Below, piece after piece: positions 1-64,000 of a stretch of 64,000 bases of DNA. Source of the DNA: an uncultured bacterium (GTDB lineage Bacteria > Patescibacteriota > Gracilibacteria > Absconditabacterales > Absconditicoccaceae); NCBI GenBank assembly GCA_946408385.1, contig CAMJSB010000003.1, forward strand, positions 62,001 to 126,000, in the 5' to 3' direction. Within the stretch, counting starts at the first letter, position 1; each line of letters starts with the position of its first letter. The notes beneath the pieces are model-generated. The model was not told where the DNA came from. It saw only the letters and a list, made by a program, of their open reading frames with translations, and ran no database searches. The translations under genes were made by a program, and so were the position numbers.

Positions 1-46
1 ATAAAAGTTGAGATATAATTCATGAAATAAAATTGAAATAAATTTT

Positions 47-526
47 ATGTCTTTTCATTTTACTACAAAAAATAATATGCATGTAATATTGAATATTTCA
101 GATTCTGATAAACATTTCTCATCTGCTATTGAAGAATATCAGAAACGTCTATGAAAAGATGTAGTTTTTGATACTTTGAAGCCATTTAAAGATGATAATC
201 ATAATTTAGTTATCCAGAAAGAAACGGAATCTGTGATAAAAACGATAGAAAAGAAATATACAAATTATAAAAAAATTTTACTTGCGAAAGAGTGAAGACT
301 TTTAAGTACGGAAGAAGTAGGGAAGGAGATAAACTGACAAAATTGTGTATTTATAATTTGATGACCTTATGGATTGAACAGAGATGAATTGAAAAGTAAG
401 TTTTCAGATTTGAAAGAGATTTCATTTGGTGCTATTACTATGCCTCATTGACTAGCTAAACTAGTTTTGATTGAGCAATTATATAGGTGTAAGACTATTC
501 AGATTTGAAAAAGCTATCATTATTAA
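47..526 (+). CDS. rlmH: 23S rRNA pseudouridine-1915 N3-methyltransferase RlmH
   Basis: RlmH is a SPOUT-class, SAM-dependent enzyme that methylates pseudouridine 1915 in helix 69 of 23S rRNA on the 70S ribosome. The 159-residue product matches the family length (about 155). It has the SAM-binding stretch FIIGGPYGL and the C-terminal block MPHGLAKLVLIEQLYR, ending close to the usual His-Tyr terminus. Six or more of its glycines are TGA, including those in GGPYG and in MPHG. The start used is ATG 47; an in-frame ATG at 77 (MHVILNIS) fits the usual N-terminus equally well, so the first ten residues may be untranslated. The next gene follows 27 nt downstream. Confidence 0.93.
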
Positions 527-542
527 GATTTATTTTCTATTC

Positions 543-548
543 TATAAT
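543..548 (+). promoter_or_regulatory. TATAAT box 5 nt before the ATG at 554
   Basis: A perfect -10 hexamer ends 5 nt before the start codon and no Shine-Dalgarno sequence is present. If used, transcription would begin at or within the start codon, giving a leaderless mRNA. No clear -35 was found. Confidence 0.4.
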
Positions 549-553
549 AAGAT

Positions 554-1276
554 ATGCCAGAAACATTTAGCGATTACAATATAGAAAAAGATGCATATAA
601 TTGGCGAGCTGCTATGAATTCATCCACGAATGGAAGATGATACGAAACAATGTCCGAGGAAGATCGTAATATTTTATCACAAATAAAATGACTATCACAG
701 GAAGATGCAAATATAATTTTGATTCCATTTTTAGATAAGAAGTACAAAGATAATCATGAAGAAATAAATGATGCTGTAAGTCAAATAAAGATAAAATTAG
801 ATACACAAAAAGATCAAATTCTTAAATTAATGGAAGAGCTGACTAAAAGGCCTATTTTTAATGAGAAATTTCAGATTTGGTATACTACATGTAAAAGATG
901 ACCATATAATCGAAGGACTTGAGAAATCTGGACATTTGATCCGCCAGAGAAAAGCTGGAGATTAAGGGCATGGAGCTGTGGATTTGCTCATGAATTACTT
1001 CATTTTCAAACTCATAAATACTACGAAAATGAAAAACCGATGAATCTGCTCAATAAACAACAATTTAATTTAATCAAAGAATCTCTCACATTTTTGCTGA
1101 ATCATGAATTTCCTTGAGTAAATTTAAGTACAGATAGATGATATCCTCAGCATCAAGAGTATAGAAAAACCTTAGAAGATTATCGACTCTCCTGTTGAGA
1201 TAGAAAAGATTTTGAAGATTTGATTAGCTTTGGATGTAACTATATACTGAAAAATAATATTTTGTCTGAAGAATAA
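554..1276 (+). CDS. Uncharacterised HExxH-motif protein
   Basis: A 240-residue protein I cannot place in a named family. The middle third is charged and helical (around residues 55-110). A short zinc-protease-like motif, HELLH in FAHELLHFQTH, lies near residue 150 and is preceded by WSCG. That is the metal-binding signature of gluzincin-like peptidases, but no third ligand can be assigned with confidence. No signal peptide or membrane segment is visible, so it should be cytoplasmic. TGA encodes glycine at several positions. It sits between rlmH and a kinase-fold gene on the same strand. Peptidase activity is an inference from the motif only. Confidence 0.75.
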
Positions 1277-1342
1277 TTTTCTATTGTATTTGACATATTA
1301 AAGATTATAATCATAATATATGATTTATCTTTCCATTAATAT

Positions 1343-1993
1343 ATGAATAGAATTGAAGCTGATTATACTAAGCATCTATGAAATACCAAACATATCTCAG
1401 AACCTGATGAAGAATGATTTATCAGCAAAGTTTTTAAAACAAGGAGACAAATCTTACCGATTGATGAACAAAAAAGGATTATTGAAAAGAAAAAAGAATA
1501 TTTTTGAGAATATATACCAGAGACTGAGTTAATTGAAACTGCGAACTGAGAGTATGTAATCAGACAAAAATATATAGAGTGAAAAACATTAGCACAAACA
1601 GACATCTCAACATTATCTCCAGAGACATTGGCAAGCCTTATAGATCTGATTAAAAAATATCTCAAATATTATAGAGAACAGTGATGAGAACTTGATTTAA
1701 CATGATACCAGTATTATGAATGAAATCCTAGCAATTTAAGGAGAAAAGTTTTAAATTTTTTAAAAATTAGTCAAAATTTTCTAACATCTACAAATATTAT
1801 GATTTGAGATGATTGAAAAGTTTACATGGTGGATGTTTGTGAAAGTTCAGATAACCGCTTACAATGAAAAATTAAGAATTTTTGTGCAAAACCTTTTATT
1901 AAAAGGACAATAAAAAATCTTGAAATTTTATTGGAAAATAAATTGAGCAGTAAAAAAACTAGTTATGAAATTTATGAAACATTATCAGATTAA
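1343..1993 (+). CDS. Kinase-fold (APH/RIO-like) protein, possibly catalytically impaired
   Basis: A 216-residue protein with features of the protein-kinase/aminoglycoside-phosphotransferase fold. A hinge-like YIEGKTLAQ lies near residue 75, and NIMIGDDGKVYMVDV near residue 160 resembles the end of the catalytic loop (Asn) followed by the metal-binding Asp of the DFG-equivalent. The catalytic-loop Asp normally found a few residues before that Asn is not evident (the local sequence is FLTSTNIMI), so it may be a pseudokinase or a divergent enzyme. It begins 66 nt after the HExxH gene and converges with mutS. The substrate is unknown. Confidence 0.7.
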
Positions 1994-2088
1994 AAAATTT
2001 TTAATAACTTTTTTATAAAATCTATCGCAAACAAATTCATACGTACTGTTGTGTTGATTTTTAGCTAACTATTTAGCTAATGAGTATT

Positions 2089-4740
2089 TTAATCATTTTT
2101 TTCCAGTTCATCTTTGATTTTTGCAAGAAATTGAATTGCTTGAATTGGAGTCATATTATTTAAATCTGCTTGAGTTATAATTCTCTGAATTTTTTCATAT
2201 TTTTCTTGATATTTACTATCATTATTCTGAATCTCAAAAAGTGGTGTAGAAATAATTTGTGTATGTGAATTTGATTCTGATTGTTTGGATTCAAATCATT
2301 TCAAAATCTCACGAGATAATCTCAAAATTTCATCAGGGATTCAGGCAATTTTTGCTACATCGATTCAATAACTTTTACTAGCTCAGCCTTTTACTATCTT
2401 TTTCATAAATAGGACTTCTTTGTCTGTTTCGTATACACTTACTGAATAATTTTTCACTTCCGGATACATTTTTTCTAGCTTGATAAGTTCGTGGTAATGA
2501 GTTGCAATCAAAGTTTTTGCTTTTACATGTTTGAGAACATATTGCAAAATTGCACTAGTTAAAGCTAATCCATCATAAGTACTAGTTCAACGTCAAAGTT
2601 CGTCAAAGATTATAAAACTCTGAGATGTTGCATTATTTAGAATATTTGAAACCTCAATCATTTCGGTCATGAATGTAGATTGATTTTTTGCGATAACATC
2701 TCCACTTCCAACTCTAGCAAATATTCCATCAACTAATCAGATTTTTGCACTTGTTGCTGGAACAAATAATCCACAATGAGCGAGCAGAACTATTAAAGCT
2801 GACTGACGCAAAAATGTAGATTTTCATCACATATTAGGTCATGTAATAATGTGAATCATCTCCTTTTCTCAATCCTCTCTTTCTCAAATCGATAAGTCGT
2901 TTGGAATGAATTGCTGATCAGTTGGCAAATACGCTTCAATTACAGGATGCCTTCATCATACGATTTCAATCAGGTTTTTATTATTCATTTCTGGCTGAAT
3001 GTATCTATTTTCAAACGCAAAAACCGCATGAGAACAGAATACATCCAATTCTGCGACCTTTTGAGCAAATGAGGAAATCTCTGCATTTTTGTCTCAGATT
3101 TTTTCTCACATTTCTTTGAGGAGAGAATTTTCAAGTTTAGTGAGCTTTTCACGGGCAGTTAGAATATTTTCTTGAAGTTTTTCTAGATATGTAGAAGAAT
3201 AACGCTGGTTTCATTTCAAAGTATTTCTGCGATATAACTTCAGTCTTTCATCCTCTTTATCTCAGTTTCAAATTCAAAGTTTTTCTTCAAATTGAACGGA
3301 ATCCTTGGTTGTAAGTTCGATAAAGTATCACTGATTCATCACGAATTTCAGTTTTACATTTTGTACTCAACTTTCTTGAACAAGAAATTGCTGATATTGT
3401 AAGAGTAAATCATCACTATGAAAAGCTATTTTTCTGAGTTCATCTACTTCTTCATTCCATCCATCTGCTATGAAATATTCTCAATCCATCACATCTTGGT
3501 CAGATTTTAGCATTTTTTTCAAACTTTCGTGCAATAATTTTAACTCATTTTCTTCTCCAGGTTGAAGTCAGAGTAGCTTCAATTCGTTAAGTAAAATTTC
3601 GGATTCTTCATTTCATCAGAAAAATAAATTCAATGTGGATCTAAGTTTGAGAAATGGAATCGGACTAAGTTTTTTGTAAAGAATTGAAGATGTAAGTTTC
3701 TGTAGATCGTAAGACTCTCATAACTTTTTGAGAATAAATTTGGAATAATCTATCTCCTGATAATGAGAAATCAGATTTTGTCTTCTCTGGATTTCTGATA
3801 ATGAATTGATTGGATTCGCCAAATAATAATGCAAAAGTCTGGCTCATGCACTTGTTTTTGTTTGGTCTAAAATTCAGAATAACGAATATTGTTGATTATT
3901 CTCGTAACTTGAGCTGAAAATTTCCAAATTTTTGATTGTAATTTCGTCCATGAGGACGAATCATGTCTGAGCATGGTAAGAAATCTTGGAAATATTTGCA
4001 ATATTCTGCTGCTGAACGTGTCTAATATAATGGAGCAATAATGCAATTGCTTGGAGTCTTCACTCTCCTACTGCTTGTCAGAAACTTGATAAAGTCTGAA
4101 CTTTTGCCATATTACAGAGAAAACTTTCAGGATCTACTGGGACTTCGTAAACGGAAATTAGACATTGTAAATACTGCTGAATCGGAGTAGAAATACTATC
4201 TTTTTCTGAAAAATCTACATCAATAATTATTTCAGTTGGTGAAAGAGTCAGAATTCGTTTCTGTGCATCTCATAAGTTTGAAAAACTTTTGGTCTGATAC
4301 TCCCCTAATGTGAAATCTCCCCATGCCAAATGATAAATCTCTCATGAACTAAGTTCTTTCCTCGTAATAGCGAGCATATAATTGAAATTTTTAGTTCATT
4401 CCTGAATGTAAGTTCCTGGCGTGATAATCTGAGTAATTTCACGTTGAACTAATTTTCATGGTTTTGGATCTGTAATCTGTTCTGCAATTGCGACTTTGTA
4501 TCAATGCTGAATGAGTTTTGGGATATATTTATCTATGCTATGATGTGGAATTCATGCCATAGGAATAGGATTTTCAACGGATTTATTTTTGGATGTGAGA
4601 ACTAAGTCTAACACGTTATGACAGATATTCGCATCCTCAAAAAAAACTTCATAAAAATCTCCTATACGAAAAAATAATATACAATCAGCATTCTGCTTTT
4701 TCATTTCTTGATACTGTTTCATTGCAGGGGTTAATTCCAT
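2089..4740 (-). CDS. mutS: DNA mismatch repair protein MutS
   Basis: MutS binds mismatches and starts methyl-independent or nick-directed repair with MutL. The 883-residue product has the N-terminal mismatch-recognition domain ([14 protein letters not shown], then GDFYEVF with the Phe-x-Glu pair) and the C-terminal ABC ATPase. The Walker A GPNMGGKST lies near residue 632 and three of its glycines are TGA. The length is normal for the family. ATG 4740 was chosen because it gives the canonical MELTP start; the frame remains open 66 nt upstream to a TTG. It is convergent with the preceding gene and has no mutL neighbour in the window. Confidence 0.96.
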
Positions 4741-4874
4741 TGATTTTCGTGTAGAGAATGTGAAATTGTTGTAAATTGAATTTAAGATTTTTGAGTCGAA
4801 AAACAAGAATTTTTATCTTTCTTGATTTAATGTTTGAGATTGATATAATTTAATGGTAGGTTTTTTATTCTATG

Positions 4875-4880
4875 TATAAT
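4875..4880 (+). promoter_or_regulatory. TATAAT box 6 nt before the vanY-like ATG
   Basis: A perfect -10 hexamer is separated by 6 nt from the ATG at 4887, with no ribosome-binding site between. It is consistent with a leaderless transcript. Confidence 0.45.
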
Positions 4881-4886
4881 TTGTAA

Positions 4887-5645
4887 ATGAATAAAAATCT
4901 GATTGTATTTTGTGCATTATTTGGATTATTCTGAGGAGGAATATCCTTTTGATGGGATATGCTTCAATTTGCAAATGTTCATCCAAACATTCCACGAGTA
5001 TATAATCCAATTTCTGGGTTTTATGAGCCAAAAACTGAAGAAATTCAAGAATTGATAGAAATAGAAAAAATAAAAAATATGGATTTTTACTCAGATGATT
5101 CCTTTCAAAAATTTTTGGATGATAATCACCCACTATCAGCAAATTATGAAGCAGCTGATATCGTAAAAATTAATTCTGATTTCACTTCAAATAGGTCTTC
5201 TGACTTTAAATTACGTAAAAAAGCAGCTGAAATGTTTGAAGGAATGGCTCGAGCTTTTTCGAATGCATTTGGATTTAAAGCTAAATTGACTATCAATTCT
5301 GCTCGAAGATCTCAAAAGTTTCAACGTCAACTGGCAAGTAATTGCTCTGTATGACGCTGTGCAAAGCCTGGAACAAGTGAACATGAGGCTGGATTAGCTC
5401 TAGATTTGGGAGTAAATTGATGAAACATTAAAGCATGAAGTGGAAAATATTATCAATGGCTAGTGGATAATGCTCATAAGTATTGATTTCACAATAGTTA
5501 TCAGAAATGAATGGAAATCGATGGAAAAATCGTAGAACCGTGGCATTGGAGATATGTTTGAGTGGAATTAGCGACTATACTTCATGATGAGGAACAGAGT
5601 TTCGCAGAATATTTCTATGAAAATATTGAGCCGAAAAATTTATAA
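4887..5645 (+). CDS. Secreted VanY/M15B-type D,D- or L,D-carboxypeptidase
   Basis: A peptidoglycan-trimming metallopeptidase of the M15B (VanY/DacB-like) family, expected to act outside the membrane. Residues 1-22 form a glycine-rich hydrophobic signal or anchor. The catalytic domain occupies the C-terminal half. It has SARRSQKFQRQL, then the zinc-binding SEHEAGLALDLG (His and Asp ligands), YGFHNSY, and EPWHWRYVG, which supplies the catalytic Glu and third ligand His. Length is 252 residues. The ASNCSVGRCAKPG stretch contains two cysteines in place of a usual loop. TGA codes for conserved Gly. It is divergent from mutS with a TATAAT 6 nt upstream of the ATG. Confidence 0.9.
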
Positions 5646-5648
5646 CCT

Positions 5649-5719
5649 GTCATCCTGAGCACATGCGAAGGATCCAGTAATGATACACCTATGGATTCTT
5701 CGCTAACGCTCAGAATGAC
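5649..5719. repeat. Dispersed palindromic repeat, intergenic copy
   Basis: A 71-bp imperfect palindrome with outer ends GTCATCCTGAGC and GCTCAGAATGAC. It begins 4 nt after the vanY-like stop codon. Confidence 0.85.
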
Positions 5720-5727
5720 ATAATGTT

Positions 5728-5924
5728 GTCATTCTGAACGAAATGAAGAATCCTATGCACCTTACTGTGCCCCTTTACTGAAAGGGGCTCCCCGATTTAT
5801 CGGGGTGGAAATTTTCAAGTGTAATATGTGTAAAAATCCTCCGGCTCTACGAGCCACCTCCTTTCAAAAAGGAGGACAGAAATATAACATACAAGATTCT
5901 TCGTCGTTAACTCCTCAGAATGAC
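5728..5924. repeat. Composite palindromic repeat with nested second repeat
   Basis: The outer arms are the GTCATTCTGAACG / CTCAGAATGAC family. They enclose about 120 bp made of short hairpins: CCCCTTT...AAAGGGG, CCCCGATTTATCGGGG, GGCTCTACGAGCC and CCTCCTTT...AAAGGAGG. Nearly the same inner block occurs at 9529-9638. The whole 5646-5974 gap is explained by this and the copy before it; no gene is visible in it. Confidence 0.8.
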
Positions 5925-5960
5925 AAGTAAAATACACATAAAACTAAACTTTTAATTTAT

Positions 5961-5966
5961 TATAAT
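5961..5966 (+). promoter_or_regulatory. TATAAT box 8 nt before grpE
   Basis: A perfect -10 hexamer 8 nt before the grpE ATG, again leaving room for almost no 5' UTR. Confidence 0.4.
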
Positions 5967-5974
5967 ATATAGAT

Positions 5975-6586
5975 ATGACTAAAAAGCATGATAATCAAGC
6001 CGTCACACAGGACAATGACCAAGATTTACAGGATTTGGAAGATATGCTAGATGATGTAAAATCAAGCAAAGATAATGAAGATATGATTGAACAATTACAA
6101 GCTGAAATCAAGAAATTACAGTCACAGCTCGCAGAAAAAGATGAAATTGTAAAAAATGCACAGTTAGCATATCTTCGCACTAAAAATGATATGGAAATGA
6201 TTCAGCGTCAGTCAGCAATGAAAGCTGAATCTATGCATCAAGATTTGTTGATTAAGATTGTGAAGAAACTTTTACCGTTTGTGGAAGATTTACGTAAATC
6301 TTTGGAAAATTTGTCAGATGAAGATAAAAAATCTGCAATGTGAAAATGAGTTCAAATGGTGCATGATAGATTTATCAAAGCATTGGAATGATTTGATATT
6401 TTCCCTATCCCATCATTACATGAAAGTCCTGATACATTAATGCATGAACCAATCTGAATGCAGCCCACTGAAGACAAAAAGCTGAAATGAAAAATAATTC
6501 AGGTTTTTGAGCAAGGGTTTTATTATCAGAAAGAAAACTGAGATAAAGTTACGATATTCCCTAGTAAAGTAGTTATTGGACAGTAA
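5975..6586 (+). CDS. grpE: GrpE, nucleotide exchange factor of DnaK
   Basis: GrpE releases ADP from DnaK in the Hsp70 cycle. The 203-residue product has the family layout. An acidic, low-complexity N-terminus (residues 1-35) leads into a long helical coiled coil (about 38-80). The conserved helical core contains QHDL-like QDLLIKIVKKLLPFVEDLRKSLEN. The C-terminal beta domain includes HESPDTLMHEPIG, GFYYQKENGDKV and the terminal FPSKVVIG. dnaK and dnaJ are not adjacent, so grpE is a single-gene unit here, followed by a terminator at 6652. Confidence 0.92.
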
Positions 6587-6651
6587 TTTGATAAAAATTT
6601 CCTAGTGTTAAACTTAATTTTTGCTTTTAATATGAAAAAATATTCGATAAT

Positions 6652-6686
6652 AATACAAAAATCTTCTTTGTTGTATTTTTTGTAAA
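6652..6686 (+). terminator. Probable terminator after grpE
   Basis: An AATACAA/TTGTATT stem followed by a T-run. The stem is weak and AT-rich, but it lies 66 nt after the grpE stop. Confidence 0.5.
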
Positions 6687-6728
6687 AATTCTTATAAATG
6701 ATTTGGTTTTATTTTCTTCTACATTCAA

Positions 6729-7244
6729 ATGGCCCAACAAAATACAGCACTTGTCCTAATTGGACTTCAGGAATTATGGAGAGATAAAAAATCTGATTAT
6801 CGCTTACGCAATATGGATTCTTTAATTGATAGAGCCTGCTATCTCATTCAATACGCTAGAGAAATGGGGTACAAAATCATCTTTGTCAGACATCTTGAAA
6901 AGGAATGACCATTCTCTGAAAAGGATCCCCTATCAGAATTAATTGAAGATCTTTGTCCACAACCAGAAGATGTAATCATTAAAAAGCGCAAAATTTCGTG
7001 TTTTTATAATACGAAACTTGAGGAAGAATTACAATGAATCAAAAATATTGTTGTTGCATGAATTCCTACTAATCTATGTGTTAGAATGTTTGTTGAAGAA
7101 GCTTATGATAGGGAATATAATGTAGCTTTAATTGAAGATATATGCCAAACGTATAATGAAAAATTACAAGATTTTACTCTTGATGATTTAAATGAATCTA
7201 GACCAGACTTGGATGTCGTAAGGTTAGAACAATTCTTATGATAA
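6729..7244 (+). CDS. Isochorismatase/nicotinamidase-fold protein
   Basis: A 171-residue cysteine-hydrolase-fold protein. It has the N-terminal strand ALVLIGLQELW, a lysine-containing strand (IIKKRKIS, near residue 80) and the nucleophile-elbow block VVAGIPTNLCVRMFVEEA (Cys near residue 117). The family's catalytic Asp normally occurs in the first strand as (V/I)D.Q. Here the equivalent reads IGLQ, with Gly encoded by GGA, so the Asp-Lys-Cys triad looks incomplete. It may be a non-hydrolytic relative or use a displaced acid. Substrate unknown. The methyltransferase gene starts 36 nt downstream. Confidence 0.82.
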
Positions 7245-7280
7245 AAAATCTGATTTTTATTTGATTTATTCTAAGTAAGA

Positions 7281-7808
7281 ATGCAGTGAGCAAAGCTTGT
7301 TAGTGAGTTAATTCAAGAACACGAACCTCAGCGTATTTTGGACTTAAAGGCTAGAAAATGATATTTCAGTATATTAGCTGCCAGTTATGGAGCTAAAGTA
7401 GATGTATTGGATGATATAGATAATGCTGAATACCCGGATTACCTCAAAGATCATCCGAATATCACATATTATAAATGAAGAGTGGAAGATTTTGAATTCA
7501 AAGAAAAATATGACTTCATTGTAGCAAAGCACGTTGTAATGTATTATAAAAAAGAGTTTATACTCGAAAAGTTGATGACTGATATATATAATCACCTAAA
7601 TAGAAATGGTATTTGTTTCATCACATATCATTTACCTGATTCTTATACAATGCTGAACAATCCAAATTTATATCAATATTGCTTGGATGATTTCAAATGA
7701 TTAAAATGAAAATTCGTGCTAAAAGATTTCTGAAACTACACTAATCCAGTTTCATGAGAAATCAATAAAGAACACCACGTAGAATATGTAGTTCTAGTGA
7801 GACAATAA
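7281..7808 (+). CDS. Class I SAM-dependent methyltransferase-like protein
   Basis: A 175-residue protein with a Rossmann methyltransferase layout. Motif I is degenerate (RILDLKARKGYFSILAASYGA near residues 18-38), followed by an acidic strand VDVLDD, and a motif IV-like region YDFIVAKHVVMYY near residue 82. NGICFITYHLPDSYTM would be the strand with motif VI. The glycines of motif I are partly replaced by basic residues, so SAM binding should be tested rather than assumed. It is downstream of the isochorismatase-fold gene and upstream of dnaA. Confidence 0.72.
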
Positions 7809-7809
7809 A

Positions 7810-7895
7810 TATGTCATTTTAAATGAAATGAAAAAATCTTATGTGAGTTACATAAGATTCTTCTACTTCTGTTCATTCAGTGTCAGAATGACGAT
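7810..7895. repeat. Degenerate palindromic repeat upstream of dnaA
   Basis: A GTCATTTTAAATGAAATG...TCAGAATGAC arrangement, diverged from the family consensus. It fills most of the gap before dnaA. No DnaA-box cluster is seen here. Confidence 0.6.
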
Positions 7896-7932
7896 ATATT
7901 ATATATAATTTACACAAAATACTATCAATACT

Positions 7933-9408
7933 ATGCTAATCGATATAGTAGAACAATACGATTCAGAAAAAAAACAATATTTCAAAGAGCTTCGAACAAA
8001 GGTAATTTTGCAATTATCTACACAGCAAGACCATAAAAAAATTGTAACATTTTTATCAAAAGCATGAATTATAAATATTGAAGATTATGAGAAAAAAGTA
8101 TATATAGGTTTTGCTAATGATTTCATGTTATCAAATGCTAAGAAAATATTTAATAAAACTCTGAAAGAAACGATACAAACCGTCTATAATCCTCAATACA
8201 CAGTTGAATATATAGTTTATCCTCCTTTTTCTAATGGAAGTGAATTACTCATAGATTTATGAGAATTACTAAATATTGATACATCAAAGAAGCAAAAACC
8301 TGATCCAATATCAAAATCCATAAAGGATCAACTGACGGATTATTTCTGAATACTTTTTGATCCATCATTCAGATTTGATAATTTTATTGCATGAGCAAAT
8401 AATCAATTTGCTTTTTCAGCAGCAAAAGCTGTAGCAGAAAATCCATGAATGGCTTATAATCCTCTATTCATTTATGGAAATGTATGACTAGGTAAGACAC
8501 ATCTTATGCAAGCTATTTGAAATGAAATAATTCAAAATAATCCAGATAAAGTAATAATTTATCTTCCTGCAACAAAACTTGTGGATGAAATAGTTTGAGC
8601 TCTTCAGCACAATAAAATGTCCACTTTAATGAGAAAATTTGATGATGTAGATGCACTACTTATTGATGATATACAATTTCTGGCAGACAAAGACAAAACC
8701 CAAGAAATCTTTCATAATATATTCAACGATTTTCAATCAAAGAAAAAGCAAATTATCATTTCATCTGATCGTCCTCCAAAGGAACTTTTGCATATTGAAC
8801 CAAGACTGAAAACCAGATTTGCATTGTGATTAGTGGCAGACATTCATGCTCCTGACTATGAAACTAGAATAGCGATTTTACAGTCAAAATTGGAAATCAA
8901 ACAGGAATCTATAGATTCAGAATTATTGGCTATTATAGCACAACATATCACCTCAAATGTACGTGAACTTGAATGAGCCTTGAATATTTTATTAACTAGA
9001 AAAAAATTGAGCTGAAATGAAATTAGTGAGGATGATGTTTATGCTTGTTTACAGACATTAGGATATTCAACGCAACATCATATGAGTAGTTTTGAGGCTG
9101 GAAACCAAAACATGAAATGAAATAATTCTTTTGATAAAATTGTGGAAATGGTAGCTAACTACTACTCTATTTCTGTTGCTGAGCTCAAATCAGACTCCAG
9201 GAAAAAAGAAATCACCACTGCTAGACAAATTTTAATGCTAATCGCAAAAAAACATTTCAGACGAACATTAGAAAAAATCTGAATGTATTTCGGATGAAAA
9301 AATCATGCTACAGCAATTTATGCAATCTCTAATATAGAAAAAAAGCTGAAATCCGATGAGGATATTCAGCAAGATTATCAAATTTTCACAGAATGGGTAG
9401 AACAATAA
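7933..9408 (+). CDS. dnaA: Chromosomal replication initiator DnaA
   Basis: DnaA opens the replication origin as an ATP-dependent oligomer. The 491-residue protein has an N-terminal domain I, then the AAA+ core beginning FDNFIAGANNQFAFSAA. Walker A (GNVGLGKTHLMQAIG) is near residue 183 and Walker B is LLIDDIQFL. The sensor and arginine-finger region contains RLKTRFALG. The C-terminal helix-turn-helix has LKSDSRKKEI..ARQI and GGKNHATAIYA. Most of the key glycines, including two in Walker A, are TGA. No obvious DnaA-box cluster or dnaN neighbour flanks it, unlike many bacteria. Confidence 0.97.
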
Positions 9409-9410
9409 AA

Positions 9411-9643
9411 AAATAGTCCCCCATTGATAAGGGGGAATTAAGAGGTATTCACATAGTACTTGTCATTCGGAGCGTAAGCCTGTTCACACCACTTGGCAAT
9501 ATAAATTAGCAGGATGAAAATCAACTCCTGTGCCCCTTTACTGAAAGGGGCTGTCACGAAGTGACTGGGGATTTTTACACACCATACACTTAAAAATCCT
9601 CCGGCTCTACGAGCCACCTCCTTTCAAAAAGGAGGACATTTTT
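9411..9643. repeat. Cluster of hairpin repeats after dnaA
   Basis: It contains CCCCC...GGGGG (9414-9427), a partial palindromic repeat starting at 9454, and from 9529 to 9638 a near copy of the inner block seen at 5758-5880 (CCCCTTT...AAAGGGG, GGCTCTACGAGCC, CCTCCTTT...AAAGGAGG). It lies between the convergent ends of dnaA and the S24 gene and may also act as a terminator for both. No gene is visible. Confidence 0.75.
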
Positions 9644-10261
9644 TTACATATTCTTAATAATTTTTTTTACTACTCCAACGACCTTTGTTTCATCAAAAGG
9701 ATCAATTTCTACTTTATCGAAGAATCTATTCACAGATTCTAGAAATACTCATTCATCAGTTTTGATGATTTTTTTGAGTTTAGGAAGTTGATTATGCACT
9801 ACAAATACATAATCATTTGGATCATAACTCTCCTGCTGATGGATCAAAACTAAATCTCAATCCTGAATTTTTGGTTCCATTGAATTTCATTTTGCACGAA
9901 CAAAGAAACAGTTTTCCAAATCCTGCATTCAAATAAATGCCATCGTTACAGGAATACGTTCCTGTGTATATTCATTGATTACAGCTTTTCACTGGTTTCC
10001 ACATTGAGCGAATCCAAAAATAGGAAGTTGAACTATATCAGTATATTTATCAGTGATAGATTCACGTACTAAACGATATCAGCTTTCATCTTTGACAAAA
10101 TATCATTTTAAAACTAACTGATTGAGTTTATTGAGAACTGTCTGTGGATGTTTTACACCAATTTCTGCAGCAATTTCTCTAAGAGTAAGTCACTCTCCAT
10201 TCGTATTCTTTTTGAAGAATAGAATTAAAGCTTTCTGTACATCATCAAGTTCGTACTTCAT
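9644..10261 (-). CDS. LexA-like repressor (winged helix + S24 serine peptidase)
   Basis: A 205-residue two-domain regulator. Residues 1-60 form a LexA-type winged helix (LTLREIAAEIGVKHPQTVLNKL). The rest is an S24 self-cleavage domain. The candidate cleavage region is FGFAQCGNQG (near residue 93). The catalytic Ser lies in AKGNSMEPKIQDGD (near residue 135), and the catalytic Lys in NQLPKLKKI (near residue 167). By family knowledge it would be cleaved upon RecA filament formation and de-repress DNA-repair genes. It is transcribed divergently from recA, sharing a 295-bp region with inverted repeats. I stop short of naming it lexA because the AQCG cleavage site also occurs in other S24 repressors. 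Confidence 0.88.
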
Positions 10262-10293
10262 AAGTAACATTATTAATGAATAAAATACTATTT

Positions 10294-10371
10294 GTCATTC
10301 TGAGCGTAGCGAAGAATCTTAGGTATCAAATAAAATAAACGCATAAGATCCTTCATTTCATTCAGGATGAC
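10294..10371. repeat. Palindromic repeat between the S24 repressor and recA
   Basis: A 78-bp family member: GTCATTCTGAGCGTAGCG at one end and TTCAGGATGAC at the other, with the internal halves GAAGAATCTTAGG and AAGATCCTTC. Confidence 0.85.
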
Positions 10372-10401
10372 TTTTAATTACATTTTCTTTATATGAATCT
10401 C

Positions 10402-10416
10402 TTTGACGATGTCAAA
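10402..10416. promoter_or_regulatory. Candidate operator, inverted repeat TTTGAC-N3-GTCAAA
   Basis: A perfect 6-bp inverted repeat with a 3-bp spacer in the divergent S24-repressor/recA region. It is a candidate binding site for the S24 repressor by position; no experimental site is known to me for this lineage. Confidence 0.4.
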
Positions 10417-10491
10417 TCTTTTTTTGATAAATTATGACAATTTTTTGACGGTTTTGAAAATATAATTTTGAACTAATAAAAAATCTCTTGC

Positions 10492-10503
10492 ATTTTCGAA
10501 AAT
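10492..10503. promoter_or_regulatory. Candidate operator, 12-bp perfect palindrome upstream of recA
   Basis: ATTTTCGAAAAT is a perfect palindrome 53 bp before the recA ATG, a usual distance for a repressor site overlapping a promoter. Assignment to an SOS-like box is inference. Confidence 0.4.
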
Positions 10504-10556
10504 TTTTATTACGATGATTGCGTTATGATTTTTTTACCCCTTTATACAAAATTAAC

Positions 10557-11630
10557 ATGACAACGAAAGATTCAGCTGAACTCAAAAATGCCCTAGCAAG
10601 CATTGAAAAACAATTCGGAAAATGAGCCGTAATCAAAATGTGAGACCATTCTACATTCGGATTAGTAAACACTTTCCACAGTGGATCATATATCTTAGAT
10701 TTAATATTATGATGAGGTTATCCAGAAGGACGTGTAGTAGAAATCTACTGACCAGAATCTAGCTGAAAAACTACCATCGCATTACATGCCATTGCAGAAA
10801 TCCAAAAACGTGGAGAAGTGGCAGCTTTCATAGACGCAGAACACGCTCTCGATCCTCATTATGCCAAAAAGCTCTGAGTAAATATCGATGATTTACTTCT
10901 AGCTCAACCAGATTATGGAGAACAAGCCCTACAAATTGCAGAAGAACTTGCAAAATCTGGATCAGTTAAGTTGATTGTTGTAGATTCTGTAGCTGCTTTA
11001 GTTCCAAAAGCTGAAGTAGAATGAGATATGTGAGATACATACATGGGATTACAAGCTAGAATGATGTCTCAATGACTTAGAAAGCTAACTTCAGTTCTTG
11101 CTAAAACTGGAACTACTTGTATCTTCATTAATCAAATCAGAATGAAAATTGGTGTAATGTTTGGAAATCCTGAAACTACTACATGATGAAATGCCCTCAA
11201 ATTCTTCGCATCTCAGAGAATCGAAATCAGAAAATGAGACAAAATCACAGAAGATAAAGAACAAATCTGATATTATGCAAAGGTTAAGATTGCAAAAAAT
11301 AAAATTGCTGCTCCGTTCAAAACTGCAGAACTTCCAGTAAAGTGGAATATGTGATACGACAAAATTAGTGATATAATCGAAGCATCAGTTTTATTGAAAT
11401 TAATTACAAAAAGCTGAGCATTCTACACATTATGAAGTCAAAAATTTCAATGAAAAGAGAAATTATCACAGCACTTAGCGTGAGATTCTAAGTCTTTGGC
11501 AGAATTACAGAAAAAGATTGAAAATTCTATCAAAGATATGAGGATGTGAAAGCAAGTTCTCGATGATGAAACTTTTGAACATTTGGATGAAGTGATTGAA
11601 GATATCGCTGGAGTAGAAGAAAATGAATAA
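10557..11630 (+). CDS. recA: Recombinase RecA
   Basis: RecA forms ATP-dependent filaments on ssDNA for homologous recombination and triggers cleavage of S24 repressors. The 357-residue product is near family length. It has Walker A GPESSGKTT (residues 65-73), [19 protein letters not shown], Walker [16 protein letters not shown], loop L1 around [18 protein letters not shown] and loop L2 at [27 protein letters not shown]. About half of its glycines are TGA, several at invariant positions. It is followed at 11637 by an independent promoter. Confidence 0.98.
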
Positions 11631-11636
11631 AAAGGG

Positions 11637-11666
11637 TTGACATTTAGCAGAAAAAAACTATATAAT
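11637..11666 (+). promoter_or_regulatory. Consensus sigma-70-type promoter for a small transcript
   Basis: TTGACA, an 18-bp spacer and TATAAT starting 7 bp after the recA stop. The next 100 bp contain no good ORF but end in a strong terminator. Confidence 0.75.
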
Positions 11667-11672
11667 TTAATT

Positions 11673-11767
11673 GTTGTTTAATAACTTTTTTCGTCAAGAA
11701 AAGCAACTACGTTTTTCATCAGTTTGTTTTTGGGCCCCTGTTGTGATAACATGGGCCTTTTTTTCAT
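11673..11767 (+). ncRNA. Candidate small RNA downstream of recA
   Basis: A roughly 95-nt transcript is predicted from a consensus promoter and a strong intrinsic terminator at 11732-11767. I recognise no known RNA family in it: there is no SRP tetraloop region, 6S bubble or tmRNA ends. Alternatively it is an attenuated leader for the secreted-protein gene at 11837, which also has a weaker TTGACT/-10 candidate of its own at about 11768-11795. Confidence 0.55.
11732..11767 (+). terminator. Strong rho-independent terminator
   Basis: A stem of GGCCC-TGTT with AACA-GGGCC and one mismatched pair, closed by a short loop and followed by seven T. Confidence 0.85.
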
Positions 11768-11836
11768 TGACTTCTTAATAAAAAAATATAATAATCTATA
11801 CAGACACAAATTTTATCTTACTAATCATCCATCTCA

Positions 11837-13765
11837 ATGACTAAACAAATCGATTCTCTAAATTCTAGCGAATCAGGAGATCTTTCAAGTAAACTTACAA
11901 AACAAAAAAACAATTGGAAAGATAAAATTAAAAATATTATCACTTCATGAATCGCTGCTGGTTCTATGTGATGAATTGCTCCCGCTCCTGCTCATACAGC
12001 ACCAGTAAGCAATAAAAACACTATTACATGTATAGAACCTTCATCTACTGATATAAAAACAATCTGACCACGAACTACAGCAAAATTATTTGCAACATTT
12101 AAAGAATGAAGTAATAAAATTCCAAAAATAGATACTCCCACGAATAACAACACTGAAGCAACATTAGATGTAAATCAGTATGAAACAGACATCACAAAAT
12201 GAGAGGACTGAACCACAGCTGAGACAGAAGCGAATAATTCAACTATTAACTCACTAGAATATAAGGCACTAGAGATAGAAAATATCAATCCTGAAGACTT
12301 AATGCCAAAAGTAGAAGTATGAGATAAGGATGTTTACAAACACATAGAACATCTCAGAATACCAGAATCTACTGTAATCACTGATATGATGTGGAAGTAT
12401 GGTGCAGGTAATTATTCTCCCGAAGAATATCAGCAGCTGATGATGAGACTAAATACTGGTATGCTATGAGAAAATCCAGTAGATTATGATAACTATGAAG
12501 CTGTGTGATGAATGCCGTGGGATGAACCATCAAATCATGCACATGCAGAGCGGTTTACTTTGAATACATTGATTAAACATGCAAATTTTAAAGTAATTAA
12601 TAATAGAGATATTCGAAATGATTTATATACTTTATGTTGCTGAGATTCGAATAAAATAAATATAATGTGACTTTCTACATGAGCGGATGCTAATAAAGAT
12701 TGATATGATTCACGAAATAATGAAAGAAATAAGCAATATGATAAAGAAAAAAATCGACTTGTCTTTTGTGCGTGATGAAATATTAGAACGGAAGGTGGTA
12801 ATCTACATAATAAAGTATATCAAGAAGATATACCTCTACCTGATCAGCATTCAGTTTATGGTCCGCGATCTCGTGCACATAGTAAGAATGACAATACACT
12901 TGATAGACATTTGCTTATAACATTTGGAACTAATAAGGATGGAGATATAGATCAAACAAATGAAAATGGAGAATCTAGTAAATTTCCTGTATGATTTCAT
13001 GATAAAGTGTTATTTTCGTGACATACTTTTCCTTACCGTAAAAACTTCAACGATAAGATAAGGGCTCCTTTTTGAAAATATGCGACATCTTTCACAAATT
13101 ATCTGAATGTAGCCATAGCTGATCTATGTTTCCAGATGAAGGCAGATGTGTCTGATGTAGATGAGTTACTTGAAATGATAAGATCTACGGCACTTACAGA
13201 CTATATCAGATTTGATCTAAATGGAGATGGAGATACAGACGATACTTATCAAGGTCAACCTGAAACTCAACCTCTTCAACTAATGAATCCAGCATGATTC
13301 TTTAAAGAATATCTGATGCCTACATCTTTGCCTACAAACCTTAAATCTAATGAAACTACTCCACTTGAGAAGTGATACTATCATGGTGTAGTCTACCAAA
13401 TTCCTGGTGCTGAGGTGAACATCAATGGTCAATGGGTTCCTTTTACTGACGACAATAAGGAACTCATCTTCTCTCAAAATCCTATGAACCTCGAATGGAG
13501 ACTTAATGGAGAAACTCTCAATAATTATAACTACAAACCTGGAGATACTATCAGCGGTCAAATTATCGCTGTAGATGATCAGTGGAACGGACTCAATATT
13601 GCAAAAGATTTCTCTATCAATATGGAAGATGCATCAGGCATTGATTCTGTCACAATGAGCCATGTTCCTAATACATGGTACACCATCGACGGTATCCGCT
13701 TAAATGAAAAGCCTACTAAACCAGGTATATACATTGTGAATGGTCAGAAAGTAATCGTAAAGTAG
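11837..13765 (+). CDS. Large secreted subtilase-like protein with Bacteroidota-style C-terminus
   Basis: A 642-residue protein. Residues 35-62 (KNIITSGIAAGSMGGIAPAP) form a signal-like hydrophobic stretch after a basic N-terminus. Three blocks resemble an S8 subtilase. They are NHAHAERF near residue 236 (His-like), RLVFCAGNIRTEGG near 310 (the Asn region), and YATSFTNYLNVAIADLCFQM followed by EMIRSTAL near 415-450 (the Ser region). The catalytic Asp was not located, so peptidase activity is uncertain. DLNGDGDTDD near 460 is a calcium-loop-like motif. The last 117 codons contain nine glycines, all GGN and none TGA, and end with TIDGIRLN...PGIYIVNGQKVIVK. That is a tail I know from Prevotella and other Bacteroidota secreted proteins. 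Confidence 0.72.
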
Positions 13766-13844
13766 ATGGTATAATATAATGAAATGGAATAGACTAAATA
13801 TAAATAAAGAATTTTCTATATCTCTACAGTAAATAATCCTCAAT

Positions 13845-13879
13845 ATAAAAAGTAGAATGAACAATCACTCTACTTTTTG
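13845..13879. terminator. Bidirectional terminator between convergent genes
   Basis: An AAAAAGTAGA / TCTACTTTTT stem with a 12-nt loop. It lies between the plus-strand subtilase-like gene and the minus-strand cysteine-rich gene, with T-runs in both directions. Confidence 0.75.
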
Positions 13880-13890
13880 TGTTAAATTAA

Positions 13891-16800
13891 TTAAGGACCA
13901 TCTATACCGGCAATTACGAGTCATATATCTGAATCTCAATCTGGTATCACCAAATAATTTAAGTCACTTTCTGTCCAACCTGCAGGTAAAGTTAAAGTCT
14001 TCCATCCACAAAATTCAAGAGGATTAGTAAATGATTCAACTATATCGGGCCTTGTTAAGTTTGTTCCAATTGTTTTTTCTATATTATGTGGAAAATTCGC
14101 AGCTCATCGTGGTTTTTCTTTTCATTCTGGAAATGCACAATGTCCTTCTTTATTAAAGAAATATTGTATACCTGATACTTTACCGCTGTTCAACCCAAAA
14201 AATCGAATATTATCCATTATAAAACTACCGTTATTATTACTTGGATTGGAAATTTGGACAAAATTAGGATATTTGGAGCAGCCTGTAGATATTCATTCTG
14301 AGATGCATTTATAAGTCCGGTGTGGATAATACCTTCATCCTTCCTGTTCCCATTCCAATTTAACATCTTGCGCATCTCATACATCACAGAATTTTTGCTC
14401 ACTTCTAATGTTTGATTTATTATCTACATTACATCTAGGTTTTTTTATACATTTTGTATGATTACTATTAATATCATATCAATCAGCACATGTCCATGAA
14501 CAAGATTTATCTTCTTGTCTATTATAATCTTCAAGTGAACCTGCGTAATACCACTCAGTAAATTCGGCAGAAGGTGTTGCATTATACACGTATTTATCCT
14601 TGGTAGGTGCAACATAAGCTTCTGCTGGTAATTCATCTCATCCAGAACACTCTAATTCTTCCGTTACACAAGTTCCATTGTGCAAATCAAATACTTTTCC
14701 TTCATCACATGTAATTTTACATCAATAAGCTGTACTATCTTTTCATTCACAATCCCAATGTACTCATATTGTTTTACCTGCTGAATTTGTATTTACTCAT
14801 GTATTTATAGCTCTATCATTATTACCCATACATCATCGCATTTCACTCTCGTCACATTGTCCATATTCGATTTTTCTACATCAATTTCATGCATCATTTA
14901 GTATATATGTTTCAGCACATTTCCATTGACATGCTCATAGACTAGTGTTATATTGCCAATTCCTATTATTATCAGTTCATACGTATGTAGATTTTCATGT
15001 TAAAACTCCATTCATTGAGATTGGTAGTCAGTCTCCACATTCTTTTTCTACACATTTATTTAGTCGATTACCATTCGCATCTTTAGCTCTTGTGTATCAA
15101 TCCTTACATGTCCATTCACAAGGTGATAATGCTTGTGTCGCTCCAGTAATATATTTCCATGACTTATTTTCATTACCAAATGGACGATTACCTCACATTC
15201 TTACGTTATCTTCAGGCTTATCTCCAGGTTTATTTCCTGTACATGTATTGCTCGTACAACTATCTCAGCTCTTATGATATCATCCGTCACATTCTCGATC
15301 ACAAGCATTGCTTGGATATTTTTCTGTTCCCCATCCATTAGTAGTAGTAGCATTCCATGCTCAGTTCCACCATTTTAGATATTTTCATGCCTCTAGATAT
15401 ATTCCACCAAAAATATTAAATCCAGGATAATCTGTCACCGTACCTCATTGCCATACCCAATGTGAATTATTTGGCTTACCTGTTGGACAAGGAGTTCCTA
15501 ATCGATTTTTCTCGCAATGCTTTTTATCTTCTGTATGGAATCATGTCTTACATCAAATTAGCTTATATCTAGTATTATTCCATACACAAGCAAACTTTCC
15601 ATTAGGATTATAAGAATCACAAGACTCATAAATTGAATTTCAGCTCCATACTAAATAATCAGCATGTGATACATTATACTGATCACCACATGTTTTAGGA
15701 TGCAGTGTACAATTATTATATGGATAATCTGTAACTTTATTTCCATTTGTGGTAGATACCCAGTCTCCGTCATTACACCTTAATCCAATAGCCTGACAAG
15801 TTCATGTACATGTAGCTGATGCAGCTTTGTATCAAGTAATTATAGTTTGGTGTGCATATGCTGAAGAAGTATTATTGGAATTAGCTCATCAAATTTTACT
15901 ATTACAATTATTTGTGAACCAATTCGTATCAGCTATGTCAACTCTTCAATCAATGTTCAAATCACATATGGCTTCATTCTTACCATCACACCGTATTCTG
16001 TCCGATATATTAATCTGTCAATCTCCATTTACATCACACTTATCTCATGTTAAATAACAGTTTTTCATACATCTAACGATTCAGTCATTACCAGTAAATG
16101 GAGAATATCCATTCTGACATTTAATAAATTTATAATGATATTGTCCTTTAGCACAAGATTCTCAATTTGCACTAAAATCTATACATCATGAGTATATTCA
16201 CCTTATTCATTGCAGTGATCATCTATCTGCCACAGCTCGATTACTATCTTTTGGCTGATCCATCTTTTCATCTTGTATTTTCTGTTGAGTTAGATTATAA
16301 ATGGATGTATCACAACTATAGCTATAAAGATTACAACTTGAATACTTATAAGTTGCAGCCAATCCGCTTGTATTTGCTATAGGTTTTCAATTACTATTCA
16401 TTAGTTCCAATACTCAGTTGTTACATATCAATCTTTTTTGGTGATCATAATTTCCACAAGTTTCTGGACTATAACCATTTGTTGCTCTATTTTTATAAGT
16501 TACACCATTTATTATTTTATTTCATATACTACGTCAACTTGGAGATAAAGCTGGAGTCCCTTTATTATTTAGCTCCGTACTAAAAGGGAATAAATAAATA
16601 TCATTCGAACAACTTACATTTCCAGTATTGTATGCAAATACTCGTTGATTATGCTTTATTTCTATTTTATTTCCATTCGCATCTGTCCACGGAAGTTCAC
16701 AATCCTTATAACACTTTCGTCATGATGCTGCATCTCCTGTCAAATGGAATCATTGATCACATTTATATACACATAAATTTTCCTGTTCAGATGGACAAGG

Positions 16801-18015
16801 ACCATCAGAATCTAATAAATTAGTTTCAAATATTACATTTCTGTATTGTGATATATATCCGGAAACGCTTGGACATAAGTGCGCATTTCCTGTATCTACA
16901 TTCCCTTCAGTACATTGTGCTTTATAATTATTTGCTTGTACAGTAGTTTCTGGAATATTATCACCTGCAATACATTTATTACTTTCACTACAAATTTCTA
17001 CACATCCACTTCATCGATCTAATAGCTCCCATTTATTTCCATTTTCTTTTCATTTTTGAGTACATCACACTAAACAACCGCTATAGGATCATACTACTCA
17101 AAGATTATCTACATCACAATCCTCATTTATATTAATAGTCCCGATACTAACTGCATTTTCTGTTGCCATTCATCATGCTGTTCATGTTCAATTAATTCAT
17201 ACTCATTGCTCTATATTTAGGTAGAATGTGTTGTCTGATTTTGGCTCAAAACTACCACTAGTAGAATATACAAAAACATTGTCTACTCCACTTATTGTTA
17301 CTTTCTTTCATCATACTATCACATTTTTTATATTATCATTAACTTTATTATTTTCTCATCATAAAATAAATGTATTTGAAACATTATTTCCAATTTCATT
17401 ATTTTTTCATCAAATCAAAGCTACCCCATCATTATCATCTCCCACTTTATTGTTTTCTCATCAAAGTGATATGACAGGAGTTCCATGATTTATTCAACCA
17501 CTAAAATTATTATCTTTTCATCAAAGAATTGTAGCATTATCGTTTCATGAAGATATTTTATTATTTTCTCATGCAATCAGAGTTATATTATTTGAATTTA
17601 CTTCATTTCCAGATCATCACAAAATATGACTATACAATCCTGTTCATACCTTGTTTACATTACGATCAATATCTTTTCCATCTGGTGTAGCTGGATTTAC
17701 GATAACTTGACCTGATGTAATATAAAAGTTTGAATTTTTTATATACATACTATTCACAGTCCTATCAAGTTTCTCTGGATCCACAAAATTCATCTTGTAA
17801 ACCACCTCAGAGTTATCATCTAATCATGTATAAGAACAAATATCTCCTTGGCATCCATTATTGTTATCTGCTGTAGCTCATACTGATGTAGTAATCAATA
17901 AAGCTGATCCTATACATAGAGTTACTGATAAAATAAGTAATAGATTCATTATGAAAACTTCTTTCTTATCTTTTTTTAGAGAAAGTAAGCTTTTTACCTT
18001 TCGTTTTTGTTTCAT
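13891..18015 (-). CDS. Giant cysteine-rich surface protein with beta-roll head
   Basis: A single frame of 1374 codons without TAA or TAG. The N-terminus is basic and followed by a signal peptide (LLLILSVTLCIGSALLITTS). ATG 18015 gives a long n-region; an in-frame ATG at 17949 would give a more typical one. Residues about 110-250 contain short repeats of the type GGENNKVGD / LIGGKNNEIGN, like the left-handed beta-roll heads of YadA-type adhesins. From about residue 290 to 1200 come many cysteine-rich units around C-x-W-x-C-x-x-G-(Y/F) with NG and WG motifs. The C-terminus lacks an obvious membrane anchor or sorting signal. I infer a secreted or cell-surface adhesin or shell protein. Nothing in the sequence identifies its partner. 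Confidence 0.85.
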
Positions 18016-18109
18016 CTGATCATAAAGTATAATAAAATCGGATACTCAATTATACTCTAAAGATCAAAATTTGTCAAATTTTTAAGGACTTTTTTTATGC
18101 TCAATTTTC

Positions 18110-18186
18110 GTCATTCTGAGCATAACGAAGAATCATTTGCATCTTGTATTTGCACATAAGATTTCTCTACAATGTCTCGAGATGAC
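18110..18186. repeat. Palindromic repeat between elp3 end and the cysteine-rich gene
   Basis: GTCATTCTGAGCATAACG...GAGATGAC, an intergenic family member that ends 4 bp before the elp3 stop codon. Confidence 0.8.
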
Positions 18187-18189
18187 ATA

Positions 18190-20163
18190 TTAAATATTTT
18201 TGGACATATAGGTTCATTTGAGTTCAAATCACAAACTCTTATAATACTCTCTCACTCATACTCCAGAAATTACTGAAAGCTGGTTATATCCAACTTTCCT
18301 TGAAAGTTTTTCTGCAAATGAGAGCAAACTCTTTCATAGTCATGTATGCTGAGTTCAGTGACCAGATTTATCTCAAATTTTTTGGAGCTCTCCATACACA
18401 TGAAGTTCCCTTATTATTGCTGTTCATTTTTCTAATCATTCAATTCAAGCTACGCTATCTTCATTTGGTAATAATAAACGAGTGAATCCATAGAGATATC
18501 ATAATTCATCTTCAAAAGATATGAAACATTCCTGCCCTGCTGATGATTTATATCGACGAAGAACAAGATTCAATAAATCTGATTTCTTTTTTTCTGTTCT
18601 ATTTCTCACTTCTCTAGATCTAGTATCCAAACACACAAAATTACGAAAAGACTTTAAGTCTGGCTGTGTTCAAATTATTTCTATTAAATTGTCATTCTGA
18701 GACTCCGGCGAAGAATCTTGTGTATTTTGTATGTATAACCTAAGATTCTTCACTTCATTTCATCCCATTCAAAATGACATGCCTGAAAAATATTCATCCT
18801 CACTCTTATACAATTTATAATCTCCATATAAACGACTATAAAATTTTTCTACATCAATACGACCCTTTCAATGAAAGCTATCTTTCATCTCTTTGAGTAA
18901 CCATTCATGTGCCATCTGAGAAAGATTAGTAATATTCGATCATGCAACGATTTCTGTCGCAGGAATATCACGAATCAATCTCTTTATTCTAGTATATGGT
19001 GGAATTATATTCAAAAATGTTTCACGAATCTCGGATAAAATTTGCTCCGTAGTTATCGGAGTATATTTTCATTCTTTATATAAATTGTACAACTCTGTAT
19101 TTGGAATAACCGATGTAGGATAAAATTTTATTTCATCAGGTTGAAAAGCCATATCTCAATAAATATCCTTGAAACTTTGAATATCTTTTTCAAAATCTGA
19201 ACCGTAAAGTCATGGCATCAAATGAATTGAAATCTTCAATCAATATTGACGCATAATATGAATTGCATCCTTAATCTTTTGTACATCATGTCATCTTTTA
19301 TTCAGTTTCAAAACCTCATCATTTGTAGATTGAATTCACATTTCAACTCTAGTCACTCCAAGTTCACGCCAAAATTTACAATTTGTATGATTCACTAAAT
19401 CTGGACGAGTTTCTATTGTCAGTCAGATTATTCTATTTTTAGCTGTTTCATTACGTTTTATCGCTTCTTCAAGAGAAGAAGAATATTTAACTTCATCCAA
19501 ATTTTCTATTTCAAAATGGTATTTTGAAGTCTGTCATTCTGAGGCATTAGCCGAAGACTCTTGAATATCTCACATAAGATGCTTCACTTTCGTTCAGGAT
19601 GACACACTACCACCTTGTTGAATTTTTAACTCTGAAAAAGTGTTACATGCATCATACAACTGTTTCACAAAATCTATCTTATAATCTCTAGGATAAGCAT
19701 CCCATGATCATCAAAGAATTATCATCTCAATTTTATCAGTTTGATGTCCTGTGGAAGTCAATGATTGTAAACGATTATAAGTCTGTTTCATCGGATCAAA
19801 TTGATTGAGCCACGCACGCATAGCTCCAGGTTCAGATTTTATATAGCTCTTTGGCATTCATGGGTCATTAGGACAGAATATACATTGTCCAGGACATGGC
19901 CACGGTTTAGTTAGAACTTGAACAGGTACAATTCATGATAATGAACGAATCGCTCTCTTGCGCAACATCATTTCAAAAGTCTGATTTTTCTCTAATTTTC
20001 ACTCTTTCACTGCAGCGAAATATGATTGAAGAATTTGTGATTTGGATGGTAAATCTTTCATTTTTCTCTCTTTTGCAAAAGCACGCTGCATATCCTTGAT
20101 TTCATCTGCAGTTATATCAGGGATTTTATCATATATCGCTTTTACCAGTGGAAAGAAATCCAT
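18190..20163 (-). CDS. elp3: Elp3-family tRNA U34 acetyltransferase/radical SAM enzyme, with two repeat insertions
   Basis: Elp3 combines a radical-SAM domain and a GNAT acetyltransferase domain to make carboxymethyl-type modifications at tRNA wobble uridine. The 657-residue product has the iron-sulfur cluster motif CPGQCIFC (Cys 90, 94, 97), NDPGMPKSY, and TIETRPDL. The C-terminal GNAT part contains GVGVREYYKSLGFELKGTYM. Single-protein Elp3 homologues are known in bacteria and archaea. Two palindromic repeats (18691-18778 and 19533-19603) interrupt the coding sequence in frame, adding about 30 and 24 residues (near positions 462-491 and 188-210). Both lie at probable surface loops, judging by the hydrophilic peptide they encode. 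Confidence 0.93.
18691..18778. repeat. Palindromic repeat inside elp3 (copy 1)
   Basis: GTCATTCTGAGACTCCGGCG...TTCAAAATGAC. Read on the elp3 strand it is in frame, has no stop, and encodes a segment containing QDSSPESQND. TGA and GGA supply its glycines. Confidence 0.9.
19533..19603. repeat. Palindromic repeat inside elp3 (copy 2)
   Basis: GTCATTCTGAGGCATTAGCCG...CGTTCAGGATGAC, in frame in elp3. It encodes a peptide from SSGTKVKHLMGD to QESSANASEGQ, with three glycines from TGA. Confidence 0.92.
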
Positions 20164-20231
20164 CAACCCAAAAAAATATAAACATAATTTATAATAACGA
20201 TTCTCTACTAAGTTTCAATTTAAACGTTAAA

Positions 20232-20505
20232 TCATCATTCTGAGCATAGCAAAGAATTTTGTACAAATCGTCATTCTAAGTACCGCTTAGCGGCATAAAC
20301 CGTAGCGAAGAATCCATTGGTGCTTGTCCGTCATTCTGAGGAGGAATATATGACGATGAAGAATTTTAAGTGCTTAGTTTATTTTTTACCTAGAATCCTT
20401 CAAGCTACGCTTTCAGGATGACAAAATGGATTCTTCAGCTTTTCACCACGCTAGTTTACACCGTTGAGCGTGAGTGGCAAGCTTCGTTTGCCTCTAAATG
20501 ACATC
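20232..20505. repeat. Cluster of several palindromic repeats between elp3 and mraY
   Basis: At least three family members stand side by side or nested (starts near 20232, 20266 and 20331). GAAGAATC and AGAATCC half-sites alternate up to 20505. The whole 20164-20601 gap is this cluster plus an AT-rich tail; no gene is visible. Confidence 0.75.
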
Positions 20506-20601
20506 ATAACACAAACACACTTACCTCAAATTTGTCTTGCTTTTTAAGTCGAGAAAAACACTATTAGTTCTGTAAAAAATTTTACTAGAATAATATTGAA
20601 T

Positions 20602-21651
20602 ATGTTAAATAATTTAGTTCTAATTCTGAGTTTCACACTTGCAACTTTCGTTGGTGCAATGATACTCTACCCATTATATATAAAATTATTAAGAAAATTA
20701 AAAGCTGGGAAAACTATTCGTAGTAATACAGCTACATGAGAAAAATCTGAAATATTCGCAAAATTGCATGAACATAAAGCATGAACTCCGACCATGTGAT
20801 GATGACTTTTCTTAGTAATGATGATTGTGATGGTCTTGATTTCATGGGTATCTCACAAATTATGATGGACCAATTATTACCTTTGGAATAGGCAAGAAAC
20901 ATATATTATTTTGTTCTGATTTTTCAGTATGTGATTAATCTGACTTGTGGATGATATACTAAATATCCTCAATGTATGAAAAGTAAAATGACTAAATATG
21001 AGGGCTAAAATGTTTGGATTAATTCTTTTCTCTGGATGGATTTCTTACTGGTTTTATCATGTATTATGAATTGATTATATTAATTTAGCTCCGGTATTTG
21101 GAGTTATTCACTTATGACGATGATTCCCAATTCTCACATTTATTGCTACAATATTCATAGTAAATGCTGTAAATATTACTGATTGACTAGATTGATTAGC
21201 TTGATGATTAAATGTTTTTGTGCTTTTAACATTTGCGGTTGCTCTATTCATTTCTCAGAGATATTTAGCAACTACCGTATTATGAATTTGTATAGCCACT
21301 CTTGTTGCTTTTATGTTTTTCAATATAAATCCTGCAAAAATTTTTATGTGAGATAGTGGAGCATTTGCCCTATGATGATTGATTGCTGCTACCGCATACT
21401 TATTAAATATGAAAATCTGAATATTTATTCCTGCATGTATTGTATTCATAATATTCATAATAGATTTATGCACAAGCGGATTACAAATGTTTCGGAAAAA
21501 AGTATTTCACCATAAATTATTTCCGATTGCCCCATTCCATCATTATCTAGAATACAGATGAATAAAAGAATATACAATTGTAATGTATATGCGATTAATT
21601 CAAACTATATTAACAGTTACTGCAATCATTATAGTCTTAATACAATTATAA
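20602..21651 (+). CDS. mraY: Phospho-N-acetylmuramoyl-pentapeptide transferase MraY
   Basis: MraY transfers phospho-MurNAc-pentapeptide to undecaprenyl phosphate, making lipid I at the membrane. The 349-residue product has about ten hydrophobic segments. Signature blocks are HKAGTPTMGGGLF (residues 56-68), GLVDDILNIL (near 115), NAVNITDGLDGLAGG (near 190), MGDSGAFALGG (near 250) and a C-terminal PFHHYLEYRG-like histidine motif. TGA encodes many of the invariant glycines. It stands apart from other mur genes; downstream is a polysaccharide-ligase-like gene. Confidence 0.95.
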
Positions 21652-21751
21652 CTTGAAAATAAGATACCCAAAATAAACACTGTAAAAAAGAAAAGACAAA
21701 ACAAAAAATACAAAATAATCTGACTTTTATCTATGTCTTTTCTACTAAACT

Positions 21752-23365
21752 ATGAAAAAACTAGCATCTCGATGGTGAAATATTAAATCAAAACCTTTAA
21801 GCTACCGAATTTCTCTGTTATGTAAAATATTTGTAATTGGACTACTACTCCAGTTCTTTTTACAGACTTTTGTAACATTTAAGCTATGACGAGATGGAAA
21901 ATTCTGGACACTATTTCGAATGTGGAAAGAATTTATATTGTTGGTTTTTGTTGTAATTTTATTACGATATATTTTATCACATTTGAAAGAATGGATAAAT
22001 AAAGTAAAAAACAAGGAAAATCTGGGACAAATTTCACGAAAAACAATACGAAAAAATGTAAAATCTGAATTTATAGTTCAATTTATTCTGGTTTTTTTGG
22101 CAACGTTATTGATATTTTTTGTTCTAGCTGTCTGTATTCAACATGTTGGATTGTGAGCGTTTTTCTTAAGCTTTAAATATGATATGCTATGATTTTTCAT
22201 TTTTTGAATCTGAGTTTGTTTGGCTTTATTATTCTTCAATGAAAAAGATAAAAATATTCTAAAATTATATGAATATTTAATACTTGCTTGTATACGATGA
22301 TGATTAATTTGGCGATTTACAGTACGATTGATGCCAAATTCTCTCAAGCTTTTTGGATACGATCCAACTTCTTATGAATGAACTGTATGACAAAATCCTC
22401 CTGCTGCATATTATACGTTGATTAATAGATGAAATGTTAGGAACCAATTTCTATTTGAAAGACCTACAAGCTTTTGATTTTGGTTGATTGCATTTTTCCC
22501 TGTGTTTGTACTCTGATTTTTGAGAAAAAAAAAGCGAAAAGAACAAATTTTGCCAGTTTTATTCTTCTGACTTTTAATCCTATCTACTCGATCTCGTGCA
22601 TGAATGGTTGTGTGGGCATTAGAAGCCATAATTCTTTTCTTTATCCTATACCGAAAATCTGTTAAAAAACATTTTACTCTGTTGTGTATATTCTTTGTTA
22701 TATGCTTGTGATGCTTAGCATATTTATGAAGGTGAATTATGGTTAGAGAGCATTCAAATACTGGTCATCTAGTATTAATGCAAGCGTGATTCAACCTTGC
22801 AAAACATAATTTAATTCTATGACGATGAGCATGATATGCTTGACCAGCTTCTCATCAGTTATGTTTTACTGATGAACCTGTTGATGTTTATGCAGATATT
22901 GAATCGATAAATTTAAAGAACCCTCGCTGTCAAACAATCAGGGAAATCAATTTGGAGCATCAAATTTCCACCTATTGATTCAATCCTGAAAATCAATATT
23001 TACAAATTTTTATAGAATACTGATTTATTTGAACTATCTTTCGAATAATTCTATGTGTGATGATAATTTGGTACACTCGAAAAAATATTAATGTATATCG
23101 CAAAAGAGTAAAATCTCCTTACCAGGAATATCTATATTATTGCTTAATATGATTTTGAATCTGATTTATTTGACTATGTATTGAATGATTAGTATTACAT
23201 TCTCTGGTAGATAGAATGGTAGTATATCCTTTCTTTTTGCTGTATGGAATCACTCTAGGACTGCGAGAAAAAGAAAAAAATAAAACTTATATCCCCCAAC
23301 TTCCTATCCAAAAGAAAAAAAAGAAGAAAAACAATAGTTCAAAGGCAAAGAAGCGTTTGAGATAA
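21752..23365 (+). CDS. O-antigen ligase/polymerase-like integral membrane protein
   Basis: A 537-residue protein with about twelve hydrophobic segments and a basic C-terminal tail ending in lysine-rich KKKKKKNN. A large loop between the late membrane segments holds VREHSNTGHLVLMQAGFNLAKHNLILGRGAGYAG. This resembles the Wzy_C/WaaL region (HN..LG.GaG) of O-antigen ligases and polymerases. The loop Arg and His are the residues thought to matter in that family. The likely role is polymerising or transferring a surface glycan from a polyprenyl carrier. It starts 100 nt after mraY. The exact substrate cannot be read from the sequence. Confidence 0.78.
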
Positions 23366-23371
23366 AATATA

Positions 23372-23399
23372 TTGATATTTAAAAATATTTTATTATAAT
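23372..23399 (+). promoter_or_regulatory. Promoter for a second candidate small RNA
   Basis: TTGATA, a 16-bp spacer and TATAAT starting 7 bp after the ligase-like gene's stop. Confidence 0.6.
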
Positions 23400-23405
23400 T
23401 TTAGT

Positions 23406-23508
23406 TAGTGTATAGAGCTAATATGCCATTTTGACTCTATATATGCCCCTCCTTCTCCATTATAAGGGGACACTGCTCTCACATTGTATCGATGTGGGAG
23501 CTTTTTTA
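23406..23508 (+). ncRNA. Candidate small RNA or leader
   Basis: About 100 nt between a good promoter and a strong terminator. It includes a CCCCT...AGGGG hairpin (23447-23470) before the terminator. The next gene begins 71 nt after the terminator, so it could be a free RNA or an attenuated leader. No known family is recognised. Confidence 0.45.
23475..23508 (+). terminator. Strong rho-independent terminator
   Basis: A GCTCTCACAT / ATGTGGGAGC stem, 10 bp with one G-U pair and a 7-nt loop, followed by a T-run. Confidence 0.85.
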
Positions 23509-23578
23509 TTTATAGAAATAACTTGCTTTTAATTATATTTATATTAATCTAATATATGTTTTATACGTATAAATAGTA

Positions 23579-23965
23579 ATGACTAACGAGATTCAACCCC
23601 TTATCATATGAGCTATAGTTTGACTTATTGTTTGATATATTGTAGCAAAGCTTACTGTACATTCTGCAGTAAAATCCGCTCGCTCTAGTTCTGTTAGACA
23701 AGCCCGTAATGTTATTCTTTGAGATGTAAATGAAAAACTTGCTCCTGCTCTACCAGGATTTCCATATGATTTCAAGGATATGGTATTTATCTGAAAATGA
23801 ATAGATTATTTAGTTTTTGATGGTTTAGCTTCTGGGCATCTAAGGAAAATCGTTTTACTAGAAATAAAAAGCTGACAGTCTTTACTAAACAGAAATGAAT
23901 CAATGATAAAAAATGCTGTTTGAAACTGATTGGTTTTATATGAAGTTTTTAGAGTTCATTCATAA
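23579..23965 (+). CDS. Holliday-junction-resolvase-related endonuclease (COG4741-like)
   Basis: A 128-residue protein with an N-terminal membrane helix (IIGAIVGLIVGYIVAKL) followed by a PD-(D/E)XK-type nuclease core: FPYDFKDMVFIGKGIDYLVFDGL, then IVLLEIKSG with the Glu-x-Lys active-site pair. This is the arrangement of predicted endonucleases distantly related to archaeal Holliday junction resolvases. The D in GIDYLVFDG would be the acidic metal ligand. The substrate is inferred from the family, and the membrane anchor suggests DNA processing near the membrane. The next gene follows 23 nt downstream. Confidence 0.8.
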
Positions 23966-23988
23966 TTTTATTTATTTATCAAATAGTC

Positions 23989-24429
23989 ATGAAAACTATC
24001 GTAATCACATCTGGATATTTCAATCCAATTCATCCATGACATATTGAATGTCTCGAGCTTTGTAAAGAGTTATGAGATGAGCTTCGAGTAATCGTAAATA
24101 GCGACTTACAAGCAAAACTAAAAACATGAAAAAATAAAGTTTTTCAAGATGAAAACTACAGAATGAGAATTGTAAGTTCACTCAGAGTTGTAGATCAGGT
24201 TTTTCTTTCAATAGACAAAGATTGATCTGTTTGTGAAAGTATCAGAGAAGTGTCTAGATTAATAAGACAAAAATACTGAGATGAAACGGTAATTTATTTC
24301 TGAAAATGATGAGATCGTTTCTCTTGAAACATTCCAGAAGTTCAAGTATGTAATGAATTATGAATTGAAATAAAAGATTGATTATGAGCAAAAACTCATA
24401 ACAGCTCAGATTATAGAGCTAAAGTGTAA
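23989..24429 (+). CDS. Cytidylyltransferase-like nucleotidyltransferase
   Basis: A 146-residue single-domain nucleotidyltransferase. The N-terminal [23 protein letters not shown] has the HxGH motif (here HPGH) that binds the nucleotide phosphates. [22 protein letters not shown] is the second conserved block, and a C-terminal [16 protein letters not shown] contains the ISSS/T-like region. Relatives act on glycerol-3-phosphate, heptose phosphate or ethanolamine phosphate; which one applies here cannot be decided. The neighbouring surface-glycan genes make an activated sugar or polyol plausible. It is followed after 26 nt by gpmA. Confidence 0.83.
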
Positions 24430-24455
24430 GATTTTATTTATTATATTATAACATA

Positions 24456-25199
24456 ATGAAAAAACTCGTATTACTTCGCCATGGAGAAAGTCAATGGAAC
24501 AAAGAAAACAGATTCACATGATGGACTGATGTTGATTTATCTGAAAAGTGAATCGAAGAAGCTATAAAAGCCTGAAAGCTTCTAAAAGAGCAGAATATTC
24601 AATTCAAAAGAGCTTTCACTTCTTACCTAAAAAGAGCTGTAAAAACTCTGAATGTTGTTTTGGACCAAATGGATTTAGATTGGATTCCTGTTGAAAAATC
24701 TCGAAGATTAAACGAAAAACACTATGGAATGCTCCAAGGTTTAAATAAAAAAGAAACTGCCGAAAAATATGGAGATGAACAAGTGCTGATTTGGAGAAGA
24801 AGTTTTGATGTTCCACCTACTCCATTAGATAAAAATGATGAACGCTCACCTTTTCAAGATCCTCGTTATGCTGGTGTGCCTGAAAATGAATTACCTCTCA
24901 CTGAAAGTCTGAAAGAATGTATTGAGCGTCTTACTCCATATTGGGAAAATCAAATTCTTCCTGCACTAGAAAAAGAAGAAACAATCCTGGTTGCTGCTCA
25001 TGGAAACAGTCTAAGATGAATCGTGAAAATATTAAAGAACATTTCAAATAAGGACATCGTAAGTTTAAACCTTCCAACTGCTGTACCTTATGTTTTCGAA
25101 TTTGATGATGATATGAATTTAGTCAAAGACTACTTCCTAGGAGATCCTGAAGAAATCAAAAAGCTTATGGAGGCTGTAGCCAATCAAGGAAAGAAATAA
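24456..25199 (+). CDS. gpmA: 2,3-bisphosphoglycerate-dependent phosphoglycerate mutase
   Basis: Interconverts 3- and 2-phosphoglycerate in lower glycolysis. The 247-residue protein has the catalytic His in [12 protein letters not shown] (residues 4-15), the arginine- and glutamate-bearing ERHYG-equivalent [14 protein letters not shown], and the second histidine in [11 protein letters not shown]. Full family length. It is followed closely by a palindromic repeat and the end of argS on the other strand. Together with ppdK in this window it suggests a functioning lower glycolytic segment. Confidence 0.96.
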
Positions 25200-25232
25200 T
25201 ATGTGTGGCATTCTAACTACTCCTTACAAGTT

Positions 25233-25311
25233 GTCATTCTGAGCGTAGCGAAGAATCCAGTTGCAGATTGTTTTCATGTTACCTAAATTTCTCACATTCG
25301 TTCAAAATGAC
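25233..25311. repeat. Palindromic repeat between gpmA and argS
   Basis: GTCATTCTGAGCGTAGCGAAG...GTTCAAAATGAC. It ends 2 bp before the argS stop codon, so it may also serve as the 3' end for both genes. Confidence 0.85.
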
Positions 25312-25313
25312 AC

Positions 25314-27020
25314 CTACATACTTTCTACTGCATCTATTCAAAGAAGATTTAATGCATTTTTCATTACCTGAAGAATAGACTCTAACAAATGCAAACGAGC
25401 CTTACTTAGTTCAACATTTGATTCATCTATAATTTTATGATTATGATAATATGAATTGAAAAGTTGAGCTACATCTAAACATCGTCTTGCAATATAATTA
25501 GGTTTATATTCATTAGCCGCTTTCTGAACTTCCTCCTCAAATGAAGCTAGCTTTAATAATAAAGCCTTTTCTTCATCTGTGTTGAGTAAACTGTAATCGA
25601 CATTTCAACCAAGATCTCGCTGATTCTTTCTAAGAATAGAAGACATTCTAGCCGTTGTATATTGAAGATATGGTCCAGTTTCTCATTCAAAAGAAAGTGC
25701 CGTCTGCAAATCAAAAATAATTTTTTTCTCACTATCCTGTAAAAGCATTCAGAATTTCATAGCTCAAAAAGCTATTTTTCTTGCAGTTTCTTTTTTCTCA
25801 TCTGCAGGTATATCTCTATCTGCGACCATAGATTCAGCTTTTTCTAATAATTGATCACGAAAATCTTCATAAAGAATCACATTTCATGCACGAGATGACA
25901 TTTTTCATTCTTTCAAATCTACCAATCCATATGAAATATGCTGGAGTTTATCACGATTGATTCACATAATTTCCAAAGTTTTGAAAAGCTGAGCAAAATG
26001 ATGTTCTTGCTCAGAACCAACGATATAGAGTGATTTTGAATAATTTGGAAAATCTGCCTGCTTTTTGAATGCCAATCAAATATCCTTTGTAGAGTAAAGA
26101 GATGCTCCATTTGATTTGAGAAGTAAGAATCGTCATAAACCATACTCTTCCAGATTTATAGCTAATGCTCATTCAGAGATTACAGCCTTTCACTCTGCTT
26201 GTAATTTACGAACCAATTCTATTCAAGGTTTTTCTACTTCACTTTCAAAGTACCATTTATCAATTTCTTCACTTCCCAATTCTGCAAAAATTTTCTTCAT
26301 ATCCTGCAAACAAAGTTCTCTAGTTTCTTTCCATATTTTAACTAATTCCTCATCTCCGTCTTCCAACTTTTTTTGTAAATTTCAAATTTCTGGTTTATAA
26401 ATATCAGGATTTTCATCAACCTTTTTCGTTGCATCAGAATACAAAGTTCATACTCGCTTTGAAAAGTTTTCTTTTGGCATATCTCACTGATAGAATTTCG
26501 TATAATACCAAATCCATTTAGCTACATGTGCTCAAATATCTCATGGATAACAGCATTTTATTACATCATTTCAAGCATATTTCAAAATTCTTGCATTTGA
26601 TTCACTAACCAAGATATTTCTAATATGTCAGATATGAATTGCTTTATGTGTGTTTGGCTGCCATCATTCAAGAAGAAATTGTTTTCAAGTAGACTCTCCT
26701 CTTCCAAAATCAGTCTTTTCTTTTTCTATTTTTTCAATCACATTTTTCGCAAAACTATCAGAATTTAGCACAGTATTTACATATGGTCAAACTGAAATAA
26801 TTTCAGAAAAAGAATCAGAAGTCTGGATTTTACTAACAATATCTTTACTAATCTCTGCAGGATTTTTTCATAAAGTTTTAGCTCGTTTAAAACATGGGAA
26901 TGCGAAATCTCATTTTACATTATCTGGAGCTATAACTATATCTGAAATTACTTCATTTACTGAAACTCAAAGGTTCGGAGCAATAAGCTCTGCAAACTCA
27001 TTCATTAACTTTTGAATCAT
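25314..27020 (-). CDS. argS: Arginyl-tRNA synthetase
   Basis: A class I synthetase charging tRNA-Arg. The 568-residue protein has an N-terminal Add1-type domain (MIQKLMNEFAELIAPNLG), and the catalytic HIGH box in NTHKAIHIGHIRN near residue 125, with GESTGKQFL before it. The C-terminal anticodon-binding helical domain ends LLGIDAVESM, the usual ArgRS terminus. TGA is used in the HIGH box and other glycines. Start ATG 27020 matches the family N-terminus; a consensus promoter for the opposite strand begins 160 bp away. Confidence 0.95.
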
Positions 27021-27179
27021 GATTTAGTTTTGAATATTAAAATTTTATTGAGTTTATTGTATGAATCCAAAAAACATTTTCAAACTAAATAAAATTTTTA
27101 TTTAATTTTTGATATCTCAGATGTAATAATATATTTTATGTTCTTTTAAAAATTCTCAAGAAAATAATGATAATATAAT

Positions 27180-27208
27180 TTGACAATTTTTTATATTTTA
27201 GTTATAAT
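27180..27208 (+). promoter_or_regulatory. Perfect consensus promoter TTGACA-N17-TATAAT
   Basis: Both hexamers match consensus with the optimal 17-bp spacer. It drives the small gene at 27241. Confidence 0.85.
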
Positions 27209-27240
27209 TACAATGTTATATATTTAAATTATATACAATT

Positions 27241-27621
27241 ATGCATAAAAAATCTGAATTACAACAATATGTAACTAAAGCAATAAACGACTTATCATCT
27301 CAACCATGATTTCCAACTGACTACTGTAATGTAGCTAGCAAACATCTTTTTGATGTATTAAAGCAGTCATGAGAAAAAAATATTAGATTACAGCATTCTT
27401 ATAGAGAGCCTTGAGATGGACATACTTATCTTATTATTAATGAAAATTGAAAAGATATTATTTTAGATCCTACATATGCTCAATATGATTCTGAGTATAA
27501 AGATTGATTTGTTTGAGAACATTTTCCTGACAAAACACTAGAAGAAAACAGAATGGAACAAAAAGATTTTATGAAAAAACAAAAAGAGTGGTTTGATGAT
27601 GGAGTTTATGATAATTTATAA
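27241..27621 (+). CDS. Small uncharacterised protein with possible Cys-His-Asp arrangement
   Basis: A 126-residue protein of unrecognised family. It has PGFPTDYCNVASKHLFDVL (Cys near residue 29), DGHTYLIINENGKDIILDPTYAQYD (His near 61, Asp near 75) and an acidic helical tail. A nucleophilic Cys before a helix, then His on a strand, then Asp followed by PT is the order seen in papain- and transglutaminase-like enzymes, so a small cysteine peptidase-like fold is possible. This is a motif-order argument only. It has its own strong promoter and is convergent with serS, whose stop lies 11 nt away. Confidence 0.65.
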
Positions 27622-27631
27622 TTAAAGATAT

Positions 27632-28864
27632 TTATTCTATAATATCTTTTCACATATATTCCTGTAAACATGCAGGAATTTTTATTTTACCATCGGCAGT
27701 TTGATTACATTCAATGAGTGAAATCAAAATTCTAGGTGAAGCTACAACTGTATTATTCAAAGTATAACAATATTTAATTGTTCAATCCTCCCCACGGTAA
27801 CGCAAATTCAATCTTCTAGCTTGAAAATCTAGGAATGATGTAGCTGAATGAGTTTCTCCATAACTATCTCTAGATGGCATCCAGCATTCTATATCATGTG
27901 AATTATATTTTCCTAGTGCTAAATCTCATGAACATAATTGCAATAAACGATATGGTAATCACAAATCTTCTACTAATTCCATAGAATTTTCTAGGATAAA
28001 ATCATGGAATTGGTCTGACATTTTTACATCAGCAGGAAGAATGATTACTTGCTCAACTTTCATGAATTGATGCACTCTATAAAGCCCTGATGTATCTTTT
28101 CCGTAACTTCATGCTTCACGACGATAACATGGACTCATTCCAACCATCTTTTTAGGCAAATCCGATTCATTCAATATTTCTCAGCTGTAATATGAAGTTA
28201 GAGGAATTTCAGCTGTTGCAATCATCCACTGATCATCTCTTTCAAGCCAATAGGCATCTTCTTCTCATCATGGAAAATATCCAGTTCAAACCAAGCATTC
28301 TGGATTTACCATATTAGGTACTTGAAATGGAGTAAATCCTTTCTTTACCATCTTTTTGAGAGCATGTTGTAAGATTGCTTGTTCGAGTAGCATCCCATCA
28401 TTTTTGAGAAAATATGAACGCGCTCAAGCTAATTTTACTCCCCTTTCTACATCCACCATATCATATTTTTTCATCAAAGTCATATGGTCTTGAATTGGAA
28501 AATCGAACTGTGGAATCTCTCAGACTCTTTTTACTTCCACATTTTCAGTATCATCTTTTCACTCTGGTACATTTGGCGAAATGAAATTAGGCATTTTCAA
28601 CTGATATTTTTTCAATTCATCCTGTAATACAGTTTGCTGATTTTCTAATTCTTGAATCTGACTTTTCAAGGCCTTTGCTCATTCATAATCCTGCTGAGAT
28701 GCTAAAGTCTTTTGTTGAAATTTTAATTCATCAACCTTCTGCTGAATAGACTTTCTCTCATCATCTTTGGCCAAAATCATATCTACATCACAGTCACTAT
28801 GCCTTTTAGCGAGAGCTTGTTTATACTCATCTAAATTCTCACGAACTTTTTTCAAGTCTAACAT
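27632..28864 (-). CDS. serS: Seryl-tRNA synthetase
   Basis: A class II synthetase charging tRNA-Ser. The 410-residue protein starts with the typical MLDLKKVRENLDEYKQAL and has the long antiparallel coiled-coil arm (about residues 25-105). The catalytic core has motif 2 ([21 protein letters not shown]) and motif 3 (NNTVVASPRILISLIE). It ends with IKIPACLQEYMGKD. It is preceded by an unusual leader (28865-29113) with three hairpins and a serine-codon-rich ORF, which suggests regulation by attenuation. Confidence 0.96.
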
Positions 28865-29089
28865 CTATATTCTATAAATAATATAAAATCTGAATTGAAA
28901 TATATAAATTTTTAAAAACAATGCAACAGGATAACAATCCATTTTTAATAAAAATTTTGTTTCTATGAAAAAAGAGCTTGGAGAACCCAAGCTCTTAAAA
29001 GAGCTTGGAGAACCCAAGCTCTTAAAAAAGCCGAACAACCTATCATCCCGACATTTTGTTCGGGAACCCAAAATATGGTACTCATTCAT
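28865..29089 (-). CDS. Possible serine-rich leader ORF of serS
   Basis: An ATG-initiated frame of 74 codons whose TAG stop abuts the serS ATG (TAGATG). It contains two identical KSLGSPSSF units, giving eight serine codons in eighteen, and these units are the two tandem terminator hairpins read as protein. Ser-codon-rich leaders upstream of serS are expected for ribosome-mediated attenuation. The hairpins are symmetrical and could encode serines by chance, so translation is uncertain. Confidence 0.4.
   Translation of the reverse strand: MNEYHILGSRTKCRDDRLFGFFKSLGSPSSFKSLGSPSSFFIETKFLLKMDCYPVALFLKIYIFQFRFYIIYRI
28972..28997 (-). terminator. Leader terminator 3 of serS
   Basis: AGAGCTTGG / CCAAGCTCT, a 9-bp perfect stem extended by A/T pairs, with a 5-nt loop and a T-run on the minus strand. 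Confidence 0.7.
28998..29023 (-). terminator. Leader terminator 2 of serS
   Basis: An exact 27-bp tandem copy of the hairpin at 28972-28997 (period 27). Confidence 0.7.
29025..29064 (-). promoter_or_regulatory. Alternative hairpins in the serS leader (attenuator-like)
   Basis: On the minus strand a CCGAACA / TGTTCGG stem (29031-29063) is followed by a T-run, making a first terminator. A competing CCCGA / TCGGG stem (29047-29064) uses part of the same bases, so the two structures exclude each other. Confidence 0.55.
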
Positions 29090-29107
29090 TCAGTCCTTAC
29101 ATTTTAT

Positions 29108-29135
29108 ATTATAATAAAATTGTATAAAAAATCAA
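29108..29135 (-). promoter_or_regulatory. serS promoter
   Basis: On the minus strand TTGATT, a 16-bp spacer and TATAAT lie just upstream of the leader. Confidence 0.6.
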
Positions 29136-29182
29136 TACTTTATACATATAATTTCTTTATAAATCATTATTTTAAATGATAC

Positions 29183-29210
29183 TTGCATTGAAACCATAAA
29201 AAACTATAAT
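29183..29210 (+). promoter_or_regulatory. Promoter of the WecG/TagA-type gene
   Basis: TTGCAT, a 16-bp spacer and TATAAT lie 31 bp before the ATG at 29241. Confidence 0.6.
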
Positions 29211-29240
29211 ACTATATAGTTTTATCCAAATAACTTCGTT

Positions 29241-30047
29241 ATGAAGTCTACTTTGCAAAAGATTTCCACAACAGATTTTGCGGAAACTTCCGACAATATA
29301 ATATCTGTTTATAACGATCAGTGACATTGTGTTGTGAATTATATATACTTTTCACAGATTGTTTCTCAAAAATTATTTTCATCTACCAAAAAAAAGACTG
29401 AAAAAGAGAAAGAGTACAAAAAATTGATTTTAAAGTCAGATTTTTTACTCCCTGATGGGATTGCCTTACAGATTTTTTATTATTTTGCATCTGTATTTTG
29501 AAGAGTTAAGTCTGACAAAAAATGGCTACCAAACTTAAATTGAACAGATTTTACTCCTTATTTTTTGAATGATACTAAACAAAAATATTGAAGCCAAAGA
29601 ATAAACATTTTGCTATATGGATCTAAACCAAATGTTGTAGAAAAAGTGAAAAATATTTTGTCTCTAAAATGATATAATGTAATTTACATTCAAGATTGAT
29701 TTAGTGAATTTGATCGAGAAAAAGCCGAGAAAGCTTTGAGTGAATATGTAGATACTACTAATATTTTGTTAGTTGCCCGTTCTACTCCAAAAATTCCTCT
29801 GCAAGAATTACGAACTTCTAGGAATTACCAAAAAATCATAGATAATAAATTACTCGTGATGAATGTTTGATGACTTTTTGACTTCGTTGCTTGAGTTCAG
29901 AAACGTGCTCCAAAATTATTCCGTACTTTAAAATTAGAACGATTGTGGAGGCTCTGTTCTCAACCAAAAAGGAACTATAAAAAAGTAGTAAATTCCTTAA
30001 TGATTTTCCCATATATTTTTCGTTATTTAATATTGAAAAAAGATTAA
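29241..30047 (+). CDS. WecG/TagA/CpsF-family glycosyltransferase
   Basis: A 268-residue glycosyltransferase of the family that adds N-acetylmannosaminyl or similar residues to a polyprenyl-linked sugar in teichoic acid, enterobacterial common antigen or capsule synthesis. The core contains LLPDGIALQ, LNGTDF (the TD motif), IQDGFSEFD and VMNVGGLFDFVAGVQKRAPKLFRTLKLERLWRLCSQPKRNYKK. That last block is the characteristic C-terminal RAP..EW/RL...P.R. The N-terminal 55 residues are longer than usual and contain a lysine-rich KKKTEKEKEYKK segment. TGA supplies conserved Gly. Confidence 0.87.
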
Positions 30048-30123
30048 CTTTTCTTAATTATATGTAGAAGAAAAAATAGAATCAGATTTTTTTGTACTTT
30101 TATTTTCAATAACATCAGTGATT

Positions 30124-32226
30124 ATGCAACTTCAGGAACATAAAAAAATCTATGTACCAGATGAGGAAATATTTTCATTTCAGGATACATTACTAGATAA
30201 TATTTCTTTCAAAGTTTTTGTGCAATGCTCAAAAGAAAAGTTTCTTCAATATCAAAAAGATATACTTGAGGAGTTTGTTGCAGATTTCACGAATACTATT
30301 AAAACTGCAGAAGAATTGGATGAAGAAGATATAAGAGGAATATTTGAACAATATTTGCAAGTTTTGAATACAAAATTAAAACAGTTTGCGGAGAAAGTTC
30401 GTGATGTTGAACATTTTTCATTAAAATGAATAATCCAGCTCGTTGTAGATGATAAATTGATGTCATCCATGATTGGAAATGTGAGTATGCTCGTAATGAG
30501 AGATCAAAAAACTGCTTATTCTGTACCAAATAGTGTGGATTCAAGAGCTAAGATTGATTTATTCTCTGATTTTATCGAATGAAATCTGGAGAGAGATGAT
30601 CAATTATTATATGTTGGTCTTAAGTTTGCGGATGTGATGGATGCTCATGATTTGAAAGAAATGGAAAGTTTGTTGGCTCAAGAGGAATCTTCTGAATGAA
30701 TTTTGTCTTTTCTAGAAGAATTATTAACTACCAGAGTTGAAAAATCTGGAATATGATTTATAATTAGTTATTTTGTTCAAGGACCTACAATATCTTCTAG
30801 AGTATCATCCAAAAAATGATGATTGAAATTAAAATGATGAATTTGATGAATTAAGTGAATAAATTGAATTAAATGAAAATCTATAAAATATTTATCAGAC
30901 TTATGAGATAAGGTTCACAATTCTGAGCGTCTACAAAATTTAAAGAGACAATTAGTTGAAAATAAGATATATGTTGTATGACTTGTGCTAGTTGTTTTGA
31001 TGTTTATATTTTTGTATGCTTTAGCATCTCAGATTTTAAATAGCCATGATAACAAATTTCAAACTCCAGAATGAACTTATATTGATATAAGTATTGAAGA
31101 TCTGCAGAATAGTATTGAAGAATTCAAGACTTTAGATGCTTCATCTAATTTAAAATCTGCTAAATATTTGGATATTTCTCAAAAATTGGATTTCTTAGAA
31201 GAAAAATGAAAGTGGCTTGAGGATGTTGCTGATCTCAAATCACAATTGGAAGATAACTATTATGATGGATTTAATATTAGACCTTTTAAGTCAGAGAATG
31301 AGTTAAATAATATTGCTGGAAAAAACACTCAGATACTTACATTCAATTCTTCAGAAACAGACAAGTTATGAGATTTACATTCAATTTCTGTTCCAAAGAA
31401 TATTATGATTGCATGAAGTCAATGAGCAATCATTGATGCATCGAGTGATACAAGTAGATGATATTTACAACCTTATAATCTAACAAAACCTCTACAGGAT
31501 TGTATTCCTGCATTAAACTCTAATTGAATATATTGTTATAATGATGAATGAGAGATTTACATGATTTCAAAATCTGGGATTACGCCTGTTAATACTGATG
31601 ACTGAAATTTCCGTAAATGAATAGGATGATTGTGAACTTTTGGAAGCAAAAATCTATATGTATTTAAATCAAATGTATCTAACCTAGATGGTATGTTACT
31701 TACTAGATATCAGAATAATAGTGATTGAACGTATGCTAATTTTAAAGGTTGATCATTTTATTCTATAAATGCATCTGGAGTTGATTTTTGAACTTTTTCT
31801 AGCTTTGACATCGATGAGAATTTCTTTTGATGGGCAAATGGAAAATTATATCTTTTTTGGAGAGAGGATTTAGCGTGAACTACTCTAAGCTATCGTGAAA
31901 TAAATATAAAATGATCTAATCCACTTACAGAATCTTATTCTGATGATGTAAAAATCATTGTTCCTAAAAATTCTAGGTATATTTATACATTCGATAAAAA
32001 ACAGCAATTATTTACAGTATATAATACAGAGCCAAATAGAGAGAATAAAGCTAACACAAATAGTTATCAATTGGTATACATGCTTAGTTTAAAGTTTAAT
32101 ATTGAATGAGTAAATGTATTTGATGTAGATATTCCTTGAGAAGGAAACAAGCCAGAATTATACGTCCTTACTTCAAAATGAGTTAATAAAATACCATTAT
32201 ATGAGTACTTAGAAACGATATTTTAA
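30124..32226 (+). CDS. Large uncharacterised single-span membrane protein
   Basis: A 700-residue protein. Residues 1-220 form a soluble domain with VSMLVMRDQKTAYSVPN and a phosphatase-2C-like strand pattern, but no metal ligands can be assigned. Residues around 225-250 are a basic Gly-rich linker in which nine of 24 codons are TGA. One hydrophobic span (VVGLVLVVLMFIFLYALASQ) lies near residue 285, then a short coiled coil. From about 390 on, repeated beta-strand units (IYCYNDEGEIYMI, NLYVFKSNVSNLDG, KLYLFWRED) look like a beta-propeller sensor. ATG 30124 was chosen over a GTG 6 nt upstream. The function is unknown. Confidence 0.75.
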
Positions 32227-32240
32227 AATATTATAAATAA

Positions 32241-32270
32241 GCGCCATTCAGCAATGAATGGTGTTTTTAT
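32241..32270 (+). terminator. Terminator after the 700-residue membrane protein gene
   Basis: A CGCCATTC / GAATGGTG stem with a short loop followed by a T-run. Confidence 0.7.
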
Positions 32271-32334
32271 TTGAAATAACATAATGAATAAATAATATTC
32301 AAGTCAGATTTTTAATAGTTTTATTATAAAATTA

Positions 32335-33927
<1,593 letters not shown>

Positions 33928-33940
33928 ATAAAAAAATATC

Positions 33941-34043
33941 ATCACGAATGAAACTCACCCAGTTTAGCTGGGTAAAAAGATTTTGTACATTACATAAGAT
34001 TATTCGTTATAGTTTATGCTGCTAAGCGGTACTCAGAATGATA
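33941..34043. repeat. Degenerate palindromic repeat directly after alaS
   Basis: It contains the family sub-blocks CACCCAGTTTAGCTGGGT and GCTAAGCGGTACTCAGAATGA, also seen at 61840 and 20270. The ends are diverged. Confidence 0.6.
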
Positions 34044-34061
34044 TTTTTGTAGTAATATTAT

Positions 34062-34526
34062 TTACTCTATTGAATTATATCTAGGGAAAAAAGCATAAAC
34101 TATATTGTAGAATGAGTCCAATACTTTATCTAATCATTTTTCTTGTTTTAGCATTCTATCCGTTAAAATTCATTCCAAACGAAACATTTCTTCTGCTACT
34201 TTTTTTCATAGCGTTTGAAATTCCATTGTTGAAGCAGTTTCATCGTTTTCGTTTAATTCTCTGAACCTCCAAAAAAGTTCATTTTTAGATTCATAAAATC
34301 TCTGAAAAAGCTGTCATCACTTAGTTTTTCATAAAGATTTAACTTTCATTTCGACATATTCATTGATACATTCTTGAATTTCAGATTTTTCTTTAGGTTT
34401 CATAGCAGAAAATCTAGCTCATAATAACGGATGCTTACACATATCTGAAAAAGTAGGAATAACCTTTTTGTTTTCCTCAATGTTTGAAAGAAGTTGAAAA
34501 ATCTGATCTTTTGACTGCTGATCCAT
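34062..34526 (-). CDS. Uncharacterised helical protein
   Basis: A 154-residue protein without recognised domain, predicted mostly alpha-helical and highly charged (MDQQSKDQIFQLLSNIEE at the start, EEMFRLEGILTDRMLKQEKG later). It contains TKGGQLFQRFYESKNELFWRF. Seven TGA codons are read as Gly. No signal or membrane segment is visible. A plus-strand ORF starting at 34114 is hydrophobic but shorter and overlaps it; I prefer the minus frame because it is longer and regularly uses TGA. A small GTCCC/GGGGC hairpin with T-run on the minus strand sits 13 bp upstream of its start. Confidence 0.65.
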
Positions 34527-34540
34527 TATACAAAATCACA

Positions 34541-34572
34541 AAATAATAAAAAGCCCCAAAGGGACTAATTAA
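34541..34572 (-). terminator. Short hairpin with T-run upstream of the 154-residue gene
   Basis: On the minus strand GTCCC-TTT-GGGGC is followed by TTTTTATT. It may be an attenuator for the 34062-34526 gene. Confidence 0.4.
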
Positions 34573-34684
34573 GTGATTTAATTGTAGAAATTTTGTCTAG
34601 AAATTCAAGCAAAATTAAAAAATTTGACATCAGACTCCGAATTCCTATAATTTTGATACTAAATTATTTTGTCATTGTTTTCAG

Positions 34685-35563
34685 ATGAAAAAAATTTTCG
34701 TAATTATACTGTTTCTATTCTGATTTTTCCTAATTAATTTCGATAAAGTTAATGCTCTCAGTATAACTGATTTCACTCCAGCACTAGATAAAAAAGTAGC
34801 AAAATTTGAAACTACTCAAGAAAAGGTAGAATGGTTGCAGTCTTTTTCTGATTTACTTAATAGTCCAGCATTTATTCAAGACAAGAATGCCCCACTTTTT
34901 GCTGAGATTAGAAAATACTCTATGAGTATGCTTACTGTATTTCAACATGAATTATGGGAAGAACAAGTAAAAAATGGTAGTTTATGAAGCAGTATTACAG
35001 TTAATAATACACAAACCACTCCAAAAATAAATGGTCTGCCTCATATATCTGATAATTTTTCCAATATTGATGTACAAAAAGTACGTAATGCAATTCTATC
35101 GTGGCATAATTATGAAAGACAATCTTTATGACGTAATGCTTATGCTTATAATCTTGATTTCGAATGAACTGCTACAGTTTGGGCCAATAAGCTTGCTAAT
35201 TCACATAAGACAAGCAATCTTCATTTAAGAAATCCCTGAGATGGATATTACAATTACAATTCTATGCTAGATCGATTTTCAGGTTTATGAGTTAAATTCC
35301 CTAAAAGTATAAATTGATGAGCATCTTTCTCTGAAACTATTGGCTACAATACATATAGATGTTCGAAATCTGATTGTACAGATGATTTAATTACGGCAAT
35401 CAAAAAAACCTGGACATGATTGATATTAAATGAAAAAGCTTCAAATGGTAGCCATTACAAAGCTGCTGTTATGAAATATTTTACACAAATGTGAGTGTGA
35501 ATTGCAATAGATAAATCTAATAATAGGTATTATATAGTCATACATTATGGAGTAAAATTTTAA
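34685..35563 (+). CDS. Secreted CAP/SCP-domain protein
   Basis: A 292-residue secreted protein. The signal peptide is MKKIFVIILFLFGFFLINFDKVNA (cleavage after VNA). The CAP (cysteine-rich secretory/PR-1-like, SCP) domain occupies the C-terminal two thirds. It runs from the first conserved helix VRNAILSWHNYERQSLGRN through YNLDFEGTATVWANKLA and NLHLRNPGDGY (HxR-like), FSETIGYN with the Glu of the family active groove, and NGSHYKAAVMKYFTQMGVGIAID to YYIVIHYG. CAP proteins are extracellular, with lipid-binding or peptidase-like roles. The spacing and TGA-encoded glycines fit. A terminator follows at 35611. Confidence 0.9.
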
Positions 35564-35610
35564 GTTATATTTTTTAGATTATATATACGATAATTTTTAT
35601 TTTTATAAAA

Positions 35611-35642
35611 AACTGACCATTATTCACGGTCAGTCTTTTTTT
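35611..35642 (+). terminator. Terminator after the CAP-domain gene
   Basis: An ACTGACC / GGTCAGT stem with a 9-nt loop followed by seven T; the A-run on the other side makes it bidirectional. Confidence 0.8.
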
Positions 35643-35697
35643 AGTTATTTTGTAATTTTAAGTTTCATATGTAATTAAGCTCGAAAACTTAAAATAT

Positions 35698-36237
35698 CTA
35701 TAATTTACTTATTAATTTTTCTATTTTAGCTTTTTTCTTTTCGAGACGGGCTTTTTTCTTTGCTGGTGTTAAGAATCACCAACCCTCTGTTCGTAAGTTA
35801 TCTCTATTTAGTAAACCATTTGTTGTATCTAGCTTAAAGGTTCTTTTCTTTGTTTTTATAGTATTGAAAGATATGTCAGAAACGGGTTTAGTAGAGAAAA
35901 GACTTCATAAGGTAGACTTTCGTGCGTTTGAAACAAAATTCACAGCAGTTTTTCATGTATTTCGCATCCCATTTATAATAGGTTTCGTAACAGATTCTAC
36001 AGCTCAAACAAGTCATACTCAAACTGCAACAGGTATATTTCATATGTATTGATATCGCTTTAGATCTTTTGAAAACAAGTCGGCGATTTTATTTTTTGTA
36101 TTCAAAACTACAGATGTAATATCTTTAGGCAATCCATTGAAAGTATTTATCACATCAATACCTCCCTGTCCAATTGTATGGAGGGATCTACTGGGAATGC
36201 TAATGGTATTATCGATTCGGTTTCAAAATTTTCACAT
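35698..36237 (-). CDS. Small uncharacterised membrane-associated protein
   Basis: A 179-residue protein with no recognised domain. It has a serine-arginine-rich N-terminus (IDNTISIPSRSLHTIGQGG), one Gly/Val-rich hydrophobic segment (IPVAVGVGLVGAVESV, near residue 80) and a strongly basic C-terminus (KKKARLEKKKAKIEKLISKL) that could contact nucleic acid or the membrane surface. It is read from a consensus promoter. TGA codes for eight glycines. It lies between the CAP gene and ppdK, on the ppdK strand. Confidence 0.7.
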
Positions 36238-36267
36238 GATTTTGATATTAATATCTAAACTAGATGT

Positions 36268-36296
36268 ATTATAATTATTTTTTTCAATTTTGTCAA
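36268..36296 (-). promoter_or_regulatory. Perfect consensus promoter on the minus strand
   Basis: TTGACA, a 17-bp spacer and TATAAT, read on the minus strand, 31 bp before the ATG at 36237. Confidence 0.8.
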
Positions 36297-36325
36297 ATAT
36301 TTATAGATTTTTTGTTAAAATAATA

Positions 36326-36368
36326 AAAAAACTGACTCACTTATTGAAAGATGAATCAGTCTTTTATG
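36326..36368 (-). terminator. Terminator of the ppdK transcript
   Basis: On the minus strand ACTGATTC...GAGTCAGT is followed by seven T. It lies beyond the repeat that follows ppdK. Confidence 0.65.
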
Positions 36369-36376
36369 TGTACATT

Positions 36377-36490
36377 GTCATTCTGAGCGATAGCTTGCCA
36401 CGCTCAGCGTGGTGAAAATCTATTCAGTATTATACCAATGGATTCTTCATTATGCTATGCTTCATTATGCTACGCTTCATTCAGAATGAC
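36377..36490. repeat. Palindromic repeat after ppdK
   Basis: GTCATTCTGAGCGATAGC...TTCATTCAGAATGAC. It carries an internal CCACGCTCAGCGTGG hairpin and a small direct repeat (ATGCTATGCTTC / ATGCTACGCTTC). Confidence 0.85.
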
Positions 36491-36494
36491 GATT

Positions 36495-39146
36495 TTATTT
36501 CTCGTTTTTGATTGCAGCTTGAGCAGCAGCTAGTCTAGCAACTGGAACTCTGTATGGACTACATGATACGTAATCTAATCCAACTTTATGACAGAATTCA
36601 ATTGTCGTAGGATCTCCACCGTGTTCTCCACAGATTCCTAAGTGGATATCAGGACGAGTAGCTCTTCACATTTCAGCAGCCATCTTAACTAATTTTCCAA
36701 CTCCAACTTGATCAAGTTTCTGGAATGGATCGTTCTCATAGATTTTTTTGTCATAGTATGCAGATAAGAATTTACCAGCATCATCTCTTGAGAATCCGAA
36801 TGTCATTTGAGTAAGATCGTTTGTACCGAATGAGAAGAATTCAGCTTCTTTAGCTATTTCATCAGCAGTTAAAGCAGCTCTTGGAATTTCAATCATTGTA
36901 CCAACGTGGTATTTCATTTCTACTCCTGCATTATTAATAACTTCATCAGCTGTAGCACATACTATATCTTTCACATATTTTAATTCTTTAACCTCTCCTA
37001 CTAATGGAATCATAATTTCTGGTTCAATATTCTTACCAATTTTCTTAGAAACAGCGATAGCAGCCTTGATTACAGCTCTAGTTTGCATCTTTGCAATTTC
37101 AGGATATGTAACTGCAAGACGACATCCTCTGTGTCCCATCATTGGGTTAAATTCGTGAAGTGAAGAAATGATAGCTTTAATTTCTTCTACAGACTTTCCT
37201 TTAGTCTTAGCTAATTCTTCGATATCTTTTTCTTCTGTAGGAACGAATTCATGTAGAGGAGGATCTAGGAAACGGATAGTTACATTGTATCCATCCATAG
37301 CTTCGTATAATTTTTCGAAGTCTCCTTGTTGCATTGGCTCTAATTTATTTAGAGCAGCTTCTCTTTCTTCTACAGTATCAGAACAAATCATTTCTCTGAT
37401 AGCTCCGATTCTATCTGGTTCGAAGAACATGTGTTCAGTTCTACAAAGTCAGATTCCTTCAGCTCCTAATTCTTTAGCTTTAGCGGCATCAGTAGGAGTA
37501 TCAGCATTTGTTCTAACTTTTAATTTTCTATATTTATCAGCCCAAGCCATGATTCTTCAGAAATCTCCTGAAACACTAGCTTCAACTGTTGGAATAGCTC
37601 CATCATAGATATTTCCAGTTGTACCATCGATAGAGATTACATCTCCTTCATGGTATTCTTTTCCTCATAGTTTGAATGTTTTATTTTCTTCATCCATAAC
37701 CATTTCAGTACATCCAGAAACACAACATTTACCCATTCCACGAGCAACTACTGCAGCATGAGATGTTCTACCTCCACGACCAGTTAAGATACCTTGAGAT
37801 GCTTTCATTCCAACGATATCTTCTGGAGATGTTTCTAGTCTAACAAGAATAACTTTTTCTTTTCTTGATGCCCATTCTTCAGCATCTTCAGCAGAGAAAA
37901 CGATTTTTCCGCAAGCAGCACCTGGAGATGCACCTAAAGCTCTACCTACAGGTTCAGCTTCTTTAAGAGCTTTTGGATCAAATCCTGGGTGAAGTAAAGT
38001 ATCTAGATTACGAGGATCAATCATTGCAACAGCTTCTTTTTCTGTTCTCATTCCTTCATCTACTAAATCACAAGCGATTTTAATAGAGGCCTGAGCTGTT
38101 CTTTTTCCATTACGAGTTTGAAGCATGTATAATTTACCGTGCTCAACAGTAAATTCCATATCTTGCATATCTCTATAATGTTTTTCCAAAGTAGCACAAA
38201 CTTCAACGAATTGTTTGAATGCTTCAGGGAATTTTTGTTCCATTTCTGTAATGTGCATAGGAGTACGAACTCATGCAACTACATCTTCTCATTGAGCATT
38301 TGTTAAGAATTCTCCGAAAAGACCTTTTTCTCATGTAGCTGGATCTCTAGTGAAAGCTACTCCAGTACCACAATCGTCTCCCATATTTCCGAATGCCATA
38401 GATTGAACGTTTACGGCAGTTCCCCATGAATATGGAATATCATTATCTCTTCTATAAACATTAGCTCTAGGATTATCCCATGATCTGAATACGGCTTTTA
38501 TAGCTCCCCAAAGTTGTTCGATAGGATCAGAAGGAAAATCTGATCAGATTTTTTCTTTATATTCAGCTTTAAATTGTCTTGCTAATTCTTTAAGGTCGTC
38601 AGCAGTAAGTTCAACATCTAGTTTAACTCCTTTTTCTTCCTTCATTTTATCGATAAGTTGTTCGAAGTATTTCTTTCCTACTTCCATAACTACATCAGAG
38701 TACATTTGGATGAATCTTCTATAACAATCCCAAGCCCATCTTTCATTTCCAGACTTAGTTGCTAATACATTAACAACATCTTCATTTAGTCAAAGATTAA
38801 GGATTGTATCCATCATTCCAGGCATAGAAGCTCTAGCTCCAGAACGAACTGAAACCAAAAGTGGATTCTCTTTGTCTCCAAATTTTTTACCAGTGATTTT
38901 TTCAAGCTTAGCTATATATTCAGTAACTTCAGCTTTGATGTCATCATTGATTTCTCTACCGTCTTCGTAGTATTGAGTACAGGCTTCTGTAGTGATTGTG
39001 AAACCTTGAGGAACAGGCAAACCGATGTTTGTCATCTCTGCAAGGTTGGCACCTTTACCTCCTAGAAGTTCCCTCATGTCGGCGTTTCCTTCACTAAAAA
39101 GGTATACATACTTTTTAGCTTTAGAACTGTTTCAAAAAAGTCACAT
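36495..39146 (-). CDS. ppdK: Pyruvate, phosphate dikinase
   Basis: PPDK interconverts pyruvate, ATP and Pi with PEP, AMP and PPi. The 883-residue protein has the N-terminal ATP-grasp domain starting [28 protein letters not shown], and the swivelling phospho-histidine domain with [17 protein letters not shown] (His near residue 465). The C-terminal PEP-binding barrel has [25 protein letters not shown] and the end [25 protein letters not shown] is strikingly rare in it: a 254-codon stretch at 36669-37430 has about fifteen glycines, none TGA. That stands apart from neighbours such as recA, and could reflect high expression or recent acquisition. Start ATG 39146 adds about eight residues before the usual Lys-Lys-Tyr. 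Confidence 0.96.
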
Positions 39147-39166
39147 ATCTAAAGGTGTAATAAAAT

Positions 39167-39216
39167 AAAAATACTCATTCGCGAGTGTCGATTTATTGAT
39201 ACTGGAATGAGTATTT
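39167..39216 (-). terminator. Terminator of the 2219-residue gene
   Basis: An AATACTCATT / AATGAGTATT stem with a 24-nt loop, T-rich on the minus strand. It lies between the giant gene and ppdK. Confidence 0.65.
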
Positions 39217-39285
39217 TTTTCAAGTGATTTTTTAATTAGTTATTGAATTATATATTTTTTAAAGTTTCTAGATAAAATTTATTTA

Positions 39286-42200
39286 TTATAAAACTCTTCC
39301 GTCTTGACCTGATGGTATAAGTTGTTTCATTGAAGTTATTCATCAATATTTTTCCATATCTACTACTCCCATACTAACTCATTGAAATCTTTGAGCTGCA
39401 TCAATATTATCTGGTTGATAGTGAGAATCTAAAACAAAATTATCTTCTGTCAATTCTGGGAATTTTTGCATTAAATATTTTTTAAACTCTTCAGCTCTAG
39501 TTAACGATAAATCTTTATTATATTGTTCTCAATTTCATTTACCTTTATATGTTCGACTAGATACTCATCTTAATAATATTAATGCATTATTGCGAAGCGG
39601 TGTTTTTATATTATTTTCCTTTATCAAATCTGCGAATTTGGCATCAATCTCTGCTTTTATCGCATTTGAATTTCATCTAGAATCAAATGGCCCAGTTATA
39701 TCCGTTGACAATTCCACTCATGTTATTTTAGGATTCTTTTGTATTTTTTCAAAAGTACGTGAAAAATCATCTGGAACTTTTATTATTTTCGACTTTTTAT
39801 CTTCTTCGTCATCAAGTAATCGAGGAAGCAAAAGCAAGGGGATTAACCAGTAAGGTGACACCATTTTTCTACTAGGTAAAATATCAATAATTTCTGTGTT
39901 TTTCTCGATAATAGCTGGCAATCCTCATTTTTTTTCTATTATGGCTAATGCAGTATTTAATTTTTCCTTAACTGCTGGAGTCATCATCTTATCTATAGGA
40001 ACAACTTCTCATTTCTGTACTGGTACAACTTCTCATTTCTGTACTGGTACAACTTCTCATCAACTTGATACAGCTTCTTGCTTCAATCTCAAAACAACGG
40101 ATCAATCTTCTCTTACTATTTTTTCAACTTTTCAATTATATACTTTATTTAATGCTTGATATGATGCTTCTGCCTTTTCAGCTTTTCCTACTCAAAACTC
40201 TATTGCTCTTCATGATTCGAGTATGAACTGTTCAGCTACTTCAACATCTATTTTAGATAATTCTTCACTCCTTACTCTTTCATCTTGAATTTTTAATTTT
40301 TCTTCATATTTTGCTTTCATATCTGGATGTTTTCTAAAGAATTTATCTATACTTAATAATCTTCATTTCCTTATTTCTACATTTCATTTTGGGTATCATC
40401 ATTGTATAAACCTATTTTTTGATATTGTATCTGCAAATTGATCTCTATCTACCAATGACTTATTAAATTGTGTTTCTAAATTTTTGCTTCATTCCTTTCT
40501 TTTTTTAGCTGTCTCTCTCCTTTTTCTTGGAGCTTGAGTTATCTCTTGCTTCAATCTCAAAACAATGGATCAATCTTCTCTTACTATTTTTTCAACTTTT
40601 CAATTGTATACCTCATTTAATGCTTGATATGATGCTTCTGCTTTTTCAGCTTTTTCCACTCAAAACTCTATTGCTCTTCACTTTTCAAGTATAAATTGTT
40701 CAGCTACTTCAACATCTATTTTAGATAATTCTTCACTCCTTACTCTTTCATCTTGAATTTTTAATGCTTCTTCATATTTTGCTTTCATATCTAAATGATT
40801 TCTAAAGAATTTATCTATACTTAAAGGCTCTCCTTTCCTTATTTCTACTATTCATTTTGGATATCATCATTGTATGAATCTGTTTTTTGATATTGTATCT
40901 GCAAGCTGATCTCTATCTACCAAAGATTTCTTGAGTGAAGCATCAATTCCATTTCTTCATCATCTTCAGCAGAAACCAGATTCTAATAAAAACCTTCTAA
41001 TATTTACATCTGTGATGGTTTCTGAAAGTATTCTTACTTTTTTAAACAACTCTCCTTGTGTCAAATTTCATAATTCTCATAATTGTTTATGAGCTTTAAT
41101 TATAGTTCTTAATTGTTGATCTGTAAGATTTGGACACTCTTTCCCTGTAGCCGCCTTGTACTGTAAACTTATTGTTTCTCTTAAGAATTTTAAATTGGAA
41201 GATGTCTGTGAATTCATTATTTTGTCCATTATTTTACTATTTTCTCTAGCCATTCTTTCTGAAATATTGAACCTAGATTTCTTTCAATTAAAGTAACTTG
41301 CATCTCATTCTTTATCTGCTAACCTCTCATTTTTATATTCATTTAATACTCTATCATATTCTGCACTAATGTCTTCTCTTCCTTTTCATCTCACCACTTC
41401 TTTTCAATTCTTCTTCAATACAAAATTCTCTCCTTCCTTCTCTATCTTGTAAACATCTTTACCTATTTTTATTCATTCTGTACTTATAATACCATCAAGA
41501 AATTCGTCTTCAACCTTTGATTGTTCTATTACTTCTCTCAGCTTTACAGCTCATTTATATTCATTCAATACTCTATCATATTCTGCTCTCATATCTTCTC
41601 TTCCTTTTCATCTTGCTACTTCTTTTCAATTCTTCTTCAATACAAAATTCTCTCCTTCCTTCTCTATCTTGTAAACATTATCTCCAAGTTTTACTCCTTC
41701 TTTACTGGATGCCTTTTCAGTAAACTCAGTTCTTCACATTCACTCATCTATTCTTATAGGATTTCAATTCTTATCTAATTGATATTTCTCCTCCAATATT
41801 TTACGGATCTCTGCCTTTTTAGCTGATGAATCATGTGAATTTTTATAAATTTCTTTTCAAGATGGTGTTTTCATCCAACGATATCGCTTTCCACTTGCTT
41901 CATAATCTCTTAAATGTTGGTATTCTTGAATCAATTCTTCAGCACTCATTCTCTCATAATTTTCAGAAAGAATATTTTCATTTACATCCTTTGTGTACTT
42001 TATTTCTTTTTTTTCCATTGAATTTATTTCTTCATTTTTTATTTCTACTTCTTCTCATTTTTCCGCTAACTTTCTCTCAATGTAATTATTATATTTATCA
42101 ATTAATTTTCTATAATATTCATTAAGTCTCTTTCACCATTTATTTTTCATTTCTACTAATTTATTTTTAAGTTTCTTCAAAAATTCTTTTGGTAATTTCA

Positions 42201-45200
42201 TATTCGGTCTTAATGAAAGATTTTTAAATCGACGGTGAACTCACCTAATAAATACTCATGTCTCAAACATTTTTTGTGTCACCCAGTCTAATTTTACATT
42301 ATTGTAATTTTCAGTCCTTGCATTAGAAAATGCTTTTTCAAGATTTCTTTCTACATCTTCTGGTTTATCAGCTCTATCATTTCATTCATCTCTTCTTTCT
42401 CCTGTCTCTGCTCTTCTTTCTCCTGTCTCTGCTCTTCTCTCTCCTGTCTCTGCTCTTCTCTCTCCTGTCTCTGTTCTTCTTTCTCCTGTCTCTGCTCTTC
42501 TCTCTCCTGTCTCTGTTCTTCTTTCTCCCGTCTCTGTTCTTCTTTCTCCCGTCTCTGTTCTTCTTTCTCCCGTCTCTGTTCTCGATGCTGTTCTAGGACT
42601 ATTTGAAGCTACTTTTGACCAATCATACTTTGGAGATTCTCATGCATTTACCCTTCATAAATCTTCCATAGCTTCTTGAAATCTTTTATCACTTCATCCT
42701 GGTTTGTCTGGATGCGTTGATTTTGCTATTTCTCTTTTTGCTGCCTTATAATCAATTTTTCAATTAGCAAGATCATTAAATATATCTTGTACAGTTCTTT
42801 GTCCTCCTGTTTCAGCCCCTGTTTCAGCCCTTGTTTCAGCTCCTGTCTTTCATCTACTATCTAAAATACTTGTATTGTTTGGTAAATCTTTTAATGGAAC
42901 TACCATTCATGTTTTGGTATTACGTACAGCTGGATTTTTTCGATTTTCCGTTCTACAGATTTCAAGTGTTCAATCGTTTAGTTTTTGCTCATATTTTTGC
43001 CAAATTCAAGGTTTTACTGCTCTAAAAGCTATAATCATTCATATTATTTGACATAGTTCTTGTTGTGTTGGAGCTACTAGTGAATGTTCTGTATGTACTT
43101 CTCATGTTTCAGGATCAATTACATCATGTCAAAATGTTAAATTTATTACTTGTTCTGCTGCAAGCATTGATCACATCTCTGTTACTAATTGTGTAGTACA
43201 TCTTGCTGGATCTTGTATGTGTCGTTTTTTGAGTCATTCCATTAAATTTACGGATAATTTACTTTTTCATCATACTCTCATTAACGATTGAGTAAGCTTT
43301 CCTGCAATAGATAATGCTCCCAAAAATGCTGCAGTTTGAACATTTTCTTTAGCTATTGGATTCAAATTTAAATTATCTAGTGATGTTCCTTTAACAGCCG
43401 CATCAACTGTAGTTTTTGCTGCATTAAATCCAGTACCTTCAATCAATAAAGCTGTTGGTATTGATGTTCATAGTGCTACTTTCCCTGCGGTACTTGCTAC
43501 TTTAAATACCCTCTTTACTTGTTTGAATGTTTTTGCAGCTTTAAAAACTTTTAATAATCTAACTGATTTTGATATATTGTTTGCTAATTTTACCCATCTT
43601 GCAGATCTTGCTATCAAGCTTACACCACGTAGAGCTCATGCTACTGCAAGTGTTCATACTCATGCGGTACAAACCCCAACAACAACCATGATTACTATTT
43701 CAGCTAAAATTTCTCATGCAATCTTTGCACTTTCATCACTAAGATTCCAGAATCAATATCATTTTATATCATTGTAAATATCAGCATTTTTTCATGTAAT
43801 TCATCATCATAATTCACCTAAAGCTGACATCAGTCATCATTTAACAATTTGTCATAAATCTCCATATTTTAATTGAATATTTGTTGCTTCAATTGTTTTT
43901 TTATAGTACTCTCTCGCCTTTTCTGGATTTTCGTCTAAATATACAAGAGCCTGTAATACCTGCATTTCAGCCTCTGTTTTATTATCCTTCTGTTCTAATC
44001 TCAATCTTTCTTTATGTCCTTTTGCCATCTCTCATTCTACAGACAAAGAAAGATTATTGACTTGTGTATCTATTGAAACTAGTTGTTCCCTCAAACCATC
44101 CATACATTTCCTTACCTCATCATCTTCTTCTTTTCGATTGCTTGGGAGCCATCATCTTCCTACAAATAATGTAATTAGTGAATCTGTTCATTTCTGTGCT
44201 GAAGCATAAGTGTTATCGTATCGTCATTTAACTTTTTGATTAATGGATCAATCTTGGTTGTAAATCGACATTGAAGTTCGATTCTTAATTTTATCTATGC
44301 ATTTTTGTATTTCTGGATTTTTTACTCATATATCCTCATTTCATTCTATTTCTTCTGCTAAGAAACTAGTTTCTGTTTTATCAAACAAACGACCGAATCA
44401 TCATAAACTTCTAATTGCTGCGATTTGTTGATCTTTATTTCAAAAAAATACATTATTTAATTGTGTATATTGATCACCTTTCGCCGATATCCTTTTTATA
44501 GATTTTCGCTTTGTCCGTATTGGTTCTATAATATTTTTTATTATTCCACTTCTTCATATATTGTCTGTATCTTCTATAGAAGCTCTTCCATTTCTTAATA
44601 ATTTTTTTATTTCTACTAAGTTTTTATCATCGTTATCTAACCATGAATCTCATTCACTTTCTCTATAATTTTCTATCATAGTTTCTAGTAATCACATTCC
44701 ATACAATATTTGCTGCTTGGCCTCTCAACCAATTATAATTTCTTTTGAATCTGCTCAAACTTTCACCTTTTCTGTCTTTGTGAGTGGATCTAATTCTTTT
44801 AGCTTTTCTTTTACTCTAGCTATTAGATAATCTTTATAATCTCATTCATTATTATCTATAAAATCATATAATTTTTTTCATATAAATTTCTCATCTTTTC
44901 GAACTGTCCAACTTACCTCAGAGTCTCCAGCATTTAAATGTAATTCCATATGTCATGATCACCGAAATATTTTAGTAACACTTTCAGGATCAATTTCATA
45001 TCATAATTTTTTTGCATTCTTTAAAAGCTCTATTATCCTTTGTTCTGTTTTTTGACATAAATCTACTTGTTCTCTCGTTGTTAGTTCCTTTTTTGCAGAT
45101 GGTATAGCTTTTTGCATGGATAAAGTCAACTTACTGAGTTTATCGGCATTATATACTGTTTCTGATCCTAAATTTTCCTTTTCTTTCTTTTCTTGGACGT

Positions 45201-45945
45201 ACGCTCTCCACTTTCTTTCTCATGCAGGTATAAGTTTTACTCATTCTCGAATACGTGCTCTAACCTGAAGAGGTTGTCATTCTGTATCTCTCAGAACATA
45301 TGTTTTCAGCTTTGAATCATATGTTAACAAACATGTATATCATCATAATACTGAATGCATCCATGACTTTATGTTCTGATTTTTACATTGACTATAATCT
45401 ATTGTATATGTTGTATTTGGTGTTTTAAACAATCATTCTAATGCTCTATGTATTTTTACTGGATTCGACTCTTTAGTAAAAACAATATTTCACGTTTGCT
45501 TATGTATATCATCTCCTCATTCCATAGTAAACATTGGTGTCTTTGTCTTTGATACTTCTGCAGATTTTTTAACCAGATCTCTACTATCTTGAGTCGACCT
45601 GTTTCTCGCCAATCTTTTTAAAGTTTCATTTTCTGCGTTGTCTATTAGATTTACTATATCATTCACTAGATTTTTCCCATTTTCGAGTATTTTATTTGAA
45701 ATTAAGCTATCTACCCCCTTTTTAAGAGATGCTTGTAATTTTCTTAAAGGTTCCAATGCTCGTGGACCATAATTCATAGTTTTATCTCATTTTATTGCTT
45801 GAATCAATCATTCACACACTATTATTCATGCTTTTGCCTTATCTTTTTCACTCTCAAGTGCTTTTCCCATCCATCATTTTAATTGATTTACTGTTTGATT
45901 TTCGTATTTGAAATTCTTTAGGGATAAAATTGGAGGATTGGCCAT
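39286..45945 (-). CDS. Giant 2219-residue envelope protein with J-domain motif and OmpA-like C-terminus
   Basis: One uninterrupted frame of 2219 codons; I checked every codon for TAA/TAG. No overall homologue is recognised. In order: a helical N-terminal region (1-720) rich in Lys/Glu; a hydrophobic hairpin (about 738-775, VIMVVVGVCTAGVGTLAVAG) followed by basic helices; then a J-domain-like segment with the HPD triad at residue 1078 (IAKSTHPDKPGGSDKRF), which in DnaJ activates Hsp70. Nine copies of a TETGERR-type heptad follow (about 1118-1180), then long charged coiled coil. That coil holds a 222-bp-offset repeat (about 1418-1530) and a near-identical 468-bp-offset duplication (about 1670-1955). 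Next are VPVQKGEV octads, a hydrophobic stretch (YWLIPLLLLPRLL), and an OmpA-like end with NKDLSLTRAEEFKKYL (2139-2153). A scaffold or secretion role is inference only. Confidence 0.85.
40020..40060. repeat. 24-bp tandem repeat (VPVQKGEV octads)
   Basis: Two full and one partial copies of a 24-bp unit, coding strand minus, inside the giant gene. Confidence 0.8.
40081..40930. repeat. Near-identical 468-bp-offset duplication in the giant gene
   Basis: The segments from 40081 and from 40549 (each about 380 bp) align at high identity. Most differences are single substitutions, and the reading frame is preserved. The encoded unit is a helical segment with VEVAEQFI and IREDGS-like motifs. Confidence 0.85.
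41341..41690. repeat. Direct repeat with 222-bp offset in the giant gene
   Basis: The units at 41341-41460 and 41563-41690 are nearly identical, each encoding a Glu/Lys-rich segment with EDISAEYDRVLNEY. Confidence 0.8.
42403..42594. repeat. 21-bp tandem repeat, nine copies (TETGERR)
   Basis: Nine consecutive 21-bp units encode (T/A)-E-T-G-E-R-R. Gly is always GGA, never TGA, unlike the flanks. The copies differ at synonymous or Ala/Thr positions only, which suggests recent slippage expansion. Confidence 0.9.
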
Positions 45946-45964
45946 CTTTATATTTATTAATGAA

Positions 45965-46405
45965 TTAAATATTCTTCAAACTTTCATTTAGTAAATTTTC
46001 TGCACTCATGAGATTCTTCAAATCATTCAAACTTGAGACACTATTTTTTTGTGTATCAAGTTTATCTTTTATCTCTAATACTTTTTCGATATCAATTTCT
46101 ATGTTCTTCTCGCATGTTAAAACTTTTTTATGAATTCTATCCCAAATTTTTTCTCTCTCTGTAGCATCTTTTTCAAGTAATAATCCAATTAATAAAAATG
46201 TTGATTCTTCATCTAGATCCTGGATAGAAAACCTTTTATCATCCTCTAAATGATTATCTAGAATCTTTTGCACTTCTGCTTTCACTTCTGATAAATGCTC
46301 TGGTAACATTGACTCATAATATTTAAATAAAACTACTTCATTATATTCCACACCATCAATTTTTGCAAAAAATATGAAACATTTTTGCGCATTTAAACTA
46401 GACAA
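45965..46405 (-). CDS. Small helical partner gene upstream of the giant protein
   Basis: A 146-residue protein on the same strand, ending 19 bp before the start of the giant gene and probably co-transcribed with it. It is acidic and helical (KYYESMLPEHLSEVKAEVQKILDNHLEDDKRFSI; a coiled-coil stretch IDIEKVLEIKDKLDTQ), with no signal, membrane segment or known domain. The frame opens at a TTG (46405). No in-frame ATG lies near it, so the true start is uncertain. It contains no TGA codon and only two glycines, both GGN. Confidence 0.6.
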   Translation of the reverse strand: MSSLNAQKCFIFFAKIDGVEYNEVVLFKYYESMLPEHLSEVKAEVQKILDNHLEDDKRFSIQDLDEESTFLLIGLLLEKDATEREKIWDRIHKKVLTCEKNIEIDIEKVLEIKDKLDTQKNSVSSLNDLKNLMSAENLLNESLKNI

Positions 46406-46507
46406 ATATTGAAAAATATATATAATATGTCATACATTTTCATTTGCCTTTTTTGGTTGAACGATTATATTCTTATTCAGATTTTTTGGATTTTTTGATA
46501 GAATTTA

Positions 46508-47653
46508 ATGAAAACATTAGCAATAGAAACCAGCTGTGATGATACATCTCTTGCGATTGTAAATAATGACGATTGAATTTTTAATGTAGAGAAAATTGTG
46601 ATGTATTCCCAGATTCAGCAGCATATTCCATATTGATGAGTTTTACCTGAGGTTGCATCACGTTTGCATAGTGAAAAAATTGTGGCATTGATACAAGAAA
46701 TTTGACTTGAAGATATCGAAAAAGTAGATTTTATTTCGGTTACAACAAAACCTGGATTGCCTTGATCTTTGGTGGTTGGTCGTACAGCGGCTCATTTATT
46801 GGCTGAATATTATCATAAACCGTTGGTTGAAGTGAATCATATTCATGGTCATATTTTTTCTATATTATTGGAAAGAAAGATTGAAGATTTGCAATTACCA
46901 CTTGTTATTTTGACGGCATCGTGAGGTCATAATGATTTATATGTTGTAACAATGGAAAAGTCATCCTGAACGAAGTGAAGGATCTTAGGTGATATGCAAG
47001 ATTCTTCGGCTAAAGCCTCAGAATGACAAATTCCCCCTATCTCCCTTGCCAAAGGGGGGCAAACTGAACAAGTTTGACCATTTTATGTGACTAAGATTTG
47101 ATATACTTTAGATGATGCTGCATGAGAGGCCTTTGATAAAGTGTCTAAAATGCTTGGTGGACCATATCCTTGAGGACCATGGATTTCAGCTCAAGCTTTA
47201 AAGTGAAAACATAATGAAAATTTTGGATTTAAAAGAATATTTTTACCTCTGAAAGATGATCAGATTTTTGAGTTTAGTTTTTCATGAATGAAATCGCAGG
47301 TATTACAGTTACTTTCGCATATAGAGAAAGAATGAAAAACTCTGACTGAACAAGATGTTTGTGATATTGCTTATGAATTTCAGGAGGCTACGGTTGAAAC
47401 TTTGTGAAAGCGTTTGATAAAAGCTGCTAAGATGTATGGGGCTAGAACTATTGCTATTGCTTGATGAGTATCTGCGAATAAGAGATTGGCTGAATATGTC
47501 GAAAATGAGGCAAAGGAATGGAATAATTCGGATTATGCAGAGAAAAAATGATTGCATGTAGATTTTGTTCATCCAGTTAAGAATCTGTATTCCACTGATA
47601 ATTGAGCTATGATTTGAGTTGTGGGGTTATTGATGAACAAACAAAGAAAATAA
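46508..47653 (+). CDS. tsaD: tRNA N6-threonylcarbamoyladenosine transferase TsaD, with in-frame repeat insertion
   Basis: TsaD transfers the threonylcarbamoyl group to A37 of ANN-decoding tRNAs with TsaB and TsaE. The 381-residue product has ETSCDDTSLAIV (N-terminal actin-like fold), the metal-binding VNHIHGHI, the nucleotide-binding [33 protein letters not shown], and the C-terminal AGGVSANKRL. About 36 residues (151-186) between [15 protein letters not shown] and FYVTKIGYTLDDA are not family sequence. They are translated from a palindromic repeat (46960-47027) plus a second CCCCC/GGGGG hairpin repeat. The frame stays open because TGA is Gly. Confidence 0.94.
46960..47064. repeat. Palindromic repeat plus hairpin repeat inside tsaD
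   Basis: GTCATCCTGAACG...CTCAGAATGAC (to 47027), then CCCCCTATCTCCCTTGCC-AAAGGGGGG. In frame, it encodes [23 protein letters not shown] and then PPISLAKGGQ. Confidence 0.92.
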
Positions 47654-47704
47654 AGCATAAAAATATATTGACATTATATAAATAATCCATAATAATATTT
47701 TTTC

Positions 47705-47732
47705 TTGCAAATTTAATCGTTTTCTATATAAT
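47705..47732 (+). promoter_or_regulatory. Promoter of the 104-residue gene
   Basis: TTGCAA, a 16-bp spacer and TATAAT. The ATG lies 49 bp further on. A second candidate, TTGACA, begins near 47668. Confidence 0.6.
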
Positions 47733-47781
47733 TATAGCATTACATATAAAATAAAAACTAACAATAAAAAATTTTAATCCT

Positions 47782-48096
47782 ATGAAGAAATTAAAAGAAA
47801 TTAAACTTATGATTGAAATCGCTCAGCAAGGTTGGAGCGAAATTGATGGCTTAGGTAGTACTTCAATGAATACTGTTGTAGAAAAGAAAGAAAGGTTAAA
47901 GAACCTTCTGGAAGATATTAGGGATGCTATCGAGAAGTGGTTATTCCTTTGGGATAGTAAAATTATCAAAAAGATTTCTATTTCTTTCTTGGAAAATCTA
48001 CTTTCTGTAAGTGAAAAGCTTAGAAATTCTTATACCTTTCCAGGATATAGCGAGTCGTATTACATTATCGACACAATTGAAATGGCAAAGAGATAA
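47782..48096 (+). CDS. Small uncharacterised TGA-free protein
   Basis: A 104-residue, mostly helical protein with a tryptophan- and leucine-rich middle (IEKWLFLWDSKIIKKISISF). I recognise no domain. Its four or five glycines are encoded GGT, GGC or GGA and none by TGA, whereas neighbouring genes use TGA heavily. That may mean recent transfer from a standard-code host, or only chance for a short gene. It has its own promoter and a terminator directly after the stop. Confidence 0.7.
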   Translation: MKKLKEIKLMIEIAQQGWSEIDGLGSTSMNTVVEKKERLKNLLEDIRDAIEKWLFLWDSKIIKKISISFLENLLSVSEKLRNSYTFPGYSESYYIIDTIEMAKR

Positions 48097-48105
48097 GAAA
48101 TGACT

Positions 48106-48138
48106 AGAGCTGGTGGTTTATCCTCCAGCTTTTTTATT
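48106..48138. terminator. Terminator between the 104-residue gene and uvrA
   Basis: An AGCTGGTGG / CCTCCAGCT stem followed by a T-run, in line with the plus-strand small gene; it also overlaps the end of uvrA. Confidence 0.75.
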
Positions 48139-51100
48139 TATTTTCAATTAATTTACCATTTTCTAAGTGGATGATATGATCTGCAAAACGAAGAATCGTT
48201 TGGTCATGTTCAATCATCAAAATAGTATCTCACCTTTCTAAGAAAGATTTTAATACTCAAAGTAATCTAGAAATGTCATCTGGATGTAATCAAACTGTTG
48301 GTTCATCTAGAAAATATACACAGTGTCATCTGTAATCTTTCAGTAAATGTCTAACTAATTTTAGTCTTTGAGATTCCCCTCATGAAAGCATATGAGCAGA
48401 TTGTCACATCTTTAGGTATCATAATCATATATCACACATTAATTGTAATTCACGTGTAATATTATCCATTTCATGGAAAAATTCTAAGGCATCAGAAATG
48501 TACATATCGAGGACATCTGCGATAGTTTTTCATCTCCATTTGATTCATAGCACTTCAGGCTTATATCTTTTTCATTTACATAATTCACATGGCACATAAG
48601 TATCTGGAAGGAATTGAAGTTCTATTTTTTTGTATCCATATCCGTTACATGCTGGACAGGCTCATTTATCTGAGTTGAAACTGAAATAACTTGAGTGAAA
48701 TCATAAATATTTTGCATCGCTTGTGTTTGCGAATACGTCACGAATTCTATCGAAAGTTCAGACAAATGTTGAAGGACAACTTCTAGGAGTTTTTCAAATA
48801 CTAGACTGATCTACATATATTGTATTTTTGATTTCTTCATATCATTCAATTTTATCAACTGCTAAGTCCTTATAAAATTCTTGTAAAGCCATATTCTCGT
48901 AATGAGCATATTCTTCTGCACGCATAATCGGTGCCGCTAAGATATCTTCCCAAGAATATCATTTCTTGAGCATTTGAAGCCTAATATAAGACTGAACAAA
49001 CTTTTCTTTATCATTTAAAAAACGATAGAGTGTTGTATACATTAAGGTTGTTTTTCATGCTCCAGATCATCATGTAATCACAGTAAAACTTCATAAATTA
49101 AATTTAACATCAATATTTTGGAGATTAAACTTTGAAGCTTTACGGATTTTTACTCGTTTATTTGTAGGCTTATGATTAAATTCCATTTCAACTTTTTTCT
49201 TTCAGTTCATATACTGCGCAGTCAAACAATCAGATTTTAAAAATTCTGAATATGGTCACGAAAAAATCAATTCTCAACCAAAATCCCCTGCTCCAGGTCA
49301 GATTTCTACAATCCAGTCTGAAGCTTCTATAAATTCTTCGTTGTGTTCTACCACCATGATGGTATTTCACATGTCTTTTAGTTTACGAATCGCTTGGATT
49401 GTCCTTTCGATTTCTTTTACATCTAATCAAATAGTTGGTTCGTCAAGAACATACACGATTCCAGTTAGTTTATTTCATAGTTGTTTTGCAAGACGTAAAC
49501 GCTGAATTTCTCATCATGATAGTGTATCAATTTGTCTGTTGGTTGTTAGATATCCGAGTCACAAATCTTCAATAGTCTGAACTCTATCAAGCAATGGATT
49601 TGTAATACGATGAATTAGTAATTCAGGTTGAGTTGTCGAATTTATATAGAGCTGCAATAATTCACGCATTTCTTGTAGAGGTATTTTTTGTAGATCCCAG
49701 ATGTTGATTTTTTCTAATCAATCATCTTCAGGTTTTGTAAATGGTAAATCTTTCTGTTGTAAAAATGATTCTCAATAATGTGGCAATTTTTTGATATGTG
49801 CAACTGCTTTTTTTGGAAAAGTAAGAAACACGTGAAGCGATTCCTTTTTTATTTTAGATCAGAAACATTCTGGACATGGTTTCATATCTAGCATTGCTTG
49901 AAAATCGACAGTGAGCATTCATTTTTCGAATTGATCTTTAATTACGTCTTCCATTCATACATATTTGAAACTAGCCCATTTTCATTTTACTGGGATTCTA
50001 CTTCAGATTGGTAGACGTAATTCTTCATTATCTCAGTAGACAATTACATGCAAAAACCAATCTGGTTGATCTTTCCAGACTTTTTCTAAATCTTGGTCAT
50101 ATTTTTCACATAATTTACGGAGGATTGCTTGTCAGATATTGGAATCTCTCCATGGAAGAATTGCATCTTTTAGAGGAGAATTAGGCTCGATGATTTTATC
50201 AAAATCTACCTGAAGAATTTCTCCAAGTCCATGACAGCATTCACAGGCTCATTCTCAGCGGTTTGGAGAGAAGTGTTGAGTGGTGAATTCTGGATATGTG
50301 ATGTTACAGTTTGGACAAAACATTTTGTCCGTAAATCGCTGGATTTCATTTCAGTCATTCTGAACCGAAGGTGAAGAATCTTGTGTGTTCGTTTTTTTAT
50401 TTTTTCACTTAAGATCCTTCGCTGACGCTCAGGATGACAATGTGGAAATTTCGATATTTGAAAGTCAGGTATTTTCCACTTTTGAAACTGATGCAGATTC
50501 TCATGATTTATCCATCACATAAACTCAGAATTTTTGAGCTTCTCAGAGGATTTTGATGATATCTTCTTTTAGCCTTGGTAATTTTTCTTCATCAACGCTG
50601 ATACGGTCATATATTCAGAAGATTTTAAGAGGAAAATATTCGTCTTTTACCACAGGATCTTCGAGGTAAAAATATTCGATAGGTACAGAAAAAGCTGTTT
50701 TTTCTTTCTGATTCTTCTTTTCTTTTAGAGATAACTCTTGGTCTTCAATATTTTTTGAGAGTGATATTTTAGAATCTTTTTCTATAGGAGCAGAAAGTAG
50801 TAAATATCTAGTGAATCATGATCATTTTTCGATTTTTGATCTGTTGTTTTTTACGAATTTCTGCAAGTCTGCTTTAGTATTTAGTCTTCCTGATTCTTTG
50901 AGTAAATATAATTTTTTTCACATGTATTTCTCTTTGATTTCTCACATAATCTGGTCTACATTTTTTGGTTTGATGTGAGCTCCACAATTGTAGCAATAAC
51001 TTTCTCATACTTTAGCAAAAAGAAGTCTAGTGTAATCATCAATTTCAGTCAAAGTTCAAACTGTTGAACGGCTATTTCATCCACGTTTGTTTTGTTCAAT

Positions 51101-51397
51101 TGCAATTGCTGGAGAAAGTCATGCACAGTATGCAATATCTGGTCTTTCTCAGAGATTAAAAAATTGACGTAAATAACTAGAAAGCGATTCAATATAACGG
51201 AATTGCCCTTCTTTGTAAATAGTTTCAAAAGCTAGTGATGATTTTCCAGATCCGGAAACTCACGTGAAAGTGATAATCTGATTTTTTGGCAAAACTAGGT
51301 CGATATTTTTCAGATTGTTGGTTTTGATTCATTCTAATACTATTACATCAGATTGATTTGGAGAAAGTGTAGTATTTGTGGTCTTTTTTGTAGCCAT
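48134..51397 (-). CDS. uvrA: Excinuclease ABC subunit A, with in-frame repeat insertion
   Basis: UvrA recognises bulky DNA lesions with UvrB and is an ABC-type dimeric ATPase. The 1087-residue product has the first Walker [17 protein letters not shown] (near residue 45), then the zinc-finger Cys pair YCYNCGAH. A second ATP-binding half lies nearer the C-terminus. The end is [20 protein letters not shown]...NGKL, with the usual Q/EHD. A palindromic repeat at 50354-50438 adds about 29 residues (320-348) in frame between ordinary UvrA segments. Length is somewhat above the usual 940-970 residues, partly from this insertion. Confidence 0.95.
50354..50438. repeat. Palindromic repeat inside uvrA
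   Basis: GTCATTCTGAACCGAAGG...CGCTCAGGATGAC, in frame. It encodes SSGASAKDLKGKNKK... ending [11 protein letters not shown], closely like the second elp3 insertion. Confidence 0.92.
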
Positions 51398-51480
51398 AAG
51401 TTGTAGAAATTGTTAAAAATTTTTGGTCAGAATTCAATCTTGGATTGTAGGGATTTAGGCAAATATTGCAATAAAAAATA

Positions 51481-51503
51481 GGCACATAGAAACACTATGT
51501 ACC
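51481..51503 (-). terminator. Terminator overlapping the end of the 83-residue gene
   Basis: On the minus strand GGTACATAG / CTATGTGCC is followed by a T-run. The stop codon of the small gene lies inside the stem. Confidence 0.7.
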
Positions 51504-51746
51504 TACTAAATTAAATGCCACAATAGCTCCGCAAGCGCAAAGCTTGTAAGAATCTATTGACACTGTCGCTATTCTTAAGTTTTTATTTAACTCTAGTAGC
51601 ATAGCTACTACATGTGCTATGTGATCCCTTGCATGGCTATCTATCAGGGATGTTGATATGTTTAATATCCCTTCACCATGGTCACTTACAATCAATCCAT
51701 GACTTGACATGAACGACTTAATTTCTTTACTAAATCTAATTTTCAT
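51495..51746 (-). CDS. Small uncharacterised TGA-free protein
   Basis: An 83-residue protein of unknown family with VSDHGEGILNIST, HARDHIAHVVAMLLELN and a C-terminal CACGAIVAFNLVGT. Its glycines are all GGN (five or so) and none TGA. No signal peptide is evident, and the hydrophobic C-terminus is too short for a clear membrane span. It sits upstream of uvrA on the same strand, with its own terminator. The codon use unlike its neighbours is parallel to the gene at 47782. Confidence 0.6.
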   Translation of the reverse strand: MKIRFSKEIKSFMSSHGLIVSDHGEGILNISTSLIDSHARDHIAHVVAMLLELNKNLRIATVSIDSYKLCACGAIVAFNLVGT

Positions 51747-51813
51747 AATTTTTATTTTGGTTGTGTTATATACAGTTTTATTATATGTTTTTATATCTGA
51801 ATGTCAACCTCTT

Positions 51814-51915
51814 GTCATCCTGAACGAATACCTGCCCAGCTAAGCTGGGTGAAAAGGATCTTAGGTGCAACGCATAAGATTCTTCGTCGTCATTATATTC
51901 CTCCTCAGAATGACA
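51814..51915. repeat. Palindromic repeat upstream of the CHAP-like gene
   Basis: GTCATCCTGAACG...CTCCTCAGAATGAC with the internal hairpin GCCCAGCTAAGCTGGG. The remaining 51747-52141 gap is AT-rich, with a TTGACA-N16-TAAAAT promoter candidate at 52079-52106. Confidence 0.85.
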
Positions 51916-52078
51916 GTTGAAATATACAATAAAATGTCAACGCTTTGTCATAAACAAATATAGTCTAATTGTATTATAAAATTATTTATTTACTATATCT
52001 GGCAAAATGTTAACATTTTAGCAAAAAATTTCAATTCCTTGAATTTAGTAGGGAGTAGTAAAAAAACTAATCAATTAT

Positions 52079-52106
52079 TTGACAATATATTTTTTTTGAT
52101 TAAAAT
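52079..52106 (+). promoter_or_regulatory. Promoter candidate of the CHAP-like gene
   Basis: TTGACA, a 16-bp spacer and TAAAAT, about 36 bp before the ATG. Confidence 0.5.
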
Positions 52107-52141
52107 TTGTTTTATAATCTTTATCAACTCTATCTAGAATT

Positions 52142-52900
52142 ATGAAAGAAACACTACAAAGCAAATGAATCCATGAATCACACGAAAACATCCTCGAAAA
52201 AATAAAAGATTCATTAAAAGAACAAACATGATTAAAAGAACTAGAAAAAGAATCATGGATTAAAATTTTTAAGGATTGGATAAAAAATCTTTTTTGAATA
52301 ACTAATAGCAATAAACAAGAAGATGACAAAAAAGAGGATAATAAACCAACAGCTTCGATTCCGGATAAACAGGAATATAATCCCAACAAGCCAGATGCTG
52401 GTTTATCGAATGCTAATAATAATTTAGATACTTTTACAAATGCTCATCTGAGTGAATCTATTGTAAAAAAAGCTCGAGACTATATAGCAAACTGATGAAC
52501 ATTCCATTCCAATAGTAAATGAACAATCACTTGGGGGCGAGGTAAGTATAAGCATGTATGTTCTACATGATCATATAATGTGTTGTGGAAATTGTGACTT
52601 CCGAAAGTATCTAATTCTACTGAATGTGACCTAAATTGAAAAATTTTACCAAAAATGGGGTTGGAATATATTTGAGAAGTAGATCCAGATAACCCTGGTA
52701 AAAGTTGATATAAACCACAAAATGGAGATACAGCCGTATGGCCGAGATTTAATAATGGTCGTAAAATGACTCAGCATCAGGCTACGTTTATTAACTGACA
52801 TTGGGTGTCAGATACTATACAGAGTAAGATGTCATGTTATGGTAGTAAAAATGAACCAATGGTAAAAGTGTATCGTTATACATGAAAAGTTTCTACTTAG
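52142..52900 (+). CDS. CHAP-like cysteine peptidase/amidase domain protein
   Basis: A 252-residue protein. Residues 1-110 are a charged, low-complexity region without signal peptide. The C-terminal domain has the order of NlpC/CHAP-type peptidoglycan hydrolases. HVCSTGSYNVLWKLGLP supplies the candidate nucleophile Cys (near residue 140). PQNGDTAVWPRF is the family's G-D-x-x-x-W strand. HQATFINGHWVSDTIQS supplies the candidate His (near residue 216) and the gW.sD motif. It could cleave the peptide stem or cross-bridge of the cell's own or a host's peptidoglycan. The lack of a signal peptide means export would need another route, or that it acts in the cytoplasm. It is convergent and overlapping by a few bases with the DUF192 gene. 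Confidence 0.75.
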
Positions 52901-53361
52901 TAATTTATTAATTCACAAATATCTCAAACGTGAAGCAATCATTTTTCACTGGTGAGTCATTGATTAATTTCTAAGACATACTGAGCTTCAGATTTTGGTT
53001 TATAAGATGGACATTCTTCTGTTTTGCAAGGCTCCATTTGGATAATATCTACGATTTTTAAATCTGAATCTAATCGAATTCAAGCTAAAGGAATCAAAGT
53101 GTTTTTCATCCAGAATGAGTAAGTTCATACTTGGTCGAAAATGAAAAGCATTCAATCTTCATCGGATAGAGATTCTCTGTACATTAGTCATAATTGACGA
53201 GATTCATTAGTATCTGCGATTTCTATGTTGAAACAAGTGCTGTTACAACAGATTTTTGGATCTTCGCTTTCTCATGCTTCGTATTTGAACACGAGAAAAG
53301 ATGTGATTAAAAGCAGGATGAATATTGTTATTCAGATTGTGATTTTAGTTGATGCTTTCAT
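52897..53361 (-). CDS. DUF192 family membrane-anchored protein
   Basis: A 154-residue protein with an N-terminal membrane segment (ITIFILLLITSFLVF) and a DUF192 domain: GLMYRESLSDEDGMLFIFDQV, SFWMKNTLIPLAGIRLDSDLKIVDI, a Cys-containing loop EPCKTEECPSYKPKSEAQYVLEIN and the C-terminal LLHVGDIC. The family is widespread with uncertain function. This copy has the family's usual fWMknt and pC...CpsY signatures, with Gly encoded by TGA where the family has invariant glycine. Its stop codon overlaps that of the convergent CHAP-like gene. Confidence 0.88.
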
Positions 53362-53385
53362 GTTTGATTTTCTAATGTAAAGTGT

Positions 53386-53467
53386 GCCATTCTGAGTGTT
53401 AATGAAGAATCTAGATAACATGAAGCTAACTGGATTCTTCGGCTCGTTTCACTCGCCTCTGAATGAC
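53386..53467. repeat. Palindromic repeat between the DUF192 and pseudouridine synthase genes
   Basis: GCCATTCTGAGTGTTAATG...CCTCTGAATGAC, an intergenic family member. It ends 3 bp before the pseudouridine synthase stop. Confidence 0.8.
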
Positions 53468-53469
53468 GG

Positions 53470-54162
53470 TTATAGGTATTTTCGCTCTCCCTCAGGTAAA
53501 TCTTTTGGAAGTTCATATTGAGCTTCTTTAATACGTTGTAAATCAATCAAATTATATCAAAGTTTTTTGATAACTCTTCTAATATGGCGTTTTTTTCATT
53601 CGTTGAGAATTACTTTGTAAATAAGTAAATCTTTTGTTGGTTGGATGTCCAGAAATCTTAATTGTTCTCATTCATCAATGATTCAGCTTTTTACTTTTTG
53701 TTTATCTTCGTTTCTAAATGGAGTGGAAAGTTGGATTAGATATTCTTTTTCTATTTCAAATTTTGGATGTTCAAATTGATGAACTAATGATGGAGTATCT
53801 GTAAGTAAAACCAATCCACGACTATCTTTGTCCAGACGACCAATGTAATATCGATTTTTGAATTCATCTGGTAGTAATTCGTAAATCGTAGTGTTATGAG
53901 GATCAGATTTGGAAACTACATATCATTTGGGTTTATTGAAAAGAATTAATTTTCACTTTGGCGATTCTGATTTTTCTGAAATTGTAATACTTTCTTTATT
54001 TCAATTTTCATCAATAATTATGAGAGTATCTCTGTTTTTTAGTTCAGATTTATATGATTCAATTTTTTCATTGTTTAAAAAAATCTGACCATTTTGGATT
54101 AATGATACAATCTTGCGACGAGATAGTCATTTTGAATTTTGTAGAAATGGAATTATTTGCAT
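53470..54162 (-). CDS. RluB/RsuA-family pseudouridine synthase
   Basis: A 230-residue rRNA pseudouridine synthase. Residues 1-60 form an S4 RNA-binding domain (SRRKIVSLIQNGQIFLNNEKI). The catalytic domain has LILFNKPKGYVVSKSD, then YYIGRLDKDSRGLVLLTD with the catalytic Asp (near residue 115), and a C-terminal EWKKRHIRRVIKKLG motif typical of RsuA/RluB/RluE. Which rRNA residue it modifies cannot be decided from this sequence. The start at 54162 gives the S4 domain at the usual distance. Confidence 0.9.
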
Positions 54163-54250
54163 GAAATAAGTCAGATTTTTAAATTATTTTCTTTATTTAG
54201 AATATTTTTTCATCTTTTCATTTCAAGATATGAAAAAAGTCTTCAAAAAT

Positions 54251-54279
54251 TTGACAAATTTTTATTTTTTGTATATAAT
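54251..54279 (+). promoter_or_regulatory. Perfect consensus promoter of the PG-binding operon
   Basis: TTGACA, a 17-bp spacer and TATAAT, 38 bp before the ATG at 54318. It probably drives the three-gene series 54318-58627. Confidence 0.85.
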
Positions 54280-54317
54280 TAGATGATTAATTTTATCATT
54301 TATAAAACAAAAACATA

Positions 54318-54608
54318 ATGACAAAGAAGGAATATCTAATAAAAATCTTGGAACAACTCGAGCCTATTCGAGATTTAGCTCCTGGTTTAAAAATAGTAGT
54401 AGAACAATGAGCCTTATGAGATGATGTATTGGATACTTTAATCGTCGCTGTGGAATCATGAATTCATGCTGCAAACTCTGAGGCAGCTAAGCAAAAGATG
54501 AAAAAATGATTAGATACTTTACAAAAAATGAAACAAATCGAACAAAATAGTGCAATGCAAGACGAAAAAGAATTAGCTGAATTAGAAAAATTAATAGAAG
54601 ATTTTTAG
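54318..54608 (+). CDS. Small uncharacterised helical protein heading the PG-binding operon
   Basis: A 96-residue protein of unknown family, all alpha-helical by appearance (TKKEYLIKILEQLEPIRDLAPGLKIVVEQGALGDDVLDTLIVAVESGIHAANSEAAKQK), ending in a charged Glu/Lys-rich tail. No signal peptide is visible, so it is probably cytoplasmic. The next gene begins 18 nt after its stop, with a TATAAT in the gap. Its position under a strong promoter just before two large PG-binding proteins suggests a functional link, not proven. Confidence 0.72.
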
Positions 54609-54614
54609 TTCTTT

Positions 54615-54620
54615 TATAAT
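54615..54620 (+). promoter_or_regulatory. TATAAT box 6 nt before the ATG at 54627
   Basis: A perfect -10 hexamer at leaderless distance. The spacing to the ATG is 6 nt. Confidence 0.4.
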
Positions 54621-54626
54621 ATTAGG

Positions 54627-56432
54627 ATGACTACACAAAACACACCAGAAGTAACACAGACAAACACACCAGAATCGCACAATCAACCTGATGAATTATT
54701 GAGGAAATATAATGATATGGTAGATGGTCTTCAATCAAAGAAAGATGGATTAGATATAAAAGAAGAAGAATTAACTGGAGGATTTGCTGAATATTTATTA
54801 ACTAATCAAGAAAGTTTTAATAATTTCAAGAGAAGTGTAGAGACAATGGACAAACACAAACTAAGCTGAGATAACAAAGACTCACTAAAGAGAATTGTTA
54901 GGTTCATCGAGGATATAGATAATCGTAATTCTGAGGAAATGAAAAAAGATTATGAAGAATTTATGAAAAAAATTCAGAATCCTAAGAAACTTAACTCAAT
55001 GAAGATTAGGGAAATTGAAAGAGTTAAATTGTACCTATGAATGCCTACACATAAAGATGACGCATTAAAGGCGTATGAAGAGATGAAAAAGATTGGTCAT
55101 TCACAGGAAAGTTATGAAAAAAATGGAATGAAATCACAAGATCAAGAATTTTTTGGTAAAATATGGGACACTTTGGAAAACACATACTCAACAGATGATG
55201 ATTTTATAAAAATTGATTATCCAGATTTAGCCCAACTAGATTCGAGCGTAGCTGGTTTGAAAAAAATTTGTGGTGAAAACTGGGATGGTAAAAACGAATC
55301 AATCAATATCCCTAAAAAAGAAAACTCCATCGCTAATTCTGAAACTGTAAAATCTAAAGTCATAGAGAAAAACAATCAAAGAATTAGTGAAAATGAGACT
55401 CTAGTAAAAGGTATATCAATAATCGATAAAATTACAGATAAGTCTAAATTTAGCAAACAAGGTGAAACTTTGTATTATAAAGCTGATGAGAGTACTGAAA
55501 AAGTAGAGTTCAATGCGACAAAAATGCAAGATTTATTTAAAACTGAAATTGAGAATGCTGTAAATGGACTAGAATGACTCAAACTTATCAAAGATGAAGA
55601 AAAGGGTGAACTGATTACTAGATGTAATGATGATATATTCAGTAAGTTAAAGTCTGAGTTGTTAGCATCAAGTGATGTAAGAGATGAGACTCCGGCTACA
55701 CCTACTGAAACTGGAGCTGAATCTCAAACAGGAACTGAGACTCAAAATTCATCTTTAGAATATTCTGCAAATAAAGATATAATTAAAATTAAAGATGCAA
55801 ATCTGAAGACAAAAATAGTTGAACTAAAATTCTGTGAATCATTAGACTGAGATGATGTAAAATTTAATATAACTGAAGTAAAAAATTATCTAAGTGGATT
55901 AACTGAGAAGGGCTGGAAAGAATTAAGAAGTCAGCCAAAATTGGCTAAAGAAACATGGACTATCGCAGTCCAAATTGCATTAAATCATTTGAATACAAGC
56001 AGCTGAGAATACAATGGTAAATGTGATGTAGAATGGGTAGATGGAATCCGCTGACCAAGAACTAGAACATGAGTACATTGATTTCAAGAAGCTTGGAATG
56101 CTAAACATAGTGATGATGCTCAAAAAAAATTAAAAGTTGATTGAGCTCCTTGAGCAAAAACTATAGCTGCAATAGTAGAAGCTTTATGAGGAAGTTCTTC
56201 TCCGGAGACTCCTACTGAAACTGAGACACCAACAGAAACATCAACAGAAACTCCAACAACTCAAGAGACACCAGCGGAGACACCGTCAGAGACACCACCA
56301 GAGACACCAACAAATCCAGATGCACCAACAAATCCAGATACACCGACAGAAACTTCTACTGGAACCGAAACTCAAACCGAAGCCCCAACTTCTAGCGCTT
56401 CGGTTACCACAACATGACAACAAACAAGCTAA
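54627..56432 (+). CDS. Large protein with peptidoglycan-binding domain and Thr/Pro-rich tail
   Basis: A 601-residue protein, acidic and helical through residues 1-400, including a coiled-coil-like stretch. Near residues 450-530 is a PG_binding_1-type domain: AVQIALNHLNTSSGEYNGKCDVEWVDGIRGPRTRTGVHGFQEAWN and then DGAPGAKTIAAIVEAL. The C-terminal 80 residues are a tandem ET-P-T-ET repeat rich in Thr, Pro and Glu, ending SASVTTTGQQTS, like cell-wall spanning linkers. No signal peptide is visible at the N-terminus (MTTQNTPEVTQTNTPES), so export would require an unusual signal. The ortholog of the PG-binding domain is repeated in the next gene. Confidence 0.75.
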
Positions 56433-56458
56433 TCAATAACTATAATTAATTTTTAACC

Positions 56459-56464
56459 TATAAT
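56459..56464 (+). promoter_or_regulatory. TATAAT box 9 nt before the ATG at 56474
   Basis: A perfect -10 hexamer between the two PG-binding-domain genes. Confidence 0.35.
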
Positions 56465-56473
56465 AATTAAAAA

Positions 56474-58627
56474 ATGGGAGAGATACAAAATGCTTATGAC
56501 ATCAAAGCAAAATTAGATAGTAAAGACACCGCTAACAGAGACCTGCAAAATCTTTTTAATCAGATAAATGAACTTAAAGATTTTAAAGATTGAACTGCTG
56601 ATATTTCTAATGATCAAATTGATGGCGTTCTTGACTTCCAAAATAAACTTAATGACAACTTAAAAATTGCTGTAGAAGGTCTTAAGGCAAAAGATATTAG
56701 GACTTTGGTGACAGAGCTCTGAAAAATAGAAAATGATACCTCCTTAATATTGAACAACAATGTTAAGAATAGTTTAATAATATTAAAAGATCTTTTACAG
56801 AATACCCTAAACGAAAAACAAGCAAAACCTGATTCATTAAAAGAGTTTGAATGATATATAAATGAAGGAAAATTAAATAAACTGAATAAATTGAATAGTA
56901 AAGAAATAGGTGAAATTGTAAAATTTATTGAAGATGGTGGTTTAGAAGAAGAGGATATTATAATTCTATATAATAAAATGAATGACAGTAAGAGGAATTT
57001 TGTTGGAAGATTTTTATCTACAGATAATGAAAATTTCACAAAAGTTCTAAGTGCTTTACAAAGCGCATCCCAAGAAAAATTGAGTGATGAAAGAACTGCT
57101 ATTGACTCTGAAGTTTCTTTACATTTAGATAAAATATTTAATGGAGGACAAGATGCTGAATCTTTATTAAAGATCCTAAAATCCAATACAAACACAGACA
57201 CTTGGGATGGTAGTGACATTTCAAATATAAGCTTCATAGATAATACAGATAGATCAGCCAGAATTCAACCTAATGATTTTATCAGAAGATTTAATCAAGA
57301 AAATCAAAAAAGAATAAACTGAGCTAAAGAGGAATGAATAAAATTTATTGGAGAAAGCAGCAATAAAATTCAGTTTAATGATGATTGAAAAATCAATCTC
57401 GATAGTTCATGACAGTTTTTAGATGAAATTAAAAATCTCATTATAAACAATGAAGAGCTAAATTCAGACCACTTTAAAGCTGTCCGTGGAAACTGGAAAA
57501 AAGCCTATGATACTGCTGTTGAAGCAGAGGCAAAAAAAGGATGGAAAAATATAGAAAAAAATAGTGAAGAATTTGGAAAACAAACTGAGACATGAATCAA
57601 AGAAATAAATGAATTTTTAGAAAATGATCAGCAATTTCTCAAAATTGAAGGGACTGATTCGAACACTACTATATCATACAACCTAAAAAAAGCAAAGATT
57701 TACCTTAATTCCTTATTAAAAGTTGATGAACAAAATGCTACTCGAAATAATTTTAAAACAAAGACTGGGCCGGAAAGAAAAGCATGGATTGCAGCTGTAC
57801 AAATTGCATTAAATAACCTAACTGGTGTAACAGATGAGAATAAGATTAAAGTAGATGGTATTGATCAACAGCAAACAGAAAATGCTGTTAAGAAGTTCCA
57901 AACAGATAAAAAGCTTGAACCTAAAGATGGTAAACCATGACCTGAAACCATAAAACTTTTACTGAATGCTTTAAATCACTCTTCGACATCTCCCGAAAGT
58001 ATTGACACTAATAATATGAAAGACACAATTGATACCATAGGTTATAAGAATATAGAATTCCCTGGTGATCAGGAAGAATATGGAGTCAATGGCGATGGTT
58101 ATATGCAGTTTTATCAAAAAGGAAATGATGCACGTAATATTTTATGTCAGACTAATGATAACCAATTATTTATGCTTTCTCTTGACACCCCTCGAATAAA
58201 GACAAAATATGAAATTACCAAATCACATAATGATCATAGTGAGCTTACTCCAGGTGAGACTCAGCTCAATGTATGTACTGCTTGAGCTAAAGCTCTGAAT
58301 AGTATAATTAAAGATTCTACGCATACAGAGTTGAAAAATTCTCAATTATCTTTTGTAGAGAAGTCGGGGTTTTATGAATTATTGCTTAATAACGTAACAA
58401 TTTCTATTCCTGATAATTTCTTTGATGAAAAATTTTGTTGATTAACTAAAATGGAAGATAAGTTAATGCTATTTTTATTAGCAAATAAGGTTTCAGAAAT
58501 AAAGGAAAACAATAATGATGCGCAAAATCCTATTGCTATAGAGACTCAGTTACATTCCAGTCACAGCAATCTAATCCCCAACTGAATTGACCGAGATCAA
58601 TTTAAAACTGCTTTTAATTTTACATAG
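56474..58627 (+). CDS. Second large PG-binding-domain protein of the pair
   Basis: A 717-residue acidic protein, mostly helical. Near residues 435-495 is a domain similar to that in the previous gene: AVQIALNNLTGVTDENKIKVDGIDQQQTENAVKKFQTDKKLEPKDGKPGPETIKLL, a PG_binding_1-like unit. Other parts have no recognised family; the N-terminus is GEIQNAYDIKAKLDSKD. The C-terminus (about 510-717) may be a further globular domain (GDGYMQFYQKGNDARNILCQTNDNQLFMLS). The two genes seem to be paralogues with a diverged remainder. The stop codon overlaps the convergent TPR gene by 8 bp. Confidence 0.72.
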
Positions 58628-61313
58628 TATCTTGTAATAGTTTTTTGATCTGATTTATTTCAGATCTTTTTTTTGTTAAAGAAACTGCCTTTAGCAGATA
58701 TGCCTTAGCTTTTTCTAAATCTCACTGCTGCACATAGTAATCTCATAGAGCTTGATATAAGTATCACTGTGGATATTCAGCTACTAAATTTAATAAATAC
58801 TGTTCTATTCAGTCGAACTGTCAAAGTGCGATATTTCTACCTATTGTTCAATATGTACATACTGCTCTTTCTTCGTTTGATAGAGTCATCGAACATACAC
58901 GAAGCATTTTATTCGCTAGCTCTATATCGAATGCATATATTTGGAATTGTTTTCATTCTGCATATGGATGGAAGAAAGCTTCATAAAAATATGTATAAAA
59001 ATCTGATGCAACCAAGTTTTCATATCATAATAATTTATTTCGAGAGGCTATCAGTTTAGTTCTTTGATCTAATTTAATATAATCATTTATTAGATATCTT
59101 TGAGCATCCAAACGTAACTTATCATCTTGTATTCTAGAGAGCATCACTACAGATTGCTCATATTTTTCATCTCGATAGGACGCTACTCATACCAAGAAAC
59201 GATATTTTTCTACATTATTAGGATCTAATTCCATTAGCTTTTTAAGATATTCAATTGATGAATCTCGAGAATTTGTAAGAAAGTTTGCATAAGCAAGGAC
59301 TTGATAAGGCAATATATAATTTGCATTTTTCTGAAGTGAATATAGTGCCAATACTTTTGCAGGTTGGAATAATCATTGATTGAATAATTCAAGAGAAACT
59401 AATGTATCAAAATAATAATCTGGCATTCACATCTGTTTAGCTATTTGATTTTTATATCATTGGATTTTTAGTGAAAAAGTCTGATTTTTTTCTGATGTAA
59501 ATCATGAAGAAATTGCAAAGAAGTTATCGTAATTTCTACTCATTAATGCGATTACTCATAAATATCGATTTTTATCTTCTTCAGAAATTCTATTTTCAGC
59601 ACTATATTCTTGAACTAATGTTGTTAAATTTTCATTTATCGTGGATGAACCAAGAGAGAATGAATTGAAAGCAACACGTAAACTTAGTGAAGGATCCAGC
59701 TGATTACGATATATTTCTGGGAGATTTTCAATAAATTTCTTTGCCTTTACGAATTGATATTCATTTAGATAAGTTTCGACAATTAGGTTCATTACTTCTA
59801 CATCCTTTGTCTTCTCAAAAACTTTTTTTAAAAATTCATCATTTTCACTTTCCAGTGTATCTATGTCTATTTCTTCATTTTCCAATAATTTCTCAAACAT
59901 CGGATCCGAAAGTCCTTGTTGTTCAGTTTCTCTATCCTCTAAATTTTCAACCAATACGTTAGTTATCTTTTCTCTTCCCTTTTTCAGACTTACGATATTT
60001 TTGGTTGGTTGATATTTATATATCCTTATCAAAGTTACTTCTGGAATTTTTCATTCACTAAGGCTTACTGAGTTGGTTGATATTTCAGGTTTTTCTATTG
60101 CTATAGTTTTTTCCTCTGGCTCTCTTCACATATTCATATTGATGGAATAACTATCAGGTTCGTGTTTTTCTATTTCATATGTAATTTCTTGTTTTCATTC
60201 ATCTGTTTTAACAAAGTTTCATGTCTCTATTTCATTTATTTCTACAGTTTGAATATAATTTGATCATGTAACTACTCCTGTATTATTATTTTTCTCGAAG
60301 TCTACAGCTGTTTTTTCTTCTGTTTTTCAAATGGATACTGAATTTTCATCATAGATCGAAACTATATTTTCATCCGACTCTCCTCTACTATTTTCTATTG
60401 CACTAGATATAGTATCATCACCCAATGAAACAATAGTTGGCTTATTATTTTTCATTTTTGCTAGATATTCTTCATCAATACCCGCACTATTACGCAAATT
60501 CAGTGGAGCTTTAAATCCAGAATAGAGTTTTATTGCCCTTGAATTCTTATAAAGGGGTTCTATCTCCTTACCTTTTTCAAGATTTATGGTCAGATTTCTT
60601 TTTACTGGATATCTTTTTATATGTACTAATGGTATTTCTGCTCACATCTTCAGATTTAGAGTACTTGTACTATACTCGTATTCTTTTACTGGATAATTAG
60701 TTGTCTCTTTTTCTGCTTCCTTTTTTTCTTCTTTTCATACTTCTTTTTCTATTTCCTTTTCTACTTCCTTTTCTACTTCCTTTTTAGCTGTTTCTCATGT
60801 ATTAGACTTAAAATTCTTATCAATTCAAGTATTATACTTTTCATCATTATCGTTGGTTCACGTATTCTGTTTTATTTTATTTTTTGATATTCATGTCTGA
60901 TTTTGTATCTCTAGTCAATCGAAGACACTAGATATGCTATCACTATCATCTAAGCTAAGAAAACTAGGTCATGTATAAACCTTTTCTTGGTTCTTTAGTT
61001 TTTCTTTCTCTAATTTTTTTTCTCTCTCGACTTTGGCTAAATATTTAGGATCTATTCAATCACTCTTACGCATCTCTTTTGGAGCTTCAAATTCATAATT
61101 AAGATGTATTAGATCTGAATTCTTATAAACAGCATTTAAATTAACCATTGGTCTTGATGTTTCACTCTTCATAGGATTAGTATTCTTTTCCGCTTTATCG
61201 AAAACTATTTGATTGTTTTCAAATCAAATTTTGTATCACTTTTCATCACAAATAATAAAAAATACGATTCAAAAGATAAATATCATTCATAGTAATTTCC
61301 GAAATCTACGCAT
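58620..61313 (-). CDS. Membrane-anchored TPR-repeat protein
   Basis: An 897-residue protein. The N-terminus has a single hydrophobic segment (KLLGMIFIFGIVFFIICDEK, about residues 5-25). It is followed by 350 residues of low-complexity acidic/Lys-rich sequence with EKEVEKEIEKE runs, then TPR-like repeats from about 480 to the end (EYLKKLMELDPNNVEKYRFLVG; ALYSLQKNANYILPYQVLAYANFL; QGDLEKAKAYLLKAVSL). TPR arrays bind partner proteins. The topology suggests a scaffold outside the membrane. It converges with the PG-binding pair, with stop codons overlapping by 8 bp. A possible partner relation with that operon is positional inference only. Confidence 0.75.
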
Positions 61314-61390
61314 TATTTGTGATGTTTTTATTTATATATAAACTTAATATTTATTTTTAGTAATATCAACTCCAAATACAACAATTTAAA

Positions 61391-63112
61391 CTATTCTGAA
61401 TCTTCTTCAAATAAATCTTTCAGAATATCTTTTTCATCTTTTTTGGGCTCTTTATCTGAAAGATATGTTTCCAAATATGGTTTTTTTTTCAATAATTTAT
61501 CTACACTTGCTAGTAAATGTGAATAATCTCCAGACTTTGGATAGACATAAGTAATCGGATCTAATAATCATGTTGGACGAATGATTTGTTCTACGACTTC
61601 ATCTGATAAATTCAATTCATACTCTGCCGGAGTGGCAGATAGGAATATTGATTTCGCTCAGGTTTTTATTTTTGATGCTAAATTAGCACGTTGATTTTCT
61701 GCACGAGCTTCTTTATTTATTAACGATTCAGAATGTCATTCTGAGGCTTTAGCCGAAGAATCTTTCGCGTTTTTGTCATTCTGAGGAGCTTGCGACGAAG
61801 AATCTTGTGAATTTCACCTAAGATCCTTTTCACCCAGTTTAGCTGGGCAGGTATTCGTTCAGGATGACGCACTATTCTCAAGTACTTTCAAGTGGGTAGT
61901 AGAAACTAAATCCAAATTATCAGTAGCTTGATCTAGCTTAATTTCATCTAACGATTTCCATCAAAGAGTAGCTTCTAATTCCTCGAAACGTAATGGACGA
62001 TGATCGATAGCGGATGGAAGACGGAATCAATATTTAATCAGATTATTTTTTCTGGCTCTATCTCACTGTGACATCGCATTTAATTGAGGAATTGTCATAT
62101 GAGATTCATCTATAATGAGCAAGAAATCTTTAGGAAAATAATCGAAAATCGTATTTGGAGCCTCACCTGGCAAACGTTTATCAAAATATAATGAATAATT
62201 CTCGATACCATTCACAAATCAAGTTTCACGAATCATACGTAAATCGTATTCTACACGTTTTTTGATTCTCTCTGCCTCCACTAACATTCAGGCTTTTTCA
62301 AATTCTTTTATTCTGAGTTCTTTTTCTAAATCAATTTGCTGAAGTATAGTTTCTAAGTCATTTGTATCCTGTAAATATTGAGTAGCAGGCCAAAGAATAA
62401 CCTGATTAGCCTGAGATTTTAGTTCAAATGTAACTGAATCACGAATTTCAATCCTCTCAATCACATCTTCATCAAAGAAGCAACGATAAACAGATTTTTC
62501 AGTAGAAGAATAAACATCCAATCTCTCTCATTGCAATTCGAACATTCAGGCTTCAATTTTTCCATGAACTGGTTTATATTGCATATGTAATAGTTGATGC
62601 TTTATTTCTTTAAAATCATATGACTGCCCCACTTTGAGCTGAAGCATATTTTCCTGGAAGAATCTACTCTGTCATAAACCATAGAGAGAAGATGCCGAAG
62701 CGACTACAATTACATCATCACGAGAAAGCAGACTCGCCATTGTAGCTAGTCTATACATCTCAATTTCATCGTTAATTGTAGCTTCTTTCTCTATATATGT
62801 TCATGAAGATGGAAGATATGATTCTGGTTGATAATAATCAAAATATGATACAAAATAATGCACTGCATTATTTGGAAAGAATGCTTTAAATTCAGTAGAA
62901 AGCTGAGCTGCTAATGTTTTATTGTGTGAAATTACGAGAGTAGGTCTCTGAACTTTTTGGATAATATTAGCCATGGTAAAAGTCTTTCATGTTCATGTAG
63001 CTCAGAGTAGTGTGATATTTTTCTTTCAATTTTCAAAAGCTTGAACAATCTGATTGATTGCTTTTGGTTGGTCTCATGCTGGTTCGTAATCTGATTTCAA
63101 TTGGAATGGCAT
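61391..63112 (-). CDS. uvrB: Excinuclease ABC subunit B, apparently lacking its C-terminal helicase half
   Basis: UvrB carries the lesion-verification helicase of nucleotide-excision repair. The 573-residue product has Walker A GATGTGKT (37-44), the beta-hairpin [18 protein letters not shown] and [13 protein letters not shown], motif [16 protein letters not shown] (near residue 333) and motif [16 protein letters not shown]. It then continues through [17 protein letters not shown] and ends soon after with [11 protein letters not shown]. Helicase motifs IV-VI and the UVR domain, about 200 residues in ordinary UvrB, are absent. A palindromic repeat (61735-61868, about 45 residues) is inserted in frame before the missing part. 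It may be inactive or an unusual short form. It lies upstream of the TPR gene on the same strand. Confidence 0.92.
61735..61868. repeat. Palindromic repeat inside uvrB
   Basis: Two overlapping family members (starts near 61735 and 61788), in frame, with internal halves CACCCAGTTTAGCTGGG. They encode [18 protein letters not shown]...[22 protein letters not shown]. Confidence 0.9.
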
Positions 63113-63135
63113 TATTTTGTTTTATTCTAAATTAT

Positions 63136-63423
63136 TTATTCTTCTCAAATTACTGAATTTACCTGAATCGTGTGATTTACTTGACGCTCTGGGATAACAT
63201 TAGTTTCCACTAAATCTAATCAATCAAAATCTTTTTGATCTGTAAAAAGAGAAATTGGTTCATCATCCTCTACATCTATATCTCACTCTGGAAGTGGAAA
63301 TGACGCAAAATCATCAAACATATTTTTCATAGAATTGAAATAATCTAAGAATGCTGGTTTTTGATCCTCTGGTAATTCAATCGCTGTGAGTTTTAATAAT
63401 TTTTGTAATTGTTCTGGAGTCAT
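63136..63423 (-). CDS. gatC: GatC-like subunit of Asp/Glu-tRNA amidotransferase
   Basis: A 95-residue protein matching the GatC layout: two short helices at the N-terminus (MTPEQLQKLLKLTAIELPEDQKPAFLDYFNSMKNMF) and an acidic middle (EGDIDVEDDEPIS) before a C-terminal hydrophobic-polar tail ending VIGEE. GatC stabilises GatAB, which turns Glu-tRNA(Gln) or Asp-tRNA(Asn) into the amide form. gatA and gatB are not in the window, so the name rests on this small protein's similarity alone; it is short and divergent. Start ATG 63423 is followed upstream by a 2-residue-spaced TAAAAT. Confidence 0.55.
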
Positions 63424-63494
63424 CAAATTTTAACATAGTTAATAAATCTGACTTTTAGAATAATATTTTTAATTCATCTTTCAAGTATAACTTG

Positions 63495-63530
63495 AAAAAA
63501 AGGATGGTATCCACTACCACCCTTTATATG
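63495..63530 (-). terminator. Terminator after the DUF5684-like gene
   Basis: On the minus strand GGGTGGTA / TACCATCC with one mismatch is followed by seven T. It lies 18 bp beyond that gene's stop. Confidence 0.7.
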
Positions 63531-63547
63531 AAAATTCAAATTCTGAA

Positions 63548-64000
63548 CTAAGCTTCAACTACAGTTTCCTCAGATTTTTTTCATTCATATTGATAATTTC
63601 CAAATCCAAGGATCAAAACACATATTCATATGAATAATACATATAATATTGAAGCAAACACTCCCCATCCAAATTTTCTAGGAAGTTTGTAATTTACCAC
63701 AATTGCAACGATTCAACAGAATAAACATGCTATTCCCATAACTATTCAATATGCAGTTGATTCTACTCAACATATTGCTGCAACTAAGCATCAAACAGCA
63801 AATACTATGAGAGTATACCAAAACCAGTTTTTCATTCCTGCTATCTTATATAAGATATATGTATTATAGAAAGGGATTATAGATTTCCATCCAGCTTCTC
63901 ATGCTTTTGTAAAAATTTTCCACATAGCTATGATTGCAAGGATTCATAAAACTAGCGCCAAAATCCATATAGCTATTCATAGACCTGCAAGAATTCAAAA
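63548..64000 (-). CDS. DUF5684-like integral membrane protein, N-terminus beyond the window
   Basis: The visible 150 residues begin at the window edge and end at a TAG. Four or five hydrophobic segments are separated by short loops (FGILAGLGIAIWILALVLG; IPFYNTYILYKIAGMKNWFW; IVFAVGCLVAAICG; GVFASILYVLFIG). The motif KAGEAGWKSIIPFYNTYILYKI matches DUF5684-type small membrane proteins (W..iiPiYN). Glycines are mostly TGA. The C-terminal tail KKSEETVVEA is acidic and probably cytoplasmic. The missing start prevents saying whether an enzyme domain is fused. Confidence 0.65.

Follow-up and report, generated by a model that had tools for sequence, protein, structure and literature searches.

Family A elements inside four conserved genes

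The window, that is, the whole 64,000-nucleotide stretch of DNA analyzed here, belongs to a genome (G000) that is 88.55% complete, and it contains four conserved host genes whose open reading frames (ORFs) were called under translation table 25 and identified by NCBIfam profile matches. These are elp3 (18190-20166, minus strand, 658 amino acids; TIGR01211, E 1.2e-143), tsaD (46508-47653, plus strand, 381 amino acids; TIGR03723, E 1.3e-86, with 290.6 bits against a cut-off of 296.1, and TIGR00329 above its cut-off), uvrA (48134-51397, minus strand, 1087 amino acids; TIGR00630, E 3.1e-255) and uvrB (61391-63112, minus strand, 573 amino acids with a short C-terminus; TIGR00631, E 1.7e-172). As expected for a short UvrB form, the uvrB product scored 575 bits against a cut-off of 750.

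A first-pass annotation of the window had reported five repeat copies in these genes, in frame and without a stop, and all five were confirmed under table 25. The elp3 gene carries two inverted pairs of the element, here called family A, at 18691-18778 (site 2, minus strand, Elp3 residues about 463-492, reading SFGMGGNEVKNLRLYIQNTQDSSPESQND) and at 19533-19603 (site 1, minus strand, residues about 188-212, reading VSSGTKVKHLMGDIQESSANASEGQ). Single inverted pairs lie in tsaD (46960-47027, plus strand, residues about 151-174) and uvrA (50354-50438, minus strand, residues about 320-348), and the uvrB insert (61735-61868, minus strand, residues about 415-460) comprises a unit plus an inverted pair. 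All five copies are read in one common phase, and every one contains in-frame TGA codons (two in elp3 site 2, three in elp3 site 1, three in tsaD, two in uvrA and three in uvrB; 13 in total), so that each ORF would terminate there if UGA were a stop. The palindromes measure 88 (elp3 site 2), 71 (elp3 site 1), 68 (tsaD), 85 (uvrA) and 134 nucleotides (uvrB); because these lengths are not divisible by three, the segment actually inserted must be a few bases longer or shorter than the palindrome.

The remainder of the host genes, described earlier as intact, is so in elp3, tsaD and uvrA, but UvrB has 573 residues against a model of 658 positions. Open frames of the same family usually encode 479-580 amino acids (of the 22 listed, two fell below this range, including one at a contig edge), and the short form is therefore a trait of the lineage. 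Further host genes of family A in G000 are ligA, rimO, truD, mnmA, a nop2/RsmB-like methylase gene and a ComEC-like gene. A second palindrome in tsaD (47028-47062, ends approximate, plus strand), of the family B type (CCCCC...GGGGG) and unrelated to family A, directly abuts the family A element and reads in frame as IPPISLAKGG.

Structure and copy number of family A

The family A unit can be written as GTCATTCTGAG-[variable stem-loop]-CGAAGAATC. The copies exceed what chance would give: a genome-wide search found 48 exact units in G000 and none for the reversed pattern, and a fuzzy search of the window gave 27 matches, four of them taken as chance, against one in the reversed sequence. In addition to the in-gene copies, this search located an intergenic cluster of three units (5649-5752), an intergenic inverted pair (10294-10371), and single intergenic units at 5895-5924 (minus strand) and at 18110-18134, 20330-20365 and 25233-25257 (all plus strand). 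An inverted pair sits at the edge of the ORF 52897-53421 (53386-53467), and a pair between genes (51814-51914), whose first bases overlap a 107-amino acid ORF, is a near copy of the uvrB insert. Rfam returned no match at gathering scores in the window, and none up to an E value of 1 at 61650-61950.

The earlier description of the copies as palindromic repeats holds for the family as such, but the elements are inverted pairs of two hairpin units rather than single palindromes. Each hairpin is built from the tag YGTC and the outer stem ATTCT/AGAAT, then two G.A mismatches that face each other, and a loop on a short inner stem that varies in sequence and length. The inner stem averages 1.93 bp versus 0.55 bp after shuffling (70 distinct inner sequences, G000), and the outer arms change jointly, with ATTCT/AGAAT in 67 and ATCCT/AGGAT in 13 of 95 units; eight of the remaining 15 are ATTCA/AGAAT, which breaks one pair. 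The base preceding GTC is mostly T in G000 (T 73, C 14 of 95) and in G063 (T 40, C 6 of 46), and mostly C in the Helicobacter record G064 (C 77, T 47 of 135). The two bases past GAATC are almost always CA in the 99% complete genome G002 (C 67/72, A 71/72; tail CCA), and in G000 they are T 56/C 37 followed by T 54/A 39, of 95. Close neighbors stand in the +- order in 31/39 cases in G000, 21/23 in G035, 15/15 in G063, 27/49 in G002, 11/19 in G003 and 10/54 in G064. Since close neighbors in G064 are so rarely inverted pairs, pairing is not the usual arrangement in every genome.

Evidence for mobility

Whole pairs recur at unrelated loci together with their spacers. The elp3 site 1 and tsaD copies are 89% identical over 72 nucleotides, spacer included, and the alignment stops at the element ends; the truD and mnmA copies are 94% identical over 69 nucleotides, spacer included; and 76 nucleotides of the uvrB insert match the copy at 51814-51889 with 93% complementarity. 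A search of related genomes, suggested by the first-pass annotation, showed that the family occurs in relatives as well as in records with Obscuribacterales, Chloroflexi or Helicobacter in their titles, and an exact 31-mer is present in records of other phyla. There was no family A match in a plasmid collection, and a phage collection gave one short match, in a Helicobacter prophage gene.

Alignment of homologues also bore out the proposal that the copies are insertions, since same-genus orthologues without the insert were found for uvrB, tsaD and elp3 site 1. The uvrB insert is absent from G003, and G004 has a shorter family A insert; the tsaD element and the second tsaD palindrome are both absent from G003, G004 and G006; and the elp3 site 1 insert is absent from G004 and G006. 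The uvrA loop is not empty in close relatives: it is occupied by family B palindromes in G003 and G006 and by a further insert in G004. At the junctions compared on the DNA level, all within the genus and too diverged to decide the matter, no target-site duplication of the kind expected for MITEs was visible.

The inserts fall in protein stretches that vary in length among homologues. In the alignments shown, solved TsaD homologues have 4-8 residues at the place of the insert, the match to solved structures ending at residues 147-148 and restarting at 194-197 in two of them, and solved Elp3 homologues have three residues at site 1. A single-sequence predicted TsaD model had a pLDDT of 34 and was unusable as evidence. 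The existence of near relatives that lack several of the inserts, together with the recurrence of whole pairs with their spacers at unrelated loci, therefore indicates mobile insertions in length-variable loops. Chimeric assembly, against which the first-pass annotation had cautioned, is unlikely because independent genomes hold different in-frame inserts at the same loop. The observation that the first-pass annotation had named as refuting it, an identical insert at an identical position in homologues from unrelated phyla, did not turn up among the aligned orthologues, all of which belong to one class; different inserts do share places.

Reading phase and genetic code

The phase in which the elements are read was analyzed in stop-free frames, rather than curated genes, with table 25 assumed for G000, G003, G002 and G035. 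As a new finding, 59 of the 62 genes from five genomes predominantly use the DSS phase, in which GAT TCT TC encodes D-S-S: the DSS-end units of a gene are mainly in this phase in 14/14 cases in G000, 4/4 in G003, 8/8 in G035, 6/9 in G002 and 27/27 in Helicobacter G064. G002 fits less well (6/9 genes, 15/24 units in the main phase), and its nine off-phase units come from three loci; a single tandem array, perhaps not a gene at all, accounts for six of the nine. Openness alone does not favor the DSS phase, as single units are about equally open in the three phases in G000 (93, 84 and 85 of 95) and are open in 101, 50 and 101 of 135 cases in G064. Of the three phases, DSS gives the most hydrophilic reading (mean GRAVY of -0.86 in genes), and we infer that selection causes the bias.

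Units with an in-frame TGA account for 18/29 in-gene units in G000, 6/10 in G003, 7/11 in G035 and 14/22 in G002. The other arm is in its TGA-bearing phase in 19/25 units of UGA=Gly genomes versus 0/18 in the UGA-stop Helicobacter, a contrast that is partly forced by the ORF definition. A new aspect here, subject to the same qualification, is that the TGA-bearing phase of this arm becomes available where UGA=Gly. The repeat is common to these genomes and to a UGA-stop bacterium: both use mainly one and the same phase for one arm, but the other arm takes a TGA-bearing phase only in the genomes with UGA as a sense codon. This offers a natural experiment on what a change of the genetic code permits.

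Among DSS-end units, those with a length of 1 mod 3 amount to 0/71 in G064 versus 30/54 in UGA=Gly genomes. We do not count this difference as a sign of selection, since with the standard code an in-frame TGA by itself keeps a unit out of any ORF, and the caution extends to the comparison of 0/18 with 19/25. Within UGA=Gly genomes this length class does not differ between in-gene (30/54) and intergenic (84/173) units. In the Chloroflexi record, 0 of 46 units examined lie within an ORF of at least 250 amino acids, and gene residence is therefore not general for family A.

Relationship to known palindromic elements

REPIN/RAYT systems consist of non-autonomous inverted hairpin pairs with a GTAG tag and a RAYT gene. 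Family A shares with them the non-autonomous inverted hairpin pairs recurring as pairs, but neither a GTAG tag nor a RAYT gene was found for it (no Y1_Tnp match in G000 and G002, both drafts).

The first-pass annotation knew of no such elements in UGA=Gly bacteria of this kind, and judged by titles and abstracts no description for this lineage was found; a literature search for the literal string GTCATTCTGAG gave, among the matches listed, only papers unrelated by title. The kind itself was already published in 2013, when Di Nocera, De Gregorio and Rocco (PMC3733652) described in-gene REPs, including CGTC elements in uvrB of R. conorii; the uvrA genes of Thioalkalivibrio and Opitutus were further hosts, with GTAG-class repeats in Opitutus. 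Family A shares with the CGTC-tagged REP superfamily, as portrayed in PMC3733652, the C/TGTC tag, A-T first pairs and in-gene copies, and may also share the dimers and the lack of a dedicated transposase. The unpaired CGTC, often TGTC, that marks these REPs is present in family A, and the +- order corresponds to their mostly inverted (HH) dimers if the two are assumed to be equal. Their stem has 8-9 bp, an A-T start and a loop of 4-5, whereas that of family A has 5 bp and is broken by two facing G.A mismatches followed by an inner stem of variable length; family A is therefore filed as a variant of the CGTC REPs, not as a member. It differs further in its UGA=Gly lineage, in the use of TGA-bearing frames and in the tail, which is short and mostly CCA in those REPs but CCA only in part here.

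The likeness to Rickettsia palindromic elements had been drawn correctly, in that in-frame insertions of one mobile palindromic family occur here in a UGA=Gly bacterium. Those elements are protein-coding palindromes found in frame in many unrelated genes (PMC10969869), and RPE-4 and RPE-6 are CGTC elements (PMC3733652). The likeness was judged from their description, and family A resides in other bacteria with another code. The kind is already known from CGTC-tagged REPs and Rickettsia palindromic elements, and the hairpin design and code use differ. Family A extends protein-coding palindromes to a UGA=Gly lineage.

Proposed spread of family A and alternative explanations

We consider it probable that family A is a non-autonomous mobile palindrome, kept in gene loops in the DSS phase and read through with UGA=Gly. 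Its mobile form in G000 would mainly be the inverted pair of units plus spacer, and copies would be spread by a putative trans-acting enzyme. Most in-gene copies would be lost, the survivors being those in length-variable loops, in a phase that makes the inward arm D-S-S and gives a hydrophilic peptide. In the matching phase the other arm contains TGA, and since UGA=Gly in this lineage, the ribosome would pass the whole pair, reading that arm as SSG or SFG. The inserts are apparently translated as extra loops, and the host enzyme would still work, carrying a floppy, presumably neutral addition.

Such loops are shared with other elements. In mnmA, the loop just after GHYARI is occupied by a family A element in G000, and four other genomes have a DUF559 insert there; the elp3 site 2 linker, likewise occupied by family A in G000, carries a DUF559 nuclease insert in G006; the elp3 site 1 region has a DUF559 insert in G018; and in rimO a family A element and a DUF559 insert fall in the same variable stretch. 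We tentatively suggest, as a possibility that we rate somewhat short of even, that genes for tRNA modification, repair and synthetases contain a set of permissive loops in which several unrelated palindromic mobile elements can land, family B carrying its own DUF559 endonuclease as an in-frame translated, non-splicing, homing-like insert, and family A being smaller with a code-dependent in-gene load, since UGA=Gly would open a frame that is closed to other bacteria. Two features appear to be new, the code dependence and the use of one loop by several unrelated elements, and the loops form a concrete, testable set of insertion-tolerant sites in core enzymes. The DUF559 inserts, which could be mistaken for plain domain fusions, resemble the ShiLan insertion element (PMC11855218), which is open in frame within a conserved gene and is neither intein nor intron; ShiLan differs in that it comes from a phage and has its HNH gene in a different frame, and the abstract describing it names no palindrome flanks.

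No mobilizing enzyme was found for family A in a search that covered, among transposases, Y1_Tnp. A RAYT/Y1 transposase, as for GTAG REPs, is an unlikely mover: Y1_Tnp is present in the family A-bearing genomes G003, G005, G009 and G020, but it was not found in the equally A-bearing, mostly draft genomes G000, G001, G002, G004, G006, G008, G031 and G035 or in the Obscuribacterales, Chloroflexi and Helicobacter records. It is improbable that family A is moved by a DUF559 (Vsr-like) nuclease, which may move family B palindromes. DUF559 matches occur in 14/17 genomes with at least one exact A unit versus 11/24 without (41 genomes, relatedness uncorrected), in-frame DUF559 copies occupy the same loops as A elements, and in G006 elp3 the decamer GTCATTTCGA, two bases off the A tag, precedes the DUF559 insert and may be an A remnant. 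Nevertheless, none of the 28 DUF559 loci examined has an exact GTCATTCTGA within 450 bases, the decamers with one or two mismatches near such loci are taken as chance, except perhaps that in G006, and there is no DUF559 match in the Helicobacter record, with 131 A units, or in G008, with 16.

Recruitment of the inserts, which would now tune the host enzymes, e.g. by mutator effects through UvrA and UvrB, also seems very improbable. Genes for repair and tRNA modification are frequent hosts both in this genome and in PMC3733652, which speculates on mutator effects from REP-tagged repair genes, but inserts in the same loop differ or are missing among close relatives, which suits neutrality better than tuning. 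We give hardly any credence to removal of the inserts at the RNA level, or their bypass by the ribosome via the hairpin, to yield proteins without them, despite the strong hairpins and the bare palindrome lengths that are not multiples of three, since neither process would need host frames that stay open through all five inserts or the strong preference for one hydrophilic phase. Finally, ordinary lineage-specific loop expansion without mobile DNA would suit loops whose length varies throughout the family, but it is scarcely credible in view of the near-identical pairs with spacers at unrelated genic and intergenic loci, the exact 31-mer in records from other phyla, and the relatives without inserts or with other palindromes.

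Palindromic repeats within conserved genes of the source genome

The five copies of the palindromic repeat (family A; mostly inverted pairs of a unit hairpin with a spacer) that the first-pass annotation had reported in elp3 (site 2, then site 1), tsaD, uvrA and uvrB were found at window positions 18691-18778, 19533-19603, 46960-47027, 50354-50438 and 61735-61868, and the frames through all five were free of stops under table 25, in which UGA is read as Gly. The unit has the structure GTCATTCTGAG-[stem-loop]-CGAAGAATC, and a pattern search retrieved 48 exact units in the source genome (G000; 1.09 Mb in 22 contigs, with the window on contig 3), whereas the reversed pattern, used as a control, gave 0 matches. 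The proposed family was also recovered when the search covered the full and related genomes: 20 of 59 genomes of the same genus, family and class carried the pattern, including seven of the eight of the genus (G000 counted) and excepting its congener G007, where none was detected.

The inner part of the unit varies in sequence and length with its self-complementarity kept, the inner stem averaging 1.93 bp in G000 versus 0.55 in shuffled sequences, and 1.87, 2.0 and 1.92 bp in the genomes G003, G002 and G035, respectively, versus about 0.5. The outer arms mostly switch in concert from ATTCT/AGAAT to ATCCT/AGGAT (15 exceptions among 95 in G000), and two facing G.A mismatches are seen in the sequences between the outer and inner stems. 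In G002, family A units also form tandem arrays with a period of ~96-97 nt (L235, C11:25973-26583; L236, C11:34320-34732).

All of the insertion sites lie within stretches of variable length. In the two alignments shown with solved TsaD sequences the match ends at residues 147-148 and restarts at 194-197, with 4-8 residues between; in the Elp3 structure 5l7j, site 1 corresponds to three residues and site 2 to 14, and the UvrA insert lies in a stretch left unaligned. An NCBIfam scan of G000 host ORFs other than the candidates L185 and L199 (the latter a near copy of L186) added ligA, rimO, truD, mnmA, a nop2/RsmB-like methylase and a ComEC-like protein as in-frame hosts; four other scanned ORFs comprised one with a thermonuclease-like domain, two with surface-protein repeats and one without a family match. 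The UvrB protein (window 61391-63112) is without much of its C-terminal part, and open uvrB frames within its taxonomic family usually span 479-580 aa, compared with about 660-710 aa for the majority of the class's other families.

Evidence for mobility of family A

The view of the first-pass annotation that these are insertions rather than domains was borne out by alignment with homologues, the uvrB gene of G003 having no insert between flanks of 95% and 90% protein identity. Inserts are likewise absent from tsaD in G003, G004 and G006 and from elp3 site 1 in G004 and G006; uvrB of G004 has a shorter family A insert, and the uvrA loop of G003 and G006 holds palindromes of family B (assigned by eye from CCTCC or CCCCC hairpins) in place of family A. 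When 37 pairs or clusters in G000 were compared with each other, many copies at unrelated loci matched over the whole element and spacer, the match ending at or near the element borders: elp3 site 1 and tsaD (89% over 72 nt), and truD and mnmA (94% over 69 nt). The uvrB insert also has 76 nt in common with a copy near uvrA, at 93%.

Reading phase and genetic code

In ORFs of at least 250 aa, the phase reading the inward arm as D-S-S (DSS) and the other, TGA-bearing arm as SSG was used by 28 of 31 units in G000 (whose rows include at least one chance match), 10 of 10 in G003, 10 of 12 in G035 and 15 of 24 in G002. Counted by gene, using units with a DSS end only, it was used in 14/14 (G000), 4/4 (G003), 8/8 (G035), 6/9 (G002) and 27/27 genes in G064, a record titled uncultured Helicobacter sp., that is, in 59 of 62. 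These genomes are not fully independent samples, since some copies appear to have been inherited in common by G000 and G003. Openness does not account for the preference: for intergenic elements the DSS-phase value was 0.35, and single units were open, phase by phase, in 93, 84 and 85 of 95 cases for G000 and in 101, 50 and 101 of 135 for G064. Of the three phases, DSS gives the most hydrophilic reading, and the preference may reflect selection for a harmless peptide.

The arm lying first on the gene strand carries TGA in its matching phase. Under UGA = Gly, 19 of 25 first arms were in that phase (9/12 in G000, 3/3 in G003, 0/2 in G035 and 7/8 in G002), versus 0 of 18 in G064, where 17 of 18 were in the phase reading RHSE; this contrast is partly forced by the ORF definition and shows what the code permits. 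Across intergenic elements the DSS phase was open in 54% with UGA as Gly versus 18% with UGA as stop. A unit in a published Helicobacter prophage gene is read RHYEALAEES, the same phase as RHSE. Many family A units of G064 (L324-L343) lie in long ORFs, the remaining portions of which match conserved families, NuoG, RecJ, Mfd, IspDF, TrpB and a TonB receptor among them.

Relation to known repeats and spread beyond the lineage

According to Di Nocera and colleagues (PMC3733652), CGTC-tagged REPs include TGTC variants and dimers and have no dedicated transposase and no known mover. The same paper describes REPs inside genes, among them a CGTC case in uvrB of R. conorii and others in the uvrA genes of Thioalkalivibrio and Opitutus. 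Family A shares the tag of the CGTC REPs but lacks their plain 8-9 bp stem, and we therefore call it a variant of them. Among the papers listed in literature searches, titles and abstracts pointed to no account of repeats of this kind from this lineage; a review (PMC10969869) regards comparable protein evolution elsewhere among prokaryotes as conceivable.

An exact 31-mer was matched in 12 stretches from named genome records: three in Obscuribacterales, one each in Chloroflexi, Helicobacter and Patescibacteria (UBA3291), and six under the title uncultured bacterium. The Patescibacteria stretch and these six belong to G003, G004, G006 and G035. Pattern counts reached 144 in the Obscuribacterales, 48 in the Chloroflexi and 131 in the Helicobacter genomes, with misbinning of single contigs possible because most genomes are metagenome bins. 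None of 46 units in the Chloroflexi record lay within long ORFs.

Transposase domains and in-frame DUF559 inserts

Of 21 genomes searched for the RAYT-type transposase domain Y1_Tnp, 7 had it, G000, G001, G002, G004, G006 and G008 not among them. In a second search, of six genomes, the one positive was G020, which had already matched in the first; G031, G035 and the Obscuribacterales, Chloroflexi and Helicobacter genomes gave no match. The endonuclease-like domain DUF559 was present in 25 of 41 genomes and not found in G064; no exact family A tag lay near the 28 DUF559 loci examined out of 30 retrieved, and a possible family A remnant precedes the DUF559 insert in elp3 of G006. The sole G000 match (L175, C1:197306-197611) holds a TAA and looks degraded.

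Ten ORFs chosen among the 28 loci for in-frame extensions all matched a conserved family in a subsequent scan (E 1e-30 or better): RimO (L159, G002), Elp3 (L160, G018), MnmA (L163, G048; L164, G029; L172, G031; L183, G009), MurC (L165, G001), LeuS (L169, G032), Fmt (L173, G027) and RibE (L184, G051), the match being split into two stretches in Elp3 and all four MnmA ORFs. Two further in-frame cases were elp3 of G006 (L129/L170) and leuS of G002 (L180). Among the listed papers on DUF559, titles and abstracts showed nothing on in-frame inserts of this kind; the nearest precedent met is the ShiLan element (PMC11855218). In mnmA, the four DUF559 copies and the G000 family A element share one site directly after GHYARI. 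By eye and uncounted, family B palindromes flank most DUF559 inserts on one or both sides, and there they read PPxPPLxKGG or similar. Two identical 48-nt CCTCC...GGAGG palindromes of the family B type lie outside genes at window 5831-5878 and 9591-9638, and a 21-nt tandem array (window 42390-42582) lies inside a 2233-aa ORF (39286-45987).

Follow-up and report, generated by a model that had tools for sequence, protein, structure and literature searches.

Introduction

What is a 2219-codon gene that combines a DnaJ-type HPD motif, a membrane hairpin and an OmpA-like end doing in the genome of a very small bacterium? The gene lies in a window of 64,000 nucleotides (positions 62,001 to 126,000 of contig CAMJSB010000003.1, assembly GCA_946408385.1) from an uncultured member of the Absconditicoccaceae. 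This bacterium is of the SR1/Absconditabacteria type, which reads UGA as glycine and is thought to live attached to other bacteria. According to the original prediction, the protein is a single envelope scaffold whose HPD segment recruits Hsp70 to a wall-spanning structure and whose C-terminus binds peptidoglycan. We first checked whether the gene and its motifs are real, then analyzed the HPD segment and the C-terminus, and finally compared the locus with its relatives in 49 genomes of the order. Genomes and fetched loci are designated below by G and L numbers, respectively.

Results

The giant gene and its motifs

On the minus strand and under genetic code 25, the frame 39286–45987 is open for 2233 codons and contains 113 in-frame TGA, whereas no long ORF exists there under code 11, which gives only fragments. 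From the ATG at 45945 the protein is exactly 2219 aa, the length originally proposed (no strand had been given). This start is the likelier one, as it leaves a gap of about 20 nt to the upstream gene, as in the other cassettes described below, while the ATG at 45987 would overlap that gene by 22 nt. Residues are numbered here from 45987; 14 must be subtracted for the 2219-aa version. The observation behind the original prediction is thus confirmed: it is one gene, and all the motifs that were named are present.

The conserved N-terminal module, hereafter module A, spans aa 60–840 (43468–45810) and shows 26–34% identity to four related giants (L021, L022, L023, and L024). It contains a hydrophobic hairpin (aa 753–787, 43627–43731; 739–773 from the second ATG), which is followed by a basic stretch and has a conserved place in the module. 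An extension of module A (aa 841–1049, 42841–43467) is shared with L021 only. The J-domain-like core follows (aa 1066–1114, 42646–42792), with the HPD motif at aa 1092–1094 (42706–42714; residue 1078 from the second ATG). Further on are nine tandem (T/A)ETGERR heptads (aa 1137–1199, 42391–42579; 1123–1185 from the second ATG) and two units of about 49 aa (EGxKxGxxVYKIEKEGENFVLKKNGKEV..., aa 1430–1552, 41332–41700), read directly from the translation. A module of about 120 aa, A1 (aa 1558–1678, 40954–41316), is 41–55% identical in at least eight other giants. Tandem units of about 128 aa (SLVDRDQxADTISKNRFIQGGYPKG..., aa 1688–1971, 40075–40926) have relatives in L033 and L036. The OmpA-like domain (aa 2093–2210, 39358–39711) follows, with RAEEFKKYL near the C-terminus. 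All these features are on the minus strand.

Pfam, NCBIfam and PHROGs searches gave nothing useful for the giant beyond a weak OmpA match. PDB sequence searches with the N-terminal modules, module A1 and the type B partner described below returned no significant match, a first scan of named genomes found nothing, and neither an Rfam family nor a terminator-like site was found in the cassette. Use of the recoded codon differs strongly between conserved and giant genes: only 14% of the Gly codons of the neighboring PPDK gene are TGA, against 65% in the giant.

The HPD segment is a J-derived core without a normal helix I

To determine whether the HPD segment is related to J-domains, we searched the 71-aa segment around HPD against the 49 genomes of the order. 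Ten matches other than itself were listed, and nine of them fall, in register, on the genomes' own DnaJ J-domain, located independently with the Pfam model. In the PDB, the top three sequence matches are Sis1-type J-domains (E about 0.07). Against a profile of 29 J-domains of the order the segment scores 17.6 bits, a score reached by 0 of 5000 shuffles that keep HPD and by 2 of 5000 that keep HPDKPGG in place. Of 19 other HPD-containing segments in the fetched loci, one is a real DnaJ (120 bits) and the rest score 7.5 or less; the second HPD of the giant (aa 1887) scores like background. The local sequence HPDKPGGSDKRFQE resembles HPDRGGSKEKFQE of this genome's DnaJ. Helix II, HPD, GG and the Phe of helix III are shared with DnaJ, and the segment is closest to DnaJ of the same order, but it has no canonical helix I and no G/F, zinc or C-terminal domains.

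The absence of helices II and III around HPD had been named beforehand as a result that would disprove a J-domain. A single-sequence AlphaFold model of an 86-aa fragment shows three short helices, at 17–25, 31–42 and 52–65, with HPD at 43–45 between the last two and a pLDDT of 81–88 in most of the helices. DnaJ sequences were left out of the alignment because they would force the answer. However, the predicted helix I is short and reads VQDIFNDLANG instead of the usual YxxLGV-type sequence. The Pfam J-domain model does not match the segment at E 10, and a Pfam family search of the genome itself did not find it either. A Foldseek search with this single-sequence model gave no significant match, the best J-domain hits having E values of 4–7 and a TM of about 0.3. 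A J-domain match at 0.08 elsewhere in the genome (G000:C5) is not a J-domain by reading. Among the 49 genomes, the J-core is found in this one giant only. We conclude that it is a J-derived core with a partial predicted fold, homologous to J-domains from helix II to helix III only.

The C-terminus is predicted to fold as an OmpA-like domain

Pfam OmpA matches the C-terminal fragment with 4.8e-4 and 20.8 bits, below its cut-off of 27.2. A single-sequence AlphaFold model of the last 172 aa (moderate confidence, pLDDT 55, pTM 0.59) has the order b-a-b-a-b-b, and Foldseek returns OmpA-like domains first (7.7e-5 to A. baumannii OmpA), followed by MotB and Pal. The YNxxLSxxRA motif is present, though five extra residues lie before it. 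In A. baumannii OmpA, Asp271 and Arg286 bind diaminopimelate (PMC5974059). The Arg is present here in LSLTRA, but the Asp is not evident: by eye, without structural superposition, its position appears to read Ser in GVSSRT. The stretch SPYWLIPLLLLPRLL before the domain, a proposed membrane segment, is not a clear membrane span by hydropathy, being too short and polar. In sequence searches the C-terminus alone matched antibody light chains in the PDB by chance and unrelated proteins in the order, so that only the fold search supports OmpA.

The giant is half of a two-gene cassette

A gene of 114 aa (45965–46309, minus strand) lies directly upstream of the giant. Relatives of the N-terminal 840 residues occur in five other genomes (L021, L022, L023, L024, and L030), and in every case a homologous gene of about 110–117 aa, here called the type A partner, lies directly upstream on the same strand. 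The one in L024 was found by a profile that had not seen it (E 5e-6). In G014, another large ORF (1594 aa) and a small membrane-anchored, DYN-rich protein lie just upstream of the type A cassette (L021:1975–7146).

A second partner family (type B) precedes other giants. Its profile matches 42 of the 49 genomes of the order, up to four times each, and 8 genomes of other families in a class-wide sample. Two complete genomes of the family (G001 and G002) have no type B partner, so the system is not essential to the group. In 53 of 54 type B loci examined a same-strand ORF follows, of up to 2788 aa, and the partner-plus-large-ORF layout is found at all six type A loci. In 41 pairs with a large ORF of 300 aa or more, the gap is −42 to 60 nt and none of the 41 carriers has a hydrophobic N-terminal signal; none was seen in the giant studied here either. 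As the giants were found partly by similarity to this one, and large ORFs were chosen as neighbors, these counts describe the layout and are not a blind test. Homology between type A and type B partners, and between N-terminal modules A and B, was tested and not detected. A third kind of small upstream gene (type C; L033:7376–7657 and L036:9319–9642), weakly alike between the two loci, precedes giants that share the SLVDRDQ unit.

The window holds a second cassette on the plus strand (54318–58627). Its type B partner (54318–54608, profile hit 1.8e-18) is followed by a 601-aa carrier with a weak PG_binding_1 match (54627–56432) and a 717-aa second carrier with PG_binding_1 (56474–58627, Pfam 2.5e-10), neither with a signal peptide. 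Related pairs are found in L103 and L107. The window also encodes a CAP-domain protein with an N-terminal signal-like sequence, likely secreted (34685–35563, plus strand).

Sister giants carry a zeta toxin (L028, Pfam 3.9e-11; L032 shares that region), an HATPase domain (L035, 4e-13) and a calcineurin-like phosphoesterase (L082). Both zeta giants are followed within 18–41 nt by an HD_4-domain gene (L028:7405–8232, minus strand; L032:11125–11976, plus strand), which is placed like an immunity gene. No known toxin domain was found in the giant studied here, and no gene fits in the 140 bp between its stop and PPDK. A module A1 match interrupted by TAG and TAA (L034, G036:C18:830–1087) is probably a decayed giant.

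Different cassettes occupy one exact chromosomal point

The cassette lies between PPDK (36495–39146, minus strand) and TsaD (46508–47653, plus strand), both identified with Pfam. We compared this site in three close relatives (G035, G039, and G040), in which the two genes have the same place. In G035 and G039, the site holds type B giants that share only module A1 with this one, while PPDK is 95–99% and TsaD about 83% identical. One of these giants ends in a zeta toxin and is followed by an HD-domain gene. In G035 an extra 106-aa gene lies between TsaD and the partner (L122/L028:17137–17457, minus strand). In G040 the site is empty and the flanking genes are 169 bp apart; a shorter, 807-aa type A giant with its partner lies elsewhere in this genome (L030:980–3403, minus strand). 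When the empty site was aligned to the three occupied ones, the left homology stopped at position 269–280 and the right homology began at 283 in all three. Relative to G040, the cassette extends from 39233 to 46442.

Most partners share a C-terminal tail

Most type B partners end in L-[DE]-x-hydrophobic-[LI]-x-[ND]-[IFL] at the very C-terminus. The partner of this giant, of the unrelated type A, ends in LNESLKNI, which scores above all but one of the other 565 C-termini in the fetched loci. The type A partner of L030 also ranks high, but the other four type A partners do not unless shifted. Five short type B paralogues lack the tail (L078:1771–3718, also L097, L098, L099, and L100). They sit beside a T2SSE (pilus-type) ATPase gene, near RecX and RNase HII, in five of eight species of the genus. 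This hints at a link to a pilus-type machine, nothing more.

Discussion

Our results only partly support the original interpretation. A single giant code-25 gene, a J-type HPD core of DnaJ ancestry and a predicted OmpA-like fold at the C-terminus are supported. A working J-domain is not shown, wall binding by the C-terminus is no more than a possibility suggested by the predicted fold, and we found no evidence for a wall-spanning structure. The upstream partner gene, the family of related cassettes and the swap site had been missed, and they change the reading from a single envelope scaffold to a member of a polymorphic, partner-linked giant-protein system.

We propose, with confidence no better than even, that the giant is the carrier half of a cassette that works like an LXG/Lap pair. 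Our analysis establishes the partner gene directly 5′ of the giant, a conserved partner and N-terminal module with unrelated downstream parts, different giants at one exact point in close relatives, and a J-type core and OmpA-like end in this copy. The rest is inference, including any binding, export or toxicity. In this view the partner would bind the N-terminal module and, by its C-terminal tail, deliver the giant to a Sec-independent exporter. The downstream modules would be exchangeable cargo acting at the cell surface or in the attached host bacterium, and the OmpA-like end would hold the protein at a cell wall. The J-core would recruit an Hsp70, stimulation of which is likewise inferred, to keep a 245-kDa protein export-competent or to act on the target. 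The cell's own DnaK is the most likely candidate, because the core resembles that lineage's own DnaJ most. We consider DnaK recruitment during export most likely, with action on host Hsp70, as HopI1 does in plants (PMC4617103), as the main alternative.

LXG clusters of Bacillota (type VIIb secretion) have Lap genes 5′, a conserved N-terminal targeting region, variable C-terminal cargo and immunity genes 3′ (PMC10730906). Here, no LXG or WXG100 family matched partner or giant in Pfam or NCBIfam, the N-terminal module is about 800 aa instead of about 200, there is one partner and not two or three, the phylum differs, and no immunity gene follows this giant. As in polymorphic toxin systems, the family has a conserved N-terminus with exchangeable C-terminal toxin domains. 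HopI1, a type III effector of Pseudomonas syringae, also carries a J-domain next to a disordered repeat region on a multi-part protein and recruits Hsp70 (PMC4617103). The giant is five times larger, its J-core lies in the middle and lacks a normal helix I, and its delivery and Hsp70 binding are inferred by analogy.

A serious rival, though a tentative one, is a surface scaffold or adhesin of the bacterium itself, with the hairpin in the membrane, the OmpA-like end on its own wall, the long repeats as a spacer and a J-core that only helps assembly. Variation at the locus would then reflect host switching and not toxin polymorphism. Giant membrane proteins are reported as enriched in Vampirococcus lugosii and as surface-targeted in Strigamonas methylophilicida (PMC8080830, PMC13059738), both of the same group and with proteins above 1500 aa. 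The hairpin, the OmpA-like fold, the PG-binding domains of other carriers and the lack of an immunity gene agree with this view. However, the giant has no N-terminal signal or adhesion domain, whereas the reported proteins are described by adhesion domains and signal or membrane regions, sister cassettes at the same site carry enzymes or toxins, and the proposed C-terminal membrane segment is too short and polar by hydropathy. In the papers searched, within the limits of an open-access library, we found no description of partner genes or of the swap site.

It is also possible, but doubtful, that the HPD segment is a chance resemblance or a dead remnant and that Hsp70 plays no part. The lack of a Pfam or significant Foldseek match, the unusual helix I and the single occurrence among 49 genomes point this way, while the in-register DnaJ matches, the shuffling results, the Sis1-type PDB matches and the helices flanking HPD argue against it.

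Another reading, which we consider unlikely, is a previously undescribed delivery system of Absconditabacteria, in which dedicated partners with a C-terminal docking tail would feed giant, modular, site-swapped effectors to a type IV pilus/type II-like ATPase, with a J-domain effector among the cargo that would take over Hsp70 of the attached host.

It is unlikely that the small acidic upstream gene is an antitoxin or regulator, despite a position as in many toxin-antitoxin pairs, since one partner family serves cargo of unrelated kinds and sizes (334–2788 aa), including PG-binding proteins, the zeta giants have a separate 3′ HD gene, and no DNA-binding or antitoxin family matched. Equally unlikely are mobile or phage-derived polyvalent proteins, which multidomain giants and a precise gain at one site recall, since no significant PHROG match was found in the three giants scanned, the cassettes occur in 42 of 49 genomes beside housekeeping neighbors, and no integrase was noticed between the flanks.

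The finding is more interesting as a swappable cassette than as a single J-domain scaffold. How episymbiotic and predatory CPR bacteria attack or feed on their hosts is largely unknown, and their giant proteins have been named mainly as adhesins. A recurrent partner-plus-giant cassette, present in most species of the order and with exchangeable cargo including a zeta toxin, gives a concrete, testable candidate for that machinery and a profile with which to find all its members. A J-type core inside one of them would be a rare bacterial case of Hsp70 recruitment by a giant envelope or effector protein.
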